A DNA stretch of 64,000 nt from Deltaproteobacteria bacterium GWA2_38_16 (lineage in GTDB: Bacteria > Bdellovibrionota > JACOXK01 > 2-02-FULL-40-11): contig MGPE01000002.1 of NCBI GenBank assembly GCA_001797335.1, positions 270,102 through 334,101 on the forward strand. The letters run 5' to 3'. Below are positions 1 through 64,000 of the stretch, piece by piece. Below the pieces are notes generated by a model, which did not search any database, had not been told where the DNA came from, and saw only the letters and a program-made list of their open reading frames with translations. The first letter of the stretch is position 1, and each line of letters opens with the position of its first letter. Made by a program: the position numbers and the translations under genes.

Positions 1-4
1 CTTT

Positions 5-101
5 CAATAACTGCCTTTTCGACGGTGGTTATATGCACTTCAAATTTAAGAGCGATCGGCCTAGACTTTGGAATGGGAACGATGGGCTGTTTGTTATCCT
101 G
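5..101 (+). repeat. Direct repeat A, copy 1 (coding-like relic)
   Basis: This stretch aligns without gaps to 1496-1592. The best-conserved core is gactttggaatgggaacgat at 64-83. An open frame enters from the window edge and stops at 159-161, so a partial gene end is possible. In that frame both copies share a peptide with the core PRLWNGND. Several differences between copies are synonymous (for example ctg/tta for Leu), which points to a protein-coding ancestry. The protein family was not recognised. Confidence 0.6.
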
Positions 102-296
102 TTTTTCTTGGACAGGTGTTTAAAGCTTCGTAAGGCGGGATGCATATTTGAGATGGACTAGAGCATTAACGTAGGAAGGCATTTTTTAAGAAAAAATATT
201 AATATCGCTGATCGAAAAGTTAAAAGCGACAGATTTTGAAGTAGATGTTTTTATTCTAGAAATATTGATAAATCTAGGGTATTTCTTTCTCTACAG

Positions 297-1100
297 ATGT
301 CACAATATATACATGGAAGTAGTCAAGACGAACAAGAACGTTTAGAAATTCAACATGGGTTGATTGGTGGAAAAGCATTTCTCCCCCCACTCACTGCCAA
401 GATGTGGGTATTGGATGTGGGGTGTGGTACGGGAATTGTGGCTCGAGAAATTTCTCCTTCAGTGGAGCTGGGTAAAGTCATTGGAATAGACATCCAAGAA
501 AAACAAATAAATAGAGCTATCCAAAGAGCTAATAAAGAAGGACTTTCCAATGTAAAATTTCAAATAGGTAAAGCTAGATGTCTTGAGTTCTTAGATGAAA
601 CTTTTGATGTGGTATACTGTCGTTTTCTTTTGGAACATGTTTCTAGTCCTCTCTCAGTTATCAGAGAAATGATACGAGTAACAAAACAAGGGGGACTCAT
701 TATTGCTTGTGAATGTAAAGTGGATTGTTGCTCCGCAACCATGCCTTCTCTCCCACATGTGAAATCAGCTTTAAACGCTCTTTATAAACTACAGACCATG
801 AATGGAGGAAATCCTCATATTGGTGAAAAGCTTGGCAATCTCTTTCAAGAGGCAGGTTTAATAGATATTAAAGAGGATATATTAATTTCAAGTCTTGAAA
901 CTCCTGATCAAATCAAACAATATGCGATGGGGGGTAGCCGACTGCTGAAAGCATCTGAAAGAGAACTCCTGAAAAATGGGCTCCTATCTCAAGAAGCTCT
1001 TAATCAAGCGTATGGTGAATGGGAAAAGTTTTCTGTTATTCCTCAAGCCAAGGCTTCTTTCAAGCTATGCCGTGTCCAAGGCATTCGTCCAGAAAAGTAA
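297..1100 (+). CDS. Class I SAM-dependent methyltransferase
   Basis: Predicted to transfer a methyl group from S-adenosylmethionine to an unidentified small molecule in the cytoplasm. The Rossmann motif I VLDVGCGTG lies near residues 38-46, the acidic end of strand beta-2 (GIDIQ) follows at about 63-67, and the motif-IV/post-I region contains FDVVYCRFLLEHV, typical of UbiE/Methyltransf_11-like enzymes. Length (267 aa) is normal for a stand-alone methyltransferase. No Shine-Dalgarno sequence is obvious before the ATG. The glyoxalase-fold gene begins 1 nt after its stop, so the two are probably co-transcribed. The pair lies between two copies of repeat A, which hints that they moved or were duplicated as a unit. 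The substrate cannot be told from sequence. Confidence 0.85.
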   Translation: MSQYIHGSSQDEQERLEIQHGLIGGKAFLPPLTAKMWVLDVGCGTGIVAREISPSVELGKVIGIDIQEKQINRAIQRANKEGLSNVKFQIGKARCLEFLDETFDVVYCRFLLEHVSSPLSVIREMIRVTKQGGLIIACECKVDCCSATMPSLPHVKSALNALYKLQTMNGGNPHIGEKLGNLFQEAGLIDIKEDILISSLETPDQIKQYAMGGSRLLKASERELLKNGLLSQEALNQAYGEWEKFSVIPQAKASFKLCRVQGIRPEK

Positions 1101-1101
1101 A

Positions 1102-1494
1102 ATGTCATCTCGCGTGCAACATATCCTTACAATTCTCGCAGTGAAAAACTTACCGAAATCTATTTCCTTTTATACCGAGGTATTTGGATGGGAACAAATT
1201 GTTAATGTTCCGGTTTATGCAGAATTTAAAATACCAGGAGGAATGCGTTTAGGACTTTATGAGCGTAAAAGTTTTGCTCTAAATGTAGGAAAAGTTCCCA
1301 TATGCACTATTACCAATGAACTGGCTCCAACGGAGCTTTATTTTTATGTAGATGATATTGAAGTCGCCATTGGTAAGTTCAAAAAAGCAAAAGCTATGGT
1401 ACTCAGTGAATTATCACGCCGTGATTGGGGTGATGAAGCCGCATATTTTGCAGATCCAGATGGAAACGTTATTGTCTTAGCTCATCCTCTTTAA
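1102..1494 (+). CDS. VOC (glyoxalase/bleomycin-resistance fold) protein
   Basis: A 130-aa single VOC module with two beta-alpha-beta-beta-beta halves. The first half starts QHILTILAVKN and has the usual SISFYTEVFGWE segment. The second half has ELYFYVDDIEVAI and ends DPDGNVIVLAHPL. The final metal-binding Glu seen in many DPDGNxxE motifs is absent here (Val/Leu at that place), so metal dependence is uncertain. A longer upstream frame exists from 976, but it would overlap the methyltransferase. The ATG at 1102, right after the methyltransferase stop, gives a standard VOC N-terminus and is preferred. Such proteins serve as lyases, dioxygenases or drug-binding resistance proteins; which one applies here is unknown. 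Confidence 0.8.
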   Translation: MSSRVQHILTILAVKNLPKSISFYTEVFGWEQIVNVPVYAEFKIPGGMRLGLYERKSFALNVGKVPICTITNELAPTELYFYVDDIEVAIGKFKKAKAMVLSELSRRDWGDEAAYFADPDGNVIVLAHPL

Positions 1495-1495
1495 A

Positions 1496-1592
1496 CAATA
1501 ACTACCGTTATCAGAGTGGAAGTATACACTTCAATTTTCCGAGTGATCTGCCCAGACTTTGGAATGGGAACGATAGGTTATTTGTCATCTTA
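1496..1592 (+). repeat. Direct repeat A, copy 2
   Basis: This begins immediately after the VOC gene stop and aligns gap-free with 5-101. The same reading frame is open from 1494 to a TGA near 1593-1595 and shares the SD-PRLWNGND-LFVIL peptide pattern with copy 1. It has no start codon or ribosome site of its own, so it looks like a gene-tail relic rather than a working gene. Confidence 0.6.
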
Positions 1593-1611
1593 TGAGTGAT
1601 GTAAACCTCGA

Positions 1612-1637
1612 GATCCTTCGGGCTTTGCCCTCAGGAT
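1612..1637. repeat. REP-like imperfect palindrome
   Basis: atccttcgggc and gccctcaggat face each other around a ttt loop, with a small internal mismatch. This arrangement resembles the short palindromic intergenic repeats (gatcctt...caggatgac type) scattered in many proteobacterial genomes. It stands alone here and could fold as an RNA hairpin downstream of the VOC gene. Confidence 0.5.
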
Positions 1638-1699
1638 GACAAAAGTCCACATACCTACCAGTTATCTGCTTTTAAAAATTGCCCGAATTTTAAATATAT

Positions 1700-1725
1700 C
1701 GGACGGTTTTCCGTCCGCGTTTTTT
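1700..1725 (+). terminator. Rho-independent terminator
   Basis: A perfect 7-bp stem, CGGACGG pairing with CCGTCCG around a TTTT loop, is followed after CG by six T residues. It can end transcripts from the methyltransferase/VOC pair and insulates the sigma-54-type promoter that starts about 20 bp further on. Confidence 0.75.
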
Positions 1726-1745
1726 GACATTTGAGTTCAAATCCC

Positions 1746-1762
1746 CTGGCACAAGGATTGCA
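1746..1762 (+). promoter_or_regulatory. Sigma-54 (-24/-12) promoter motif
   Basis: CTGGCACAAGGATTGCA matches the sigma-54 consensus YTGGCACGrNNNTTGCW at all but one defined position. GG at 1748-1749 and GC at 1760-1761 are separated by the required 10 bp. The predicted start of transcription is near 1773, just before the ATG at 1777. No activator gene is seen next to it. Confidence 0.65.
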
Positions 1763-1776
1763 TATGCTTTGTGCCG

Positions 1777-2106
1777 ATGTGCCCACATGCTAAATGCAAA
1801 GATTTTTATACAGATGAAGAATTGAGTAGTATTCGAAAGGCTTGGATCAAAGAGAAGTCTCGTATTGATGAAGATTGGGTTCGATTTGGATATAATTATG
1901 ATCGAGATGTAGAATATAAAAGATGTTTACATGAGGGAGATTTTACTTTATATCCACATATTAAAAGTTTGGTTTTGGATGTTTATCGGAGGGTCGTAGA
2001 ATATGGCTATTACTCAAAGTCAAAAAAAGAAGAAAAAAGTGCCAGAGTTAAATTGGCCAAGGTGGTCTCCCGGTATTTCTATGAACGAATTAGACCAAAA
2101 AGATAA
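1777..2106 (+). CDS. Small protein of unknown function
   Basis: About 109 aa, not recognised. It begins MCPHAKCKDFYTDEE, contains two near-N-terminal Cys and a third Cys at mid-length, and has a strongly basic C-terminus rich in Lys/Arg (SKSKKEEKSARVK, then YERIRPKR). A GTG at 1771 also opens the frame, but it would precede the transcription start predicted from the sigma-54 motif. The ATG at 1777 is therefore preferred, giving an almost leaderless message. The 3' third overlaps the next gene in another frame by about 100 nt. A small regulator, a nucleic-acid-binding protein or one half of an overlapping pair are all possible. Confidence 0.5.
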   Translation: MCPHAKCKDFYTDEELSSIRKAWIKEKSRIDEDWVRFGYNYDRDVEYKRCLHEGDFTLYPHIKSLVLDVYRRVVEYGYYSKSKKEEKSARVKLAKVVSRYFYERIRPKR

Positions 2107-2398
2107 TCCCGTTATGCAGTTTAAAAATGGTACCACTGTATATGAATCAGATCTAGAAAATCTACCTGAATTTGATTGGGATAATCCTAAAAATAAACAA
2201 TGGATTGAAGAGGAAAAAGAAAAGTCTAGAAAGTATTACGAAAAGCATTTTAATGGATGGAGCGAGAAAGATCTTCATGATTTTGTGAATTATAAATTAA
2301 AGCTTTCTAAGAATAAACCTGAATTACATTGGCAAAAAATTCATCAAATAGCACTAAAAATTTTTAAAGCAAAAATCAAAAACCGAAAAGATCATTAG
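2003..2398 (+). CDS. Small charged protein of unknown function
   Basis: 131 aa with an excellent ribosome site (GGAGGG at 1988-1993, 9 nt before the ATG). It overlaps the preceding gene by 104 nt in a different frame, so the two are probably translationally coupled on the sigma-54-driven message. The N-terminus is a lysine run (KKKKK). The middle is acidic and Trp/Asp-rich (EFDWDNPKNKQWIEEEKEK). The C-terminus is predicted helical and basic. An internal ATG at 2081 would remove most of the overlap but has no ribosome site as good. No family was recognised. Confidence 0.55.
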   Translation: MAITQSQKKKKKVPELNWPRWSPGISMNELDQKDNPVMQFKNGTTVYESDLENLPEFDWDNPKNKQWIEEEKEKSRKYYEKHFNGWSEKDLHDFVNYKLKLSKNKPELHWQKIHQIALKIFKAKIKNRKDH

Positions 2399-2450
2399 AA
2401 AAATAGAGGGCATTGCAAAAATCACTCTTCTCTGGTAAGAATACCCATCT

Positions 2451-4250
2451 GTGCGGTTTTTTCGTTATTTTTTAAGTTCTTTTCTCCTCTTTTATATTAC
2501 TTCGTTTGCCCAAGCTCAGACCTTAAATTGTACAAACGTAGACACCTATTTAAAGCTCTTAGCCAATAGTCATTTTTCCTTGACTGAATCGACTCTTAAA
2601 ACCCTTGAAAAAAATGCAGCCATCTCTCTTTTAGAAGATACTGCCGCTCAGCAAACACTTCAAAATACGGGGGGCACGTACAAAGCTATTTGTGAAGCCT
2701 TCGTTCGACTTTCAGGGATTTCCAATCCCCAAAATTCTTTTTATGAAAAATTCCTCACTAAAACTCTTGATGAAGTAGATCCCCATACCAATTTTTTTGA
2801 TGAACCCGAAGCCAAGAAATTTTCAGATAGCCTTCAGGGAGAATTTGAAGGTCTAGGGATTACCTTTAAAGCGCAGGGAGAAAATGGCCATGGGCCTTTT
2901 CGAATTTACGCCGTTATCCCTGGATCTCCTGCGGCGATACGAGGCTTACAAGTAGATGACTTGATCTTAAAAATGAATGAGCAAAATACTTCTGATCTTA
3001 CTCGAGAAGAATTTCATAAAATGATTCAAGATCAAAAAGGTTCTTTTTCGCTAACCGTTCAAAGGGGAGATCTTACCTTGAGCATTCTATGCCATAAAGA
3101 ACGCTTTTCTAATCCCAGTGTCAGTTATTATTTCCTCCACACCCAAGGGCTGGCCTATATTAAAATTAACATGTTTACACTTACGACGGGAGAAGAATTA
3201 GAAGGAGTTATTCAATTTCTGCAAAATATCTATGAAGATGACTTAAAAGGAATCCTCTTAGATTTAAGAGAAAACTTAGGGGGAAACCTGTCTGCTGCCA
3301 TTAAAGTAGCAGATATCTTTATAGATCGAGGCCCTCTTGTTTATGCTTATAATAAAAATAATGAGCTCAGTAATACTTTCGAGGCTAGAGGGGTTGGTGT
3401 CACAACCTCCGCCCCTCTTCTTATTTTAACCAACAATTTTTCTGCTTCCGCTTCAGAAGTGGTCACGGGAGCCCTTCAAGACTATGGACGAGCATTCGTG
3501 GTTGGAAAACCTTCTTTTGGAAAAGGCACTATTTTAGGTTTCTGGCCTCTTGAAAACACAACTCCCAATTATCATGGAGCCATTACCTTTACGACCAGTG
3601 CTTTTTTTCGTCCTTCAGGTCAAACTGTCCAATGGAATGGGGTCACTCCAGATCTTGAAATAGAAGATCCTCAAATTACAAAACCTGTCTATGAACGAGA
3701 TCACCCTAAAGCCCTTCATTTAGATCCCATCCCTCGAGAATTTAACGCTCCGTATGCGTTTAGACAAACGGCTAAAACCATTGCGTCTGCTTTTTCATTC
3801 CGAAACAATTATTCCAATTTTGAAAATAGTGATATTCAGCTTACCAAAGCCACAGATCTTTTAAAAAGAATAGCACTGATTCCCGAAGAGCCCTCTCATT
3901 TTGGGCCTCCTTTTTATTATGCTCATCCCTCTCACAGACTTCACATGAATACCGATCTTTACGAACCAGAAAGTAAATTGGTGGCTAAATTTAGCTTTAA
4001 AGTAAGAAAAAAAATGGGTAAGAAAAAAAGTTCTCCTATTCAAGAAGAAACACTTTACGAAACATTTGGATTTGTGACTGGAAACGAATTAACCTTATCC
4101 TTACAAAATACGCCGGTTGAAACATATGTCACCAATTATCAAAATTACGGATCTGTGATTTTAGAAGTAACCATCCAAAAAAAGACAAAAGCCAATCCTG
4201 AGATTCAAACCTTTACGTACAAAACCTTTGTGCTTTTTGATCCTCTTTAA
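2451..4250 (+). CDS. S41 C-terminal processing (Prc/Tsp-like) protease
   Basis: A 599-aa periplasmic serine peptidase with a Ser/Lys dyad. A signal peptide (about residues 1-22, ending AQA) is followed by a helical region, a PDZ domain (about 135-215, with GLGITF and GSPAAIRGLQVDDLIL), and the S41 catalytic domain. That domain has the SASASE nucleophile motif at about 331-336 and Lys358 in FGKGT. The last ~200 residues resemble the C-terminal region of Prc/Tsp. Such enzymes degrade tagged periplasmic proteins or control peptidoglycan hydrolases. The GTG start is chosen because it gives the signal peptide directly. It converges on ctaB with only 2 nt between the genes. It is somewhat shorter than Escherichia coli Prc. 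Confidence 0.9.
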   Translation: MRFFRYFLSSFLLFYITSFAQAQTLNCTNVDTYLKLLANSHFSLTESTLKTLEKNAAISLLEDTAAQQTLQNTGGTYKAICEAFVRLSGISNPQNSFYEKFLTKTLDEVDPHTNFFDEPEAKKFSDSLQGEFEGLGITFKAQGENGHGPFRIYAVIPGSPAAIRGLQVDDLILKMNEQNTSDLTREEFHKMIQDQKGSFSLTVQRGDLTLSILCHKERFSNPSVSYYFLHTQGLAYIKINMFTLTTGEELEGVIQFLQNIYEDDLKGILLDLRENLGGNLSAAIKVADIFIDRGPLVYAYNKNNELSNTFEARGVGVTTSAPLLILTNNFSASASEVVTGALQDYGRAFVVGKPSFGKGTILGFWPLENTTPNYHGAITFTTSAFFRPSGQTVQWNGVTPDLEIEDPQITKPVYERDHPKALHLDPIPREFNAPYAFRQTAKTIASAFSFRNNYSNFENSDIQLTKATDLLKRIALIPEEPSHFGPPFYYAHPSHRLHMNTDLYEPESKLVAKFSFKVRKKMGKKKSSPIQEETLYETFGFVTGNELTLSLQNTPVETYVTNYQNYGSVILEVTIQKKTKANPEIQTFTYKTFVLFDPL

Positions 4251-4252
4251 TT

Positions 4253-5104
4253 TTAAAAGAGAGCATCTAGAATTATCACACAAAAAAGAAGCATTAAGTA
4301 GCCAATGGAATACTGAAAAAGTCTTTTAGCCAATACTACCGTTTTTTCCGTATATAATCGAAAGGCCATCCACACAAACATCATTCCTAAAAGAAGCGCT
4401 AAAACCACATAGAAAGCTCCCAGATTTTTTGAAAAATATAAACATAAAGACAAAGGTACCAACACCGCAGAGTAATAAAAAATCTGTTCTCGAGTCGCTT
4501 CATCCCCTTTCACCAGTGGCATCATAGGATACGATACTTTTTGATAATCCTCTTTGTAACACAGTGCCAAAGACCAAAAATGCGGAGGCGTCCACAAAAA
4601 TATGATTAAAAACATGACCCACGCTTCCCATCCCAACGTTCCTGTCGCCGCTGCCCAACCAATAAGAGGCCCCATGGCTCCCCCTGCTCCACCAATGACA
4701 ATATTATAAGGTGTTTTAGGTTTTAACCACAGCGTGTAATAAAAACTATAAAACACAATCGTAAAGAACCCTAAAAAACTCGAAAAAATTCCTCCAAAAT
4801 ACCACAGTATAAAAATCCCCAAAATTCCTGTCACCACACTAAAGATCAACGCATGAAAAGGGGTGATTTTTCCCAAAGGGAGTGGTCTTTTTTTGGCCGT
4901 TCGTTCCATCTGTTTATCAATATCTCTTTCAAAATATTGATTAAAACTATTAGCCGATCCCCCAGTTAAAAAAATTCCGGATACAATGATAAAAAGAGTA
5001 AAGGGTTTTTCCCACAAACTCTTCTCTACGAGTAAAGCTGCAAAGCCTGTAATGGCAAAGAGTAAACTAATTCTGGGTTTTGTTAAATTAAGATAATCTC
5101 GCAT
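4253..5104 (-). CDS. ctaB: Protoheme IX farnesyltransferase (heme O synthase)
   Basis: An integral-membrane UbiA-family prenyltransferase that adds a farnesyl chain to protoheme IX, making heme O for the oxidase. The allylic-diphosphate motif is clear (NSFNQYFERDIDKQMERT, an NxxxDxxxD arrangement at about 53-65), followed by KKRPLPLG. A second loop carries GDEATREQI near residue 200. Predicted helices fill the rest and the length (283 aa) is standard. It is the last gene of the cta operon. Its start overlaps the end of ctaA by 17 nt, implying coupled translation and sequential use of the two enzymes. Confidence 0.93.
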   Translation of the reverse strand: MRDYLNLTKPRISLLFAITGFAALLVEKSLWEKPFTLFIIVSGIFLTGGSANSFNQYFERDIDKQMERTAKKRPLPLGKITPFHALIFSVVTGILGIFILWYFGGIFSSFLGFFTIVFYSFYYTLWLKPKTPYNIVIGGAGGAMGPLIGWAAATGTLGWEAWVMFLIIFLWTPPHFWSLALCYKEDYQKVSYPMMPLVKGDEATREQIFYYSAVLVPLSLCLYFSKNLGAFYVVLALLLGMMFVWMAFRLYTEKTVVLAKRLFQYSIGYLMLLFCVIILDALF

Positions 5105-5963
5105 ATGTTATTTTATACGCTGTTACTAAAGCCATTGAAAAAAGAGCTGTCGCTACGGCTAAATGCGCCACACTCACCAGTAGAGGTAATTTAAAAAGCA
5201 CATTTGAAATTCCCAAGCCCAGTTGAAGAAAGGTTAAGATGAGTAACACTTTAACCGATGTTTTAAACTTGGGATCTTCTACGCTTTTTGAAATCAGCCA
5301 TAGCCCAACCATCGCTGCCAAGATCACATAGGCAATCAGACGATGAAAAAAATGATAAGCCACGGTTCCAATGAGCGGAGGAATCCATTGGCCTAAGCAC
5401 GTGGGAAAATCTGGACACGCAAGCCCTGCATGAGAAGAGCTCACCAACGTTCCTAAAATGAGCTGAGCAAAAATAAGTGCTACCATAAACCAGATTCCTC
5501 GTACTATCGCACTCGGAATGACATTTTCTGACGGTCTCATGACGTAATGAGCATCACTGATTTTTAAAAGCATGATAATAAGACAGGAAAAAAATAAAGT
5601 TCCCACCGCCACATGCACCGTTACAAAATGAGGATGCAAAAGCTGCTTTACTGTCAAAGCTCCTAAAATAACTTGAAGAATCAATAAAGGAAGGGCAATT
5701 CCTGCCCAAATCCCACTCTTTTTTCGATACTCTTCAGAAGAAAATATTTTTATTCCAATCCCTAACGTCAGAAATCCCACAATGGCTGCAATCAGCCGAT
5801 GTCCCCATTCTAAGAGGACTAAAGTATCCATGGGGGGGATGATTTTTCCATGGCATAGGGGCCAATCAGGGCAGGCCAGACCCGCTCCATGGGTTCTGAC
5901 AAGACTCCCCCACACAAAAAGAATGAAAACCAGCACAATGTCTAGGGTTAATAATTTTTTCAT
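5088..5963 (-). CDS. ctaA: Heme A synthase
   Basis: A 291-aa, probably eight-helix membrane protein that oxidises heme O to heme A. The internal duplication typical of CtaA is visible. The N-half has GAGLACPDWPLCHG and the C-half has HAGLACPDFPTCLG, each with a cysteine pair in an outer loop. Heme-ligand histidines occur in EWGHRLIAA, VTVHVAVG, FHRLIAY and SVAHLAVA. It lies between the subunit IV gene and ctaB in the same operon, directly abutting the former, as expected for a dedicated heme A supply to this oxidase. Confidence 0.93.
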   Translation of the reverse strand: MKKLLTLDIVLVFILFVWGSLVRTHGAGLACPDWPLCHGKIIPPMDTLVLLEWGHRLIAAIVGFLTLGIGIKIFSSEEYRKKSGIWAGIALPLLILQVILGALTVKQLLHPHFVTVHVAVGTLFFSCLIIMLLKISDAHYVMRPSENVIPSAIVRGIWFMVALIFAQLILGTLVSSSHAGLACPDFPTCLGQWIPPLIGTVAYHFFHRLIAYVILAAMVGLWLISKSVEDPKFKTSVKVLLILTFLQLGLGISNVLFKLPLLVSVAHLAVATALFSMALVTAYKITYARLS

Positions 5964-6226
5964 TATCTCAAAAAAACATCGGCACCGGTTAAGCCGATAA
6001 AAATAGCTAAAAATATAAAGGCAGAAATAAACACAACCTGGTTAAATTTATTATCATACTTTAAATGCATGAAGTAAAGACAAACCAGACTGGCTTTAAT
6101 GGAGGCAATGGCCATAGCAACCACAATATTAAAAATTCCAAAATTAAAATAAGAGGTAGTAACGGTAATCACCGTTAGAATTAAAAGGCTTACCACTACT
6201 GCCAAATATGTTTTTTCATGATTCAT
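5963..6226 (-). CDS. ctaF: Cytochrome c oxidase subunit IV (caa3 type)
   Basis: 87 aa with three predicted membrane helices. It matches the small prokaryotic subunit IV of caa3-type oxidases (COX4_pro-like), including the central SIKASLVCLYFMHLKYD segment that is the most conserved part of this family. It is a structural subunit of the oxidase with no redox centres. It starts 4 nt after ctaE ends and abuts ctaA. Confidence 0.88.
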   Translation of the reverse strand: MNHEKTYLAVVVSLLILTVITVTTSYFNFGIFNIVVAMAIASIKASLVCLYFMHLKYDNKFNQVVFISAFIFLAIFIGLTGADVFLR

Positions 6227-6230
6227 ATTT

Positions 6231-6863
6231 TCATCCTATCAAATATAAAAGTGGAAATAAATAAATCCAGATTAAATCCACCAAGTGCCAATAAATCCCC
6301 GTCATCTCAACCGGAGTATGGTAGGATTCATCAAAATCCCCTCTTCTGGTTCTCACCATGACCCAAAAAATAAGCCCCATCCCGACCAGGACATGAAGCC
6401 CATGCAGTCCCGTCATCATAAAATAAAGAGAAAAAAATAAGGGGGCTTTCGGATGCGAAATTTCATCAAAAGAAAAATGGATGCCTGGCAATAGCCCTTC
6501 GTGAATTTTATGACTATATTCCATATATTTAATCGTCATAAAGATAAGTCCACAAATAAAGGTGATTAAAAGGAGCTTTAGAGCTCTTTGAGAGTCATTA
6601 TGTTTTGCACGGCTCACCGCCATGGCCATCGTAAAACTACTGCAAATAAGAACGACGGTATTCATGGCCCCCATTACCTTATTTAAATGAAGACTCGCCT
6701 CATGAAACATCTCCGGATATAATCCACGATTCATAATATAAATGACAAAAAGCCCCCCAAAGAGCAAAATTTCTGTCACCAAAAATAACCACACCCCCAA
6801 TTTTGAAGCTTCATAGGCTTGCTTTGCATCATCAAAATGAGAGGGTATTGTATGTTTTGTCAT
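6231..6863 (-). CDS. ctaE: Cytochrome c oxidase subunit III
   Basis: 210 aa, predicted five-helix subunit III as in caa3 oxidases (shorter than the seven-helix mitochondrial form). Characteristic stretches are [18 protein letters not shown] near the N-terminus, [18 protein letters not shown] in the middle and [17 protein letters not shown] at the end. It stabilises the catalytic core and proton uptake. It overlaps the 3' end of ctaD by 4 nt, the classical coupled stop/start. Confidence 0.93.
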
Positions 6864-8443
6864 GATTTTAAAACTCCATATTGATAAGGTCCTTCAATCA
6901 CCTGAGGAGTTTCATCAAAATTATGCATCGTCGGAGGAGAAGGCAGTTGCCACTCTAAAGTTTTTGCACCCCAGGGATTATTTTCAGCCTTTTTCCCTTT
7001 GAAGAGAGAATAAATCAAATAGGCAAACATCAGCAAAAACCCCACATTAATGAGCCACGAGCCTACCGTGGACACCTGATTTAAGAAGGTAAAGTTTTGG
7101 GCATATTCATGATATCGCCTAGGCATTCCCAGCTTTCCAAGATAAAACTGAGGTAAAAATGTTACGTTAAATCCTACAAAAATGAAAAACCAAGAAATTT
7201 TTCCTAAAATTTCTGGGTACATTCGGCCAAACATTTTTGGCCACCAATAATGAAGGCCCGCCAAAAATCCCATGACCGTCCCCCCCATCATCACATAGTG
7301 GAAATGGGCCACCACAAAATAGGTATCATGAAGATGCACATCCACCGACAATGCCGCTAAAAATAATCCGGTCAACCCCCCGATGGTAAACAGAAAAATA
7401 AAAGAAAGTGCATAGAGCATGGGGGTTTGAAGGTGAATAGAGCCCTTGTACATCGTTGCTGTCCAGTTAAAAATTTTAATAGCCGTGGGAATAGCTACCA
7501 ACATTGTAAGAAGAGAAAATAAAAAATTCGCCCATTGAGATTCTCCACTCACAAACATGTGATGCCCCCACACTAAAAAACTAATAAAAGCAATGGCGAG
7601 CGACGAATACGCAATGGCTTTATATCCAAAAATATGTTTTCTAGAAAAAACAGTAATCACTTCGCTAATAATTCCCATCGCAGGAAGTATCATAATGTAG
7701 ACAGCCGGATGAGAATAAAACCAAAAGAAATGTTGAAATAAAATAGGATCCCCTCCTAATTGAGGATCAAAAAATCCAATGCCTAATACTCTTTCCATCA
7801 CTAAAAGAAGAGTCGTAATCCCAATCACAGGTGTAGCCAGCACTTGAATAATGGCGGTAGCATAAATGGCCCACACAAAAAGAGGCATTCGGTGAAAGGT
7901 CATCCCAGGCGCTCTTAATTTATGAACCGTCACCATAAAATTAAGTCCAGTCAAAATTGAAGAAAACCCCATTACAAAAACACCCAGGGTTACTAAGATC
8001 ACACTGGTTTGGGTACGAATGCTATAGGGAGTGTAAAAAGTCCATCCTGTATCGACTCCTCCTGTAACCAGTGCCAATGCGGCCAAGAGAGCTCCACCCA
8101 CAAAAATATAATAACTGGCTAGATTCAGCCGTGGAAATGCAACATCTTTAGCGCCGATCAAAATAGGTAAAAAGAAATTTCCCAACGCCGCTGGAATCAC
8201 CGGAATAATAAACATAAAAATCATAATAGCGCCGTGAAACGTAAAAAATTTATTATAGACATCTGCAGAAAATAAAGGCCCCGGGCTAAATAATTCTACC
8301 CGAATGAGTATCGCAAAAATGCCCCCAATGGCTAAAAAGATAAGATTAGTTAAAAGATACATCACTCCAATGCGCTTATGATCACGTGTCGTAAACCAAG
8401 ACCAAAATCCGCCTTCTTCTAAATAATTTGCATGACTCATCAC
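6860..8443 (-). CDS. ctaD: Cytochrome c oxidase subunit I, type A2
   Basis: The 527-aa catalytic subunit that reduces oxygen to water and pumps protons. Heme/copper ligands are all visible: [11 protein letters not shown] (low-spin heme His), the helix-VI motif [13 protein letters not shown] (Cu-B His and cross-linked Tyr), WGHHMFVSG (Cu-B His pair), and [15 protein letters not shown] (heme a3 and heme a His). Helix VI carries YSHPAV instead of GHPEV. The D-channel Glu is therefore missing and replaced by the Tyr-Ser motif that defines the A2 class of heme-copper oxidases. It lies 8 nt after ctaC in the operon. Confidence 0.96.
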
Positions 8444-8450
8444 TCTTTCC

Positions 8451-9374
8451 TCATTTTAAATTTTTAATATAGACAATCAAGGCATTCACCTCTTCATCGG
8501 TAAGCGTTCCTTGAAAGGTCGGCATAGCCGGAGGGAATCCTTTAACCACCTTGGCTTGAGGCTGCATCAAAGACTCACGAATGTAATTTTCATCTCGCGC
8601 CACCTTTTTTCCTCCCTCTAATTCCACTTCTTTTCCAAAAATTCCAAAAAGTCCTGGCCCCACCAATTTTTGAGTCGTTATAGCATGACAGGTATTACAC
8701 ATTTTTTGAGAAAAAAGCTCTTTTCCCCATTCTTGAGGATTTTTAGAAACCGCGGGTATTGAAGGAGTTGTTTTTTTCCATTGTTGAAACTCTTCGGCAT
8801 TCACCACTTTCACCATACCCAACATTTTAGAATGCCCTGTCCCACAAAATTCCGCACATAAGATGGAATGTTCTCCCAGTTGTGTCGCCGTAAACCAAAG
8901 TGTCGTATATTGCCCTGGCACAACATCTTGTTTCACTCTAAAATTGGGCACAAAAAAGCTATGGATCACATCGCTTGACGTCATGATGAGCTTTACAGGC
9001 TGATTCAGGGGAACCACCAGTTCATTGGTGAGTTTTCGCCCTTCAGGATATTGAAATTCCCAAAACCATTGTTTGGCTAACACTTGAATCTCTAAAGAAT
9101 CCGAGGGAGCTTTTAAGAGTTTTTTATAATCCACCCATCCCCACACAAAAATCACCATGACCACAATCAATAATCCAACACTCACAGAAATTTCCATGAG
9201 GTGATGCCCCGTAATATAGGGAGTTTTAAAGGGATCTCGCCTAGTGCGATGATATCGAATCGCAAAATAAATCATCGCCCCAATGACCAAAGCAAAACTA
9301 ATCAAAGAAAACCAAAAGATATTATTAAAAAGAATATCGAAGTTTTTGGCAAGGGTAGAAGCTTGAGGGAGCAT
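8451..9374 (-). CDS. ctaC: Cytochrome c oxidase subunit II with fused cytochrome c
   Basis: A 307-aa caa3-type subunit II. Two N-terminal helices (about 17-40 and 62-82) are followed by a periplasmic cupredoxin with the Cu-A ligands His138, Cys173, Cys177, His181 and Met184 ([12 protein letters not shown]). A C-terminal class I cytochrome c has CNTCH at 226-230 and a likely axial Met in PAMPTF (about 284). The fused cytochrome lets the oxidase take electrons directly. No cleavable signal peptide is evident. It lies 3 nt after sco1. Confidence 0.95.
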
Positions 9375-9377
9375 GAA

Positions 9378-10151
9378 TTATAGGATCTTTCTTCTCTGTC
9401 TTAATAAAAATATCAATGCCATCATCATCACAATTACGGTTATTGCACCAGCGGCACTCATGAATCGAGTGGCAAAGAGTGCATATTTACGGCCTAAAGG
9501 ATCATAGTGGTAGCAAAAGAGAAGAAGCTTGTCAACGACACTGCCTATTTTCCCTTGGGAAGCTTCCAACAAAGCTAATTTTAAATCTAATGATTTAAAT
9601 TCAATACCATACAGATACCGAGAAATCCTTCCATCGGGAGTTAAAATAGAAATCACCGAAGGATGAGCATATTCTTTTTGTCTTTCATCATAGCGATAGT
9701 GAAATCCTACGACCTCGGTCAACTGCTTAATATTTTCTTCTTTTCCAACCAAGAAATGAAAATCAGAAGTTAATTTTAAATTTTCTTTTTTTTGAATGGC
9801 TTCTCGAGAGGTTTCTCTGGGATCAAAACTCACAGCAACCACTTCAAATTCTTTCCCCACACCCCAAGAAAAATTTTTTAAAGAATTTAAAAACCCATTC
9901 AAAAGATAATGACAAATATTGGGGCAATTGTAATAAACCAGAAGAAGAATGACAGGACGTTTTCCGTCAAAAAATTTCTGTAGCTGAACAACCTCTCCTT
10001 TTTCATCTATAAAGGACGTATCTAGTAAAATTTTTTGTCCCAAGTGTTCTTCAATCCCCACATCTTTAAGTTCGATAGGGATTTGCTCTGCTGCCATACT
10101 CACAAAGGGAATAAAAAAGATAAAAATAATAAAAAATTTATTTAAATACAT
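9378..10151 (-). CDS. SCO1/SenC copper chaperone for Cu-A assembly
   Basis: 257 aa with an N-terminal signal sequence (residues 1-20), a thioredoxin-like fold and the SCO copper site: CPNIC in the YYNCPNICHYL segment plus the distal His of EYAHPSV. Unlike short SCO proteins it has a C-terminal membrane helix (AAGAITVIVMMMALIFLL) followed by a basic tail, so it is anchored at its C-terminus with the redox domain in the periplasm. It delivers copper to the CtaC Cu-A centre encoded next to it. Its start overlaps the end of the aldo/keto reductase gene by 14 nt. Confidence 0.9.
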   Translation of the reverse strand: MYLNKFFIIFIFFIPFVSMAAEQIPIELKDVGIEEHLGQKILLDTSFIDEKGEVVQLQKFFDGKRPVILLLVYYNCPNICHYLLNGFLNSLKNFSWGVGKEFEVVAVSFDPRETSREAIQKKENLKLTSDFHFLVGKEENIKQLTEVVGFHYRYDERQKEYAHPSVISILTPDGRISRYLYGIEFKSLDLKLALLEASQGKIGSVVDKLLLFCYHYDPLGRKYALFATRFMSAAGAITVIVMMMALIFLLRQRRKIL

Positions 10152-11106
10152 CTCTTATAAATTCTACATCTTCATTAGACAAAGGGCAATTTGCCCCAGC
10201 CAAATTGGCCTCCACCTGCCGTTGATTTCGAAATCCCGGGATTACACACGAAACCACCTCATTGTGAAGCAAATACTGAAGCGCTGCCCTAGAGAGATCG
10301 GGAATGGTTTCTCCAAACCGGGATTTTAATTTTTGAATTTTGGGTTCTAATTCTTTTAATGCTTCTTTTTTAAATCTAGACTGACTAAGACGAATATCTC
10401 CACTTTGAAATTGAGGTGGACTCTCAGCCTTATATTTTCCCAATAAAAGCCCTTGTGCCAGGGGACTAAACACCACATATGTCATTTTGCCATCGGTCAT
10501 CATTTTGTGAAGACGCGTACCCTCTCGAATATAATGATCATCCAAGATTGAGGCCCAACTTTGAATCACCTGAGGCTTTACTTTTGGGATCACCCGACAA
10601 ATCGCATCTGCCGAATAATCGGATTGTCCTATTACCCGCACCTTACCCTCTTCTTTGAGTCGACCCATCATCTCAATTGCTTCATCCAAGTAACAATCTT
10701 TAGGACCAAAATTAGCATTATGGAAATAATAAATATCGATATGATCCCGTTTTAAATTCTTAAGCGACTGTTCGCATTGATGACGAATATGGGCTGGTTC
10801 ATAGGCATGTTCAGCAGTTCCTAAAAAATATCCAATTTTAGTCGCAATAATAACATCCTTTGATTTATCCCCCAATGCTTTGGCCAACAGTCTTTCTGCT
10901 CGACCATTGCCATAGATATCGGCATTATCAAAATGATTCACCCCTTGATCCAGTGCATAGTAAACCGCTTGAATCGCTTGGGCTTCATCCACATTGGCCC
11001 AGCCGCAGGAGACTCCTTGATTCCAATTAAGGCCTCCTAACGTCCAACACCCTAAACTAATTTCTGAAACTTCAACATCTGTCGTTCCAATTCTTCTATA
11101 TTTCAT
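10138..11106 (-). CDS. Aldo/keto reductase
   Basis: A 322-aa NADPH-dependent oxidoreductase of the AKR TIM-barrel family. The catalytic tetrad is traceable: Asp and Tyr in FDNADIYGNGRAE, Lys in IIATKIGYF and His in YYFHNANF. The C-terminal nucleotide-binding region is typical (CVIPGFRNQRQVEANL). An upstream in-frame ATG exists at 11148. The start at 11106 is chosen because AGAAAGGA lies just before it and the protein then begins MKYRRIGTTDVEVSEISLG, the usual AKR start. It is the first gene of the cta transcription unit, an unusual partner whose substrate is unknown. Confidence 0.88.
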   Translation of the reverse strand: MKYRRIGTTDVEVSEISLGCWTLGGLNWNQGVSCGWANVDEAQAIQAVYYALDQGVNHFDNADIYGNGRAERLLAKALGDKSKDVIIATKIGYFLGTAEHAYEPAHIRHQCEQSLKNLKRDHIDIYYFHNANFGPKDCYLDEAIEMMGRLKEEGKVRVIGQSDYSADAICRVIPKVKPQVIQSWASILDDHYIREGTRLHKMMTDGKMTYVVFSPLAQGLLLGKYKAESPPQFQSGDIRLSQSRFKKEALKELEPKIQKLKSRFGETIPDLSRAALQYLLHNEVVSCVIPGFRNQRQVEANLAGANCPLSNEDVEFIRDVFK

Positions 11107-11222
11107 ATTATCCTTTCTAACATACATATTTTTTTTTACTTTACACACATATTCAAATAAAGTATTTTTTAATTAATCCTGACTTATAAGTAAGGTTTCG
11201 GGGTAAGTAAAGGAGAAAAAAT

Positions 11223-11537
11223 ATGGCCTATGTCATTACCGAAAAATGTCTTGCAGAGCGTTATGGTGACTGCGTTGAAGTCTGCCCCGTGGATTGTATT
11301 CATCCCGGCACTTATAAAGGCGACGTTTTTATGATTATTGACCCTAAGGAATGCATTGATTGCGGTGCGTGTATTCCTGCCTGCCCCATTGATGCTATTG
11401 TTGATGCTGTAGATAAAGATCCTGAGTATGCCAAAATCAATGCAGATCTCACAGAAGAATTTAAAAAGAATCCAAAAATAGAGACCCGTCCCCCGGGAGA
11501 TCAGCCCCGAAAATCGACGAACAAACGCGTTTTTTAA
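11223..11537 (+). CDS. fdxA: 7Fe ferredoxin (3Fe-4S and 4Fe-4S)
   Basis: A 104-aa soluble electron carrier. The N-terminal cluster site [14 protein letters not shown] has the Cx7Cx3CP pattern of a [3Fe-4S] centre. The second site [12 protein letters not shown] is a classical Cx2Cx2Cx3CP [4Fe-4S] motif. The C-terminal helical extension fits the FdxA family found in many proteobacteria. A strong ribosome site (aaaggag) stands 8-9 nt before the ATG. It is divergent from the AKR-cta operon, with a shared A+T-rich promoter region of about 115 bp. The redox partner is unknown. Confidence 0.93.
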
Positions 11538-11626
11538 CACTTTTTTCTCTCATATAATTTTAATTATTTTTATCTTCTTTTTTCTTAAGATTTTCGTGAA
11601 ATATCCGAAATAAAAGATGTAGGAAG

Positions 11627-11641
11627 TGGCACGTTTATTGA
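11627..11641 (+). promoter_or_regulatory. Degenerate sigma-54-like site
   Basis: TGGCACGTTTATTGA keeps the -24 half perfectly (GG at 11628-11629), but the -12 GC is GA (11640-11641). The implied start at about 11653 would still leave the ggagg ribosome site (11653-11657) and the gene at 11671 downstream. The loss of the -12 C makes activity doubtful. Confidence 0.3.
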
Positions 11642-11670
11642 AAGCATAAGATGGAGGATCATCTCGTTAT

Positions 11671-12003
11671 ATGAAGCATCAGGTAAAGCAAAAAGAGGCT
11701 AAATTTTTAGACCCCCTATATGTGATCTTTGAGAAGTATCTGTACGATTTTCCAAATGAAGATCTCGACCTCTTTATTGCAACCATTGTGAATGAATACA
11801 TAGACTATCTCAATACTCACTCTGTAGCGATCCCAGACAAAACAAAGCCCATGCTCTTAAAAGATCTGGCCGATGAAGTCTATGATATGTTTATTAAAAA
11901 AGTACATGGTTGCTTAAATCTCAAAGATTTTAGAAGCAGTGGGCGGGTCTCAAAAATTGAAAAACTCTTGGCCCAAGATCGTTATTTTAAACTTACGGGT
12001 TGA
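11671..12003 (+). CDS. Small helical protein of unknown function
   Basis: 110 aa, not recognised. It appears all-helical and has no signal peptide or membrane helix, so it should be cytoplasmic. It contains acidic helices (FPNEDLDLFIATIVNEYIDYL) and a basic C-terminus ending AQDRYFKLTG. A ggagg sequence lies about 13 nt before the ATG, which is rather far. The next gene has its own promoter that begins on this gene's stop codon, so the two are not necessarily co-expressed. The composition resembles small regulatory or adaptor proteins, but no function can be assigned. Confidence 0.6.
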   Translation: MKHQVKQKEAKFLDPLYVIFEKYLYDFPNEDLDLFIATIVNEYIDYLNTHSVAIPDKTKPMLLKDLADEVYDMFIKKVHGCLNLKDFRSSGRVSKIEKLLAQDRYFKLTG

Positions 12004-12028
12004 CATTTATTTTCTCATTGCTTAATAA
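12000..12028 (+). promoter_or_regulatory. Sigma-70 promoter for GAPDH, probably leaderless
   Basis: A perfect -35 TTGACA (12000-12005) is separated by 17 bp from TAATAA (12023-12028). The predicted start is 12035-12037, that is, at the ATG of the GAPDH gene (12037). No Shine-Dalgarno sequence precedes that ATG, which agrees with a leaderless mRNA. Confidence 0.7.
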
Positions 12029-12036
12029 TTGGCGCA

Positions 12037-13125
12037 ATGAGTCATCGTGACCCAAAAGTTGTTCATATTGTTGGAACTGGGACCATTGGCGAACCTCTGA
12101 TTGGTCTTCTTTCCGATTTAAAAGAAAAGCTGGGTATTGATGAAGTTAGTTTCCACAAAAAAACACCTCTTTTAGAAGATCGCCCCAAAATTAATAATTT
12201 AATCGACCGTGGAGCAAAACTTTGCTGTGATAAAGATCAAAAAACGGCTTTTGAAAAATTAGGTTATCATAAACCTACCTATGAAACTGTCGAAGCCATT
12301 GACCGGGCTTCTGTTATTATTGACTGCACTCCTTCAGGTGTGGGGCATGAAAATAAACAAAAATATTATGAAAAATTTAAGCATAACACGTTAGGCTTTA
12401 TTGCCCAGGGTTCTGAATTTGGTTTTGGGAAAATGTATGCCAAAGGGATTAATGATGCCGCCCTTCTATCTGGAGAAGATCAATTTATTCAGGTTGTAAG
12501 CTGCAATACCCATAATCTAGGAGTCATTTTAAAAACGCTAGGCTCTGATAACCAAGGAAATTTAAATAATCTAAATGAAGGCCGATTTGTCTTGATGAGA
12601 CGGGCCAATGATATTAGCCAGGATAAAGATTTTAATCCTTCCCCTAAAGCAGGCAAACATTCCGATGAACAATTTGGAACCCATCATGCCAGAGATGCCT
12701 ATCATCTTTTAAAAACGCTTGGGTATGAACTAAATATTTTTTCTTCGGCCATTAAAATTAATACCCAGTATATGCACTCTTTGTGGTTTAATTTAAGATT
12801 AAATAAAGCCATTTCAAAAGAAGAAGCCGTGCAAAGACTCATTGAACATCCTTTGGTCTCTGTGACGTATAAAACATCGGCTGGGCAAATTTTTTCATTT
12901 GGAAGAGATCATGGCTATTATGGAAGAATTTTAACACAAACGGTTGTGAGTCTCCCCACCTTGTCTATCATCAATGGCGGAAAAGAAGTCGTTGGATTCT
13001 GTTTTACCCCTCAAGATGGGAATTCACTTTTGAGTACCATTTCTGCCACCATACGCTTTTTATATTCAGATTCTTACGAGAAAAAACTCGATCTCTTCAA
13101 ACCCTATTGTTTTAAAGAAGTGTAG
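12037..13125 (+). CDS. Type II (archaeal-type) glyceraldehyde-3-phosphate dehydrogenase
   Basis: A 362-aa NAD(P)-dependent dehydrogenase that interconverts glyceraldehyde 3-phosphate and 1,3-bisphosphoglycerate. The Rossmann motif GTGTIGEP is at about 13-20 and IIDCTPSGVGHENK at about 94-107. The catalytic cysteine is Cys156 in VVSCNTHNL, and a His pair in GTHHARD (216-217) matches the active-site His of the archaeal family. Classical bacterial GapA has a different signature (SCTTNCLAP), so this is the type II enzyme. That class is common in archaea and patchy in bacteria. The motif departs from archaeal SCNTTGL, so an altered substrate is possible. Confidence 0.75.
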   Translation: MSHRDPKVVHIVGTGTIGEPLIGLLSDLKEKLGIDEVSFHKKTPLLEDRPKINNLIDRGAKLCCDKDQKTAFEKLGYHKPTYETVEAIDRASVIIDCTPSGVGHENKQKYYEKFKHNTLGFIAQGSEFGFGKMYAKGINDAALLSGEDQFIQVVSCNTHNLGVILKTLGSDNQGNLNNLNEGRFVLMRRANDISQDKDFNPSPKAGKHSDEQFGTHHARDAYHLLKTLGYELNIFSSAIKINTQYMHSLWFNLRLNKAISKEEAVQRLIEHPLVSVTYKTSAGQIFSFGRDHGYYGRILTQTVVSLPTLSIINGGKEVVGFCFTPQDGNSLLSTISATIRFLYSDSYEKKLDLFKPYCFKEV

Positions 13126-13191
13126 TTTTTAATGATATTTTAATCTAAAAATTATTTTTCTACTTTGTTCTTTATTTTATTTTTTTTGATT

Positions 13192-13197
13192 TATAAT
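13192..13197 (+). promoter_or_regulatory. Candidate -10 box for the repeat lipoprotein
   Basis: A perfect TATAAT stands 31 bp before the ATG at 13228. The best -35-like element (TTGTTC, 13165-13170) is 21 bp away, which is too far for a standard promoter, so either the -35 is weak or the box is fortuitous. Confidence 0.35.
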
Positions 13198-13227
13198 TGT
13201 AAATAGTTGCACGTTTATGGAGAAAGT

Positions 13228-16200
13228 ATGCGAGTTGCTTTTATATTTTTAGTCATCGCGACAACGTTCATCTTAAGTTGTGGCGGAGGCGGTGGTGGAG
13301 GAGGAAGCTCTGGAGGCGGTGGTTCAGGGACCGTTGCAACATCCTCATCTCCCCCTACCATTGAACCTTTAACCGTATCAAACTCTCAAGCTGGTGGACT
13401 TTATAATACTGATCAAAACATTACTCTTTCTGCCAATAGGGATAGCAAAATTTATTATACACTAGATGGTATTGATCCTAATGAAAACTCTCAAATCTAT
13501 AGTGGTCTCATTGTCATTTCAGAAACCAAAACGCTTAAAGTTTTGGCCGTGGATGACAAAGGCATCAAAAGCAATATAGTTTCTTACATCTATACTATCG
13601 ATAAAATAGCACCTCTGGCTCAGGCCAACCTAGAAGAAAATTTAAGCCAAGCGTTTGATACTCCTCAAGAAGTGTCTTTATCCTCAGAAAATGGGGCAAA
13701 AATTTATTATACTATCGATGAATCGGACCCTACACCAGAGTCTAGCCTTTACACCAAAGCTCTCTATCTCAATAAGAATACAACGGTAAAATTTATAGCT
13801 ATCGATCAAGCTTTAAATCAAAGTACTGTGGTCACAAAATCCTATATCTTTAATATTACTGCCCCCACGATTTGGGCTTCCATTAAAGGCAAAAGCTCTA
13901 AAGATGATATTTCTGGTATCATTTTAAGTTTATCAAAAGCCGGCACCATTTATTATACGGATGATGGATCCGATCCAAAACTTAATATTGAACTTAGAAA
14001 AGTATATTCATCTGCCCTTCATTTAACAGCCAATAGTAACGAAGAAAAAACAATTATTTTAAAATTTTTTGGAATTGCACAAAGTGGTCACGATCTACTA
14101 GAGTCTGACACTGTCAGTGAAACTTATTTTATTGATAAAAAACCACCTGAAGTTCCTAAAACCGATCTGGTAGGTGGGCCCTTTAATGCAGCCAGAACCT
14201 TTAATCTGCACACTGCAGATTCAACTGATCGTTTTGCATATGTAATGGATAGCTCAGAGCTATCTGCTAAAGAGTCAAATTATAATGACGAAATTTCACT
14301 CTCACAAACTTCAACCATTCGAGCCATCGCCATCGATGCGGTTGGCAATAGAAGTTTGGAAAGTTCATTTCATTTTGTATTCGATATGAATAACCCTCAG
14401 ATTTCTGTTACTAAAAATGGGGGAACTTATCAAGATTCAGTCCAAAACATCAGTTTTACGGTGCAAGACGAAAGCGCAGTGGATATTTTTTATACGACTG
14501 ATGGGAAAACCCCCACACAAAGCTCAGCCAAATGGGATGGGACACCTCTTTCTTTTACAGCCACTACCATACTTAAATTTTTGGGTCGGGATAGTGCTGG
14601 AAATACCAGCAGTGGATCACAAACCTATACCATTAGTACCGTGCTCCCATCTGTTAGTGCCACTTCAGGAGGACTTTTTAACGATCCCAATAAACAAGTT
14701 GAATTCACCAAAAGCGATCCTGCAATTAAAATTTATTATAATTTAAATAACAATGATGCCCCCACAACTTCTGCTTTAGAATACTTAAATCCAATTTCTT
14801 TATCAGAAGGAAAAACAAAGTTACAATATATTTTTACTCGAGAGTTTCAAGACCATATCTTTAAAAGCGATCTTGTAACGATGAACTATGAAATTGACAC
14901 CCAAGTTCCTCAAGTAACACTTTCATCGCCAGAAGGGACATATAGTAATTTATCCAGCGTTACATTTTCTATTACGGACAGTAACGACATCGATCTTTAT
15001 GTCAAAGAATCCTCAGCCACTGTATTTGCAAAATATGAAAATATAAAAAGCTTATTTTTGCCATTAACCAGTGAAGGATCGCATCAAATTTCTTACTATA
15101 TCCAGGATAAAGCGGGGAATTTAGCTGGATCTTCCAGTGCTCCTTTCATCGCTACCTATATTATCGATAGAACAGCACCTACTGTCATTTGCACCTTAAC
15201 AGATGGCTCACACCCTCTTTCTTATTATCAAACGGCTCAAGCTCTTATCTGCTCTGCACAAGATACTATATCTAATACCAATTCCATTTTTTATACTCTA
15301 AATGGTGCGACACCCACACCCCAAAACTGGGCATCTTATTCGAATCGTATAGATATTACTCAAGATCGACAAGTGAGAGTGGTTGCCCAAGACAGTGCAG
15401 GCAATATCACCGCTTCTCCTGTAGCCTATGATATGGTGATTGACACTCAAAACCCCACGATGAGCTTAAGTCAAAATGCAGGAACATATAGCTGGACTTC
15501 CACAACAAATCCCTTTACCATTTTTGTAACAACCACAGACGATAAAACAAAATTAAATCTGCTTAAAGTAACCTATCAAATTGATGGCAGCAATTTTTCT
15601 CCCGCCACCTTTGAGGTTACTACGGGAAAATTTAGTTTTACTATCCCCAGTGGAACTCATGCGGTTTCTGTTCGATCGCAAGATTTGGCAGGAAATATGA
15701 TAGCCTTAGATCATCAATCTTATAATATTGTCAGCAATATCCCAACATGTATAGCAAGTATGCCCTCTGGCAGATATGTGCGTAATGACGGTTATTATGA
15801 TTCCTCCACCTATAATAAATACGTATATAATTACCGCCCTATCGATATAACCCTGTCTACCAATCTTTCTGGATTTCATGTTGGCTATCAACAACAAGGA
15901 ACATCAACACCAAGCCCTCTCATTAATGATTCTCATATTCAGATTGATACAGAGGGATACAGTACATATCAGTGCCATATCTTTGACGATACCAACCAAG
16001 AAATAATTTATCCTCGTTATTTTAATTATCTAATAGACACAACATCTCCTTATGTAGAACTTGTAGGCCCCGTACCAGGTATTTATAGTGCTCAATATCT
16101 TCATCCTTATTTTGCGACTTCTGATAATCACACAACTGTTTATTATTCAAGTGGGCTTAGCATTTCAACCACGCCTGATCCTGCAATAGGAGGCACCGGT

Positions 16201-17025
16201 ACTCGTATAATAAATCCTAACAAATTTTTGCTAATTTCTAGTTACTATCAAAATGATCTCTACAACCTTTATAAGACCTATCTAGAAAGCAAAAATTTAA
16301 ATTACGCTACATACTCCTCACCCTATTTATATGTCAACGAAATCTCAGTCATTAAATATTTTGCTATTGATGAGGCAGGAAACAGATTCCCATCTTCAGG
16401 CTATCTGACTGCTACTTATACTATGGGTGTTTTACCCCCCACAATCGCTGTAGCTCCTCAACCTGGAACCTATGCAAGATCATCTCTTTCGACTATTCAA
16501 ATTATTCCGACAAGTACCACTTATGAACCTACCCAATTAAGAGTTTCTTATCAATCATATAGCTATCCTGCTACTTCAGTGACTCCTGATAGCAATGGGA
16601 AGTTTTATATTCAGACAGCACCTAATCTCGGAACACTGACCGATACCACTCTACAGTATTCCATTATCGTCTCAGATCCTGCTGGGAATACAACGCATCT
16701 GGATACTCAGATTTATAGCATAAAAAGTACCTCTTATTGTAATATCATTTCTAATGGTGGCACAATTTATGGTTCCAGTACATATGGAGGCAACTCTCCA
16801 TTCTATACATTACCCATTTTAACAAATCCCATAACCCTATCCACAAGGTCTGGTTATCATCTTCGCTATAGAGCTCTCTCTACAGATACCAGCATCCCTT
16901 ACACAAATTATAGTGCCCCTTTTCAACTCAATCATGGAACATATCAGGCCATACAATGTGATGCCTATGACGACGCAGGGATAAGCAGTTTTAATGTTGA
17001 TTTTATGCGCCCTACTATTCAATAA
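13228..17025 (+). CDS. Giant lipoprotein with chitobiase-C-terminal-like repeats
   Basis: About 1265 aa. A type II signal peptide ends at the lipobox ILSC, giving an acylated Cys followed by a poly-glycine run and a Ser/Gly linker. The rest is a string of ~90-residue beta-sandwich repeats of the CHB_HEX_C_1 kind. Each has IYYTLDGxxP or a variant, a turn, and a strand like TLKVLAVDDKGIKS ending in YTID. At least eight are clear, and later ones are more diverged. Such repeats occur in large surface adhesins and carbohydrate-active proteins, so a surface role is inferred. The ATG at 13228 has a ggaga ribosome site; a TTG at 13207 is less likely. Monocistronic. Confidence 0.85.
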   Translation: MRVAFIFLVIATTFILSCGGGGGGGGSSGGGGSGTVATSSSPPTIEPLTVSNSQAGGLYNTDQNITLSANRDSKIYYTLDGIDPNENSQIYSGLIVISETKTLKVLAVDDKGIKSNIVSYIYTIDKIAPLAQANLEENLSQAFDTPQEVSLSSENGAKIYYTIDESDPTPESSLYTKALYLNKNTTVKFIAIDQALNQSTVVTKSYIFNITAPTIWASIKGKSSKDDISGIILSLSKAGTIYYTDDGSDPKLNIELRKVYSSALHLTANSNEEKTIILKFFGIAQSGHDLLESDTVSETYFIDKKPPEVPKTDLVGGPFNAARTFNLHTADSTDRFAYVMDSSELSAKESNYNDEISLSQTSTIRAIAIDAVGNRSLESSFHFVFDMNNPQISVTKNGGTYQDSVQNISFTVQDESAVDIFYTTDGKTPTQSSAKWDGTPLSFTATTILKFLGRDSAGNTSSGSQTYTISTVLPSVSATSGGLFNDPNKQVEFTKSDPAIKIYYNLNNNDAPTTSALEYLNPISLSEGKTKLQYIFTREFQDHIFKSDLVTMNYEIDTQVPQVTLSSPEGTYSNLSSVTFSITDSNDIDLYVKESSATVFAKYENIKSLFLPLTSEGSHQISYYIQDKAGNLAGSSSAPFIATYIIDRTAPTVICTLTDGSHPLSYYQTAQALICSAQDTISNTNSIFYTLNGATPTPQNWASYSNRIDITQDRQVRVVAQDSAGNITASPVAYDMVIDTQNPTMSLSQNAGTYSWTSTTNPFTIFVTTTDDKTKLNLLKVTYQIDGSNFSPATFEVTTGKFSFTIPSGTHAVSVRSQDLAGNMIALDHQSYNIVSNIPTCIASMPSGRYVRNDGYYDSSTYNKYVYNYRPIDITLSTNLSGFHVGYQQQGTSTPSPLINDSHIQIDTEGYSTYQCHIFDDTNQEIIYPRYFNYLIDTTSPYVELVGPVPGIYSAQYLHPYFATSDNHTTVYYSSGLSISTTPDPAIGGTGTRIINPNKFLLISSYYQNDLYNLYKTYLESKNLNYATYSSPYLYVNEISVIKYFAIDEAGNRFPSSGYLTATYTMGVLPPTIAVAPQPGTYARSSLSTIQIIPTSTTYEPTQLRVSYQSYSYPATSVTPDSNGKFYIQTAPNLGTLTDTTLQYSIIVSDPAGNTTHLDTQIYSIKSTSYCNIISNGGTIYGSSTYGGNSPFYTLPILTNPITLSTRSGYHLRYRALSTDTSIPYTNYSAPFQLNHGTYQAIQCDAYDDAGISSFNVDFMRPTIQ

Positions 17026-17047
17026 AAAGCCCAGTAAATAAAAAAGA

Positions 17048-18187
17048 TTAATTTTTAAGAATTTCAGGAAGCTTTAAAAGACATTCAGTCATTGGAATAA
17101 TTTCAATATTATCCATAAAAAATCTTTTTTCTCCTCCATAAATAAAATACGCTTTTGCCATGGGATAATCAGATAAAAATGCTTTTAAACCATTTAAATC
17201 TTCTTTTTTGATTTTACCTTTTCGTTTTACTTCAAATGCTTTTATACCTTTAGGGCCATAGAGAATAAAATCCACTTCTATATCCGTTGCTGTTTTCCAA
17301 TAATAAAGCCCATAATTTAAATTTAAATACGCATTAATAGCTTTTAATTCCTGAAAAAAAAGAGTTTCCAGCGCGGGCCCTTCTGCTTCTTCGGGTGAAT
17401 CAAGAGGCCCGATGGGACGAATCGTTCGATAAACTCCCACATCAAAAAAATAAAATTTTGAATGAACACTCATTTTTCTTTTAGCCTTTTTTGTAAACAC
17501 AGGAAGAAAGTCAGCCAATAAAAGATCTTCGAGAATTTGAAAATAATTTTGAACTACTTTTCGTTCCACAGAGCATTCCCGGGCAACAGAAGTCACATTT
17601 AAAGTGGACGCTTGTGAAAAACTAGCTGCTTCCAGAAAACGACTAAATGCCCCTAAATTTCTAGTGAGCCCTTCTTGTTGAACTTCTTCCTGGAGATAGG
17701 TTTTAACATAGCTTTCAAGAAATTGTTTCGGATCTTCTTCGACATATATTCTGGGAAGTTGCCCAAATTTTAATGCTCTCAAAAAATTAAAATCTTTTTG
17801 CGTTTCGGTAACGGTCAGCGGAAAAAGAGATAAGATGAGTGCCCTTCCAGCAAGCAAATTGGCTTCTTTTCGTTTGAGCTTTCTGGCGCTAGACCCCGTT
17901 AAGACAAATTTATAGTGTTGGTTTTCAATGAGCCTGTGAACTTCATCCAATAGCTCAGGTATTTTTTGAACTTCATCAATAATAATCCAATCTGCAAATC
18001 CTTTGGGAATAAATTCCGAAAGTCGTTGAGGATTAGCCAGTAAATCATTAAAAATTTCGGCTTCCAATAGATCAACATAGATAGCTTTTGAAAATTCAGA
18101 TTTTACCCAACTTGATTTTCCTGTTCCTCTAGGGCCAAAAAGAAAGAAGCTCTTATGTTTAGGATAAGAAATTAATCTGGAGTACAT
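17048..18187 (-). CDS. AAA-fold ATPase with DUF4143 C-terminal domain
   Basis: 379 aa. A P-loop GPRGTGKS lies at about 18-25 and a Walker B-like WIIIDEVQKIP at about 88-98. A sensor region LTGSSARKLKR is followed by the GRALILSLFPLTVTE segment. A winged-helix-like middle and a C-terminal DUF4143 nuclease-like fold (EVDFILYG, then AFEVKRKGK) follow. These ATPases are widespread, often in accessory DNA, and their biological role is unsettled. It is not part of the pilus operon. A 168-bp gap with a gene relic separates it from the upstream pilin gene, and a perfect inverted repeat lies just before its start. Confidence 0.88.
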   Translation of the reverse strand: MYSRLISYPKHKSFFLFGPRGTGKSSWVKSEFSKAIYVDLLEAEIFNDLLANPQRLSEFIPKGFADWIIIDEVQKIPELLDEVHRLIENQHYKFVLTGSSARKLKRKEANLLAGRALILSLFPLTVTETQKDFNFLRALKFGQLPRIYVEEDPKQFLESYVKTYLQEEVQQEGLTRNLGAFSRFLEAASFSQASTLNVTSVARECSVERKVVQNYFQILEDLLLADFLPVFTKKAKRKMSVHSKFYFFDVGVYRTIRPIGPLDSPEEAEGPALETLFFQELKAINAYLNLNYGLYYWKTATDIEVDFILYGPKGIKAFEVKRKGKIKKEDLNGLKAFLSDYPMAKAYFIYGGEKRFFMDNIEIIPMTECLLKLPEILKN

Positions 18188-18216
18188 AATTCCATTTTAC
18201 ACATAAAAATGGAATT
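18188..18216. promoter_or_regulatory. Perfect 11-bp inverted repeat before the AAA ATPase
   Basis: AATTCCATTTT (18188-18198) and AAAATGGAATT (18206-18216) form perfect arms around a 7-nt spacer. The repeat begins 1 bp upstream of the ATPase start codon, and a third partial half-site (ctccattt) follows at about 18222. Its position suggests an operator or a structured 5' leader. Confidence 0.6.
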
Positions 18217-18275
18217 TGCAACTCCATTTAAATAAAAAACTCACTCCCTCACCGTCACAACCGTTTCAGATTGGC

Positions 18276-18346
18276 TTATAAAAAATATAAGCGAGTAAGC
18301 AGCTCCCACCACAGCCGTTTTAAAGGAAATTGGCTTAAGTTTCGTC
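18276..18346 (-). pseudogene. Relic of a transglutaminase-like gene 3' end
   Basis: The minus strand reads [14 protein letters not shown] and then a different tail to a stop at 18276-18278. This matches the C-terminus of the gene at 62984-63580 ([14 protein letters not shown]). DNA at 18305-18345 is identical to 63004-63044 at 38 of 41 positions, and two of the three differences are synonymous. No start or upstream body remains, so it is a gene-tail fragment. Confidence 0.55.
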
Positions 18347-18354
18347 GCGAATGA

Positions 18355-18852
18355 TTAGTTATAAATAACTTCTACAGTAAAACTTGCAGTATAAGAACCC
18401 ACGACTTGATCCAAGAGTAATGCTGCACGAGTTGCACCCGCCAACAAAAGTTGATTTCCTGAACCATCTAAAGTTCCCCGTCCAGAAGGGTAAGAAGCAA
18501 AATTATTTGCAACAATCTGTTTATTTGCACCCACGCCATCTCCTGTAACCATTATTACAGAAGTAGGCAGAATAATATCATAAGTGGTGTTAGAATGCCC
18601 CGAAACTTGAAAACTGGCATTTTCAGGATTTTCAGATGTCCCTGGATTAACCACTTTTGATGTGGCTCCTTGTGGTGCAGTTCCAAATTCCAAGTTTGAT
18701 ATACGACCAATGGAAATGGCTGTAATAACAGTTGCATTCGCAGCAGCGTTATCTGTTGCCGAGTTTACCTCTTTTGATACTGTTACACTAAATAATGACA
18801 AAGTTACCATGAGAAGAGCCCAACCGGACATTACCATTAATTTATTTTTCAT
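18355..18852 (-). CDS. DUF4402 pilin-like subunit B
   Basis: 165 aa: signal peptide (about 1-30), then an immunoglobulin-like beta domain of the DUF4402 type. It carries the family's ISIGRISNLEFGTAPQG opening and ends with SYTASFTVEVIYN, the type of strand that chaperone-usher pilins donate or accept. It is paralogous to the product of 22344-22856, with most motifs shared in order (NPGTSENPENASFQVSG, then NNFASYPSG, then LLLAGATRAALLL). A strong AAGGAG ribosome site precedes the ATG. It is the last gene after chaperone and usher and is likely the major or second subunit of the fibre. Secreted to the periplasm and assembled at the outer membrane. Confidence 0.85.
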   Translation of the reverse strand: MKNKLMVMSGWALLMVTLSLFSVTVSKEVNSATDNAAANATVITAISIGRISNLEFGTAPQGATSKVVNPGTSENPENASFQVSGHSNTTYDIILPTSVIMVTGDGVGANKQIVANNFASYPSGRGTLDGSGNQLLLAGATRAALLLDQVVGSYTASFTVEVIYN

Positions 18853-18941
18853 ATGCTTATATCTCCTTTGTTTTGTTTATCGACCAAATAAAAAATAAAC
18901 TTAAATAAAATATAAAATAAAATGAAATTTCTTTAAAGAAA

Positions 18942-21590
18942 TTATTTTTTTATCAATGAGAAATTAAGATTTTCTAATAAATCGCCATTTTCAGATATAA
19001 TAAATGTGTGTTTCAGCGGTATAGGTTGAACATAATGATGCGTTTTAAGATAAGAAGATGAGATTTGGAGTGTATAATGACCTGGTTTTAATCCTTCAAA
19101 AGTATAAATGCCTTCCTCATCCGTTTTATTTGCTGCAACCTTTTGCCTTTGTGCATTTAATAATTCAAGTTCTACATTTCTGATACTCTCAAAAACATTC
19201 CCTTTTTTTAGAACGACATTGCCCCCCACTTCCCCAACTGTCCAGATTGGAAAATCAATTTGAGTTGTCTTTCCCATTCTAGGATAAATGCGAAAACCAT
19301 TTATCATCGATTTATGAAAGATATTTTCAAAAGACTGTGGGGAAACCTTCATATCTAAAACTTGTTGAGGCATTAATTTTCGAAAATATGCCATTCCCTC
19401 CCGATTAGTTTTTTGAGATTCGTTACTCTGCTTAACAATCACTTTAATATCCGGCATGGGTTTTTCATCTGGATCTTTCTTAAAATTATGGTTTTTGTCT
19501 TGAAATACGAGTGCTGATATCGCACCATGATCAGCCTGGTTGTCGCGTTCCATTGCCCAGTTATTATTTCTTGGATCTCGGAAAAAACTATAACTTAAAG
19601 ATATACCCACACCATGTGTATTATGATTTGAATTTGAAAAATTTAAACCCGCAGTAAAATATTTAAAATACTTATTTACAGAGAGTACCACTGTTGTCAT
19701 ATCATTGGTAACTTGTTGTTTCAGGGAAATTTGTGCATTATATTGATTAGCAATTTCTCTTTTAAGACCAACATCATAGGCTTGAAGTAAACTTTTTCCA
19801 TACGTCAATCCAAGACTTGCTTGATTATTAAAAAATAAATAAAATCGAGTTGATAAATCTCCAGTCCATATTATGGGGGCAGAAAAAAAAACATCCAATT
19901 TATGACACACAGAAAATGGTCCAATATTGGTTGAAAGATAGTTTAAAGCTTCTGTTTCCAAGTGTTCATCATTAAAATATTTTCTTTGAAATTCCCATCG
20001 TGTACTGAGCTGTGGGGAAATATCAATAGGAAAAGAAAGAAGTCCTGTTAGTTTCTGATTGAGCAAGATAGCCCCCGTGCGATTGAAAACATCACTTCTA
20101 AAATGAGACAGATATCTATAGTTTGCTCCGATAGTAAAGATACTTAAAGGAGATCGCACATCTACTCCATAAGCTTGCCCTTTTTTCTCATTGAGCGCGA
20201 CATGACTGGAATAAAGAAGATGATTCAAAAATCCATTTAATTCTGCTACATAATAGCGCCTATCGAAACTTTCTTGAGGAAGTCTCATCTGAGAAAAAGC
20301 AAGCGCCATTGACATATTTGAGAAGAGATTTTTTTGATAGTTTAATGCTGCTATCCCATTGGACTGCTGTCCTATTCCTGCAGCCAGGCGAAAGTTGCCT
20401 GTATTTGATTGAATAAGAGAGCTATCAACTTGGAATGTTTTATGAATGACTTTTTCTTCTCCCCTAGGGCCAAATAACACCAACCGAAAACGATTGTCCC
20501 CATATAATAAAGGAACATTTTTAAAATGATACCTTCCAGATACATTTCCACTTTGCTGCCCTATTAAAATATCATTGTGATAAAGCTGCATATCCCAGTT
20601 TGGTAGCAATTCTCCTTCAAAATCATGACCTCCAAAAGTGGTGGGAATATTCAATGGATAATTAGAAATCAATCCTCCTCGGACCATGTTTGCACCGCCC
20701 ACTAACGGTAAAGAAGGCCCATTAAAATGCCACAATTGAATTTCTTTGGCATTTAAAAAACCAAGTAGTCCACCATCTGGCTGCCGCCTTGCAAAACTTA
20801 GCCAAGAGTTTTTAATCGTTTTTATATCTCCATTAAACGATGCAAGCGTCTCCATCCCTAACACTTCTCCAGAAAAAGTGGTGTCATGAGCAAATCTATT
20901 GAGTAACAAATGTTGATCAATAAATACTCCATCCCATAAAGAATATGGCTCATGCTTATAAATAAAATCGGGTGATGATACTTCTTTTTGAAAACTCGAT
21001 TGAACAACCATTCTTTCTCTTCCTAAGCGTGCAAGCGGAGGAAGTTTTTCCAAAGCTGTAATATAAATTTGAGATTTAAGAGAATTAATTTCAATCAAAA
21101 CAGGAAACCATATTTCAAGTAAAGAACGATCGACAAAGATTTCCTCTTTGAACGCTATAACCCGATTACAATCATACTGCTCGTGTTGATTTTTATATTC
21201 AACTTCACATGTTTTAACATTTAACCGAAAGATATGCGAAGGATGAAGAATATATCCTTCTACCATAGATATAGTATTTGTTGATCGAATGTTAACGCCA
21301 ATACTTTCCGCAAATTCCAGCAATGGCAGTAGCCATATATTATTGATTTTATAGCTAATTAACGATTCTTTTAAGAGATATCCTTCTTTAAATCTAAGCT
21401 CTAAGATCCTTTCGTGGTCATCCGTCAAAGAAAAAGATGATGTTTTATTAGAACCCTCGGCTTTTTCACAAAAAAACAACAAAAAAATAAAGAAAGGATA
21501 TAATGATCTAAGGAATTTTTGCCGTAGTTTCAGCCAGTAATTTCTCTCCCTCAGAAGAAGAGGAGTAGAATTTAAGGTGTAGAATTCCAT
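18942..21590 (-). CDS. Outer-membrane usher of a chaperone-usher system
   Basis: 882 aa. A hydrophobic signal (FFIFLLFFC) is followed by an N-terminal domain, a long beta-barrel with plug (YPLNIPTTFGGHDFEG and FGPRGEE regions) and an unusual C-terminal part. That part holds a SdrD-B-like calcium motif (FQDKNHNFKKDPDEKP) and a carboxypeptidase-regulatory-like beta sandwich (DEEGIYTFEGLKPGHYTL). It secretes and assembles the DUF4402 subunits delivered by the adjacent chaperone. The ATG at 21590 makes an 83-nt overlap with the chaperone gene. A non-ATG start nearer the hydrophobic core is possible, so the start is uncertain. It resembles CS1/alpha-type ushers more than FimD. Confidence 0.75.
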   Translation of the reverse strand: MEFYTLNSTPLLLRERNYWLKLRQKFLRSLYPFFIFLLFFCEKAEGSNKTSSFSLTDDHERILELRFKEGYLLKESLISYKINNIWLLPLLEFAESIGVNIRSTNTISMVEGYILHPSHIFRLNVKTCEVEYKNQHEQYDCNRVIAFKEEIFVDRSLLEIWFPVLIEINSLKSQIYITALEKLPPLARLGRERMVVQSSFQKEVSSPDFIYKHEPYSLWDGVFIDQHLLLNRFAHDTTFSGEVLGMETLASFNGDIKTIKNSWLSFARRQPDGGLLGFLNAKEIQLWHFNGPSLPLVGGANMVRGGLISNYPLNIPTTFGGHDFEGELLPNWDMQLYHNDILIGQQSGNVSGRYHFKNVPLLYGDNRFRLVLFGPRGEEKVIHKTFQVDSSLIQSNTGNFRLAAGIGQQSNGIAALNYQKNLFSNMSMALAFSQMRLPQESFDRRYYVAELNGFLNHLLYSSHVALNEKKGQAYGVDVRSPLSIFTIGANYRYLSHFRSDVFNRTGAILLNQKLTGLLSFPIDISPQLSTRWEFQRKYFNDEHLETEALNYLSTNIGPFSVCHKLDVFFSAPIIWTGDLSTRFYLFFNNQASLGLTYGKSLLQAYDVGLKREIANQYNAQISLKQQVTNDMTTVVLSVNKYFKYFTAGLNFSNSNHNTHGVGISLSYSFFRDPRNNNWAMERDNQADHGAISALVFQDKNHNFKKDPDEKPMPDIKVIVKQSNESQKTNREGMAYFRKLMPQQVLDMKVSPQSFENIFHKSMINGFRIYPRMGKTTQIDFPIWTVGEVGGNVVLKKGNVFESIRNVELELLNAQRQKVAANKTDEEGIYTFEGLKPGHYTLQISSSYLKTHHYVQPIPLKHTFIISENGDLLENLNFSLIKK

Positions 21591-22332
21591 TCTTAATATC
21601 TATATTCTCTGGATTATTTAAATCGTAGGTCGCTGTTCTAAAATCCAAATAAGAAGCCACCCCTTTAATGGCACCCACTAGTTTTTCATCTTCATTGAAA
21701 TTGAGGGGTTTAAAAAAAACAAAAAAATCACCAATAGCAAATCCTTTTCCAGATCGATTCATATTCACTTTAAAACTATATTGATGATCCCCTTTTTTGA
21801 AGAGTTCTAAATTGGAAAGGCTTAGTTTAAAAGGCGCATTTCCATGGCGAAAAATAACCGATATTGAAATAGCCATTTTTGCCTTCACATGCATCATAAT
21901 TTTTTCTTTTTGGTTATTAAAGATCTCTGGTTCTTCATTATCATTAAGAGGTACAAATCTTAAGTGGGCTTGATAATCTCCTTCGGTAAGATGGATGAGG
22001 GGACGAATCATTATCCGAACGAGTTGCTCTTCATTTGGCCCCAATTCAACATATTTTGGGGAAAAATGTAAAAAAGAAACAGCTGAATTCTCTTCTGGTT
22101 TAGGATATTTTACAAGTACCATAGAGCCGTCTCTATTCATTCGAAAAAAGACAGCTGAGATTTTATAGCGTTCTCTGGTGGTATTTTGGTTTCGTATGGT
22201 CACTTCTGCTGCCCTTTTGTTATTGGAAAGTATAACACGCGTAGGAAACACTTGAAAACGGTTATCAGAAAATAAAGGTATTCCCAACGTTAAAATGAAA
22301 ACGAATAAAACCTTATCTATCCTTAATTTCAT
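21508..22332 (-). CDS. Periplasmic pilus chaperone (PapD-like)
   Basis: About 274 aa. A signal peptide is followed by an immunoglobulin-like chaperone domain with the expected first strands FQVFPTRVILSNNKRAAEVTIRN and the G1-strand-like segment ELGPNEEQLVRIMIRP. A second domain covers KAKMAISISVIFRHG onward. It holds unfolded DUF4402 subunits in the periplasm until the usher takes them. A TTG at 22347 overlaps the stop of the upstream pilin, but the ATG at 22332 gives MKLRIDKVLFVFILTLG, a good signal peptide, and is preferred. It overlaps the usher gene. Confidence 0.82.
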   Translation of the reverse strand: MKLRIDKVLFVFILTLGIPLFSDNRFQVFPTRVILSNNKRAAEVTIRNQNTTRERYKISAVFFRMNRDGSMVLVKYPKPEENSAVSFLHFSPKYVELGPNEEQLVRIMIRPLIHLTEGDYQAHLRFVPLNDNEEPEIFNNQKEKIMMHVKAKMAISISVIFRHGNAPFKLSLSNLELFKKGDHQYSFKVNMNRSGKGFAIGDFFVFFKPLNFNEDEKLVGAIKGVASYLDFRTATYDLNNPENIDIKNGILHLKFYSSSSEGEKLLAETTAKIP

Positions 22333-22343
22333 ATCAAAAAAAA

Positions 22344-22856
22344 TCAATTATATACTACCTCAACAATAAAAGTCCCTCTGTAGGCTCCCACCGTTTGATT
22401 TAAGAGAAGCGCTGAACGAGTAGCGCCTACAAAAAGAAGTTGAAATCCTCTCCCATTCAACATGCCGTTTCCCGATGGAAAAGAAGCAAAATTATTAACG
22501 ATAATTTGCTGTCTTACCCCCATACCCTGGCCTGTTGTCATCATAACAGAATGGGGTAAAGTAATGTGGTAGCCCGTATAGGGCTCTCCTGAGACAAGAA
22601 AGCTTGCATTTTCTGCATTTTCCGTTGTGCCAGGAATAACTTGCTTTGGACCATCTCCTTGTACTGCGATACCAAATTCCAAGTCTGATATTTTATCAAT
22701 GGTAATGGCAGCAATAACGGTTGTATTTACCGATGCTTCTTCCATTGCCGAATAAACATCCTTTGAAGAAATTTTTAAAAGCAATACCACTACAATAATA
22801 ATAATAAATTGATACAGAAACAACCATACCCGTAAATTCATAACTGGTAGCACCAT
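22344..22856 (-). CDS. DUF4402 pilin-like subunit A
   Basis: 170 aa, first gene of the pilus operon. A strongly hydrophobic N-terminal segment (FIIIIVVVLLL) serves as signal sequence. The DUF4402 domain carries ITIDKISDLEFGIAVQG and ends YRGTFIVEVVYN. It is a clear paralogue of the subunit encoded at 18355-18852. The first ATG (22856) has a weak GGGA site; a second Met five codons later is also possible. The gene is divergent from the TIGR02147 regulator 89 bp away, suggesting that this regulator controls the operon. Whether it is the tip or the main subunit is unknown. Confidence 0.83.
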   Translation of the reverse strand: MVLPVMNLRVWLFLYQFIIIIVVVLLLKISSKDVYSAMEEASVNTTVIAAITIDKISDLEFGIAVQGDGPKQVIPGTTENAENASFLVSGEPYTGYHITLPHSVMMTTGQGMGVRQQIIVNNFASFPSGNGMLNGRGFQLLFVGATRSALLLNQTVGAYRGTFIVEVVYN

Positions 22857-22902
22857 AAATTATTTCCCACAGATCGGAAACATAATATTAATTAAAAAAC
22901 AA

Positions 22903-22931
22903 TTGATTTAGTAAGTAAAACTTAATATAAT
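22903..22931 (+). promoter_or_regulatory. Sigma-70 promoter of the TIGR02147 gene
   Basis: TTGATT (22903-22908), a 17-bp spacer and TATAAT (22926-22931) stand 14 bp before the ATG. The 5' leader would be only about 7 nt and there is no Shine-Dalgarno sequence. It lies in the divergent region shared with the pilin operon. Confidence 0.6.
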
Positions 22932-22945
22932 AAAATCTCTCTTTT

Positions 22946-23755
22946 ATGAATCAAAGTATTTTTGACTATAAAGATTATAAGGTCTATTTGGCTCATGTCT
23001 TTGCTGTCAAAGGACGAGGACAGCAGTCACGGCTTGCCCAAGCCATTCATTGCCAAACAGCTTATGTTTCGCAAGTACTTAACGGAAATGCTCATTTTAG
23101 TTTAGAGCAGGCTGAAAACATCAACCATTTTTTAGATCATACCAAAGAAGAATCTCACTTTTTTTTACTTCTGATACAATTAGCTAGGGCAGGCACAGAA
23201 ACACTAAAACAGTACTTTTTAGAACACGTGAATGATACCGTAAAAAAACATTTAATTTTAAAAAATAGACTCACTACAATAGAAACAGTTCCGAGAGAAA
23301 AACAGGTTTTTTATTACAGTAGCTGGATTTACGCCACTATTCATGTAATGCTTTCTATTCCAGAATTTCAAACCAAAGAAGCAATTAGTAAATACCTGGG
23401 GCTTCCGCTTTCAAAAGTATCTGAAGTTTTAAATTTTCTTACTTCCATAGGACTAGCAAAGAAAGAAAATAATCATTTTAAAATTGGTAAAAAAAGAATT
23501 CACGTGGGGCATGATTCTCCCATAATCTTCCACCATCACACCAATTGGCGCATGGCAGCTCTTAGATCGCTGGACCGGCCGGAAAACAATCATTCTTATG
23601 ATTTACACTATTCTTCTGTTGTAACCCTCTCAAAAGAAGACATTTTAAAAATTAAATCCCACCTTATTAAAGAAATTACAGAAGTAAAAAACATCATTAA
23701 AAACTCTGAAGAAGAAGTTCTTTTTTCTTTTTGCTTGGATTTTTTTCAAATATAA
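22946..23755 (+). CDS. TIGR02147-family regulator
   Basis: A 269-aa cytoplasmic protein. It begins with the family hallmark IFDYKDYKVYL. Then comes an XRE-like helix-turn-helix (SRLAQAIHCQTAYVSQVLNG, about 28-50) and the long alpha-helical C-terminal part with a second winged-helix region (ISKYLGLPLSKVSEVLNFL). The family is best known from Fibrobacter and bdellovibrios, where many paralogues exist; individual functions are mostly untested. Divergent orientation to the DUF4402 pilus operon makes it the obvious candidate regulator of it. Confidence 0.85.
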   Translation: MNQSIFDYKDYKVYLAHVFAVKGRGQQSRLAQAIHCQTAYVSQVLNGNAHFSLEQAENINHFLDHTKEESHFFLLLIQLARAGTETLKQYFLEHVNDTVKKHLILKNRLTTIETVPREKQVFYYSSWIYATIHVMLSIPEFQTKEAISKYLGLPLSKVSEVLNFLTSIGLAKKENNHFKIGKKRIHVGHDSPIIFHHHTNWRMAALRSLDRPENNHSYDLHYSSVVTLSKEDILKIKSHLIKEITEVKNIIKNSEEEVLFSFCLDFFQI

Positions 23756-23772
23756 AAAAATATTAGAATTCT

Positions 23773-26157
23773 TCAATGTAAGTCTCTGAAAGTTTCGAGA
23801 TTTCGCATCGCTTGTCTTAATGCTTCTCTCATTTCTTGGGCGACTTCAAGACTACTGATACCATCTCTTCCCAAAACAATATAGGTAATATCACGTTCGA
23901 TTTTTTGCGCTATTTTTTTTGAGGCTTCTGACCCTTCATAGTTAATAAAAAAACGCAAAAGCTCACTTAAATCATTTTCTTGTTGAGGGGTTAAGGTTTC
24001 GCTCCCCTTGAGTTTAGAGATAACATCTCTCACACTTTTTAGATATTCTTGTTCTTCTGCCTTATAGTGTTTGGCTGCAATCACTAAAGGATGTTGGCTT
24101 AAAATGACTCCTTGCTCTCTCACAATATCCGAGTGAGAAAGTCCTAGGCGTTTAATTTCTTCCGAGCTCATTTTAGGGGGGTATATATAAAGTGGGCGAA
24201 AGATAGGTTCGCCTTTAGGCTTAATGTCAATCACAACTTCCTCCCCACTTCGACCCCATTTAAACCGATAGATGGTTCCATGTTCTGTAATTCCATATTT
24301 TGCCTTAGGAGGGGAAAACAAAGATTCTTCTATTTTTCTTATAGGATCAACTATGTTTTTAATTTTTCCGTGCTGAATGGCTTTAACATCTTGTAATTCT
24401 CTTCTTATACCTCCACCACTTGCCGACGTAAATAAAAGAGAACCCATTAAAGAAATCCTGGCATCGAAAATAGATTTTTCTTCTGTCTTTGCTTCTTTAA
24501 GATCACCTGTGAGATCCGCCAAAATCCGTGGAGTAGTATCATTTTTATAGTGATCTTTTAGTTCCGTTAAATTCATAAACTCCCGTCCTGTATTTAAGGA
24601 TCCCAAAAGAAGAGCTGTGGAAGTCGCTGCCAAAGACGCTCTTGCCGCCAAAAGCATGGCTGCTCCATCATACGTTATTCCAGCCGCTTTAAGTCCTACT
24701 TTTCCTATACCTGTGGTTAAGGTAGCAAGCCCCGCTATGGCCATGGCGTGATTTAGTCTGTTATCCCATTTTTCTTTGCTTTCTGTGTCTTCTTGAATGC
24801 TTTTATAAGCTTCGCAAATCCATGAAACAGATTCAGCATCATTAAGCGCATGAAGGAAAACCCTTTGAGGATCATCCAATAAAAAAGACTTTAAAGCTTC
24901 GATGGAATCCCCTTTCTTCAGTTGCGAAAGTCTTCGAGCAAAGTTTTGAAATGCTTGAATCTCATCCCTTAAAGCTTCAGATAAATGAGTTTCATTAATC
25001 TGGGGAACAGATGTTTTTCTACTCCCATCTATCTCTCGAATCATTCCTCGCAGGGTTGGTGTAAAAAGAAGCGGTTCTTGGTTGATCTCTTGGCTAAACA
25101 CATCTGGCAGAGAAGTGTTAAATTTTATTTTTAAATATTGAACAAATTGAGAGGTCAGAGAAGGAAAGCCGGGTTTTATGAATCCCCGATGGGGCAGCAA
25201 AATATCCAGATCCGGCCCTACTCCATCTTTAAACTCATGTGCTGGGGCCTGGGTCAAATAGGTTTCAAATTCAGATGCACCTTCTTCTCCCAAACCTAAT
25301 ATCTGAAAGAAATGTTGAACTTGCCCTCTCAGATGAAAAAATGAATCTGAGTTTCGAACCGCCGCCAAATTTAAACGTTTTTCTTTTTCAGCTTTTTCTG
25401 CAGTAGAAAGCGCTTTTAGCCCCGATGTAATTTGGGGTAAAAGCGTATAAAATTGTTTATAATCTTTTGCTCCTTCAGCAAGAAAAATATCTTTAAACTC
25501 CGGGTAAACCTCCTGAAAAGGTTTTTCATAAGAAGTGTCGGCATATTTTGCCAACGCGTACAAAAAATCCTCTTTAACCACCCGATTGGCTTTGATTCGG
25601 TTTAAAGCCTTTTCAATCTCTTTTATCTTTTTTTCTCTATTTTTAGAAATGGATTGGGGGTTTTGAGAGAGCTTTTCTCCCACTTCTTGAGCAATCCTGT
25701 GAAGACGATCAGCAATATCCCGATCAATACCAAAATGAGGAACAGTTAAATAGCCAAATAACTGTTCGATCATCTTTTGGCGTTCTTCTTTCTGAGACAT
25801 ATCTCCCAAAGGTTTGTTAAATGTCCCTTCCGTTAAAAGATACGTTCTTAAAAGATCCTCCATCGTTTCATTGGCTAGTTCTTTTATAAAAGCTCTTTGA
25901 TTTTCAAATTTTTGAATATCTGAAATATTTGAAAGTTCTATACGTTTTTTTTCTCCACAGGATTCCTCAGAAGTTTTAAGTTTTAAATTTTGGTTTTGCC
26001 GACATTGAGCCAATTGGCGATTTAGATTCTTTAGTCCTTCAGAAAGCTCGTCTATTTGGCCATACATAGGCTGGCTATGCACCCGTCCCGTTGCACATAA
26101 AAAAAGCCCAATCATTATTAGTCTTTGAAAAATTTTGAGAAGAATTTTGGTATTCAT
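23773..26157 (-). CDS. Large secreted protein of unknown function
   Basis: About 794 aa, family not recognised. A signal peptide (MNTKILLKIFQRLIMIGLFL to about HSQ) is followed by a long charged, helix-rich region with coiled-coil potential. A short hydrophobic Ala/Leu/Gly-rich stretch (GLATLTTGIG, then AAMLLAARASLAATSTALLL) lies near residues 480-530. A C-terminal region has KYGITEHGTIYRFKWG and a final helical part. The frame is open to 26196, but a consensus sigma-54 promoter covers 26180-26196, so the ATG at 26157, preceded by AAAGG and AGGA, is taken as the start. Convergent with the TIGR02147 gene. Confidence 0.75.
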   Translation of the reverse strand: MNTKILLKIFQRLIMIGLFLCATGRVHSQPMYGQIDELSEGLKNLNRQLAQCRQNQNLKLKTSEESCGEKKRIELSNISDIQKFENQRAFIKELANETMEDLLRTYLLTEGTFNKPLGDMSQKEERQKMIEQLFGYLTVPHFGIDRDIADRLHRIAQEVGEKLSQNPQSISKNREKKIKEIEKALNRIKANRVVKEDFLYALAKYADTSYEKPFQEVYPEFKDIFLAEGAKDYKQFYTLLPQITSGLKALSTAEKAEKEKRLNLAAVRNSDSFFHLRGQVQHFFQILGLGEEGASEFETYLTQAPAHEFKDGVGPDLDILLPHRGFIKPGFPSLTSQFVQYLKIKFNTSLPDVFSQEINQEPLLFTPTLRGMIREIDGSRKTSVPQINETHLSEALRDEIQAFQNFARRLSQLKKGDSIEALKSFLLDDPQRVFLHALNDAESVSWICEAYKSIQEDTESKEKWDNRLNHAMAIAGLATLTTGIGKVGLKAAGITYDGAAMLLAARASLAATSTALLLGSLNTGREFMNLTELKDHYKNDTTPRILADLTGDLKEAKTEEKSIFDARISLMGSLLFTSASGGGIRRELQDVKAIQHGKIKNIVDPIRKIEESLFSPPKAKYGITEHGTIYRFKWGRSGEEVVIDIKPKGEPIFRPLYIYPPKMSSEEIKRLGLSHSDIVREQGVILSQHPLVIAAKHYKAEEQEYLKSVRDVISKLKGSETLTPQQENDLSELLRFFINYEGSEASKKIAQKIERDITYIVLGRDGISSLEVAQEMREALRQAMRNLETFRDLH

Positions 26158-26179
26158 CGTCCTATTACCTTTAAAAAGG

Positions 26180-26196
26180 AGCAAAGACCGTGCCAA
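26180..26196 (-). promoter_or_regulatory. Sigma-54 (-24/-12) promoter, full consensus match
   Basis: On the minus strand TTGGCACGGTCTTTGCT matches YTGGCACGrNNNTTGCW at every defined base, with GG and GC 10 bp apart. The predicted start is near 26169, about 12 nt before the ATG at 26157, leaving room for the ribosome site. This also decides the start codon of the gene. Confidence 0.8.
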
Positions 26197-26385
26197 ACTA
26201 AAAAAGGGATGTTAAAAAAATACCTGTAAAATCAATAACTTATAATTTTAAATATGAGAGTTGTATAAGAAATTTCTGGAAAGTATTAAAAAAATAAGCA
26301 CTCGTCATCATCGTTTATTTAAGTATTTGTTTTTACTTGCATTCTTTATGTCATAAACCCAAACACTGACCTGATTAGCTATTTT

Positions 26386-27564
26386 TTAGTTGGGGATCTT
26401 TATTTGAAATATATCATCTGTTAAATAATCAAAAAAAGCAGGAGGGGTTAGGTTGTTTTCTCGAATCGTTTCTATATAGGCCTGAATCAAGAGCTGATCT
26501 GAATACGTAGCGCGATTGGGGACATATAAGAGCTGATGATACTCTCCTCGTCTGAGCGTATGTACGTATGCTTCATATTCCGCATAATAAGAAGACGCGT
26601 ACAATACTGAAAGGTAGTTTTCAAAGAAAGAAGGTGAAATAGATCCAAAAAGCTTATCTAAAATTCCTCGATTTACTCCATTGATTTGGTCATCTACATA
26701 TTGAGTAAAATCATTCCAACTTACTTTAGGATCTGTATTTAAAAAATTAAATATTCTTTGAGCTTGGATCGCATGAATCATTTCATGATCAATTCGACTG
26801 AGCCATATATCCGCATCTTTAAAGAACGTTGGATCAACACGAAGATATTTTAAACGCCTTAAAGCTGCAGGGGTTTTTTCATTGGGCTCTATCAGCTTAA
26901 GAACAATAGGCAGCGTATCATTAGATGGAAAATCCAAATATTCACGAGTCTTTTCTAAAAGCAAATCCCATTTTTTTCTATTTAATAAATATTGTATCTC
27001 AGCATATTTTTTGAATGTTTGATCTAAGACATAAAGCTTTTCTTCATTAAGTTCTTTTTTTATTAAAAGATCTACTAAAAGAGACGGCACTAATTGCGAA
27101 GGAATTTCATCATCAATGACGTGTTTGGAAATAAGAGTTCCTTTTTCATCTTTGATAAAAAGTCGATCAAAATATTTATACCGGTCATAATTGATTTCAT
27201 CTACCAAGACATACTGGCGCTTGGGATAATAAAATATGATTTCATCCCTTGAGCCACTAAAGTTTTTATCCCGACTTTCAACTTTGACATTTTTCATTCG
27301 TATCCACTCAATAGTATGGTCAATAATGCCATCAAAGTTTTCATCATATTCTTCTTTGATAGGCTCTTTTCTTAAAGATTCATAAATCCAGGCATCGTAT
27401 TTACCATCAGAATTTCGATCTTTTTGAGTTAATGTGTAATGATAACGGCTGGAAATGAATGACTTAACTTCCTGGGATACTGCCAATGGAATATACAGCA
27501 GTGACAAAAAAGAGCCGCTAATAAGACTACTTATAAGGATAGTAAGCTTAAAACGTTTCATCAT
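26386..27564 (-). CDS. Secreted putative zinc metallopeptidase (HEXXH)
   Basis: 392 aa with an N-terminal signal (about 1-31, ending AVS). Residues 49-107 contain three DxNxDG-like calcium-loop repeats (DRNSDGKYD, DENFDGIID, DKNFSGSRD). In the C-terminal half, DHEMIHAIQ at 259-267 gives an HEXXH zinc motif (His260, His264). YAEYEAYVHT, about 65 residues later, offers Glu329 or Glu331 as the third ligand, as in gluzincins. Function as a peptidase is inferred from motifs only; no known family was identified. It starts ATGATG almost at the predicted sigma-54 transcription start and precedes the other sigma-54-driven secreted gene on the same strand. Confidence 0.6.
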   Translation of the reverse strand: MMKRFKLTILISSLISGSFLSLLYIPLAVSQEVKSFISSRYHYTLTQKDRNSDGKYDAWIYESLRKEPIKEEYDENFDGIIDHTIEWIRMKNVKVESRDKNFSGSRDEIIFYYPKRQYVLVDEINYDRYKYFDRLFIKDEKGTLISKHVIDDEIPSQLVPSLLVDLLIKKELNEEKLYVLDQTFKKYAEIQYLLNRKKWDLLLEKTREYLDFPSNDTLPIVLKLIEPNEKTPAALRRLKYLRVDPTFFKDADIWLSRIDHEMIHAIQAQRIFNFLNTDPKVSWNDFTQYVDDQINGVNRGILDKLFGSISPSFFENYLSVLYASSYYAEYEAYVHTLRRGEYHQLLYVPNRATYSDQLLIQAYIETIRENNLTPPAFFDYLTDDIFQIKIPN

Positions 27565-27575
27565 ATAAATGAAGT

Positions 27576-27592
27576 AGCAAAAGCTATGCCAT
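27576..27592 (-). promoter_or_regulatory. Sigma-54 (-24/-12) promoter motif
   Basis: Minus strand ATGGCATAGCTTTTGCT has TGGCA, TTGCT and the exact GG-N10-GC spacing; it departs from consensus at three flanking positions (A, T and A). The predicted start is near 27565, at or 1-2 nt from the ATG of the HEXXH gene, implying a leaderless message. Confidence 0.6.
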
Positions 27593-27641
27593 AAAAACGT
27601 GCATTAGAAGGAGTGATTCAATCCGTCGAATCACAATAAAT

Positions 27642-27669
27642 TTGTACGTAGCCATTATCATGGTATAAT
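27642..27669 (+). promoter_or_regulatory. Extended -10 promoter of the lipoprotein cluster
   Basis: TTGTAC (27642-27647), a 16-bp spacer and TGGTATAAT (27661-27669) form an extended -10 promoter. An inverted repeat ATTAGAA-TT-TTCTAAT (27693-27708) lies downstream, within the predicted 5' leader, and could be an operator. Confidence 0.55.
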
Positions 27670-27758
27670 TATTTATATTGAACGTTGGTAAAATTAGAAT
27701 TTTCTAATCCTGAAGTACGAGAAATACCGGTCAGTAAAAATAAAAAAGGACGAAAGAA

Positions 27759-28694
27759 ATGTTTATAATACTCAAAAATATATTCATTGGGGGTGTCTTG
27801 ATGGTTGTGGTGGTCTCTGGTTTTTGGAATTGTGCCCCTATGGGAGAAGAAGGCGAAAGCATATCACAAACTTCTTCATCTACTATTGGACAAGATACTA
27901 CAGGTGGGCAAGGCACAGCTCCTTTGCCTCCTGCCCCTGTTGTTACCCCATCGCCTCCTTCATCTTCTCCTCCTCCTTCAGGCAGTGGAAGTAGTACAGG
28001 AGTATCCGCTACTTCTTTTACTATAGGTCAAGACCTGTCACTCCCATGCCTACCCAGTGGTTTAAGTGTACAAGGGCATGATTATGGAAATTTAAGCTGT
28101 GATAAAAATAGCTCTCAAGCCGTTATAGCAACAGTGGATATTAGTGAAAAAAAAGTATCAGTATCAGCAACAGTTTCTCAATCCATGTTAATAATTGACA
28201 AAATTAAACTTATTGGAGCGCCCGCACCGGAAGCAAATTATAATAATGATGAACATCTCGAGAACAGAGGCAGCGGACTTAAGTGGTATTGGTACACAGC
28301 GGGTTCAGCCTATATGACGATGCTTCCGAAAGCTGTTTTAACGTTGTCTTCCCCTTCTTCCCCAAATATTATTGATTTAGGCTTTTTATCGTATGAGACT
28401 GAGACAAAAAATATGGGAGCAGGCGTTACGCAACAAATCAGTAGTTATATATGGACACCCGCTCAACTTCCTTCCACATCAACGTTGAAAGAATTTTTAC
28501 CAGAAGATCTTCATAATGCAAAACTAGAAATATTTTTTGGACGCCATCAGTGCTCATATGACTATCGAACAACTTTGGCAGGCGTCATAGGAACTTCAAA
28601 AGAAGCAGCCCTAAACAGTTGCCAAAGAGGCGAGGGTAATCGTATCTGGAATGATAAGGTTTTTCTGCTCCAATTAAAGACAAAAAATGAATAG
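27759..28694 (+). CDS. Lipoprotein of unknown function
   Basis: 311 aa. A signal peptide with VVVVSGFWNC forms a lipobox with Cys about 25, followed by a low-complexity Ser/Thr/Pro/Gly linker (PLPPAPVVTPSPPSSS and similar) to about residue 85. A compact domain with several Cys and many beta strands follows; its family was not recognised. aaggac before the ATG is a fair ribosome site. It heads a run of lipoprotein genes on the same strand, only 3 nt before the next, so it is probably co-transcribed with 28698 and 30118. A surface or periplasmic location is inferred from the lipobox. Confidence 0.75.
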   Translation: MFIILKNIFIGGVLMVVVVSGFWNCAPMGEEGESISQTSSSTIGQDTTGGQGTAPLPPAPVVTPSPPSSSPPPSGSGSSTGVSATSFTIGQDLSLPCLPSGLSVQGHDYGNLSCDKNSSQAVIATVDISEKKVSVSATVSQSMLIIDKIKLIGAPAPEANYNNDEHLENRGSGLKWYWYTAGSAYMTMLPKAVLTLSSPSSPNIIDLGFLSYETETKNMGAGVTQQISSYIWTPAQLPSTSTLKEFLPEDLHNAKLEIFFGRHQCSYDYRTTLAGVIGTSKEAALNSCQRGEGNRIWNDKVFLLQLKTKNE

Positions 28695-28697
28695 GAG

Positions 28698-30116
28698 ATG
28701 ATGATGAAATTTTCTAATTCAATTTTAATAATCTTTAGTTTAATAAGCCTATCTATACTGATAAGCTGTAGTTCTTCTGAGGATGAGTCGCTCGAAAGTA
28801 GTTCTGCTCTTGTTCAAGAGGTTCCTTCTGTCAAAATTTTAGATGCTCAACTGTCACAAACTCAACTGGGGGATCCTATTCGTGCGACTGTTAGAGTTTC
28901 TCACAGTCAAAATAAGACTGTTACCTTAAAATACAAAATTAAAAAGCCAGATAATTCTACAGGGGAATGGAAAACTCTAAACAGCCAAGCGGTGAGCAAT
29001 CTTGAAACTGTATTTGACAATCAAGAAGTCATTCCTGCTAATGAAGTTAAGACTTTAGCATCGGGATTGTATACCGTTATATTTCAGGCACTAGATGCTG
29101 ATAGCCTTTCTTCACCTGAAGTATCCCGCGAATTCGACTTTTCTGCTGCTGCACCTTCCTCACCTTCTATTGAAATTACGAATGCTCTTCTGTCAGATAT
29201 TTCATCGGGTTTTCCTATCAAAGCAACCGTCGCAATTAAGGTTACTCAACTTTCAAGTATAAATGTTCCATTAAAGTATCGTATTATAAAAGATCCCAGT
29301 AATGTCGAAGTACTATCGTGGCAAACTCTAGCTACCCAAACGTGGTCATCTCAAGGGGGGAAAATCGTTAACAATTTTCAATTTTCATTTATCGATCAAG
29401 AAATTATTAATGATCAAAATTATCTTCGAAATGGAACTCAACTTCAAGGAGGAGCATATCAAATTATATTTAAAGTAGTAGAGAGTATCCACAATCTTAC
29501 CTCAACCGAAGCTCCATTATCATTTATACTGCCTTCTGTGGGTGCTTCTCCATCACCTCCGTGTGATTCTAAGTATGATGCAGACAAGGATGGCACGCCT
29601 GATGGCTGTGATCCTTGCACTGAATTATCAAAAATACCCGGTCTAAAATATACAGTTAACATTATTGGAACTGGTACGTATAATCTGCCAAATGAAACCA
29701 TTTTATTTTACCTTAACATTAATAAAAATAACCCTTCGCCTGCCTCAGGTGATGCATATACCTCACTGACTGGCTATGCTTTATCAACAAATAATAGTGG
29801 TTATCCCTGGAAAATTGGAACCCCAGAGATCCTGAACCTAACATTTGCAACACCCTCTCAAAATAAATTTCAAGTGAATTGGGTTCGATCAGGGATAAAT
29901 GAATGGCACAGTGATGGGATTAAAATTAGCGGCGGATTTGATCCTTCATCATTACCGGCACTGGATCCTAAGGTACTACCGAAAAATGCGACGACAGGAA
30001 TGGGCGAGTGGAGTTCTGATACAAATATAAAAACAGGTATTAGCATCCCACAATGTCTCAATTTATATGACCCCACACGCACTATTCCACCGAACACGTG
30101 GGTTGTGGCTCCATAA
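28698..30116 (+). CDS. Lipoprotein with beta-sandwich repeats and a TSP3-like motif
   Basis: 472 aa. Lipobox SILISC puts the acylated Cys near residue 24, followed by a Ser/Glu linker. Two related Ig-like segments are visible (SVKILDAQLSQTQLGDPIRA and SIEITNALLSDISSGFPIKA), showing an internal duplication. Later a thrombospondin-type-3-like calcium loop occurs (DADKDGTPDGCDPCTEL) and then a C-terminal beta-rich part. The aggag ribosome site is strong. The next gene's ATG follows the stop by 1 nt. Role unknown; a calcium-stabilised surface protein is the likely structural class. Confidence 0.78.
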   Translation: MMMKFSNSILIIFSLISLSILISCSSSEDESLESSSALVQEVPSVKILDAQLSQTQLGDPIRATVRVSHSQNKTVTLKYKIKKPDNSTGEWKTLNSQAVSNLETVFDNQEVIPANEVKTLASGLYTVIFQALDADSLSSPEVSREFDFSAAAPSSPSIEITNALLSDISSGFPIKATVAIKVTQLSSINVPLKYRIIKDPSNVEVLSWQTLATQTWSSQGGKIVNNFQFSFIDQEIINDQNYLRNGTQLQGGAYQIIFKVVESIHNLTSTEAPLSFILPSVGASPSPPCDSKYDADKDGTPDGCDPCTELSKIPGLKYTVNIIGTGTYNLPNETILFYLNINKNNPSPASGDAYTSLTGYALSTNNSGYPWKIGTPEILNLTFATPSQNKFQVNWVRSGINEWHSDGIKISGGFDPSSLPALDPKVLPKNATTGMGEWSSDTNIKTGISIPQCLNLYDPTRTIPPNTWVVAP

Positions 30117-30117
30117 T

Positions 30118-33100
30118 ATGCAAAAGAGATACATAGTTATTTTTGTTTCTATCTTCGCACTCAGTTGTGGTGGCGGTGGAGGAGGGGGCAGTGGAGGTGG
30201 CCAAGGCCAAGATACAACCCCCATTCTTTCCAATGAACCCTCTCAAACGGTTGCAGAGACAATTCAAAGTACGTCTTATGATGATTTGGCAAAACATTTT
30301 CCACAAGATCATCAATCTATTTCTTCTGTAACGGAACAGGATGCTTTTATTGAGAGTTATTTATCCCAAACACAGCAACAGCAACTCCTCAACGAAGATG
30401 AAAAAATAGCTTTAAAAGATAAACTTTTTTCTAAGCCACCCTCTTCTCTTTCTGATGTTCATATTGAAAAGATATGGGAAAATAATTTGTCAGATGGGAC
30501 AAAAGACATTTTAAATAAAATCCCCGACACGCTTAAAACCATTGAAGCGCTTGATATGACGGATGCAACAACCTTAGAAAGCACATTAGAAAAGACAATG
30601 CCAAAATTTAGTGATGCTCAATTTAAGGAGCTGATTAAAGCCACTTCAGAGCTTATTAAAAACATTCATGTCAGTGAATTTTCATTAGATACCAATGGAG
30701 ATGGGAGAATTGATCGATTTGATTTTATTAATTTTATAAAGCCTGCATTTCAAGAAGAAATGACAGAACAAGATATTAAAGCGCAGTATTTATATTGGAG
30801 TTATTTTTTAAATATTGACGAATCTGTCTTTAAGAGTCGGATGTGGGGAAATTTAGATCCAATTCTTCCTCCAGAGGTGGGAATTCCCACAGATCAATAT
30901 GCCAAAGACAAAAAAGCAAATATAGTTATTTTAGATTTTAAAAATATGCTTGCATTGGAAAAAATAGAAATAGAGGAGGCAAAGACTTACGTGAAAGATA
31001 TTTCTTTTTATCAACTTTCAGATGATCTTTTAACTGCCTTTAAAGATAATATTTATAAGCCCATCTTAAATGATTCAACACGCACAGATGAATTGGTTCA
31101 TATAGATAAAGTGATCATAGCCTTTCCAAAAGACGATTCTCAAAAACTAAAAATAAAAATTTTAACAAAAGAAACAACGCCTTTGGCATCCGCCCTCATT
31201 TTAACGCCTGGTTTTTATATTCAGCATGTGGCCACTCAAAACGATACTTTTTTACAATATTTTTGGATTAGATCTTTATATGCACAAGATCAAGATCTAG
31301 GACAAGATCAATTTTTTAAGGCCATGGATGAGATGATGAATGAGGGAGGGGGCACAAGTGTTGAAGATACTTTTGTGAAATCATCTTCAATATCTTCGCA
31401 ATCTGTGGCTGATTTAGTAGTTCAAGCTTTATCTCTCAGGTTAATAGCTCTTTCTCAAAATATGGAAGATGAATTCAACAATTTAAAACAACAGACATCA
31501 GGGATTTTACAAACATTTGAGGGGTGTCCTGAAATTTCTATGGACGATACGCTTTCTCCCCAGGCGTACTCACAGATGAACCAAAATGTATGTTCTTTTC
31601 AAAAATTATATGGGGCGGTAGATAAATTATCTGCCCGGTTAGCTGTATATCGTTCAGAAGTAGAGAGACAAATTGAAATCCTTGAACACAATGAAAAAGT
31701 TTTAAGTTATCTGTTTGCCCAGAGCTTTGATCCCGCAGTTTATGACGAAATAGATCAACGTTTAAACAAAGTTATCACCATGCATTTAATAGCTTTTGCT
31801 GCGGAAGTGGCTGGCCTTGCGATAACCATATTAAAAACTGCAGCTCAAAAAACAGTTGGGATTGCCTTAAAAAGCGCTTTTGTTCAAAAGGCTATAGAAA
31901 AAAGTGTGGAACTTCTTTTAATCCAGGCCATCGATGCTCTTGAGCTCATCCATGATATGGCGATAAAGAAGATGAGTGCAAAAGCAGTAGTTAAAATAGA
32001 GAAAATTCTTAAGTTTTGTAAAAATTTATTAGAATGGGTTAGGGAAGGTAAAGTAGATACCTTTGTGCAAGGTTTTCAGCTGCTTTTAAGTTTCGGTCCA
32101 AATTTTATCAAAGATATCGTTACTGAGGAAAACGATAAGTTTTTAAAGGAGCTTAATGATTCTTCCAATAAAACGGCATTAGAACTGGACCGAACCCGAA
32201 GACTTCTGAGGGGATATAAAGCCATTTTTAATAAAATAGCACCCCTATATCAGGAGGCAAGAACACTGGTTTTTAATATAGAAAAGTCCTCTCCGACGGC
32301 TGTAATGTATGAGACAACATTCGGGTGCAAAGAAAATTATACAAAAGAAGTAGAGGAATTAACAGGAGCATTTAAACGTGAAAAGGAAAATTTAGAAAAT
32401 AGTTTTTTGCCTCTTAAAGATAAGGTTACCATAGCGTATCGGGAATTTAATTCTTTTAAACAAAAATGTGGTGACAAAAGACTGGATTATAGTCTTGCAC
32501 ATTTTAGAATGGAGCGCATTTGCGACAGTCTTCCCGATTCAACAGATTGTACGGAAGAGCAGAATAAAGCCAAGGCTATTTTGGATGCTATGATGGGACA
32601 ACAACAGTGTGGTAGTATAGATGCACCTGCTATTAAAGCGTTAACAGTGGCTAAAGATACGCTTCAAGATAAGAAAGATGCAGTCAGTCAAGCCATAGAA
32701 AGCCTTAAAAATAAACTCGATCAAGATATGGCCAAAAAAATAACTGAAAGAGAAAATTGTGAGGTCTTAATGAAAGACCCTCAGTGTCGTTTCAACTTTA
32801 CCCAGGCTATGAATTTTGATCTCATTAACCTTTCAGAAATCATGTATGACAATGTCGTTGAAGCAAAAACGAGTGTTGGCGGTGTGGCTATTGCCTGCGT
32901 AGAGGAGGAGGAATGCACAATTTCGAGTGTTGGCACGGAAAGTGGAAGTAATAATAATACGCAAACTTTTTTAAGTGATTTTATGGATGATGAGAGCGCA
33001 GGAACTTCAACAGCGGTGGTGGATACCGATGGGGATGGTAAACCAGATTCTTGTGACACCGATGATGACAATGATGGTATTTTGGATGCCTTGGATAACT

Positions 33101-33741
33101 GCCCTTTAATTGACAATAAAACTCCCAATTTAACAATAACCACCAATCAAAATACAACCACATGTCAAGTGTTAACTACTGCGAGTGATTCAGATGGGGA
33201 TGGACATGTTGATATCAATGACAATTGTCCTAACATTTATAATCCCCTTGGGCGGGATTTGGATAAAGATGGTGAGGGGGATGCGTGTGATCAATGTACT
33301 GAACTTAAAAGTCAACTTACCGTTTCAGTAGAGACTGACTCTGATGTTTGTTTTAATGAAAAAACTACTACCAAAGGTACACCACCAAATACATATGATG
33401 TTGTTACTTATACGCGTAATAATAAAACAGTTCAGCTTTCCTTAAACGTTAATGGTCATGTACTTACTGAACAAGTTAAATGTACCTATACGTCGTACTC
33501 GACCTATGAAAGTGCTAATTTGTTTACGATATTTTCTCCTCCTGAAAATTTTACAACCTATGGAGGTAATAATAGTTTATCGGCTTCGTCAAGTCAGGGT
33601 AATGCTTATGTTATGTTTGTTTGGTATGCTATACCTATTATAGGTCTATATCCCTTAGAGTATAAACAGTCAAAGCAAATGGGGGCATTGTATCCTCCTA
33701 ATTATGTACCCAGGTGTATTAACAATGATAATTCTGAATAA
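30118..33741 (+). CDS. Very large poly-Gly lipoprotein with coiled coils and TSP3 repeats
   Basis: About 1207 aa. The frame is open from 30067, but the ATG at 30118 gives MQKRYIVIFVSIFALSC, a lipoprotein signal whose Cys is followed by a poly-glycine stretch. An EF-hand-like loop DTNGDGRIDRFDF occurs near 200. Then come helical regions, a hydrophobic patch (HLIAFAAEVAGLAITIL) near 570, and long coiled coils rich in Glu/Lys. Near the C-terminus there are several calcium loops (DTDGDGKPDSCDTDDDNDG, DSDGDGHVDINDNCP, DLDKDGEGDACDQC) of thrombospondin type 3 type, and finally a beta-rich end. No known full-length family. It follows the preceding stop by 1 nt. Confidence 0.8.
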   Translation: MQKRYIVIFVSIFALSCGGGGGGGSGGGQGQDTTPILSNEPSQTVAETIQSTSYDDLAKHFPQDHQSISSVTEQDAFIESYLSQTQQQQLLNEDEKIALKDKLFSKPPSSLSDVHIEKIWENNLSDGTKDILNKIPDTLKTIEALDMTDATTLESTLEKTMPKFSDAQFKELIKATSELIKNIHVSEFSLDTNGDGRIDRFDFINFIKPAFQEEMTEQDIKAQYLYWSYFLNIDESVFKSRMWGNLDPILPPEVGIPTDQYAKDKKANIVILDFKNMLALEKIEIEEAKTYVKDISFYQLSDDLLTAFKDNIYKPILNDSTRTDELVHIDKVIIAFPKDDSQKLKIKILTKETTPLASALILTPGFYIQHVATQNDTFLQYFWIRSLYAQDQDLGQDQFFKAMDEMMNEGGGTSVEDTFVKSSSISSQSVADLVVQALSLRLIALSQNMEDEFNNLKQQTSGILQTFEGCPEISMDDTLSPQAYSQMNQNVCSFQKLYGAVDKLSARLAVYRSEVERQIEILEHNEKVLSYLFAQSFDPAVYDEIDQRLNKVITMHLIAFAAEVAGLAITILKTAAQKTVGIALKSAFVQKAIEKSVELLLIQAIDALELIHDMAIKKMSAKAVVKIEKILKFCKNLLEWVREGKVDTFVQGFQLLLSFGPNFIKDIVTEENDKFLKELNDSSNKTALELDRTRRLLRGYKAIFNKIAPLYQEARTLVFNIEKSSPTAVMYETTFGCKENYTKEVEELTGAFKREKENLENSFLPLKDKVTIAYREFNSFKQKCGDKRLDYSLAHFRMERICDSLPDSTDCTEEQNKAKAILDAMMGQQQCGSIDAPAIKALTVAKDTLQDKKDAVSQAIESLKNKLDQDMAKKITERENCEVLMKDPQCRFNFTQAMNFDLINLSEIMYDNVVEAKTSVGGVAIACVEEEECTISSVGTESGSNNNTQTFLSDFMDDESAGTSTAVVDTDGDGKPDSCDTDDDNDGILDALDNCPLIDNKTPNLTITTNQNTTTCQVLTTASDSDGDGHVDINDNCPNIYNPLGRDLDKDGEGDACDQCTELKSQLTVSVETDSDVCFNEKTTTKGTPPNTYDVVTYTRNNKTVQLSLNVNGHVLTEQVKCTYTSYSTYESANLFTIFSPPENFTTYGGNNSLSASSSQGNAYVMFVWYAIPIIGLYPLEYKQSKQMGALYPPNYVPRCINNDNSE

Positions 33742-33744
33742 ATT

Positions 33745-33786
33745 TTAAGTGTTAAGTGTTGTTAAGTGTTAAGTGTATGGTATAAT
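33745..33786 (+). promoter_or_regulatory. TTAAGTG repeat array overlapping an extended -10 promoter
   Basis: Four TTAAGTG units start at 33745, 33752, 33762 and 33769, with TTG inserted between the two pairs. They overlap a promoter made of TTGTTA (33759-33764), a 16-bp spacer and TGGTATAAT (33778-33786). Such an array over the -35 suggests a regulator binding site for the gene at 33855. A related palindrome TTAAGTA-A-TACTTAA precedes the response-regulator gene. Confidence 0.6.
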
Positions 33787-33854
33787 AAAAATGTAAACTA
33801 AGAGATGTTCTAATCCAATTTTAATATTGCGGAACGTAAGAGAATATAAATATC

Positions 33855-35834
33855 ATGAAAAATAAAGGTTTTGTCCTTTTGATTCTAAGTTTCGGTTTCT
33901 TAACTTACTGTTCTCCTTCTGGAGAACCCCAAATCCAGACAAGCCCAAGCCAAGCTCCTTCTACAGTGACACAACCCACTCAACCTACTCAACCTACTCA
34001 ACCCACTCAACCTGCACAGCCTCAGCAGCCCACCCTATCTGGTTTTGCAATAGGGGTAGATCCATCTACTCAATCCCATTTCAAACTCGAAGCTTCAACT
34101 ATAGGCTGGGCCGATCAATCGCTTTTGGCTACAGATGTAGAAACGTTAGATAATGGCCTTTATGTCAGTCTTTATAATTCTTATCAGTCTATGGCAGCCA
34201 AAATTGCTGTCTATGATATAGCGGCAAAACAATTTAAAGGAACAATAGACGTAGGTGGTGGCCTTACGGGATATGGCATTGAAACATTCTCATTCGATAC
34301 CCGAAAACTGATGACTACCATAGTCAATACGCAACTTGTCTCCCCGGGAAATTTTGGATTTCGAGTATGGGATATATCCACTGTCACTGCCTCCCCCACA
34401 AGTTTTTATTTGGGAGGGCAGCGGAGAGGAATAGCTCCTGTTTCAAAACTTATAAAAATAAATGATTCTGTGGGCGCTATGGTTATCGAAGAAGGACAAA
34501 TTAACAGTAGCAAGGAGCTTATAAATTGGAAACAGAAACTTCGTATTTTTAATATAGGAAGCATAAGTTCCCAAGCACCCGCTATTCCCGCTGCTTTGTG
34601 CGAAAAAGAATTGACCACTGATTTTCCAGGTGGAGTTAAAGATATTATCCATAACAATAACAAATTTATTGTCATTGCAAAAACAATTACCCCTAATGAC
34701 GTCTATACTCTTGCCAGCTACGATCTCTTGTTTACGTATCCTAGCAATCCCACCAATAGTTGTTCTTTTAGTGATGCTGTCCGAGAAACTCAAACACTTT
34801 CCGGTCCCCAATACTCTAAAATATATCCTCATCCTGCAAACAATAATCGGGTATTTGTGGTAGTTTCAGAAAATAATGCTACTCAGGTCCGAGAATATGA
34901 AGTCACACCAAGCGCCATTAAAAATCTCCATTCCTCAAATATTTCAAGCATGGGTATTACACTTCCCTTTAAAAATCCATTTTTTAAAGATAGTAATGGG
35001 AAAATTTATGCCTTGGGCTTAAAACTTAAAGATTCACTGTATCGTGACCCTCTCTATAATGATTGGGAAAACCACATCAAAATTCTGTCAGCAAATAATA
35101 TCTCTGGCAGTTCAGATTTTGTTTTAGATAATAAAACCATTGTAGGGGGGGCAAACACGGGATTTCTGTTTAGCCCGGACCAAACGAAACTCATCAGTTA
35201 TTCTACATTTAATTCTATTGGAACAACGGTGATGCCACTTCTACTTTCCATATGGCAACCCGGAACTCAAAGTGGAATGCCACAAGGATTACCGTTAAGC
35301 ACACCACCCCAAACACCACCGGCATCTACAACACCAAACCCATCCACCTTTAGACCTTTTACTATTGGTTTTTCTGGAATTCATAATCTGAATCGTACTC
35401 GTGGCTTTCAAAATGGTGATAAAATTGATTATGCTTTTGGAGCAACTCATCCCGATACAGACCAATTATCTGTAGAATTTAAAGTACGAACCTATGCCAC
35501 AATGGGCAACGCGGCTTGTCCAGGCCCAAATGACTCATCCACAACTCTTCTCCAAAGCCTTGCTTCTCAGATTGTCGACGCTGCACATAATAAACAAAAA
35601 ATGTATAATGATAGCTCCAACAGATGCTCCAATTTTGAGAGCTGCTATGAATTTATTGCCGATTCAAACTATGTTAATCTAAATGCAGCTAATCCAACCT
35701 GGGGGGCTACGAATTCTCCCCATTTTACATTAAATATTTCAACTTTAGACAAAACAATTTGTCTCTATGTCATTATTTCAGATGGGAATAGATCACATGA
35801 TAAGATTGAAACAACATATTTTTACAATCCATAG
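33855..35834 (+). CDS. Lipoprotein with a PTQ-repeat linker and propeller-like body
   Basis: 659 aa. Lipobox FLTYC gives an acylated Cys near residue 19. A linker contains PTQ tripeptide repeats encoded by a 9-bp tandem repeat (33972-34013). The middle (about 75-480) has repeating blade-like beta segments (for example GGVKDIIHNNNKFIVIA and NNNRVFVVVSE) that suggest a beta-propeller. A second Pro/Thr linker (about 480-505) is followed by a C-terminal domain with four Cys. No family name can be given. It has its own promoter with a TTAAGTG array, and the next lipoprotein gene starts 15 nt after its stop. Confidence 0.75.
   Translation: MKNKGFVLLILSFGFLTYCSPSGEPQIQTSPSQAPSTVTQPTQPTQPTQPTQPAQPQQPTLSGFAIGVDPSTQSHFKLEASTIGWADQSLLATDVETLDNGLYVSLYNSYQSMAAKIAVYDIAAKQFKGTIDVGGGLTGYGIETFSFDTRKLMTTIVNTQLVSPGNFGFRVWDISTVTASPTSFYLGGQRRGIAPVSKLIKINDSVGAMVIEEGQINSSKELINWKQKLRIFNIGSISSQAPAIPAALCEKELTTDFPGGVKDIIHNNNKFIVIAKTITPNDVYTLASYDLLFTYPSNPTNSCSFSDAVRETQTLSGPQYSKIYPHPANNNRVFVVVSENNATQVREYEVTPSAIKNLHSSNISSMGITLPFKNPFFKDSNGKIYALGLKLKDSLYRDPLYNDWENHIKILSANNISGSSDFVLDNKTIVGGANTGFLFSPDQTKLISYSTFNSIGTTVMPLLLSIWQPGTQSGMPQGLPLSTPPQTPPASTTPNPSTFRPFTIGFSGIHNLNRTRGFQNGDKIDYAFGATHPDTDQLSVEFKVRTYATMGNAACPGPNDSSTTLLQSLASQIVDAAHNKQKMYNDSSNRCSNFESCYEFIADSNYVNLNAANPTWGATNSPHFTLNISTLDKTICLYVIISDGNRSHDKIETTYFYNP
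33972..34013 (+). repeat. 9-bp tandem repeat encoding PTQ units
   Basis: Units of the form caacccact/caacctact repeat about four and a half times in frame, giving repeated Pro-Thr-Gln in the lipoprotein linker. Gain or loss of units would keep the reading frame, so linker length can vary between strains. Confidence 0.75.
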
Positions 35835-35849
35835 TAAGGATTTAAAAAG

Positions 35850-38054
35850 ATGATAACTCATAAAAAATACCACTATTTCTTTTTCCTGTCACTGGCAGCT
35901 ATTTTTTTGTTTAATTCGTGTGGAGGCAAGGGAGGAGGAGGCGGCGGAGACACTTCCTCTCAATCAAGCACGATTGAAGGAACAATTCCAGCCTCCCCTC
36001 AACCACAAGTCACTATCCAAGGACCCTCTGACTTTGATCCCAATACAGATACCGAATTTAAAGCAGTTGTACTGCATATGACAGCTCCCTTGATGATACA
36101 GTGGAGCGAAGTAGAGCAAAATTCAGCTATTTCTTTTAATCCTGGTACCCATTCTGTGAGTGATCTTGCAACACCTATTGTAACTCAAGTAAAAGGCACA
36201 ACTGGTTCTTACACACTTAAAGTAGACGTTACAGATGCTCAAAATAAGAAAGCTTCTTACGAAGTAAGCGTCCAAGTCAATCAAGCTCTTCATCAAAATA
36301 GTTTGCCTACTATTTCAAATTTTTCGTCTCCAACATCTGTCACGGAGGGAGAAGAGATATCGGTAACATTTGATGCTCAAGATCCAGATTCTGAAGATAC
36401 CTTATCTTATCAAATTCAAATGAGTGACGCTACGACATCCCTAGAAGGAACACACACGCCTCAAGATGCAATAAATAGTACAGGGCATGTTATTCATAAA
36501 ATTCAATTTGAAACTGCCAAAACCTATGGCCCCTTTAAAATTACGGTGAGTGATGATAAAGGAGGAAAAGCCAGTCAAGAATTTACTATCGTTGTTCAAG
36601 CACAAAAACTATGTACTCCCCACGATTTTAACACTCCCCTCTACACATTCACTCTTGATAGTAGCAAACCAGAGATTTCCATTTCCTCTGTAATACCCAT
36701 GAATGATTATTTTATTGTTTTTTTAAAGGGGGGGTACACAGCTATAGGAGATTTTATCCCTTCAAAAATACTTAAATGGGTTCCAGAAGGTAACACTATC
36801 ATTGAGAAAGATATCAGAAAAGGTTTTACAGTGGCGGGTGGCTATACGGGATGTTTTTCAGACATGGGTAGAGCTTATTATTCTTATAATACCGCCGCCT
36901 TTCCTTCAGATAAGAAGCATGCATTAATCTCAGAAAAATCAAATCATCTGTTTTGTACCGCTATAACCGGGGATGGCATAAATTCAGCCCATTATATCTA
37001 TGATGTGAACGATATTTTTGAGGGAGGAATTCCAACAAATGCAAAATGGTATTCCGTAAATGACACAGGAATTGTGGGGGCTATTTCAAATATTGAGATC
37101 AATGATCCTCCCTTTATCAAGAAAAACAATAATACTCTTTTAACGATAAAACAGATAAGGGATGACTGGAAAATTTTTGATCATTTTGAAGTTTATCAAA
37201 TCAATACTACCCAGCATAGTGATAATCTACATAATAAATGGATAGGAGCAGCGTTCTATAAATCCTTGCCTAAGAATCTCACTTTTCCTGATGGTCAATA
37301 TGTGATTAGTGCTGAGGGGCAAAACAACTTTGGAGTGGATTATGGATGGCTGCATCCCATCTTTTTAGCAGATTCTCGATATATTGCTGCTATTTATACA
37401 TACAAAACATCGGTATACAATGATATTAAACAGCGCGATAAAAGAATTGTCATATTAGTAGATCAAGATGGACAAAGTGAATATCAAGTGCTGCGTTTCT
37501 CAGACAAAATTAAAACGGCAAGTGAATTAAACCTGGTTACAAAAGCTAATGATAATAGACTATTTAAAATTACGAATATGAACTTTATACCTCCCGATAA
37601 ATTACTGATTCAACTCACAAACTTTGTAAGTACAAATGGAGGAATTGCAATAAAAATATTTAGGGACATGAATCCCCAAAATACAATTATTTCAAAAGTT
37701 GTCGAAGAAAAAACCATATTAGGCATTTCGGGCAATGCTACTAAAAATGTTGTTACGGAAGAAAATCAGATGTTTGCCTTTCTTGGTACCAATGAAGCAA
37801 ATATTTTGAAAAATGATTTTAACAATCTTTATATGAGTTCTGAAGAGCGCAGCACTTTCCCTTGGACAAATAAAATTTTAATGGTTTTGGATACCAATAC
37901 CGATAAAAGAAAATTTTTTCCTATCCATCCTATGTCCTATGTTTTCTACAGATCTGACGTGTTAAAGTATTCATTTTCTTCTTCTGAAGGGATAGCCATT
38001 TGGACAGAAGACAATATTAAGCTATTTCCCTACTTAGATAATCAATGTAAATAA
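35850..38054 (+). CDS. Poly-Gly lipoprotein with Ig-like domains and propeller-like body
   Basis: 734 aa. The lipobox is FNSC, with the acylated Cys followed by GGKGGGGGG, then a Ser/Thr/Pro linker. Two beta-sandwich domains follow. The second (about 155-250) is cadherin/Ig-like, with FDAQDPDSEDTLSYQI and FKITVSDDKGGKAS. The remaining ~480 residues have repeating beta segments with aromatic and Asn-rich loops, similar in style to the neighbour at 33855. aagga lies 12 nt before the ATG. Probably co-transcribed with 33855. Likely outer-membrane or surface-exposed; function unknown. Confidence 0.77.
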   Translation: MITHKKYHYFFFLSLAAIFLFNSCGGKGGGGGGDTSSQSSTIEGTIPASPQPQVTIQGPSDFDPNTDTEFKAVVLHMTAPLMIQWSEVEQNSAISFNPGTHSVSDLATPIVTQVKGTTGSYTLKVDVTDAQNKKASYEVSVQVNQALHQNSLPTISNFSSPTSVTEGEEISVTFDAQDPDSEDTLSYQIQMSDATTSLEGTHTPQDAINSTGHVIHKIQFETAKTYGPFKITVSDDKGGKASQEFTIVVQAQKLCTPHDFNTPLYTFTLDSSKPEISISSVIPMNDYFIVFLKGGYTAIGDFIPSKILKWVPEGNTIIEKDIRKGFTVAGGYTGCFSDMGRAYYSYNTAAFPSDKKHALISEKSNHLFCTAITGDGINSAHYIYDVNDIFEGGIPTNAKWYSVNDTGIVGAISNIEINDPPFIKKNNNTLLTIKQIRDDWKIFDHFEVYQINTTQHSDNLHNKWIGAAFYKSLPKNLTFPDGQYVISAEGQNNFGVDYGWLHPIFLADSRYIAAIYTYKTSVYNDIKQRDKRIVILVDQDGQSEYQVLRFSDKIKTASELNLVTKANDNRLFKITNMNFIPPDKLLIQLTNFVSTNGGIAIKIFRDMNPQNTIISKVVEEKTILGISGNATKNVVTEENQMFAFLGTNEANILKNDFNNLYMSSEERSTFPWTNKILMVLDTNTDKRKFFPIHPMSYVFYRSDVLKYSFSSSEGIAIWTEDNIKLFPYLDNQCK

Positions 38055-38191
38055 TCTGTACTCTAAAAGTGTAGGGAATCGATACTCCTCCACCCCCACT
38101 GCTATCTGCGCCGTGAGTTGCGTGCAAAAGAGGAGAAAACGTTAAACCCAACATCATTAAACTTATTATCCACATCATCTTCTTCTTCATA
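38017..38191 (-). pseudogene. Frameshifted small secreted-protein gene
   Basis: A strong AGGAG ribosome site precedes an ATG at 38191 (minus). The first codons read MKKKMMWIIS. In the +1-shifted frame the sequence continues LMMLGLTFSPLLHATHGADS, a complete signal peptide, then SSGGGG and a short tail to a stop at 38017. A run of four T where three would keep the frame explains the break. It overlaps the 3' end of the lipoprotein gene on the other strand. A sequencing slip is the alternative explanation. Confidence 0.5.
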
Positions 38192-38284
38192 AAAAAACTC
38201 CTAAAAAGACATATAGCACAGCTTCGCAGACAATCAAGAGGTCAGTAAATGAATTACCCCCTCTGTAAACTGGGCACAAAATTC

Positions 38285-38307
38285 TTAAGTAATACTTAAT
38301 ATACTTA
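38285..38307. promoter_or_regulatory. Palindrome and direct half-sites before the response regulator
   Basis: TTAAGTA-A-TACTTAA (38285-38299) is a perfect inverted repeat. ATACTTA occurs twice at 38292 and 38301. OmpR/PhoB-type regulators bind repeated 7-bp elements, so this could be an autoregulatory site about 60-85 bp before the gene. Confidence 0.45.
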
Positions 38308-38368
38308 TAAATTTTTAATTTATATTACGTATTCGACGAGCACAGGATGTGATATCTTTCAATGACTT

Positions 38369-39067
38369 ATGGAGGTTTCGTTTAAAAAAGATCACTATAG
38401 TATTCTTATCGTTGATGATGATGAAAAAGATGTTCATCAGGTCAAAGAATATTTCGAGCAACGAAATTATCAAATTCAGCATGTTAAGACGGAAAAGGAA
38501 GCTATTGAAAATTTTAACAATAAGCAATTTGATATTGTTATTTGTGAATATATTTTTCTAGATATGGAAGGGGGGAAACTTTACACAACACTGAAGAACA
38601 TAGATGTTTATATACCGATTATCGTTTTTTCCCATTTTTCGGATGTTCAGCATAAAGTGGCCGCGTTTAAAAATGGGTGTGATGATTATGTTGCAAAGAC
38701 CTCTGAACTAGAAGAATTAGAAATAAGAATGACGGCTCTTCTCCGGAGAATTTACCCCCCCCACTTTTGTTATTTAGTTCGTTTTAAGGATATGGAACTG
38801 GATATGGTTCGCCGAAAAGTAAAAAAAGAAGGAAAAGAAATTGATTTGACAGAAAAGGAATATAAGCTTTTAGCGTATTTGGTAAAAAATAAAAATAAAC
38901 TGGTAACCCGGGAGATGATTTTAAATGAGGTGTGGGAGAAAAATGAAGAAACTCTGACTAATATCATTGATGTATATATTAATTATCTTCGAAAAAAAAT
39001 AGATCTTCCCAATAAAGAGTCTCTGATAAAAACCATCCGCGGCGTTGGCTATAGGATGGATGATTAA
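38369..39067 (+). CDS. OmpR-family response regulator with atypical receiver
   Basis: 232 aa: an N-terminal receiver domain (about 9-125) and a C-terminal OmpR-type winged helix (LTEKEYKLLAYLVKN, then NIIDVYINYLRKKI and TIRGVGYRM). In the receiver the acid pair DDD (16-18), Ser88 and Lys110 are present. The phospho-acceptor position aligned by the FDIVICEYIFLDMEGG segment is Glu60 instead of Asp, and the cis-Pro after Lys is Thr111. It may therefore be locked on or respond without phosphorylation. No histidine kinase is nearby. No ribosome site precedes the ATG. The last 16 codons are duplicated at 62934-62981, at the far end of the glycan island. Confidence 0.88.
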   Translation: MEVSFKKDHYSILIVDDDEKDVHQVKEYFEQRNYQIQHVKTEKEAIENFNNKQFDIVICEYIFLDMEGGKLYTTLKNIDVYIPIIVFSHFSDVQHKVAAFKNGCDDYVAKTSELEELEIRMTALLRRIYPPHFCYLVRFKDMELDMVRRKVKKEGKEIDLTEKEYKLLAYLVKNKNKLVTREMILNEVWEKNEETLTNIIDVYINYLRKKIDLPNKESLIKTIRGVGYRMDD

Positions 39068-39118
39068 TTTTAATACGCGTGAATGATTTCCCATCACAGC
39101 CGTTTTAGAGGAAATTGG
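39020..39118 (+). repeat. Island-flanking direct repeat, left copy
   Basis: 99 bp matching 62934-63032 at 96 positions; the first 74 bp are identical. It contains the end of the response-regulator gene and, on the minus strand (39070-39118), the end of a transglutaminase-like gene. In the latter one Trp codon is a TGA here. It marks the left border of the glycan island. Confidence 0.9.
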
Positions 39119-39119
39119 G
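39070..39119 (-). pseudogene. Relic of transglutaminase-like gene 3' end (island left border)
   Basis: The minus strand reads QFPLKRL-stop-WEIIHAY and then TAA. This is the same C-terminus as the intact gene at 62984-63580, except that the first Trp of the WW pair is TGA. Upstream codons are replaced by island DNA. It is a decayed duplicate of the junction. Confidence 0.75.
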
Positions 39120-39143
39120 TAGTGCAACTAATAAAGATTTTAA

Positions 39144-39171
39144 TAAAAAAATTAGCTATTTTCTAGCTAAT
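39144..39171 (-). terminator. Rho-independent terminator of the LPG-synthase-like gene
   Basis: ATTAGCTA and TAGCTAAT form a perfect 8-bp stem around a 5-nt loop. On the minus strand this is followed by seven T. It sits 12 bp after the stop of the gene at 39184-40068, just inside the island border. Confidence 0.65.
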
Positions 39172-39183
39172 ACTGGGAGCAAG

Positions 39184-40068
39184 TTATGAGATCCCACTCT
39201 TACTATAAATTAACCTAAAATATCTCCCTTTCATAAAAAAAATAAACCCCAGAGATACGGTTATAATAAAAAAGAATAAGCGGAAAATTAAAACCATACT
39301 TAATGCAAGAGGACTAGCCACGCCCAATAAATCCAATAAAAAATACATAGAAATATCATTGACCCCTAGCCCTAAGGGTATTCTGGATAACTTTCCCAAC
39401 AAAAAGGGAATCCAAAAAACAGCATAGGCTTGTATAAAACTTATTTTTGCCCCCACCAATAGGGAGCAAACCCACATCCACAGGCCATTTAAGATACTTA
39501 TCATGAGTAAAATAAGAAAAATGGGAAGAAGACTTTTGAGGGTTATTTTACTCCCCGAACACTCTTGAATAAAAGTCTCTATCATTTTTTCAAAAATATT
39601 TAATCTTTTCCAAAGTTTTAAAGGAAGCAGATTCTTCAGAAAAATAAATACTTGAGAATATCTTAACATCACAAAAAACAGCCCAGAAATTAAAATCATT
39701 AAAACAACGATCAAATTTAAAAAAGAAAGATTTGGATAGCTTAAAGACACAACGTTAACTGCAATCAGAAAACTAAGACAATACATTATTAAATTATAAA
39801 TAAACTCAGCGGATGTGGCGATAAGGGTCTTACTCACAGCAATATTATAGAGTTTTTTTAATAAACTCGCACGCACAACCACTTGGGTTCCACTAAAAAA
39901 GGTAAGATATTGGAAACCGTAAGAAATACATAAAATAAAAAACCAATTTTTCCAATGTAACTTTACACAAAACTGTTTAAATATTAACGAATTTTTAATG
40001 GAAATTAAGAGAATAGAAATTAAATATAAAACCATTAAAAGGCTCGCTAGCAATGAAAATTTTAACAT
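39184..40068 (-). CDS. LPG-synthase-TM (UPF0104)-like membrane protein
   Basis: 294 aa with about eight predicted membrane helices. The pattern matches the transmembrane domain of the lysylphosphatidylglycerol synthase/AglD superfamily: an early GTQVVVRASLL segment and the late signature SRIPLGLGVNDISMYFLL near residue 240. Family members act as flippases or lipid-linked transferases and are frequent in glycan clusters. No soluble transferase domain is attached. The start overlaps the end of the neighbouring GT4 gene by 7 nt, so both are probably one operon, ended by the hairpin at 39144-39171. Confidence 0.8.
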   Translation of the reverse strand: MLKFSLLASLLMVLYLISILLISIKNSLIFKQFCVKLHWKNWFFILCISYGFQYLTFFSGTQVVVRASLLKKLYNIAVSKTLIATSAEFIYNLIMYCLSFLIAVNVVSLSYPNLSFLNLIVVLMILISGLFFVMLRYSQVFIFLKNLLPLKLWKRLNIFEKMIETFIQECSGSKITLKSLLPIFLILLMISILNGLWMWVCSLLVGAKISFIQAYAVFWIPFLLGKLSRIPLGLGVNDISMYFLLDLLGVASPLALSMVLIFRLFFFIITVSLGFIFFMKGRYFRLIYSKSGIS

Positions 40069-41225
40069 CCCCGCACATCTTGTGTATAAAATTTATCTAG
40101 TCGCGCCACATGATCGGAAAATGAAAAATTTTTCTCTAGCCGCTCAAATCCTGCATCCCCATATTCTTTTTGAAGATTTGGATTTTTAATAAGTTGTATA
40201 ATGGCATCTGCCAAAGTCTCAGGTTGCCTAGCAGGCACTAACAAACCCGTTTTAAACGGAACAATAACTTCAGGGATCCCTTCCACATTTGTAGCAACAA
40301 TGGGTTTTTTAAATAACATTGCTTCTAATAAAACCCGCCCAAACGCTTCCTGCTCTGAACTTAATACAAATATATCAAAAATCTGGGCCCATTGAAAAGC
40401 ATTTGGAACGCTTCCCATGAAAAGCACTTTATCAGCAATTTCTAATTTAAAAACTTGCTTTTGAAAATCTAAAATTTCTAAACCTCCCCCAATAACAATA
40501 ACTATAATATTAGAATGCTCTTTAGCCACAAACTGCAATGCCTCAAAAAAATACTTATAATTTTTCTGGGGTCTAAAATTAGCGATTGTTCCAATAAATA
40601 CTGTCTCAGTGTTCAAATTCTCTTTATGACTTATAAGATCAATTTTTTTAATAAGCTCGACCACAGGAAGGCTTTTTTTAATTAACTCATTTATTTGTAT
40701 TCCGGTTGGAATAACACAAATGGAACTTTTAGCATGATAAGATGTTTTCTCAAGATATGTTTTTACATAATTTGAAATTGCGATAAAATGATTGGTAAAT
40801 CTACGCGACAATCTCTCTATTTTATATATCCATGAATTATCTTTAAATTGATAGGCATGGTGTTGAGTGGTAATCACTGGAATATTAAAAATAAATCCTA
40901 AAAATCGCCCCAGTATGCTGGCATGAATAAGATGCGTATGAATATAGTGTGGCTTAGCACAAATGATAAAACTAATAAGATTAAAAACTTTTAATACTGA
41001 AAACTTACCCTTTTTAATTAAACCCATAATATGCACATCTTTAAATTGTGGATTATATTTTAATATTTCCCCATCCCCTTTTAAATAGGCCACAGCTAGA
41101 GAATATTTCGCTGGGTCTGCATGAGTAATCTCATCCCATAAACGTACTTCCGCTCCTCCAAAATCCATCGTGGTAATGATATGTAAAATTTTTATTTTTT
41201 CCTTCATGTGATCCCGAAGTTCCAT
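40062..41225 (-). CDS. GT4 family glycosyltransferase
   Basis: 387 aa, GT-B fold. The N-terminal domain starts KILHIITTMDFGGAEVRLWDE. The C-terminal donor-binding domain has IGTIANFRPQKNY and the EX7E-like motif SSEQEAFGRVLLEAMLFKKPIV, followed by EVIVPFKTGLLVPARQPE. It transfers a sugar from a nucleotide sugar to a lipid-linked or cell-surface glycan; the sugar is unknown. The first ATG is at 41225. The ATG at 41207 (MKEKIKILH) fits the family start better and has a weak GGGAT. First gene of a two-gene minus-strand operon, divergent from 41310. Confidence 0.88.
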   Translation of the reverse strand: MELRDHMKEKIKILHIITTMDFGGAEVRLWDEITHADPAKYSLAVAYLKGDGEILKYNPQFKDVHIMGLIKKGKFSVLKVFNLISFIICAKPHYIHTHLIHASILGRFLGFIFNIPVITTQHHAYQFKDNSWIYKIERLSRRFTNHFIAISNYVKTYLEKTSYHAKSSICVIPTGIQINELIKKSLPVVELIKKIDLISHKENLNTETVFIGTIANFRPQKNYKYFFEALQFVAKEHSNIIVIVIGGGLEILDFQKQVFKLEIADKVLFMGSVPNAFQWAQIFDIFVLSSEQEAFGRVLLEAMLFKKPIVATNVEGIPEVIVPFKTGLLVPARQPETLADAIIQLIKNPNLQKEYGDAGFERLEKNFSFSDHVARLDKFYTQDVRGC

Positions 41226-41309
41226 ACAGGCAATTCATTCTATTTAAAGAAAAAAAAAACGCTAGGAAAATTCCATGAAACACCTATATACTTCATAGTC
41301 AGTTAATTC

Positions 41310-42473
41310 ATGCAAACTCAAAGAATTTTAATATTTACGAGCATTTTCCCACCAGACATTGGTGGACCGGCCACGTTTGTGAATGAATTCTCCAAGCGCC
41401 TCATCCATTTTGGAGGAAAGGTTCAAATATTAACTTTTTCTAATATAAAGACTTTTCATTTTCAAACTTTTGTAAAAGAAAGAGTAACTATACACAAAAT
41501 TCCTTTTCGCAATCACATTATATTAAGATCATTATACGCTTTGTACTTTCTGATCACCCATAAAAATGAGTACACTCTTATATACGCGCATGGATCTGTC
41601 TGGGATACTGGATTACCTGCGCTTATTGCCACAAAAACACTTAGAAAAAAACTTGTTATAAAGGTTACAGGAGACAATGCATGGGAGCGATCTTTTCAAA
41701 AGAAGAACTTTAACCTCTCTCTTGAAGAATTTTATGTATCCAAGACACCCTTAAAAATAAAAATTTTTAAATTTCTCCAACGTTTTATTAGTAATCATTG
41801 CGATAAAATTATTGTTCCGAGCACATACTGTAAGACATTAGTGGAAAAATGGAACCCGAGTAATTCTAAAAAAATAGCAATCATTTATAACGCTGTTTCT
41901 TTAGACAACCCTCCATATTCTAAAGACAAAATTCGTGAGATTCTGGAACTTAATCCAAAAAGTTTTATTTTACTCTCAATTACGCGCCTAGTACTACATA
42001 AAGGCATACAGGAAATGATTGAAATTATGGATAAGCTTATTACTAAAATCCCACAGGCTGAGCTTCTTATTATTGGATCTGGCCCCGTAAAAATACCTCC
42101 TCGCCCCCATGTAAAACACATGGAAGCCATAGAAAATTCTAAATGTCACTTGTTCTATAAAGCCAGCGATATTTTCATCTTAAATTCAAAATATGAAGGA
42201 TTATCGCATGTAATTTTAGAAGCGATGAGCCATGGCCTTCCCTGTGTTGTTTCTAATGTTGGGGGAAACGCTGAAGTTATTCTCTCAGGCAAAAACGGAT
42301 TTCTATTCAAACACAATGATTATGATGATTGTATAAATAAAATTACAACTTTATATAATAATTCAGATTTGTATAAGAATACCTCTAAACTGGCACTAGA
42401 GAGAGCTAAAAATTTTAGTTGGCAACACTGTCTTGCTCGACATAGAAATATTTTTTCAGAACTTTCCCCATGA
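41310..42473 (+). CDS. GT4 family glycosyltransferase
   Basis: 387 aa with a GT-B fold. The acceptor-side opening is ILIFTSIFPPDIGGPATFVNEF, typical of WcaI/PimB-like enzymes. The donor domain has LLSITRLVLHKGIQEMIEIM, and the conserved LNSKYEGLSHVILEAMSHG provides the two Glu of the family. Adds a sugar during glycan chain assembly; donor and acceptor unknown. The stop overlaps the start of the following membrane protein gene by 4 nt, so the two are translated together. No clear ribosome site before the ATG. Confidence 0.88.
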   Translation: MQTQRILIFTSIFPPDIGGPATFVNEFSKRLIHFGGKVQILTFSNIKTFHFQTFVKERVTIHKIPFRNHIILRSLYALYFLITHKNEYTLIYAHGSVWDTGLPALIATKTLRKKLVIKVTGDNAWERSFQKKNFNLSLEEFYVSKTPLKIKIFKFLQRFISNHCDKIIVPSTYCKTLVEKWNPSNSKKIAIIYNAVSLDNPPYSKDKIREILELNPKSFILLSITRLVLHKGIQEMIEIMDKLITKIPQAELLIIGSGPVKIPPRPHVKHMEAIENSKCHLFYKASDIFILNSKYEGLSHVILEAMSHGLPCVVSNVGGNAEVILSGKNGFLFKHNDYDDCINKITTLYNNSDLYKNTSKLALERAKNFSWQHCLARHRNIFSELSP

Positions 42474-43654
42474 AAGCTCTCAATAACAAAAAACTAATTC
42501 TAGGTATTCTCATTTCAGCAACCTTACTTAGAGTCTTATTTTTGATTTTAAAAAATTATTATTTCAACCTGGACTACACAGAAGATGAGCTAAACTATGC
42601 CATAGGAGGCCAGCATCTAATAGATCATTGGCTTCATAATAAAAATATCGATTTTTTTGAATTTAAGAGTATAGATAAAGGATTTTATTATTTAAATAGT
42701 ATTTTAGAAATAATCGTCGGGAATAACATCACTGCATTGCAAACTATTAGCATCTTCTCTTGGACTCTAGGAAGTTATATTTTATTTAAACTGGTTAAAT
42801 TAATATTTTCTAATCGAGAAGCACTGCTTACTTTAGCGGGATGCTCTTATGCACCTTTTTTAATTTATACTTCCACATTAAATACCAAAGAATCTGTCTT
42901 ATATTTAATATTAAACAGCACTCTATTTTTTTTAGCTCTTTTATTAAAAAAATATTTTCAGCCACTGTATTTAGTAGGATTAATATCTTGCTTAGCATGT
43001 CTTTTATTTTTTCGCCTATACATGGGCCTAATTATTATTACAATTTGCTATATAACTTTTTTTATATACGTCATTTATAATCCAATAAACAAAAAATATC
43101 TTTATATAACGGCCTTGATCCTCATTGCCCTCTTTAGCGCCATTCCTATACATGAATACTTAATTTTTAGGATAGGAGATAAAATTATTTTAAGCACTTT
43201 GTGTCAATCTGTGAATACTGCCTTGCAGAGTAGCTGCACAGGAAAGCACATCTTATATGCCAATGTTGACATAAAAACATTAGGAGCTTTTTTATCTTTC
43301 CTCCCCAAATCACTCATGATGTTTTTTGCAGCCCCCTTACCATATATTTTTTCTAAACCATTAAGTATGTTTGAAAAACTTATTCTGATAGAAGTCATAC
43401 CACTGCTCATCTTAAGTTTATATATATCGAAAGGAGTTTATTTATCTCTTAAAGAACAAAATTTTAACGGAAAATTACTGATTCTTACCATAGCCCTTTT
43501 CACAACCATATTTACAATTATATTTTCTACTATAAATTGCAATCTAGGGACTCTGTATCGGCATAAAAGTTCACTATACCCATTTTATTTTATGTTTATT
43601 GCATATGGAATTCGAAAAAAGCATCACACTCTCAACAAAAATCATTCAACTTGA
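42470..43654 (+). CDS. Multispanning membrane protein, GT-C/polymerase-like
   Basis: 394 aa with about ten predicted helices. After the first helix comes an outer loop with an acidic cluster (DYTEDELNYAIGGQHL) in the position where GT-C transferases (dolichyl-phosphate-mannose-dependent type) carry their catalytic acidic residues. It could transfer a polyprenyl-linked sugar on the periplasmic side, or act as an O-unit polymerase. Sequence alone does not decide. It is coupled (4-nt overlap) to the GT4 gene upstream. Very A+T-rich. Convergent with the next GT4 gene. Confidence 0.65.
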   Translation: MKALNNKKLILGILISATLLRVLFLILKNYYFNLDYTEDELNYAIGGQHLIDHWLHNKNIDFFEFKSIDKGFYYLNSILEIIVGNNITALQTISIFSWTLGSYILFKLVKLIFSNREALLTLAGCSYAPFLIYTSTLNTKESVLYLILNSTLFFLALLLKKYFQPLYLVGLISCLACLLFFRLYMGLIIITICYITFFIYVIYNPINKKYLYITALILIALFSAIPIHEYLIFRIGDKIILSTLCQSVNTALQSSCTGKHILYANVDIKTLGAFLSFLPKSLMMFFAAPLPYIFSKPLSMFEKLILIEVIPLLILSLYISKGVYLSLKEQNFNGKLLILTIALFTTIFTIIFSTINCNLGTLYRHKSSLYPFYFMFIAYGIRKKHHTLNKNHST

Positions 43655-43672
43655 TACTACCATAATCATATT

Positions 43673-44833
43673 TCACTGATTACTGTTTACAAATTCAATA
43701 ATATTATTTACCCGAGTCTTCCAGATATATTGCTTAGCTGTAAGTTTTGAATAATATTTTAATGTTTCCGCCAAATCTTTATTTTCAGAAATATTTGTAA
43801 TTGCCCTTGCAATAGCGAGAGAATTATTTGGTTCAACTAAAATTGCATTCTTCCCATGCGTTAGAATTTCTGCAATAAATGGTAAATTTGGAGCAACCAT
43901 TGGCTTCCCAGCAGCTAAATATTCAAATATTTTTAATGGAGATCTTGGCACATGATTACCGTTCTTATCATAACAAACAACTAATATATCGGCTAATCTT
44001 AAAAACTTCTGCGTATTAATATAATCTGTATACCCCATAAAAAGAACTCTATGATAGACATTAAGCTGCTTAACTAAGTGCTTAAATTGGATTATTTGAG
44101 AAGCTGTACCCCCTAAAATATATAATACATAGCGTTGATTTAAATATTTAAAAGATTCGATAATAAATTCTATTCCCCTATCTTTTGATACGCTGCCTGC
44201 ATATAAAACATTAATTTTTTGATGATCGATATCAACGCATTGGACTGCACGGTTTGTTTTATAATTTAAAAAATCCACTTCACTGGCCCCACTAGATGCA
44301 ACGAGAATTTTATGCTCAAAAATGTTACCATTGTTGATGAGCGCTTCTTTTATAGTTTTATTTAAAACAATGATTTTTGATGCTCGCCTTAAAAGAATTT
44401 TATAAAAAAACATGAAAGATTCAGGTAATCTATGCACTTCATAAATTATTTTTGACTTTGTCAATGAAAACAAAAAAGCAAGATCTTCCTGCCTTACAAA
44501 TATCCACCCTCTTTTTTTGAAGCTTAAGTAAATAAGTGCAGTCAGCCAAAAAAATAAAGTATTAACCCTTGAAAAATTTAAAAACGATAAATATTTAAAC
44601 CTATAAAAAATAAAGAAATCAATTGTGGGTAATCTTTTAATTTTAAATTTCTCAACTCCAAAATACGAAAAAACATCTTTAACTGCTGCCATTCTACTTG
44701 TTTGAAATCTGAAAGGAACAATCAATTCAATTTCGATACCTTGTTTTTTAAATGCAGAACACATATTTACGATTTGAACACAATGGGCCCTTTCTGAAGG
44801 TATTCTGACATTGACTAAGTAGTATAATATCAT
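43673..44833 (-). CDS. GT4 family glycosyltransferase
   Basis: 386 aa. The start MILYYLVNVRIPSERAHCVQ is a typical opening for this GT4 subgroup. The donor domain contains VLYAGSVSKDRGIEFIIESF and later RSPLKIFEYLAAGKPMVAPN, with the second Glu of the family in KIFEYL. It transfers an unknown sugar. The 5' end and upstream region (44802-44859) are repeated in mutated form at 60641-60698, so a second copy of this gene once existed in the island. Confidence 0.87.
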   Translation of the reverse strand: MILYYLVNVRIPSERAHCVQIVNMCSAFKKQGIEIELIVPFRFQTSRMAAVKDVFSYFGVEKFKIKRLPTIDFFIFYRFKYLSFLNFSRVNTLFFWLTALIYLSFKKRGWIFVRQEDLAFLFSLTKSKIIYEVHRLPESFMFFYKILLRRASKIIVLNKTIKEALINNGNIFEHKILVASSGASEVDFLNYKTNRAVQCVDIDHQKINVLYAGSVSKDRGIEFIIESFKYLNQRYVLYILGGTASQIIQFKHLVKQLNVYHRVLFMGYTDYINTQKFLRLADILVVCYDKNGNHVPRSPLKIFEYLAAGKPMVAPNLPFIAEILTHGKNAILVEPNNSLAIARAITNISENKDLAETLKYYSKLTAKQYIWKTRVNNIIEFVNSNQ

Positions 44834-45001
44834 ATGATACGATTAATAATTTTCAATTGATCCTATTAATCACCGGCAAATGAATATTCTTCCTTGCCTC
44901 TTTTTTTGATATATTTAGAATTAATCAACTTTTCCATAACAAGACGATTTTGTCATATTATATTTGAATATCAATGCCAAATTCGTGTATCTTAAAAAAA
45001 T

Positions 45002-45598
45002 ATGACATATGATTATAAATGTTTTTTTGAAAATAAGATCAAGGAAATTGCTAAAGAAGATTATATTATGGATATGGGAGGAGCAGGAGCTTTTCAAAAA
45101 GGGATGCTCAAATACAAAAGTTTATTTATTGGAAGAAAGTATCAAACCTTAGATAGAGCTTCTGAATATAATCCAAATATTGTGGGAGATATTCAGCATT
45201 TGCCAATAAAGAATAATAAGGTAAACGCTATTATTTGTAATTCAGTACTAGAACATTTGCATAGCCCTCATCAAGCTGTTAATGAAATATATAGAGTTCT
45301 TATAAAGAGAGGAAAGTTTTTAGGATATACTCATTTTGTTTATCCTTATCACGCACGGCATAATATCTATGGCGATTATTATCGTTTTACAGAAGAAGCC
45401 TTGAAGTATTTATTTAAAAGATTTGAACATATTGAAATTAAGAAACAAGGAGGCATTTTTAGAGCTTTGATGTTCTTTTCGCCATGGCAAAATAAAACAC
45501 GATTTATCTGGGAACCCATGACGTATATTTTAGATAAATTATTTAAGACCGAGCGTAGGACAACCACTGCGGGTTATTATATTTATGCTATCAAATAA
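45002..45598 (+). CDS. Class I SAM methyltransferase (Methyltransf_11-like)
   Basis: 198 aa. A shortened N-terminus carries a modified motif I (MDMGGAGAF). The family's middle segment is QHLPIKNNKVNAIICNSVLEHLHSPHQAVNEIYRVL, followed by FLGYTHFVYPYHARHN. Enzymes of this kind in glycan clusters methylate sugars, chain ends or lipid carriers. The GGAGA in place of GxGxG is a deviation but is common in this group. It stands alone on the plus strand, 168 bp after a divergent GT4 gene, and converges on the radical-SAM gene. Confidence 0.8.
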   Translation: MTYDYKCFFENKIKEIAKEDYIMDMGGAGAFQKGMLKYKSLFIGRKYQTLDRASEYNPNIVGDIQHLPIKNNKVNAIICNSVLEHLHSPHQAVNEIYRVLIKRGKFLGYTHFVYPYHARHNIYGDYYRFTEEALKYLFKRFEHIEIKKQGGIFRALMFFSPWQNKTRFIWEPMTYILDKLFKTERRTTTAGYYIYAIK

Positions 45599-45612
45599 AT
45601 GGCTTATCTTGT

Positions 45613-46656
45613 TTAAATGAAATTAGAACATACTTTGCAAAGTGAATGTTTCTTCTCGTTAGCCAACTCTCTTACTTTTTTAACATCAGAATTAAACCAA
45701 ATGTCATCGAATTTTTCCGCTAAAATGTTTCCATAAATATAATTTCCATTTAAATCATAACAACACATGGAAATTTTACAATCTACCAAAACAACAAATT
45801 GTGATTCAGCCAAAGAACATTTTGAAGGAGGATTATTAATTATAAGTTTATGGTTTTCCTGTTTATATCTAATTTTGTCTTTATATTCCTTACCATCCGG
45901 GAAAAAAATATCGGCTAATTTTTTAATTTCGTCTTTTGAATAAACATGCTCACAAAGAGCCAGGGATTTAATATGCAAACAATCTACTTTTAAGCAGTCA
46001 CTTAATTTTTTTATTCCCCTTATTTCATTTTGATTGAGCTTATTAAGAATCACTTGTAATTTAATGAATGGTTTTTTTAGCTTTAATCTCTGTTTTTGTT
46101 TGCAAAAATATCCTATATTTCTCATAACCTCAAAAAAATCAGCTTTTTTTCTAAAAGACGAAAAAGATTCTTGCGTAATACCATCTAAACATAAAATAAT
46201 TTCATCTAGCCCAGAGAACAACAGTTCATCTGCAATTTTTTGATCTAACAAGGTTGCATTGGTGCTAATTATAGAATATAAATTTTTCTGATGAACATAA
46301 TTTATCATTTTGCAAATGTCTGGATGTATCAAAGGCTCACCAGTGTAATATAAATAAACTACATGTATTGAATTTTTGATGCTATCAATCGTTAATATGA
46401 AATTAGAAAAACTCATTAATTCTTTTTTTCTAAGTATTTTCTGTCTGGGGGTTGGGCACGTTGGGCATTGCAAATTACACGTATTCCCTATTTCAATCAT
46501 AGCTGAATAAGGGTAATTAAAAAATTTGAACCTCAAGATTGAAATTAGAAAATGCCATGGTTTAAAAAAATCACCTATTAAAATAGGTATTAAAATATGA
46601 CGCTTAAAAACTAAGTAAAAATGCTTCATCTGATTAATACTGACCTGCCTCGACAA
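45613..46656 (-). CDS. Radical SAM/SPASM enzyme
   Basis: 347 aa. The [4Fe-4S]-SAM motif CNLQCPTCP (Cx3Cx2C) is near residues 63-71, preceded by YSAMIEIGN. The SPASM-like C-terminal Cys-rich region runs CSLAESQFVVLVDCKISMCC to CKVCSNFI and would hold auxiliary clusters. Similar enzymes occur in LPS/O-antigen loci, where reactions are mostly unknown (epimerisation, dehydration or methylation-like). An NDK-like fragment lies immediately upstream on the same strand. Catalysis would be cytoplasmic and oxygen-sensitive. Confidence 0.85.
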   Translation of the reverse strand: MSRQVSINQMKHFYLVFKRHILIPILIGDFFKPWHFLISILRFKFFNYPYSAMIEIGNTCNLQCPTCPTPRQKILRKKELMSFSNFILTIDSIKNSIHVVYLYYTGEPLIHPDICKMINYVHQKNLYSIISTNATLLDQKIADELLFSGLDEIILCLDGITQESFSSFRKKADFFEVMRNIGYFCKQKQRLKLKKPFIKLQVILNKLNQNEIRGIKKLSDCLKVDCLHIKSLALCEHVYSKDEIKKLADIFFPDGKEYKDKIRYKQENHKLIINNPPSKCSLAESQFVVLVDCKISMCCYDLNGNYIYGNILAEKFDDIWFNSDVKKVRELANEKKHSLCKVCSNFI

Positions 46657-46670
46657 ATCATTAGAATACC

Positions 46671-46790
46671 CTATAATATTTTTATATTAAACTCACTAAT
46701 AATTTCTCTTATCATACCTTCATCCAAGCGCCGTTCTAAAGTGACAGGCTTAAAAACAATAAGTGACTTGCTTAGCAAAAAAATATATTA
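46671..46790 (-). pseudogene. Fragment resembling the start of nucleoside diphosphate kinase
   Basis: An open minus-strand stretch reads SLIVFKPVTLERR, then DEGMIREIISEF, ending NIKIL-stop. It resembles the N-terminal strand and helix of NDK (xLxxIKPDxVxR...GEIIxRFExxGxKI) but stops after about 35 residues and has only a TTG start. It is best read as a broken gene left in the island. The resemblance is modest. Confidence 0.35.
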
Positions 46791-46879
46791 AGACTCAATA
46801 AATAATAATTTCATAAATTATAAAGGCATGCTATGTATTAAAGATATCTACACGTTGTTTAAAGGCAGACATCAAAATA

Positions 46880-48112
46880 ATGCCATTACATTTTTCATAC
46901 TGGATTAAAAATGGAAGCGTACTAATTTCTCAACGTTTTATATCTACTATTCTATATGCAATTACTTCTCTCGTCTTTGCAAATTTTTTATCAAAAGAAG
47001 ATTTTGGAACGTATAAGTACATTTTTGCTATCATAGGCATATTAAATGTTTTAACCTTGCCAGACATAGGCACTGCTTTAATTCAATCTATCGCCCGTAA
47101 CCAAACCCCACCCCTAGGTATAATATTTGAAAAAAAATTAAAGAGGTCTTTATTGGCATCTATAGCTTGTATTTTTTTATCAGGATTTTTTTTACTGAAA
47201 AATAATTCTATCTTGGGCATTTCCTTTCTAATTTTAACTTTTTTTCTGCCTCTATACAATGCATTCTCAATTTATGATGCCCTTCTGCAGGGGAAAAAAT
47301 TATTTATTCGCTCTTACCGATATTCTTTGTTCGTAGAATTCACTTGCAATATTATTCTAATATTAACAGTAATTTTAAGTCATAAAATTCCAATCATTCT
47401 ACTCGTATTTTTTGCATCATATACAGTGCTTAGGGCTATCTTTTTTATTAAAACTTTAAAAGAATTTCCTACCAATAACACCGATGGAAATGAAGTCATC
47501 AATTATGGAAAGCATCTCAATATCATGCGCATATTAGCAACCGTCTCATCTTATGCCGACGAAATAATAACTTTTCATTTTTTAGGAGCTCCCTCATTGG
47601 CTATTTACGCAATCGTCACCGCCATTCCAGAACAAATAAAAAGCATTCTAGGCACATTGTATACTTTGGCATTCCCAAAATTTTCAGAAGCACAAGAAAT
47701 AGATATTAGAAAAAATATGAAAACCATAACACTGTTTTTTTTCTTGATTGGTATTTTTTTTATTGGATTATATATATTGACGGCCCCTTATATTTTTAAA
47801 GTTTTCTTCTCTAATTATATGGATATTGTTTTCTTATCTCAACTCTTTGCGATTTCCATGTTAAATATTGCATTCACCCCAGTGGAGCTTTTTTTAAAAT
47901 CTAAGAAAAAAGTTAAAGAATTATATTTGATAAACATTATAACTTCCATCTTTCAAATATTTACAATTACATTATTTATTATTTATTACGGCTTGATAGG
48001 GCTCGTCATTTCAAGGATTATGTGCCGTTTTTTATCTGGCATCCTATGCTATTATTTTTATCAAAAAACTCGCCATCATGAAATCACAGTATTTTCAGAA
48101 GCATTAACATAA
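46880..48112 (+). CDS. Oligosaccharide flippase (Wzx-like, MATE/MOP superfamily)
   Basis: 410 aa with about twelve predicted helices. The N-terminus matches the polysaccharide-export family: GSVLISQRFISTILYAITSL, then NFLSKEDFGTYKYIFAIIGIL. Wzx-type proteins flip undecaprenyl-linked glycans from the inner to the outer leaflet of the cytoplasmic membrane. It is the only flippase seen and thus the probable exporter for products of the whole island. No ribosome site before the ATG. Slightly shorter than average Wzx. Confidence 0.85.
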   Translation: MPLHFSYWIKNGSVLISQRFISTILYAITSLVFANFLSKEDFGTYKYIFAIIGILNVLTLPDIGTALIQSIARNQTPPLGIIFEKKLKRSLLASIACIFLSGFFLLKNNSILGISFLILTFFLPLYNAFSIYDALLQGKKLFIRSYRYSLFVEFTCNIILILTVILSHKIPIILLVFFASYTVLRAIFFIKTLKEFPTNNTDGNEVINYGKHLNIMRILATVSSYADEIITFHFLGAPSLAIYAIVTAIPEQIKSILGTLYTLAFPKFSEAQEIDIRKNMKTITLFFFLIGIFFIGLYILTAPYIFKVFFSNYMDIVFLSQLFAISMLNIAFTPVELFLKSKKKVKELYLINIITSIFQIFTITLFIIYYGLIGLVISRIMCRFLSGILCYYFYQKTRHHEITVFSEALT

Positions 48113-48114
48113 AT

Positions 48115-48831
48115 TTATTTTTTAATGCACTTTATACTGATCTGAGTATAGGCGTCTCGCTTAGTTCTCTTCGTACTATCAGTCAAAAATGGATTATAGC
48201 CAAACCAAAGAGTTAATATATTAATTAACCATTTAAACCATGCCACATGATAAGTATACAAACTGTACCACATAATATGATGGGTCTCCTTAACTTCAAT
48301 ATTATCAAACTCTTCTTTAAGTAAAGCAACCAATTCTGAAGGATAAAACTCTTTGATGTGGAATAGGCCCGGTTTTTCAGTTATTTTATACGGGGTCGTA
48401 ATTATAAAAATGCCTTTGGATTTTAAAATTCTACATGCTTCACATATTAATTTTTGAGCATCATTAACATGTTCAATAATTTCTGACGCAATCGCAATAT
48501 CAAAAAAATTTGTTCCTAGAGATGTGCAAGCCGCATCTCTAATTAAAAAATTTCCTTTGATTCTCTTTTTAAAAAAATTTTCCTTGGCCAGATGAATTCC
48601 CAACTTGCAATCATCAATGCCAGTTACCTCCGCCTCCTTCTTAGCTAAAAGATAACTAAGAGCTCCATCTCCGCAACCAAAATCAACAAGCTGCTTACCT
48701 TTTATGTCCCCAAGCCAGACCAACACAATTTCATAACGCGCCTGCTGATAAGCATTAAATTTATAAATGGACTTCGTCTCCATCTCGTCCCAATGCATAC
48801 TGCCCTTTTCTTGATATTTTGTAAATTCCAT
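48115..48831 (-). CDS. Class I SAM methyltransferase
   Basis: 238 aa with a textbook Rossmann fold. Motif I is LVDFGCGDGALSYLLA (about 45-60), the acidic residue is in VTGIDDCKLG, and motif IV-V is FDIAIASEIIEHVNDAQKLI with RILKSKGIFIITTPYK. The product is probably a glycan- or lipid-modifying methyltransferase given its place between the flippase and a glycosyltransferase. It converges with the flippase gene (2-nt gap) and is divergent from the exostosin-like gene. Confidence 0.86.
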   Translation of the reverse strand: MEFTKYQEKGSMHWDEMETKSIYKFNAYQQARYEIVLVWLGDIKGKQLVDFGCGDGALSYLLAKKEAEVTGIDDCKLGIHLAKENFFKKRIKGNFLIRDAACTSLGTNFFDIAIASEIIEHVNDAQKLICEACRILKSKGIFIITTPYKITEKPGLFHIKEFYPSELVALLKEEFDNIEVKETHHIMWYSLYTYHVAWFKWLINILTLWFGYNPFLTDSTKRTKRDAYTQISIKCIKK

Positions 48832-49007
48832 TTATGTGTTTTTATTGGTATTCTAATGTTGCCATTTTTCTCCATTTTTTAGCCCAGTGTAACATATTTC
48901 CTGGACCGGTTTTAGGGTATCAGTATAAATTTACCTTCACTGAAAGATATTTTAATCTTGAAATCTCCCACATACCATGCCATATAATCTTAAGAAGGTC
49001 GAGACTA

Positions 49008-50093
49008 ATGCTAAAAATCTATACAGATCATCTTCTAAAAAAATATAGTTGTCTACCTATTTTATATCCCTTCTTGGAAACAAAACATTTTTCTTTTCCA
49101 TTTAAAGATTCTAATCCATTTTTTTTCTATACAGAAAAAATTTTCCAAATAACAGAACATCCCGATAAGGCCGATTATCTTTTGCTCCCTCATAATTACA
49201 AGGACTTAAAGCATGAAAAAGCATATATCAATTTTTATATTCAATTAACATTTAAGTATAACAAAAAACTTCTAATCTTCTTATATGGAGATTCAGATGA
49301 AGATGTAAATATCCCCAATTCAATTATATTTAGAGTGGCTCAATATAAGCATAAAACAAAATACAATGAATGGATAATGCCCCTCTATGCAGATGATTTA
49401 TCTCGATTCAAAACAATTAATTATAGAATTAAGAAAGCTAGACCAACGGTGGGATTTTGTGGGTATGCAGATTTCGATAATACGACTAATTATATTAAAT
49501 ACATCCTAAATATTTTTTTACAAGACTTAAAAAAACAAATCTTTTTAAACAGAAAATATGAGCCACAAAAACGAGGCCTATTTTTCAGAAGAAAAGCCAT
49601 AGAAGTATTAAAAAAATCTAAAATAGTTGACAGTAAAATTATTACCAGAAAGTTCTATTCGGGGAGTAATAAAACTATTAAAAATAATAGTTCCATTGAA
49701 ACTATTCGCTCAGAATATATAGACATCATTCATAATTCTGATTATATTTTAACTACCAAGGGAGATTCAAACATATCAACTACTTTTTTTGAAACCATGA
49801 GCTTAGGTAGAATTCCTATCCTTATTAGTACCGACTGCGTTCTTCCTTTTGAAAAAATCATTAATTATCATGATTGCTCTATTATCATTGACTATCGTAA
49901 TTTAAAATATTTCGATGAAATACTCTTAAAGCTCCACAATGACATCGATAATGACAAATTCATTTGGATGCAAAAAAAAGCAAGAGAGTATTTCGAAAAA
50001 TTTCTGAGAATAGATGCATTCTACAAGAATACAATCGAAAATTTAGAACATAACTTACATTACCCACATAGCAGTTTTAAAAATGAGGGTTAA
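49008..50093 (+). CDS. Exostosin-like (GT47) glycosyltransferase
   Basis: 361 aa from the ATG at 49008, which has the best ribosome site in the island (AAGAAGG, 9 nt upstream). A longer open frame from 48834 adds 58 residues of unlikely sequence. The exostosin-type features are TEHPDKADYLLLPHNY, PTVGFCGYADFDNT, and the C-terminal donor-site block DYILTTKGDSNISTTFFETMSLGRIPILI. Prokaryotic members add sugars such as glucuronate or xylose to surface glycans; the sugar here is unknown. The 3' end overlaps the convergent GT4 gene by 17 nt. Confidence 0.75.
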   Translation: MLKIYTDHLLKKYSCLPILYPFLETKHFSFPFKDSNPFFFYTEKIFQITEHPDKADYLLLPHNYKDLKHEKAYINFYIQLTFKYNKKLLIFLYGDSDEDVNIPNSIIFRVAQYKHKTKYNEWIMPLYADDLSRFKTINYRIKKARPTVGFCGYADFDNTTNYIKYILNIFLQDLKKQIFLNRKYEPQKRGLFFRRKAIEVLKKSKIVDSKIITRKFYSGSNKTIKNNSSIETIRSEYIDIIHNSDYILTTKGDSNISTTFFETMSLGRIPILISTDCVLPFEKIINYHDCSIIIDYRNLKYFDEILLKLHNDIDNDKFIWMQKKAREYFEKFLRIDAFYKNTIENLEHNLHYPHSSFKNEG

Positions 50094-51168
50094 TTTCATT
50101 AAATATACAAGTGGCTAGATCTTTTACTATAATTCTTGGTTTAAATTTTTCTTCAAATAATCTATAGCCATTACGTGCCATTTCAAAATATAATGTTTGA
50201 TTAGATTTTAACTTCAAAATTGCTTCTGCTAGCGCTTTTGGATTGGCCATTTCTACTAAAAAAATATTTTTTCCACCTTCAAAAATTTCGCGAATAGCGC
50301 TAGAGTTTCCAGTAACTACAGGGCGCTGCAAGGATATTGCTTCAAAAACTTTATTTGGAATTACAAGGTCTGATTTTTTAGTCCCCCCAAAGATTCCAAG
50401 ACATATATCTGAACTTAAAATATAAGATAATAATATTTTATATTCTAGGGGAGGCACAAAAGTAACATTTTTGTTTCTAAGCCATTGACTGTGCTTCTTC
50501 ATATCAGGAAAAGTTTGTCCACTCCCAATAATATTAAATTGAATTTCCTCATTTTCTAATAATTTAGCCGCTTCTAAAATATATTGAATCCCATGCAGAG
50601 GGATAAAAAAACCATGAAAATGGACTAAAAAAGGCCCATCTTTTTTAGTACGATTTACTTCTTGGAGATAATAACTTGGTTCCTCTGCTCCCACAAAGAC
50701 TTTCAAAAATTTTTCTCTTCTTAAGTTAAAGGAATTAAGAAAATAGCTGATCTGTGCTTCTGTATCTAAAAGTACTACATTGGATAATTTACATGAAAAG
50801 TAATCCAATAGCCAATAATAAACCGCCTTAATTGTAAAAGGTCTTGTTTTTTTACGATCGATAACCGTTGAGAGATAAAGTGAAGTAAAGGCATCAAAGA
50901 TAATCGGTTTTGATGTCAAAAACCTTAATAAAATTACTACCTGATAACCAGGAAATCCAACAATGAACACATCTACATTACGCCTGATATTCAAAAATTG
51001 TCTTATAATATCAAAATATTTCCGAAGTCCTAAATATCGATTACAATAACATTGAATAACATCAATGCCATACTGAGACAAACCCCTCATTAAAATCCTA
51101 CTTCTAGAATAAGTAGGATCAAAGAAACCAAAATAGCAAATTTTTATGTTTTTAAGATCACTATGAAT
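50077..51168 (-). CDS. GT4 family glycosyltransferase with probable ATT start
   Basis: The first ATG (51090) would remove the first strand of the GT-B fold. In frame upstream lies KNIKICYFGFFDPTYSRSRI, the usual N-terminus of this family. The only plausible initiator is ATT at 51166-51168, preceded by AAAGGA at good distance. This gives 363 aa. The donor domain has FLVHFHGFFIPLHGIQYILE and GTKKSDLVIPNKVFEAISLQ. Either initiation really uses the rare ATT codon, or a former ATG has mutated and expression is reduced. The sugar specificity is unknown. Confidence 0.75.
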   Translation of the reverse strand: MHSDLKNIKICYFGFFDPTYSRSRILMRGLSQYGIDVIQCYCNRYLGLRKYFDIIRQFLNIRRNVDVFIVGFPGYQVVILLRFLTSKPIIFDAFTSLYLSTVIDRKKTRPFTIKAVYYWLLDYFSCKLSNVVLLDTEAQISYFLNSFNLRREKFLKVFVGAEEPSYYLQEVNRTKKDGPFLVHFHGFFIPLHGIQYILEAAKLLENEEIQFNIIGSGQTFPDMKKHSQWLRNKNVTFVPPLEYKILLSYILSSDICLGIFGGTKKSDLVIPNKVFEAISLQRPVVTGNSSAIREIFEGGKNIFLVEMANPKALAEAILKLKSNQTLYFEMARNGYRLFEEKFKPRIIVKDLATCIFNEINPHF

Positions 51169-51315
51169 AAAAAATTCCTTTCTTCTAAAAATAGATTAAA
51201 TTTTAAACTTATTTGTCCAAAAAGAATCTCGAAAAACTTATGCATACCACTTTTTATAACCTTTATGAAAATCTGCCCTAGATAAACTCCAAATGTTCAA
51301 GAAGATTGGGCTATT

Positions 51316-52608
51316 TCAATTTATAATTTGGGCACGAGTGATCTCGTTTTTTAAGTACGACTGAACATCACTAGCAATCTTTTGTGCAATAATTAAATTC
51401 CCAAAATCATTGTAATGAATCTCATCAACATAGATTTCGTCACTTACATTTTTAAAAATCGCAGAATAATCTTTGATAAGAACGGTATCATTATTTGAAT
51501 ACTTTTTCTCCATGTCATTAAATAGAGAGGAGAACACCGAAAACACATAATGCATATCGTATTTATCTTGTTTATCTTTGATAGAATAAAAAACAGCTTC
51601 TTTAGGATGATTTTTTTTGAATCCATTATTGATGCGTGGCTGTAAAATACAAAAAATCTTAACGCGATGTGACAGGCCATATAAAACAATTTCCTCTAAA
51701 TAATGCGTATAAAATTTAATAACATCTAATTTTAGATTTATTTTCTCTTTCGAAGTCGGCACGCTTTTTCTTGTATTTTTTGACCTTACAAGAGACATAA
51801 ATTGACTTAAACCGAAGCAGAAAAAAGAAATCTTGCCGGTGCTAATATTGTATTGTATGGAAGACTTAGCTCTTTCAAGAAAATATTTAAAAGAACCAAG
51901 TAATTGAGTCATATTATATCCCTGAATTGCTAAATAATAATCATCACTTGGTTTTAAATTACCTCGCAGTGCATCAATCGCACGACCTACATCATTAGAA
52001 CCATCAAAAGTAATGATAAGATCTGGTTCATAGTCTATAAGTTTTCTGATGAAATACATATACTCTTGCACGGCTTTAAACCCTCCAACTCCGGCATTTA
52101 TGACTCGAATATTTTTTGTGTTTTTTTTCTTTAATTCCGTTTCTAAATAAGCTGGAATTGTTGAACGCATATCAGATGCACCTACGCCCATAACCGTTGA
52201 GCCTCCTAAAACAAATATACGGTATTCATCCTCTGCTTTTTTAAAGGGTATAATTTCCTCGATATCCATTGACATAAATCCATTCTTATTATGTTGATAA
52301 ACTGTTTTATGCCCATTCAGATAACCAATATAAGAAATACCCGGAACAGGTATCCATCCAATGATAGGATCAAATTGGAAAACTTCATTTGAATTAATCC
52401 TATTTTCCCCTATATTTTTTTCGTCCAGAAAAAAATACCTACTGACTAAAGGATGAACATTATGTTTCATTTTTTCCCAAAAAAACTGAGAATAACCATG
52501 TGCATTAAAATATTTATAGTATACAGAAAGAGTTACATAGCTTAGCATCTCAATAAATATTACAAAAAGAATACATGCAAAAAAACAGTATAATATTTTT
52601 TTATACAT
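51316..52608 (-). CDS. SGNH/GDSL-hydrolase-like membrane-anchored protein
   Basis: 430 aa from the ATG at 52608, which has GAGG 6 nt upstream; another ATG four codons earlier is too close to its site. One N-terminal helix (ILYCFFACILFVIFIEML) anchors it, with the catalytic part outside. SGNH blocks are visible: the nucleophile Ser in FVLGGSTVMGVGASD, Gly in NAGVGGF, Asn in FDGSNDVGRA, and the Asp/His pair in YVDEIHYNDFGN. Such proteins add or remove acetyl groups on surface glycans. It is the only candidate for glycan decoration outside the membrane in the island. Confidence 0.82.
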   Translation of the reverse strand: MYKKILYCFFACILFVIFIEMLSYVTLSVYYKYFNAHGYSQFFWEKMKHNVHPLVSRYFFLDEKNIGENRINSNEVFQFDPIIGWIPVPGISYIGYLNGHKTVYQHNKNGFMSMDIEEIIPFKKAEDEYRIFVLGGSTVMGVGASDMRSTIPAYLETELKKKNTKNIRVINAGVGGFKAVQEYMYFIRKLIDYEPDLIITFDGSNDVGRAIDALRGNLKPSDDYYLAIQGYNMTQLLGSFKYFLERAKSSIQYNISTGKISFFCFGLSQFMSLVRSKNTRKSVPTSKEKINLKLDVIKFYTHYLEEIVLYGLSHRVKIFCILQPRINNGFKKNHPKEAVFYSIKDKQDKYDMHYVFSVFSSLFNDMEKKYSNNDTVLIKDYSAIFKNVSDEIYVDEIHYNDFGNLIIAQKIASDVQSYLKNEITRAQIIN

Positions 52609-52680
52609 AAAATGCCTCATTCCTTTCTTTTATCAAACTAGAATTACTCATCATATTCTATTTAAATATATATCGCCGAA

Positions 52681-54519
52681 TCATTTCATTATATTCATCA
52701 AGAAGTTTTTATAAGAAGACATTTGAATTGTTTTTACTGGGACATGGGCTATGTTAGATACGTGTGTTTGCTTGATAATTCCCTGAGTTAATTCATCAGT
52801 ATAGCCTATTACATATTGTATATTATATGTTTTAAAGGCTAAACTTAATTTATTGTTTTTTAATAAGTTTTCGATGGTTTTAGGAGCAAATTTAACAACA
52901 GACTTATTCGTAGAATAAGCTAGATTTATTATATCATTGAAATGTAAATTTGCGGCGATAACAGCATTATCTGAAATATTTTTTTTTATTACTTCTTGAG
53001 CATAGGCATTAACAAGCAAATTCTTATTTTCATCATAGATTCGACTCCAACTAATGTGACTCGATAAGACGCAATTATATAAAGTTGTACATAAAAAAAT
53101 CATAAGAAAAATATTTAACCACCCTTTTTTTAGGTTTAAAAAGTTAATTGTTATCTGACTTAATGTTATAAGTCCTAATGTAATAAATAAAGCAATAGCC
53201 AGATTAAAGTCCATTAAATGAGATCTTCCAGTCAAAATAATAAATGAAAATAAAAATATAGAAAACAAAATCCATCCCATAAAAAAATGAGCTAAATGTT
53301 TATTCCTTTGTCGTAAATTATATAGCCCCAATAAGAACAAAAGAAACATAAATGGCCCTCCAAAATCATCTAGTGAAACAAATCTAAAAAGATGTCGGAA
53401 ACTTAGAATCAAGCCAATTTTTATTCTATCAATTAGGCCCACGTCTTGGATGCCAGTGTTTTTTAAGGATTTCATTATTTCAATTTTTTCTACTGAAGAG
53501 GACTGTTTGTTGTTTATAATTTTATCTCGAAGATTACTTAAATAATTTTTTGATTCAAAATGATATGTGTAAGGATCTGGATAAACATGGCCAAAAGTAG
53601 CAAAATCTGCAGCCTTTAAATGTTCAGGAACATGTGTAGTAAATAGCTGCATGTAGGCATTATTTTTAACTTGAGGAAGATAATAAAAACTACACACAAT
53701 AATAAAGGGAACAAAAATATATGTTAATGTTTTTTTTTGTTTTATTAGCCATAAATAACAAAATAAGAATGCAGCTACAATAAACAGGGCTTCTTTAGAT
53801 AAACAACTCAACACTAAAAAAACCCCCGAAGTAATTAAGAAAAAATATTTTTTTTTATGCTTTTTCCAAAAAAAATAACATAAAAAAAATGACGCCAAAA
53901 AAAGCAAAGCAAATTCATACGTTCCTAAATGATATGGTAAACACCAGTTAAATGGCAGGAAAATATAAATCAGCGAAAAAAGGAATGCTATCTTAAAATT
54001 AAACAGATAAGAAATAGCATAGGTAAATAATAACAAAACCAGCGCATGAAGTATTATAGAAATTAAGATTAAAAAATGATTATTGGGGAGGCCAATAATT
54101 CTAAAAAGTTGTGCATATAAATGAGACGTTAATTTATTGCCAAGAGCAGAAGGATGACCTTGATTTTTAATTAAATTTGATGAAAGAATAACATTAAAAT
54201 CATTTTCTGCTGAATAAAGAGCTGTCTGATAAATATTGCGCCCCAATAAATAATTACCTGTCATTGTATAAGTGGGATATCCTTTAAATACAGCAGGAGA
54301 ATACCAAATAACACATGCCAAGAATAAAATAAATAATGACATTGCCCCTAAAATAATAAACCTTTTACTTTGATTAAGTTTCTTCCCCCAATTAATGTGC
54401 AGAACTTGTTTAATAATCATTATAATTGACGGTACCTCGTTTACTAGCAAAATCATGGCTGATTTTACTCTTTGGCAGCAAATTCTAGAAAAATTGAAAT
54501 TAATTTTCCCGGATTTCAT
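52681..54519 (-). CDS. Large membrane protein, GT39/ArnT-like (GT-C)
   Basis: Up to 612 aa with about eleven helices and a C-terminal periplasmic tail. The first outer loop carries Tyr/Asn-rich sequence followed by YSAENDFNVILSS, with acidic residues where GT-C enzymes bind their lipid-phosphate sugar. It probably transfers a sugar from a polyprenyl phosphate to a glycan or protein. The first ~32 residues are unusual for such proteins, and the true start may be a later ATG (residue 22 or 33). It follows the methyltransferase gene by 6 nt on the same strand. Confidence 0.65.
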   Translation of the reverse strand: MKSGKINFNFSRICCQRVKSAMILLVNEVPSIIMIIKQVLHINWGKKLNQSKRFIILGAMSLFILFLACVIWYSPAVFKGYPTYTMTGNYLLGRNIYQTALYSAENDFNVILSSNLIKNQGHPSALGNKLTSHLYAQLFRIIGLPNNHFLILISIILHALVLLLFTYAISYLFNFKIAFLFSLIYIFLPFNWCLPYHLGTYEFALLFLASFFLCYFFWKKHKKKYFFLITSGVFLVLSCLSKEALFIVAAFLFCYLWLIKQKKTLTYIFVPFIIVCSFYYLPQVKNNAYMQLFTTHVPEHLKAADFATFGHVYPDPYTYHFESKNYLSNLRDKIINNKQSSSVEKIEIMKSLKNTGIQDVGLIDRIKIGLILSFRHLFRFVSLDDFGGPFMFLLFLLGLYNLRQRNKHLAHFFMGWILFSIFLFSFIILTGRSHLMDFNLAIALFITLGLITLSQITINFLNLKKGWLNIFLMIFLCTTLYNCVLSSHISWSRIYDENKNLLVNAYAQEVIKKNISDNAVIAANLHFNDIINLAYSTNKSVVKFAPKTIENLLKNNKLSLAFKTYNIQYVIGYTDELTQGIIKQTHVSNIAHVPVKTIQMSSYKNFLMNIMK

Positions 54520-54525
54520 TAAACC

Positions 54526-55206
54526 TTATGTCCTTCGAAACCAAACCCAAAAATATTTTGTCCCCTCTCCTTCTGTCTTCAGAATCTGAAGAGGCAATCT
54601 CTCCACCATTTTATTAATTTGTCGTATCTTAAATGATGGTCCATAGAACCAACTTCCTTTACACGCCGGTGCCCCTCGAAATTGTATTTTTGCTAAACCG
54701 ATCTTTTTAAGAACGCGAGCGATTTCTTCCAAGTTCTTCTTTACCGTTATGCGGCCCGGCATATGCTGGAATGTAATAAATGAAAAAACTGTATCAAAAA
54801 AATCATTGGGGAAAGGATAATATAATCCGTCCGTCGCACATAAATGAATATTAGCTTTGTTAACAAGACGTTTTTCAGCTTGTTTTATCATTTCTTCAGA
54901 AATATCAATGCCATAAACTTCTTGGAAATCTTGTGCAACGAATTCTATTATTCTGCCTATACCACATCCTACTTCGAGAATACACTTAGTACTTAAGTCC
55001 AATTCTCTAAAAAACTTGTCCTCTTTTATGTAATTTATATAATCATCCCTCCCTGATTTAGAGAACTGTTTCTCTGTGATATTTTCCCCAAAATTTGTCA
55101 TCACAAAATAGTTGGCGTTTTTTTTGGCAAGTTGATTCCATTTTTCTTTACTCTCCCCAATTGTCTCATCTGGATAAAATATATTCAACCATTCTCTTAG
55201 TCGCAC
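54526..55206 (-). CDS. Class I SAM methyltransferase
   Basis: 226 aa. Motif I is ILEVGCGIGRIIEFVA (about 79-94), the acidic strand end is VYGIDISEEMI, and motif IV is FDTVFSFITFQHMP with a following EEIARVLKKIG. The GTG start has GGGGTGA 5-6 nt before it, whereas no ATG gives a full N-terminus. Presumed to methylate a sugar or terminal phosphate in the island's glycan. Operon with the downstream membrane protein. About 300 bp of mostly non-coding DNA separates it from the divergent GT4 gene. Confidence 0.83.
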   Translation of the reverse strand: MRLREWLNIFYPDETIGESKEKWNQLAKKNANYFVMTNFGENITEKQFSKSGRDDYINYIKEDKFFRELDLSTKCILEVGCGIGRIIEFVAQDFQEVYGIDISEEMIKQAEKRLVNKANIHLCATDGLYYPFPNDFFDTVFSFITFQHMPGRITVKKNLEEIARVLKKIGLAKIQFRGAPACKGSWFYGPSFKIRQINKMVERLPLQILKTEGEGTKYFWVWFRRT

Positions 55207-55418
55207 TTTAAATCACCCCCCCGATTTCAGCAAACATGACGCCTAGGTTAAAAATTATTCCCCTCTTTGTAGCTCATTGAAATAATTAAGCAATATTAGT
55301 TTTTAGAATTTTTCGATTTGATTGAATTCATTGAATTCAAAAAAAGTTTTTCTGCCCAATTCTAGAAATTAAAAAATGCCTTTCATTTTAATTTCCCGTC
55401 GTGATATATAACTCCACA
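55207..55418. other. Intergenic region without a recognised gene
   Basis: A+T-rich stretch between divergent genes. It contains the short palindrome ttgaattcattgaattcaa (about 55319-55337) and T/A runs. No terminator, promoter of good quality or RNA gene was recognised. It ends in the small frame described at 55419. Confidence 0.4.
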
Positions 55419-55511
55419 ATGATATCAATAAGTCCCTCGGTCTTAATAGAAGCTCAAAAGAGATTTCGAAAGCTCAGAGGCTATCGAGTGATTAATGAAA
55501 ATAAATCATGA
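55419..55511 (+). pseudogene. 30-codon frame, possible transposase-tail relic
   Basis: The frame reads MISISPSVLIEAQKRFRKL and on to NENKS-stop, ending with a 4-nt overlap on the ATG of the next gene. The basic RFRKLRGYR segment is reminiscent of transposase C-termini, and the frame is open some codons upstream of the ATG. It could instead be a leader peptide coupling translation of the glycosyltransferase. Evidence is thin either way. Confidence 0.3.
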
Positions 55512-56767
55512 AGATTCTCTTAGTAACTGATGCTGCGAATGAAACAAGATCGTCTGTTTCAGAAATTGTGTATAGGGACGCGTGTTACTTAAAGGGAAAT
55601 AATTTTGAAGTAGAAATACTAACAACTACTTCTCAAAAAATGGATTATTCAGAATCTGCATCTATGGCTTCTCCATCTATTAATTTTATAGCTACTTTCA
55701 AATTTAAAGAATCTTTAAGATCATGGATTACTTTATATAATCCTTGGGCAGGTAGAAAGTTTAATAAAATCTTAAAAAGGTTTGAACCTGATGTTGTACA
55801 TTTTCATAATGTGCATCAATATTTATCATTTGGACTTCTTCGCTCTGCCAAATTATTTGGTTCAAAAGTTTTTTTAACTGCGCATGATGTTATGCTTTTT
55901 CATTATGGAAAACTTATTGAATTTGATCAAGCTACTATGGGTTTTCCCTATGATAAGGAACTAAGCTATCATGTTTCAGCATGGCAACAAATAAAACGTT
56001 TTAGATATTATTATAATCCTTTTCGTAATTTTATTATTCGACGCTATCTTAAGTACGTAGATAAAATTTTTTCTGTTAGTAATGCGCTTAAACAAACTTT
56101 AAATGATAATGGTATTGAAAATGTAGATGTTGTGTATAATGCTATTGATAGTAATTTGTGGAAACCTGAATATGAAAATATAAAAAAATTTAAAAATAAA
56201 TACCATCTTCATGATAAAAAGGTTATCTTTGTGGGAGGTAGAATGAGTGGGCTCAAGGGTTTTAAACAGATGGTTCTTATTTTAAAAGAAATAATTAATA
56301 ACTTACCCAATACTGTTTTGTTAATTGCAGGAAAAGAAAATGATCATACACTTCAGCTTTCTAAATTAGCTAAGGAACTCAATATTGAAAAGAATGTCAT
56401 ATTTACAGGATGGCTAGAAGGTGAGGAACTTAAATCAGCATATCATAGCAGTGATGTTGTTTGTACTCCTTCTGTATATTTTGATCCATGCCCTATGATA
56501 AATCTTGAAGCTATGGCGTGTCGCAAACCTATAGTAGGAACATGTTTTGGCGGCACTAAAGAAATAGTTAGAGATAATGTACATGGCTATATAGTAAACC
56601 CTTTTGATATCAATGTAATATCAGAACGAATCACTTATTTATTGCGAGATACAGAAAAAAGAAAAGAATTAGGAGAAAATGGTTACCATACAGTGAAAGA
56701 TAACTTTAATTTAGATATTCGGTATCAAAAAACATTAGAATACTATAAGACCTTAAGTGACCAATAA
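55508..56767 (+). CDS. GT4 family glycosyltransferase
   Basis: 419 aa, GT-B fold. The start is MKILLVTDAANETRSSVSEI. The acceptor domain has DVVHFHNVHQYLSFGLLRSA. The donor domain has VIFVGGRMSGLKGFKQMVLIL and the Glu-rich motif CTPSVYFDPCPMINLEAMACRKPIV, then GGTKEIVRDNVHGYIVNP. Typical of enzymes building O-antigen or capsule chains; sugar unknown. The ATG overlaps a small upstream frame by 4 nt. The 3' end overlaps the convergent GT9 gene by 15 nt. Confidence 0.89.
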   Translation: MKILLVTDAANETRSSVSEIVYRDACYLKGNNFEVEILTTTSQKMDYSESASMASPSINFIATFKFKESLRSWITLYNPWAGRKFNKILKRFEPDVVHFHNVHQYLSFGLLRSAKLFGSKVFLTAHDVMLFHYGKLIEFDQATMGFPYDKELSYHVSAWQQIKRFRYYYNPFRNFIIRRYLKYVDKIFSVSNALKQTLNDNGIENVDVVYNAIDSNLWKPEYENIKKFKNKYHLHDKKVIFVGGRMSGLKGFKQMVLILKEIINNLPNTVLLIAGKENDHTLQLSKLAKELNIEKNVIFTGWLEGEELKSAYHSSDVVCTPSVYFDPCPMINLEAMACRKPIVGTCFGGTKEIVRDNVHGYIVNPFDINVISERITYLLRDTEKRKELGENGYHTVKDNFNLDIRYQKTLEYYKTLSDQ

Positions 56768-57949
56768 ATAAACTCTCTCTTTCAATCTTACAACCGCTTT
56801 ATAAACATCCTCAACTGTTATGTCTTGCACGCATTTGCGGTGGCCTTCTTTACAACCGTGGGCTGTCGGCACTATATGCGAGCAAGGAAAACAATATACG
56901 TTTTTTGAAACAATTTCGCACTTTTCATCAATGTCAAGCTGTTCTTCCACATTCATCGGTCCTATTATATCAACTATCGGCACTCCAAGGGCATTAGCAA
57001 TATATAGTGGTCCGGTATCGACGCTTATAAAAATTTTTAAAAATTTTATTAGAGCCGGAACTTCGGATAAGCCGAAAACTTCGGAGGCATCGGAAGCACT
57101 ATTTTTCATATTAGACAAAACTTTTTTTATAAAGGGCTTGTCCGAGGGCCCTCCAAAAAAAATTATTCTCGCTCCCATATTTTGAATCAAAATATCAGCC
57201 AGAGCGGAAAATTTTAACAAGCCCCATTCCTTTATTTTATTTCCCGCAGTAGGAGAAATCCCCATGATTAAATCGTTTTCTTTTATATTATTTTCTCTTA
57301 GAAAATCCTGAGCCTTTGCGATGTCATTACCATCAAAAAAAACGTCTCTCTTTTCGCTATATTCCTTAACACCTAAAAATTTAAGCATTTGTAAATACTG
57401 ACGAAGAACTAATTTATTTTGTTCATAATCAATATGATGCTTACTTAATATAGAAGCAAGATAAGCGGCCCTACTTACATATTTTGACCTTAACAGCACT
57501 CTATGCGATGCTAACGCCCAAAACGGGAAAATTGTATTAAAAAGAGTGGGAGCCAAAGAAAAACTCCAATCAAATTGTTTTTTCCGAGCATCTCTTATTA
57601 GTCTTAGTCCGCCTAGAAATCCTTGATATCTTTTATCGTCCAAAATAATAAGTTCATCTATATGAGTATTTTTTATTAAAATACCTTTTGCTCGCGAAAT
57701 AATCAAAACACTAAGCAGAGAAGAAGGAAAATTCTTTTTTATTTCTCTGAAAACCGGCGTTGTGCAGACAACATCTCCTATTTTAGCTATCTGAATAATC
57801 AAAATTTTTAAACGGCCATCTTTGCTGTGCGAAATTCTCCGTAAAAAAATCCCTAAATATAAAATGGGGCTAAAAATAATCGTTAACCCTAAATATAATA
57901 GATTTTGGGCTAAGCCAAAAATAATTAAATACATTTTTTCATACTTCAA
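56753..57949 (-). CDS. GT9 (heptosyltransferase-type) glycosyltransferase
   Basis: 398 aa. A hydrophobic N-terminal stretch (about 1-35) may lie on the membrane. Then the GT9 opening LKILIIQIAKIGDVVCTTPV and the donor-site block ISVDTGPLYIANALGVPIVDIIGP are clear. The C-terminal CFPCSHIVPTAHGC and KCVQDITVEDV segments are also typical. GT9 enzymes add ADP-heptose or related sugars to LPS inner core, which suggests the island product is joined to LPS. Its base composition looks less A+T-biased than the neighbours, consistent with a separate origin. Confidence 0.88.
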   Translation of the reverse strand: MKYEKMYLIIFGLAQNLLYLGLTIIFSPILYLGIFLRRISHSKDGRLKILIIQIAKIGDVVCTTPVFREIKKNFPSSLLSVLIISRAKGILIKNTHIDELIILDDKRYQGFLGGLRLIRDARKKQFDWSFSLAPTLFNTIFPFWALASHRVLLRSKYVSRAAYLASILSKHHIDYEQNKLVLRQYLQMLKFLGVKEYSEKRDVFFDGNDIAKAQDFLRENNIKENDLIMGISPTAGNKIKEWGLLKFSALADILIQNMGARIIFFGGPSDKPFIKKVLSNMKNSASDASEVFGLSEVPALIKFLKIFISVDTGPLYIANALGVPIVDIIGPMNVEEQLDIDEKCEIVSKNVYCFPCSHIVPTAHGCKEGHRKCVQDITVEDVYKAVVRLKERVYLLVT

Positions 57950-58004
57950 TCCTTCAATGGAGTGGAAACTACTAAATGACTTTTGTTATTATTTGGTATC
58001 TTTT

Positions 58005-58019
58005 ATGTCAACATGACAT
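58005..58019. promoter_or_regulatory. Short inverted repeat in the divergent GT9/radical-SAM region
   Basis: ATGTCA-ACA-TGACAT forms 6-bp arms with a 3-bp spacer, midway between the divergent genes. It has the size of a dimeric regulator site. No further support. Confidence 0.3.
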
Positions 58020-58156
58020 TTATAGAGTTCTAAAAATGGGGCCAAACTAATACTACTCCGTTAAGTAGATTCTGGTGAAAAAGTTCATTTTTTTTAACCT
58101 TTACCTCAAGAAAAATAAATAGCCTTGATCTTTAACATTTTGCAGTTATAGTTATT

Positions 58157-59605
58157 ATGACACTTATGAAGGTCCTTTTAACATTGCCGCCATTACACAG
58201 CCCAATAAAGGCTAATTTTGTTGACTCATTTGATAATGAGTCAGGACAATACCCTCCGATCGGATTGCTTTATCTAGCAGGATATCTTTTAGAACATTCT
58301 CAATATGAGGTACATGTCTTAGATCCTCAAGCTGAGAAGTTAAGTCATGAAGAAACAATCAAAAGGATAGTAGCTATTGGGCCTGATGTTGTCGGCGTCC
58401 ATATGTTGACATTCCACCTTATAGACAGCCTCAAAATGATACAAAATATAAAAAAAATTCTCCCTAAAACACGTATTATTTGTGGAGGACCTCACGTACA
58501 TATTTATCCAAGAGAAACTCTTATGCAACCGGGCATTGATTTTACATTGGTAGGAGAATGCGAGCAAACTTTTAAGATTTTTTTAGACTATTTGGAAAAT
58601 AAATGTCCTATAACTGATGTTAACGCTTTATACTATTTTGATCATGAGGGGAATATACAAAATACAACACGAAGTCCGTTACTTGCTAATCTTGATGAGC
58701 TTCCGCATCCGGCAAGAAATCTTTTAAATCCAACTTTTTATTCTTCTGTGCTGGCAAAGCAATCCGTTACAACAACTCTTATGACATCACGAGGGTGTCC
58801 TTACAAATGTATCTATTGTGATCGTCCAGTTTTTGGAAAAGATTTTAGAGCTCGCTCACCCGAAAATGTTCTTGAAGAAATTGAGCAATGTATACAATTA
58901 GGCATATTTGAGTTTAACATATTTGATGATACTTTTACTATTGATCGAGAACGAGTAATAGCTATATGTAATCTTATCATTGAAAGAAAACTTCCAATCA
59001 GATGGACGTGTCGCAGCAGAGTACACTTAGTTAGTGAAGAAATTTTAGATAGAATGAAAAAAGCAGGTTGCGGCCGTATTTCGTTCGGGATTGAAACAGC
59101 GGATGATAAAGTTGGCAGGATCTTGAAAAAGGGATCTGATATAGATCAAGCAAAATATGCAATTAGAGCCACAAAAGCCGCTGGCATTGAAGTGCTTGCA
59201 GATTTTATTATTGGATCCCCTGGTGAAAGTAGGAATGGAATTAATAAAACAATTTCATTTGCTTTGGAGGAATCGCCAAACTATGCGCAGTTTTCTATTA
59301 TGACTCCTTACCCAGCGACGCCCCTCTATGCTATGGGATTGAATACAAAGCTTTATAAATTTGATCACTGGAGAGAATTTGCAAGAAATCCAGATCCAAA
59401 CTGGGAGACTCCTATTTGGCATGAAAACTTCACTAAAAGAGAGCTCATTAAAATTGTAAAGCAAGCTTATTTTAAATTTTATTTTAGACCTGAATATTTA
59501 TTCACTCAGCTTAGAAGTCTACAATCATTTAATGAGCTCAAGCGTAAGGCGCGAGCTGGACTTAAAGTTTTTACAACTAAATTTACACCCTCATTAACAG
59601 CATAA
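58157..59605 (+). CDS. B12-binding-domain radical SAM protein
   Basis: 482 aa. An N-terminal Rossmann-like cobalamin-binding domain (about 1-140; PPIGLLYLAGYLLE, then IGPDVVGVHMLTFHLIDSL and RIICGGPHVHIYP) is followed by the radical SAM domain with SRGCPYKCIYCDRP (about 212-225) and the SFGIETADD segment. The DxHxxG cobalamin motif is not evident, as in many class B members. Such enzymes methylate unactivated carbons or do other radical chemistry, often on sugars, lipids or phosphonates. A weak -35/-10 pair (TTGATC, TATAGT) ends 4 bp before the ATG; a second ATG at 58166 may be the true start. Heads a four-gene plus-strand run. Confidence 0.85.
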   Translation: MTLMKVLLTLPPLHSPIKANFVDSFDNESGQYPPIGLLYLAGYLLEHSQYEVHVLDPQAEKLSHEETIKRIVAIGPDVVGVHMLTFHLIDSLKMIQNIKKILPKTRIICGGPHVHIYPRETLMQPGIDFTLVGECEQTFKIFLDYLENKCPITDVNALYYFDHEGNIQNTTRSPLLANLDELPHPARNLLNPTFYSSVLAKQSVTTTLMTSRGCPYKCIYCDRPVFGKDFRARSPENVLEEIEQCIQLGIFEFNIFDDTFTIDRERVIAICNLIIERKLPIRWTCRSRVHLVSEEILDRMKKAGCGRISFGIETADDKVGRILKKGSDIDQAKYAIRATKAAGIEVLADFIIGSPGESRNGINKTISFALEESPNYAQFSIMTPYPATPLYAMGLNTKLYKFDHWREFARNPDPNWETPIWHENFTKRELIKIVKQAYFKFYFRPEYLFTQLRSLQSFNELKRKARAGLKVFTTKFTPSLTA

Positions 59606-59611
59606 TACGCA

Positions 59612-60601
59612 ATGAAGTTATTTGTTCAAATTCCGTGCTTCAACGAAGAGCATACATTAAAATATGTTATAAATAGTATTCCAAAGAAAATTGATGGCAT
59701 TTCTGAGCTTAAAATAATCATTATAGATGATAGTAGTACAGACAATACCATTGAAATAGCAAAGTCTGCCCGAGTAAATTATATTCTTAAAAATCACTGT
59801 AATTTAGGGCTTGCCCAAACATTTAAACGCGGTCTTGAGGCATGTTTGTACCTCGGCGCAGATATCATTGTAAATACTGATGGAGATAATCAATACAACA
59901 ATGAAGATATCTCAAAAATTATTAAACCCATTTTGGAAAATAAAGCAGATTATGTTGTTGGATGCAGGGATATTCGTAGACACTCTGAATTTTCTTGGTC
60001 GAAAAAAATATTTCAGCTCCTCGGATCAAAAATTATTCAAAAAATGACGGGTGAAAATATTAGCGATGCTACAAGTGGATTTAGGGCAATGAATCGCAAT
60101 GCTGCACTTCAGTTTTCAATATTAAATCATTTTAGCTATACATTGGAAACATTAATTCAAGCCAGCAGAATAGGCCTGAAAACAATCGGAATTCCCATTA
60201 GAAACAACCCTGCTTTGCGACCTTCTCGCTTATTTCGGTCCATTCCAGAATTCATACTTAAACAATCAATGACAATTGTAAGCATCTATTTATTCTGGAA
60301 TCCCTATCGGTTTTTTTTCTACCCAGCTCTTATATCTTTTTTTATTTCTTTATTTAGCTCTTCAAGAGTTATATACTATCTTTTTTTTGTAGAGAGGGGC
60401 TTTGAAAAAATAAAAATTGGTTCTGCTATATTCTTTAGTATTTCTTTCACATTTACACTTATTTTGATTATTGCTGGATTATTGGGGCAAGTTATTTTTA
60501 GTTTGCGAATGCTCATGATAGATCTTCGTACTCGCGTTAGGAATATAGAACTTCAAAGAAAAATCAAGCCGCATAATTTAGACATTATCACAATCAATTA
60601 A
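59612..60601 (+). CDS. GT2 family glycosyltransferase with two C-terminal helices
   Basis: 329 aa, GT-A fold. The start is MKLFVQIPCFNEEHTLKYVI, with IIIDDSSTDNTIEIA as nucleotide-binding strand. NTDGDNQYNNEDI provides the DxD-type metal site, and ATSGFRAMNRNAALQF matches the dolichyl-phosphate-mannose-synthase-like subgroup. Two membrane helices near 240-300 anchor it. It probably makes a polyprenyl-phosphate sugar that GT-C-type proteins of the island could use. It starts 6 nt after the radical-SAM stop, so the two are co-transcribed. Confidence 0.89.
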   Translation: MKLFVQIPCFNEEHTLKYVINSIPKKIDGISELKIIIIDDSSTDNTIEIAKSARVNYILKNHCNLGLAQTFKRGLEACLYLGADIIVNTDGDNQYNNEDISKIIKPILENKADYVVGCRDIRRHSEFSWSKKIFQLLGSKIIQKMTGENISDATSGFRAMNRNAALQFSILNHFSYTLETLIQASRIGLKTIGIPIRNNPALRPSRLFRSIPEFILKQSMTIVSIYLFWNPYRFFFYPALISFFISLFSSSRVIYYLFFVERGFEKIKIGSAIFFSISFTFTLILIIAGLLGQVIFSLRMLMIDLRTRVRNIELQRKIKPHNLDIITIN

Positions 60602-60603
60602 AA

Positions 60604-60672
60604 TTAATTTAAAATGCTCTTGTGTCCATCAAATCGGGGGATTCTGACATTGACTATGTAGTATAGTATCAT
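60604..60672 (-). pseudogene. Relic of a GT4 gene 5' end
   Basis: The minus strand reads MILYYIVNVRIP and then unrelated codons to a stop (22 codons). The first twelve codons and the upstream region (60641-60698) align with the start of the GT4 gene at 44833 (44802-44859). The body of the gene is gone, so this is a recombination scar from a second copy. Confidence 0.7.
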
Positions 60673-60739
60673 ATTATATGGTTAATAATTTGCGATTGCC
60701 TATATCAATTCTCATTATTACCATATTTGAGAAATCTTT

Positions 60740-61903
60740 ATGAACATATTAATGATTAGTTTAGATAAATCTTTACTCGCCCAACAAGAACATTCAGAAA
60801 GCATTTCAAGGCACAAAGACTATGGGAAATATGTAGGCAACCTATTTATTATATGTTTTAATTTAAAGTCACCTTTATTGTCTCCTATCCATCAAATCAA
60901 TTTATCAAAAAATGTAGCAGTTTATCCAACTCATTCATCTTCAAGATTATTTTATATTATTGATGGATTTAAAGTAGCAAATAAAATATTTACCAAAAAT
61001 TCCATTCAGCTAATTACGACCCAGGACCCTCTTTTAACAGGATTATTGGGAATCTTTCTAAAATGGAGGTATAAAATTCCCACTTTAATTGGAATACATG
61101 GCTCTTTTTTTGATAAACGATGGATAAGAGAACAATGGATCAATCCATTTCTATATTTACTGGGAAGATATGTTGTAAAAAAATCTGATTTTATTCGTGT
61201 TGTTAGTCGTCAAGCTAAATCTGAACTTCTCGAGTATGGCATTCATAAAAATAAGATTTTCATTGCTCCAGTGCCAGTAAAGCTTGAAACTTTCTCAAAG
61301 TACAATAACGATACAGTACAATATCTCAAAAAATGTCATGCGGGTAGGAAAATTATCCTGCAAACAAGTACTCTAACAAAAACCAAAAATGTTTTGATGC
61401 TTTTAAATGCTCTACATAAAATAAAAGAGCAAGCATTTCCCGTACATCTTTGGCTTATTGGTTCAGGGCCTGAGAAAAAAAATTTAATTGCCTATACCAA
61501 CAGATTGAAACTCAATAACGATGTCTCTTTTTTAGGACAACTTCCACAGATGGAACTTGTCAACTATTACCATGCAGCTGATATATTTGTCTTAGCTTCC
61601 TATAATGAATCTTTTGGTCGAGTACTTCTAGAAGCTGCAATGGCAAAAAAACCTATTATTGCAGCTCAATATAGAGGCCCCCTAGATATCTTTTCTGATC
61701 GTAAAAGTGCGCTCTTTTTCAATCCCAATAGCACCAGCTCATTGGTAGAACAAATTGTGCATCTTTTGGAGAATCCTCAGATAGCATTTCAACTTGGGGT
61801 AGAAGCATATAACGATGTTAATCGCAGATTCAGCTATGAAAAAAATATTCACAAAATTATGGAAAGCTGGAATTTATCAGTAGTCCCACAACACTTAATA
61901 TAA
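60740..61903 (+). CDS. GT4 family glycosyltransferase
   Basis: 387 aa, GT-B fold. The opening is MNILMISLDKSLLAQQEHSE, with a flexible loop and ITTQDPLLTGLLG in the acceptor domain. The donor domain has IILQTSTLTKTKNVLMLLNAL and VLASYNESFGRVLLEAAMAKKPII with the conserved Glu pair, followed by FNPNSTSSLVEQIVHLLENP. It is the third gene of the plus-strand run; the GT4 relic lies just upstream in the opposite sense. Sugar unknown. Weak ribosome site. Confidence 0.88.
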   Translation: MNILMISLDKSLLAQQEHSESISRHKDYGKYVGNLFIICFNLKSPLLSPIHQINLSKNVAVYPTHSSSRLFYIIDGFKVANKIFTKNSIQLITTQDPLLTGLLGIFLKWRYKIPTLIGIHGSFFDKRWIREQWINPFLYLLGRYVVKKSDFIRVVSRQAKSELLEYGIHKNKIFIAPVPVKLETFSKYNNDTVQYLKKCHAGRKIILQTSTLTKTKNVLMLLNALHKIKEQAFPVHLWLIGSGPEKKNLIAYTNRLKLNNDVSFLGQLPQMELVNYYHAADIFVLASYNESFGRVLLEAAMAKKPIIAAQYRGPLDIFSDRKSALFFNPNSTSSLVEQIVHLLENPQIAFQLGVEAYNDVNRRFSYEKNIHKIMESWNLSVVPQHLI

Positions 61904-61914
61904 ATACCAATTTA

Positions 61915-62940
61915 ATGAATTTACTTATTATAACACAAAAAGTAGATAAAAATGACGGCGTGCTCGGATTTATGCACGGGTGGATTACTGAATTTGCAAA
62001 ACATTGTTCGAGCATTATCGTTATCTGCCTTCAAGAAGAAAAGCACTACTTACCAAAAAATGTAAAAGTGCTGAGTTTGGGAAAAGAGGAAAAGCAGTCA
62101 CGATTGCAGTATCTTTTGCGATTTTATCAATACATTTTTCAAGAACGCGACAATTATGATCATGTATTTGTGCATATGAATCCAGTATATGTGGTACTGG
62201 GTGGTTTGTTCTGGAAATTGCTGAGAAAGAAAATAGGTTTTTGGTATACGCATAGTTCAGTAAATATAAAATTGAAAATCGCCGCGTTTGTTACCAACAT
62301 AATTTTTACTGCTTCAAAACAAAGTTTCAGGCTGCCAAGTGAGAAAGTGAAAGTTGTTGGTCATGGTATAGATACCGACGCCTTTCTCCCACAAGAAAAC
62401 GGGTTACAAGGAAAAATAATATTGAGTGTGGGGAGAATTTCTTCTACAAAAAGGCAATGTGAGACGGTTAAAATATTTGAGAAGGTGTCTAACGAAATTC
62501 CCAATGCTGAGTTGCACATTGTAGGATACCCGGTGACCAATTCCGATAAAATATATTACAGCGAGCTTCATATGTGTGTTCAGAAAAGCAGAATTAGTGC
62601 AAAAATAAAGTTTATCGGAGCGGTTCCGCATTTTCAAATGCCACAGATATACCACACTGCGAGCGTATTGATAAATCTAAGCAAGACCGGCAGTCTTGAT
62701 AAAGATGTACTTGAAGCGATGGCGTGCGGTGTTTTGCCAGTTTCCACTAATGAGGCGTTCAAAGATATACTTCCTGAGATGAATGTTGCAAAAGACGCTG
62801 CTGATGCGGAAAAAAAATTGAATGGGATTTTAAATATAAATGAAAAAGAAAAAATTGATCACGGAAAAGTATTCCGGACATATGTAGAAGAGAATCATAA
62901 GCTAAAAGTATTAGCTAAGAAAATTATAAAAAATCTCTGA
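61915..62940 (+). CDS. GT4 family glycosyltransferase cut at the island border
   Basis: 341 aa. Opening MNLLIITQKVDKNDGVLGFMHG; donor domain with IILSVGRISSTKRQCETVKIFEK and SKTGSLDKDVLEAMACGVLPVS. It is shorter than its neighbours. The last codons and the TGA stop (62938-62940) lie inside the right flanking repeat, so the original 3' end was replaced when the border formed. The donor site is complete, so activity is plausible. Base usage is less A+T-biased than nearby genes. Last gene of the island. Confidence 0.85.
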   Translation: MNLLIITQKVDKNDGVLGFMHGWITEFAKHCSSIIVICLQEEKHYLPKNVKVLSLGKEEKQSRLQYLLRFYQYIFQERDNYDHVFVHMNPVYVVLGGLFWKLLRKKIGFWYTHSSVNIKLKIAAFVTNIIFTASKQSFRLPSEKVKVVGHGIDTDAFLPQENGLQGKIILSVGRISSTKRQCETVKIFEKVSNEIPNAELHIVGYPVTNSDKIYYSELHMCVQKSRISAKIKFIGAVPHFQMPQIYHTASVLINLSKTGSLDKDVLEAMACGVLPVSTNEAFKDILPEMNVAKDAADAEKKLNGILNINEKEKIDHGKVFRTYVEENHKLKVLAKKIIKNL

Positions 62941-62981
62941 TAAAAACCATCCGCGGCGTTGGCTATAGGATGGATGATTAA
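62934..62981 (+). pseudogene. Relic of the response-regulator 3' end (island right border)
   Basis: An exact copy of the last 16 codons of the response-regulator gene including its TAA (SLIKTIRGVGYRMDD-stop). It is preceded by glycosyltransferase sequence instead of the rest of the regulator. It is not translated in this frame as a gene. Confidence 0.85.
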
Positions 62982-63032
62982 TTTTAATACGCGTGAATGA
63001 TTTCCCACCACAGCCGTTTCAAAGGAAATTGG
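62934..63032 (+). repeat. Island-flanking direct repeat, right copy
   Basis: 99 bp matching 39020-39118 at 96 positions. Here the minus strand encodes the intact C-terminus of the transglutaminase-like gene, so this copy has kept that end of the original junction while the left copy has kept the response-regulator end. Confidence 0.9.
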
Positions 63033-63580
63033 CCTAGGTTTCGTTTGAGGCAGTCATCTGTAATAACCACTCCTGGAACATCGAAAAATGCTTTTTTCTG
63101 TTTTAGATCAAAGGCAATCCAACGATCTTGATAAAAAACAAAGGCCATCGGGTATCGATTTTTTTTTACAGGCTGAACCAAAACCGTATAACAGGCTTTA
63201 AATCCAGCAACCATAGCCATGAGTGAAAACACATCATTCAATTGATCATGATCTCCATACCCTCGCACAATAATCGGCCACGGATGATCATCAATCACCG
63301 GCATATTGGGGGGATGAAGCTTAATATTTTGAATGACCCATTGGAACAGGGCTTCTAGTTTTTCTTTTTGAGATGGTTTATCAGAAATAATGTCATTCAT
63401 TAAAAACTTCATTTCCAAATGCCGGGTGACAAATCTGGTTGCCTTTAAATAAAGAGGAATTTTCTTTTCATACTGCACATAATTGATCCCATACCGGGTG
63501 GTAACCTTTAAATTCAAAACCCATAACATTCCTATACTCACCATGGCCAAACTTAAAAGGAAATATGCTCTTTTTTTCAT
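62984..63580 (-). CDS. Transglutaminase-like protein, membrane-anchored
   Basis: 198 aa with one N-terminal helix ([17 protein letters not shown]) that anchors or exports it. The fold is suggested by a helix [17 protein letters not shown], then [29 protein letters not shown]. This resembles the transglutaminase/protease core, but the catalytic Cys position after RGYGD is His/Asp. A strand-rich end with [19 protein letters not shown] follows. It may be a non-catalytic or differently acting member. The C-terminal [18 protein letters not shown] is duplicated in relics at 18276 and 39070. The gene starts inside the RluA-like gene (4-nt overlap). Confidence 0.65.
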
Positions 63581-64000
63581 TTTTTTAATTTTTGAAGTTG
63601 ATGATGAATCGCTTTAAGATCTTTTCTAAGAGGAGAAATGACTTTTAATTCTTGATACGTCATGGGATGAATAAAATAAAGTTCTGTCGCTTGAAGTGCG
63701 AGTTGAGAAATGAGCGGTTTTTCTACTTCCCCTTTTTTAGGAAGGTATGATTTTTTAAATTGAGATAAATAAATGGTATCCTCGTCTAATCCATAGAGCT
63801 CGTCACAGACCAAAGGGTGTCCAATCGAAGCCAAGTGCACTCGAATTTGATGGGTTCTCCCAGTCACAGGAGAAATTCGAAGCCAAGCATATTCTTTAAA
63901 GTCCTCTACCACTTCGATTTTAGTCATGGATGGTTTTCCAGTTTTTTCATGAATCACCATTAAAGAAGGATCATGTCTACATTGAACTATCGCTTTTTTG
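63577..64000 (-). CDS. RluA-family pseudouridine synthase (partial, 5' end outside)
   Basis: The frame is open through the window edge, with [22 protein letters not shown] upstream of the first ATG, so the visible 140 codons are the C-terminal part. Typical RluA-family blocks are [32 protein letters not shown] and [13 protein letters not shown]. The catalytic HRLDxxTSG block would lie beyond the window. The enzyme isomerises specific uridines in rRNA or tRNA. The downstream transglutaminase-like gene overlaps by 4 nt and is probably co-expressed. Confidence 0.9.

Follow-up and report, generated by a model that had tools for sequence, protein, structure and literature searches.

A probable integrase-free genomic island at an insertion hotspot marked by three copies of a transglutaminase-like gene end

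Genes and features of the locus

The window, which is the whole 64-kb stretch of DNA analysed here, forms the right end of contig C2 in the draft genome (19 contigs) of an uncultured groundwater bacterium. A GAPDH-II-like gene and an RluA-family gene, each conserved in relatives, enclose two large blocks of genes together with a response regulator gene (RR) and a transglutaminase-like gene (TG), whose start overlaps the stop of the RluA-family gene. The features are listed in Table 1.

Table 1. Features between and including the two core genes (window coordinates)
Feature	Position	Strand	Description
Left core gene, GAPDH-II-like	12037..13125	+	Weak match to type II GAPDH; 72-82% identical and single-copy in family
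Fn3-associated/CHB_HEX_C repeat protein	13207..17025	+	Accessory position
DUF4143 ATPase	17048..18187	-	Nine-copy family
Copy A	18304..18345	-	Putatively displaced TG 3' end; runs on into LLTRLYFL and a stop
Block 1	18349..39011		DUF4402/PapD-like cluster, surface-type proteins, RR
RR, response regulator	38369-39067	+	Response_reg and Trans_reg_C
Copy B	39012..39118		RR 3' end and presumed dead TG 3' fragment with premature TGA
Block 2, glycan island	39119..62925		20 ORFs
Copy C	62926..63032		RR 3' fragment and 3' end of intact TG
TG, transglutaminase-like gene	62984-63580	-	Transglut_core; 3' end is the repeated putative target
Right core gene, RluA-family pseudouridine synthase	63577..63999	-	Cut by contig end

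Eleven of the 20 ORFs in block 2 are of the glycosyltransferase type, three encode methyltransferases, two radical SAM proteins and one a flippase (Polysacc_synt). The others are an LPG_synthase_TM gene, a GDSL-like gene and an ORF without a family. The original prediction that everything between copies B and C serves glycan biosynthesis holds for nearly all of these ORFs. Genes are found on both strands. The GC content of the block is foreign, at 31.3% compared with 36.6-40.3% in 23.8-kb tiles across about 490 kb of contigs C2 and C8 of the same genome. The gene at 52681-54519 had no match among 289 other genomes searched in the phylum, and self-BLAST of C2 and C8 (about 550 kb) found no second island of the same architecture. 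Within the block, a 72-bp direct repeat (82%) at 44799-44870 and 60638-60709 is promoter-like and lies ahead of plus-strand genes.

Block 1 has a near-normal GC content (36.2%). It opens with a cluster of DUF4402, PapD-like chaperone and 882-aa protein genes, and a DUF4402 gene stops about 10 bp past copy A. This cluster (18355-22856, two DUF4402 genes) resembles a chaperone-usher pilus cluster, in which an usher role is a guess. RR is paralogous to two RR genes that lie in tandem on contig C8.

The ORFs examined in the region include none with a recombinase domain, which upholds the earlier statement that no integrase lies inside, and these ORFs also held no integration or transfer domains. 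Elsewhere the genome encodes two tyrosine recombinases (C2 and C8) and three serine recombinases (C8 and C10), none of them near the islands of the window. The 64-kb window contains no tRNA or tmRNA genes, which sets it apart from tRNA/tmRNA-targeted islands, and an Rfam scan of it returned nothing.

Copies of the transglutaminase-like gene end

Recomputation reproduced both the coordinates and the identity counts of the original prediction for B and C. The stretches at 39020-39118 and 62934-63032 are identical at 96 of 99 positions, the first 74 being exact. With an 8-bp leftward extension, the repeat is a sharp-edged unit of 107 bp at 95% identity (BLASTN, E=7e-41), which excludes a match by chance. 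Its gene content was likewise described correctly as the ends of RR and TG: the unit takes in the final 56 bp of RR and the final 49 bp of TG, separated by 2 bp. Mismatches number two in the RR fragment and three in the TG fragment. Most of the 74 exact bases belong to RR and to the extreme end of TG, beyond the core shared by A and C. The TG fragment of copy B is of the IIHAY type and has a premature TGA, as expected of a dead TG 3' fragment. If the block were excised between B and C, RR and TG would both remain whole. In its DNA fold, the 107-bp unit does not stand out (z -0.56), and inspection by eye recognised no dif-like site.

Copy A was first met as a partial match when the junction served as query against the whole assembly. 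It is 42 bp long, 93% identical to C (E=2.7e-8, three mismatches) and sits 44.7 kb away from TG. Its minus strand is TG coding sequence; tblastn with TG as query recovered residues 177-195 there. The search for more copies that had been proposed along with the original prediction returned a partial third copy, confined to the TG part, and no others: junction and motif searches (up to 3 mismatches) of the 2.0-Mb assembly gave no further copies beyond A, B and C. A possible fourth, degenerate copy at about 18245-18278 did not rise above background. A 25-bp stretch of the core had no exact match in viral contigs.

In the TG tail, R180, Q184, P186 and R189 are invariant across five aligned family members. 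Because this pattern is kept in five TG proteins, the repeat is TG's own conserved end, with no unrelated element fused on. Beyond the sequence common to both, copy A encodes ELLTRLYFL and copy C EIIHAY, each followed by a stop. The ending at A is closer to those of relatives, of which EFLDLF in G007 is an example, a modest argument that A is the older end. The different, family-like C-terminus at A looks as if the old 3' end of TG had been displaced.

A scan of genome contigs with TG alone found nothing, and an alignment scan found only relatives at 33-41% identity. In relatives, TG (about 35-43% identity) is located elsewhere. Among the named relatives found with TG are MAGs from groundwater listed under Deltaproteobacteria. 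Four TG relatives (L033, L035, L055 and L059) lie in clusters with B12-radical SAM genes, and L033, L059 and L062 adjoin a gene read from its sequence, rather than by family search, as asparagine-synthase-like. Such neighbours hint at a role in polysaccharide loci.

The flanking core genes in relatives

The ends of the GAPDH-II-like and RluA-family genes overlap by 29 bp in two relatives (G003 and G004). In G001, three genes lie between them, one of which is LptC-like, and in the present genome they are 50 kb apart with TG included. The flanks are thus conserved and adjacent in relatives with variable content between them, as in an insertion hotspot. The RluA tail in G000 and G001 stops short of the overlap, so the empty state is not proven to be ancestral.

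Two genes tested from block 1 (18942-21590 and 28698-30116) had no match in seven relatives. It had been suggested that relatives might carry RR directly convergent with TG as the undivided locus, but the undivided core locus there is the GAPDH-II-like gene convergent with the RluA-family gene. The relatives compared all come from other genera, and the predicted intermediate with RR convergent on TG was not seen among them. The same island genes in all relatives, which would have spoken against an insertion, were not seen: none of the genes tested from the two blocks turned up in the relatives searched.

An adjacency of TG and a DUF4143 ATPase gene in G002 was considered as the ancestral neighbourhood of A and given little weight, since the ATPase family has nine copies and its tree shows no clear pairing. 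Two DUF4143 ATPase genes from different genera, L092 (G000:C6:94150-95550) and L099 (G003:C77:3800-5250), share 89% DNA identity, suggesting recent transfer. At the end of C8 (L126, G000:C8:219000-220382) there is a tandem repeat, ATTGTCATCCCC(T/C)GCGAAGCC. It adjoins an ortholog of the gene upstream of the RluA-family gene in G001 and G003, so that C8 probably continues into the right end of the window.

Possible origins of the blocks, and other repeats in the genome

The original prediction was that the glycan island inserted by recombination at the junction of the convergent RR and TG genes and duplicated it. Insertion of a glycan block with a duplicated junction and no integrase fits the foreign GC, the sharp-edged repeat and an excision that would leave RR and TG intact. 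Nevertheless, the convergent junction is unlikely to have been the primary target. At 18.3 kb lies a third copy of the TG 3' end that runs into a different C-terminus, and RR belongs to the block between A and B, of which the two tested genes are absent from relatives. RR convergent with TG does not seem to be the original undivided locus; the TG 3' end was probably hit twice.

The locus probably represents a genomic island that lacks an integrase and sits at an insertion hotspot, not a new kind of element. With a probability of about 0.5, we read it as a hotspot where the 3' end of a protein gene has gained two islands in tandem, neither with an integrase, by accretion in the manner of CIMEs (cis-mobilizable elements). 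Blocks 1 (18.3-39.0 kb) and 2 (39.1-62.9 kb) would then lie in tandem at the TG 3' end within a 50-kb accessory hotspot bounded by the GAPDH-II-like and RluA-family genes, each boundary being a copy of the TG tail. We infer the following order. Block 1 would have entered at the 3' end of TG. The former C-terminus would thereby have been moved away to A, and TG would have received a new end (IIHAY) from the block, followed by the RR 3' end. Block 2 would have carried the same end, that is the last 56 bp of RR and the new TG 3' end, and would have entered the new junction to give B and C. The machinery was most likely attachment-site-like recombination, the recombinase being now absent or acting from elsewhere.

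A, B and C have the same orientation and about 28-30 bp in common, so two insertions would have hit one small target within 50 kb, and a target of about 30 bp of TG used twice does not look random. An attachment site gives such a target, as does repeated recombination in shared sequence. CIME-like accretion of elements with one shared end would account for all three scars together with the exchanged TG tail. Speaking against accretion, the repeats are of unequal length (42 and 107 bp), and their shared core is not free of mismatches, although copies of an att core in recent use would normally be identical. The 74 exact bases lie outside the A/C core, so that under accretion one must also suppose an identical end on both blocks. 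In addition, no recombinase is linked to the blocks and the GC content of block 1 is near-normal. It is rather doubtful, although conceivable, that a family of surface-gene islands targets the 3' end of a polysaccharide-associated transglutaminase-like gene, with the replacement 3' end providing a new protein tail and the recombinase acting in trans.

Homologous recombination without a site-specific enzyme is a tentative alternative to accretion. DNA with a copy of the convergent RR-TG junction, either a circle or DNA taken up from a differently arranged relative, would have entered by a single crossover or unequal exchange, duplicating the junction around the glycan block. The 74-bp exact identity of B and C, mostly outside the A/C core, is consistent with this, as is a region without a recombinase; the genome has ComEC, making DNA uptake possible, and hotspots without mobility genes are known in which exchange takes place at flanking core genes (PMC5635113). 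The A/C match, only 42 bp with three mismatches, is short for RecA-type exchange, however, and homologous recombination does not by itself account for the exchanged TG C-terminus and requires a donor that already held the junction. A single homologous crossover thus accounts well for B and C and less well for A.

An error in the assembly path at the 74-bp exact repeat is unlikely. The chromosome would then carry RR and TG undivided, with the glycan block as a 23.9-kb circle or elsewhere, which is also the product expected of excision. In favour of such an error, the genome is a draft, some assemblers use k-mers shorter than the 74 exact bases, and a partner swap at the repeat would yield exactly the observed arrangement. 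B and C have different SNPs and different flanks on both sides, however, so both must exist in the DNA, and copy A and the hotspot are independent of the B/C junction. More improbable still is repair of a staggered break, or a tandem duplication followed by loss, in which repair synthesis would have copied the junction as foreign DNA was captured, leaving a long target duplication without an element. The spread of mismatches over the 107-bp copies (two in RR and three in TG) is what uniform decay predicts, but it would take a coincidence for two events in a 50-kb region to overlap the same 30 bp or so.

Among known systems, CIMEs are genomic islands that accrete in tandem at a gene 3' end (PMC5704250). 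Like them, the present blocks are in tandem, lack a recombinase and integration or transfer genes of their own, and are bordered by direct repeats of the 3' end of the target gene, which is restored on one side; A, B and C are att-like, one lying in a gene 3' end, their att function being putative. In contrast to CIMEs, the repeat cores are imperfect, no related integrase-bearing element is known here and excision is putative. The ssrA islands of Dehalococcoides also lie several in tandem downstream of one gene, bordered by repeats derived from its 3' end; some of them lack an integration module, and the low GC of the vcr island is comparable (PMC3146451). Their target is a tmRNA gene, their repeats are 20 bp and a Ccr-like recombinase is involved (PMC3146451), whereas here the target is a protein gene, the repeats are 42-107 bp and no recombinase is nearby.

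Half of known hotspots are without mobile elements and 27% are without integrases and transposases, with recombination at the flanking core genes (PMC5635113). Variable cargo between two conserved genes with no mobility genes found is common to these hotspots and to the present one, but internal direct repeats of one gene's end do not belong to that hotspot model. Replacement flexible genomic islands carry surface-glycan genes at a fixed chromosomal place (PMC4119200), as here, although in the present case existing cargo would not have been replaced, the insertion having occurred beside it with a duplicated junction. New here are the lineage and the gene that serves as target. The locus illustrates how an uncultured groundwater bacterium could acquire a complete cell-surface glycan locus in a single block, at a located hotspot whose three scars have a readable order. 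A single locus now allows cargo gain by integrase-free hotspots to be tested, since the junctions in close relatives should lie at different positions under site-specific accretion than under homologous insertion.

Two other kinds of dispersed repeat were seen. A 63-79-bp unit occurs in four dispersed copies on C2, at about 1684-1765 of the window (C2:271785-271880) and near C2 positions 43606, 96447 and 209945. It contains CGGACGG..CCGTCCG and TGGCACN5TTGCA, and resembles a sigma-54 promoter preceded by a site common to the copies. Outside the window, an 85-97-bp unit with nested inverted arms is found at C2:3787, 85398 and 220880 and at C8:148824, with up to 98.8% identity between copies.
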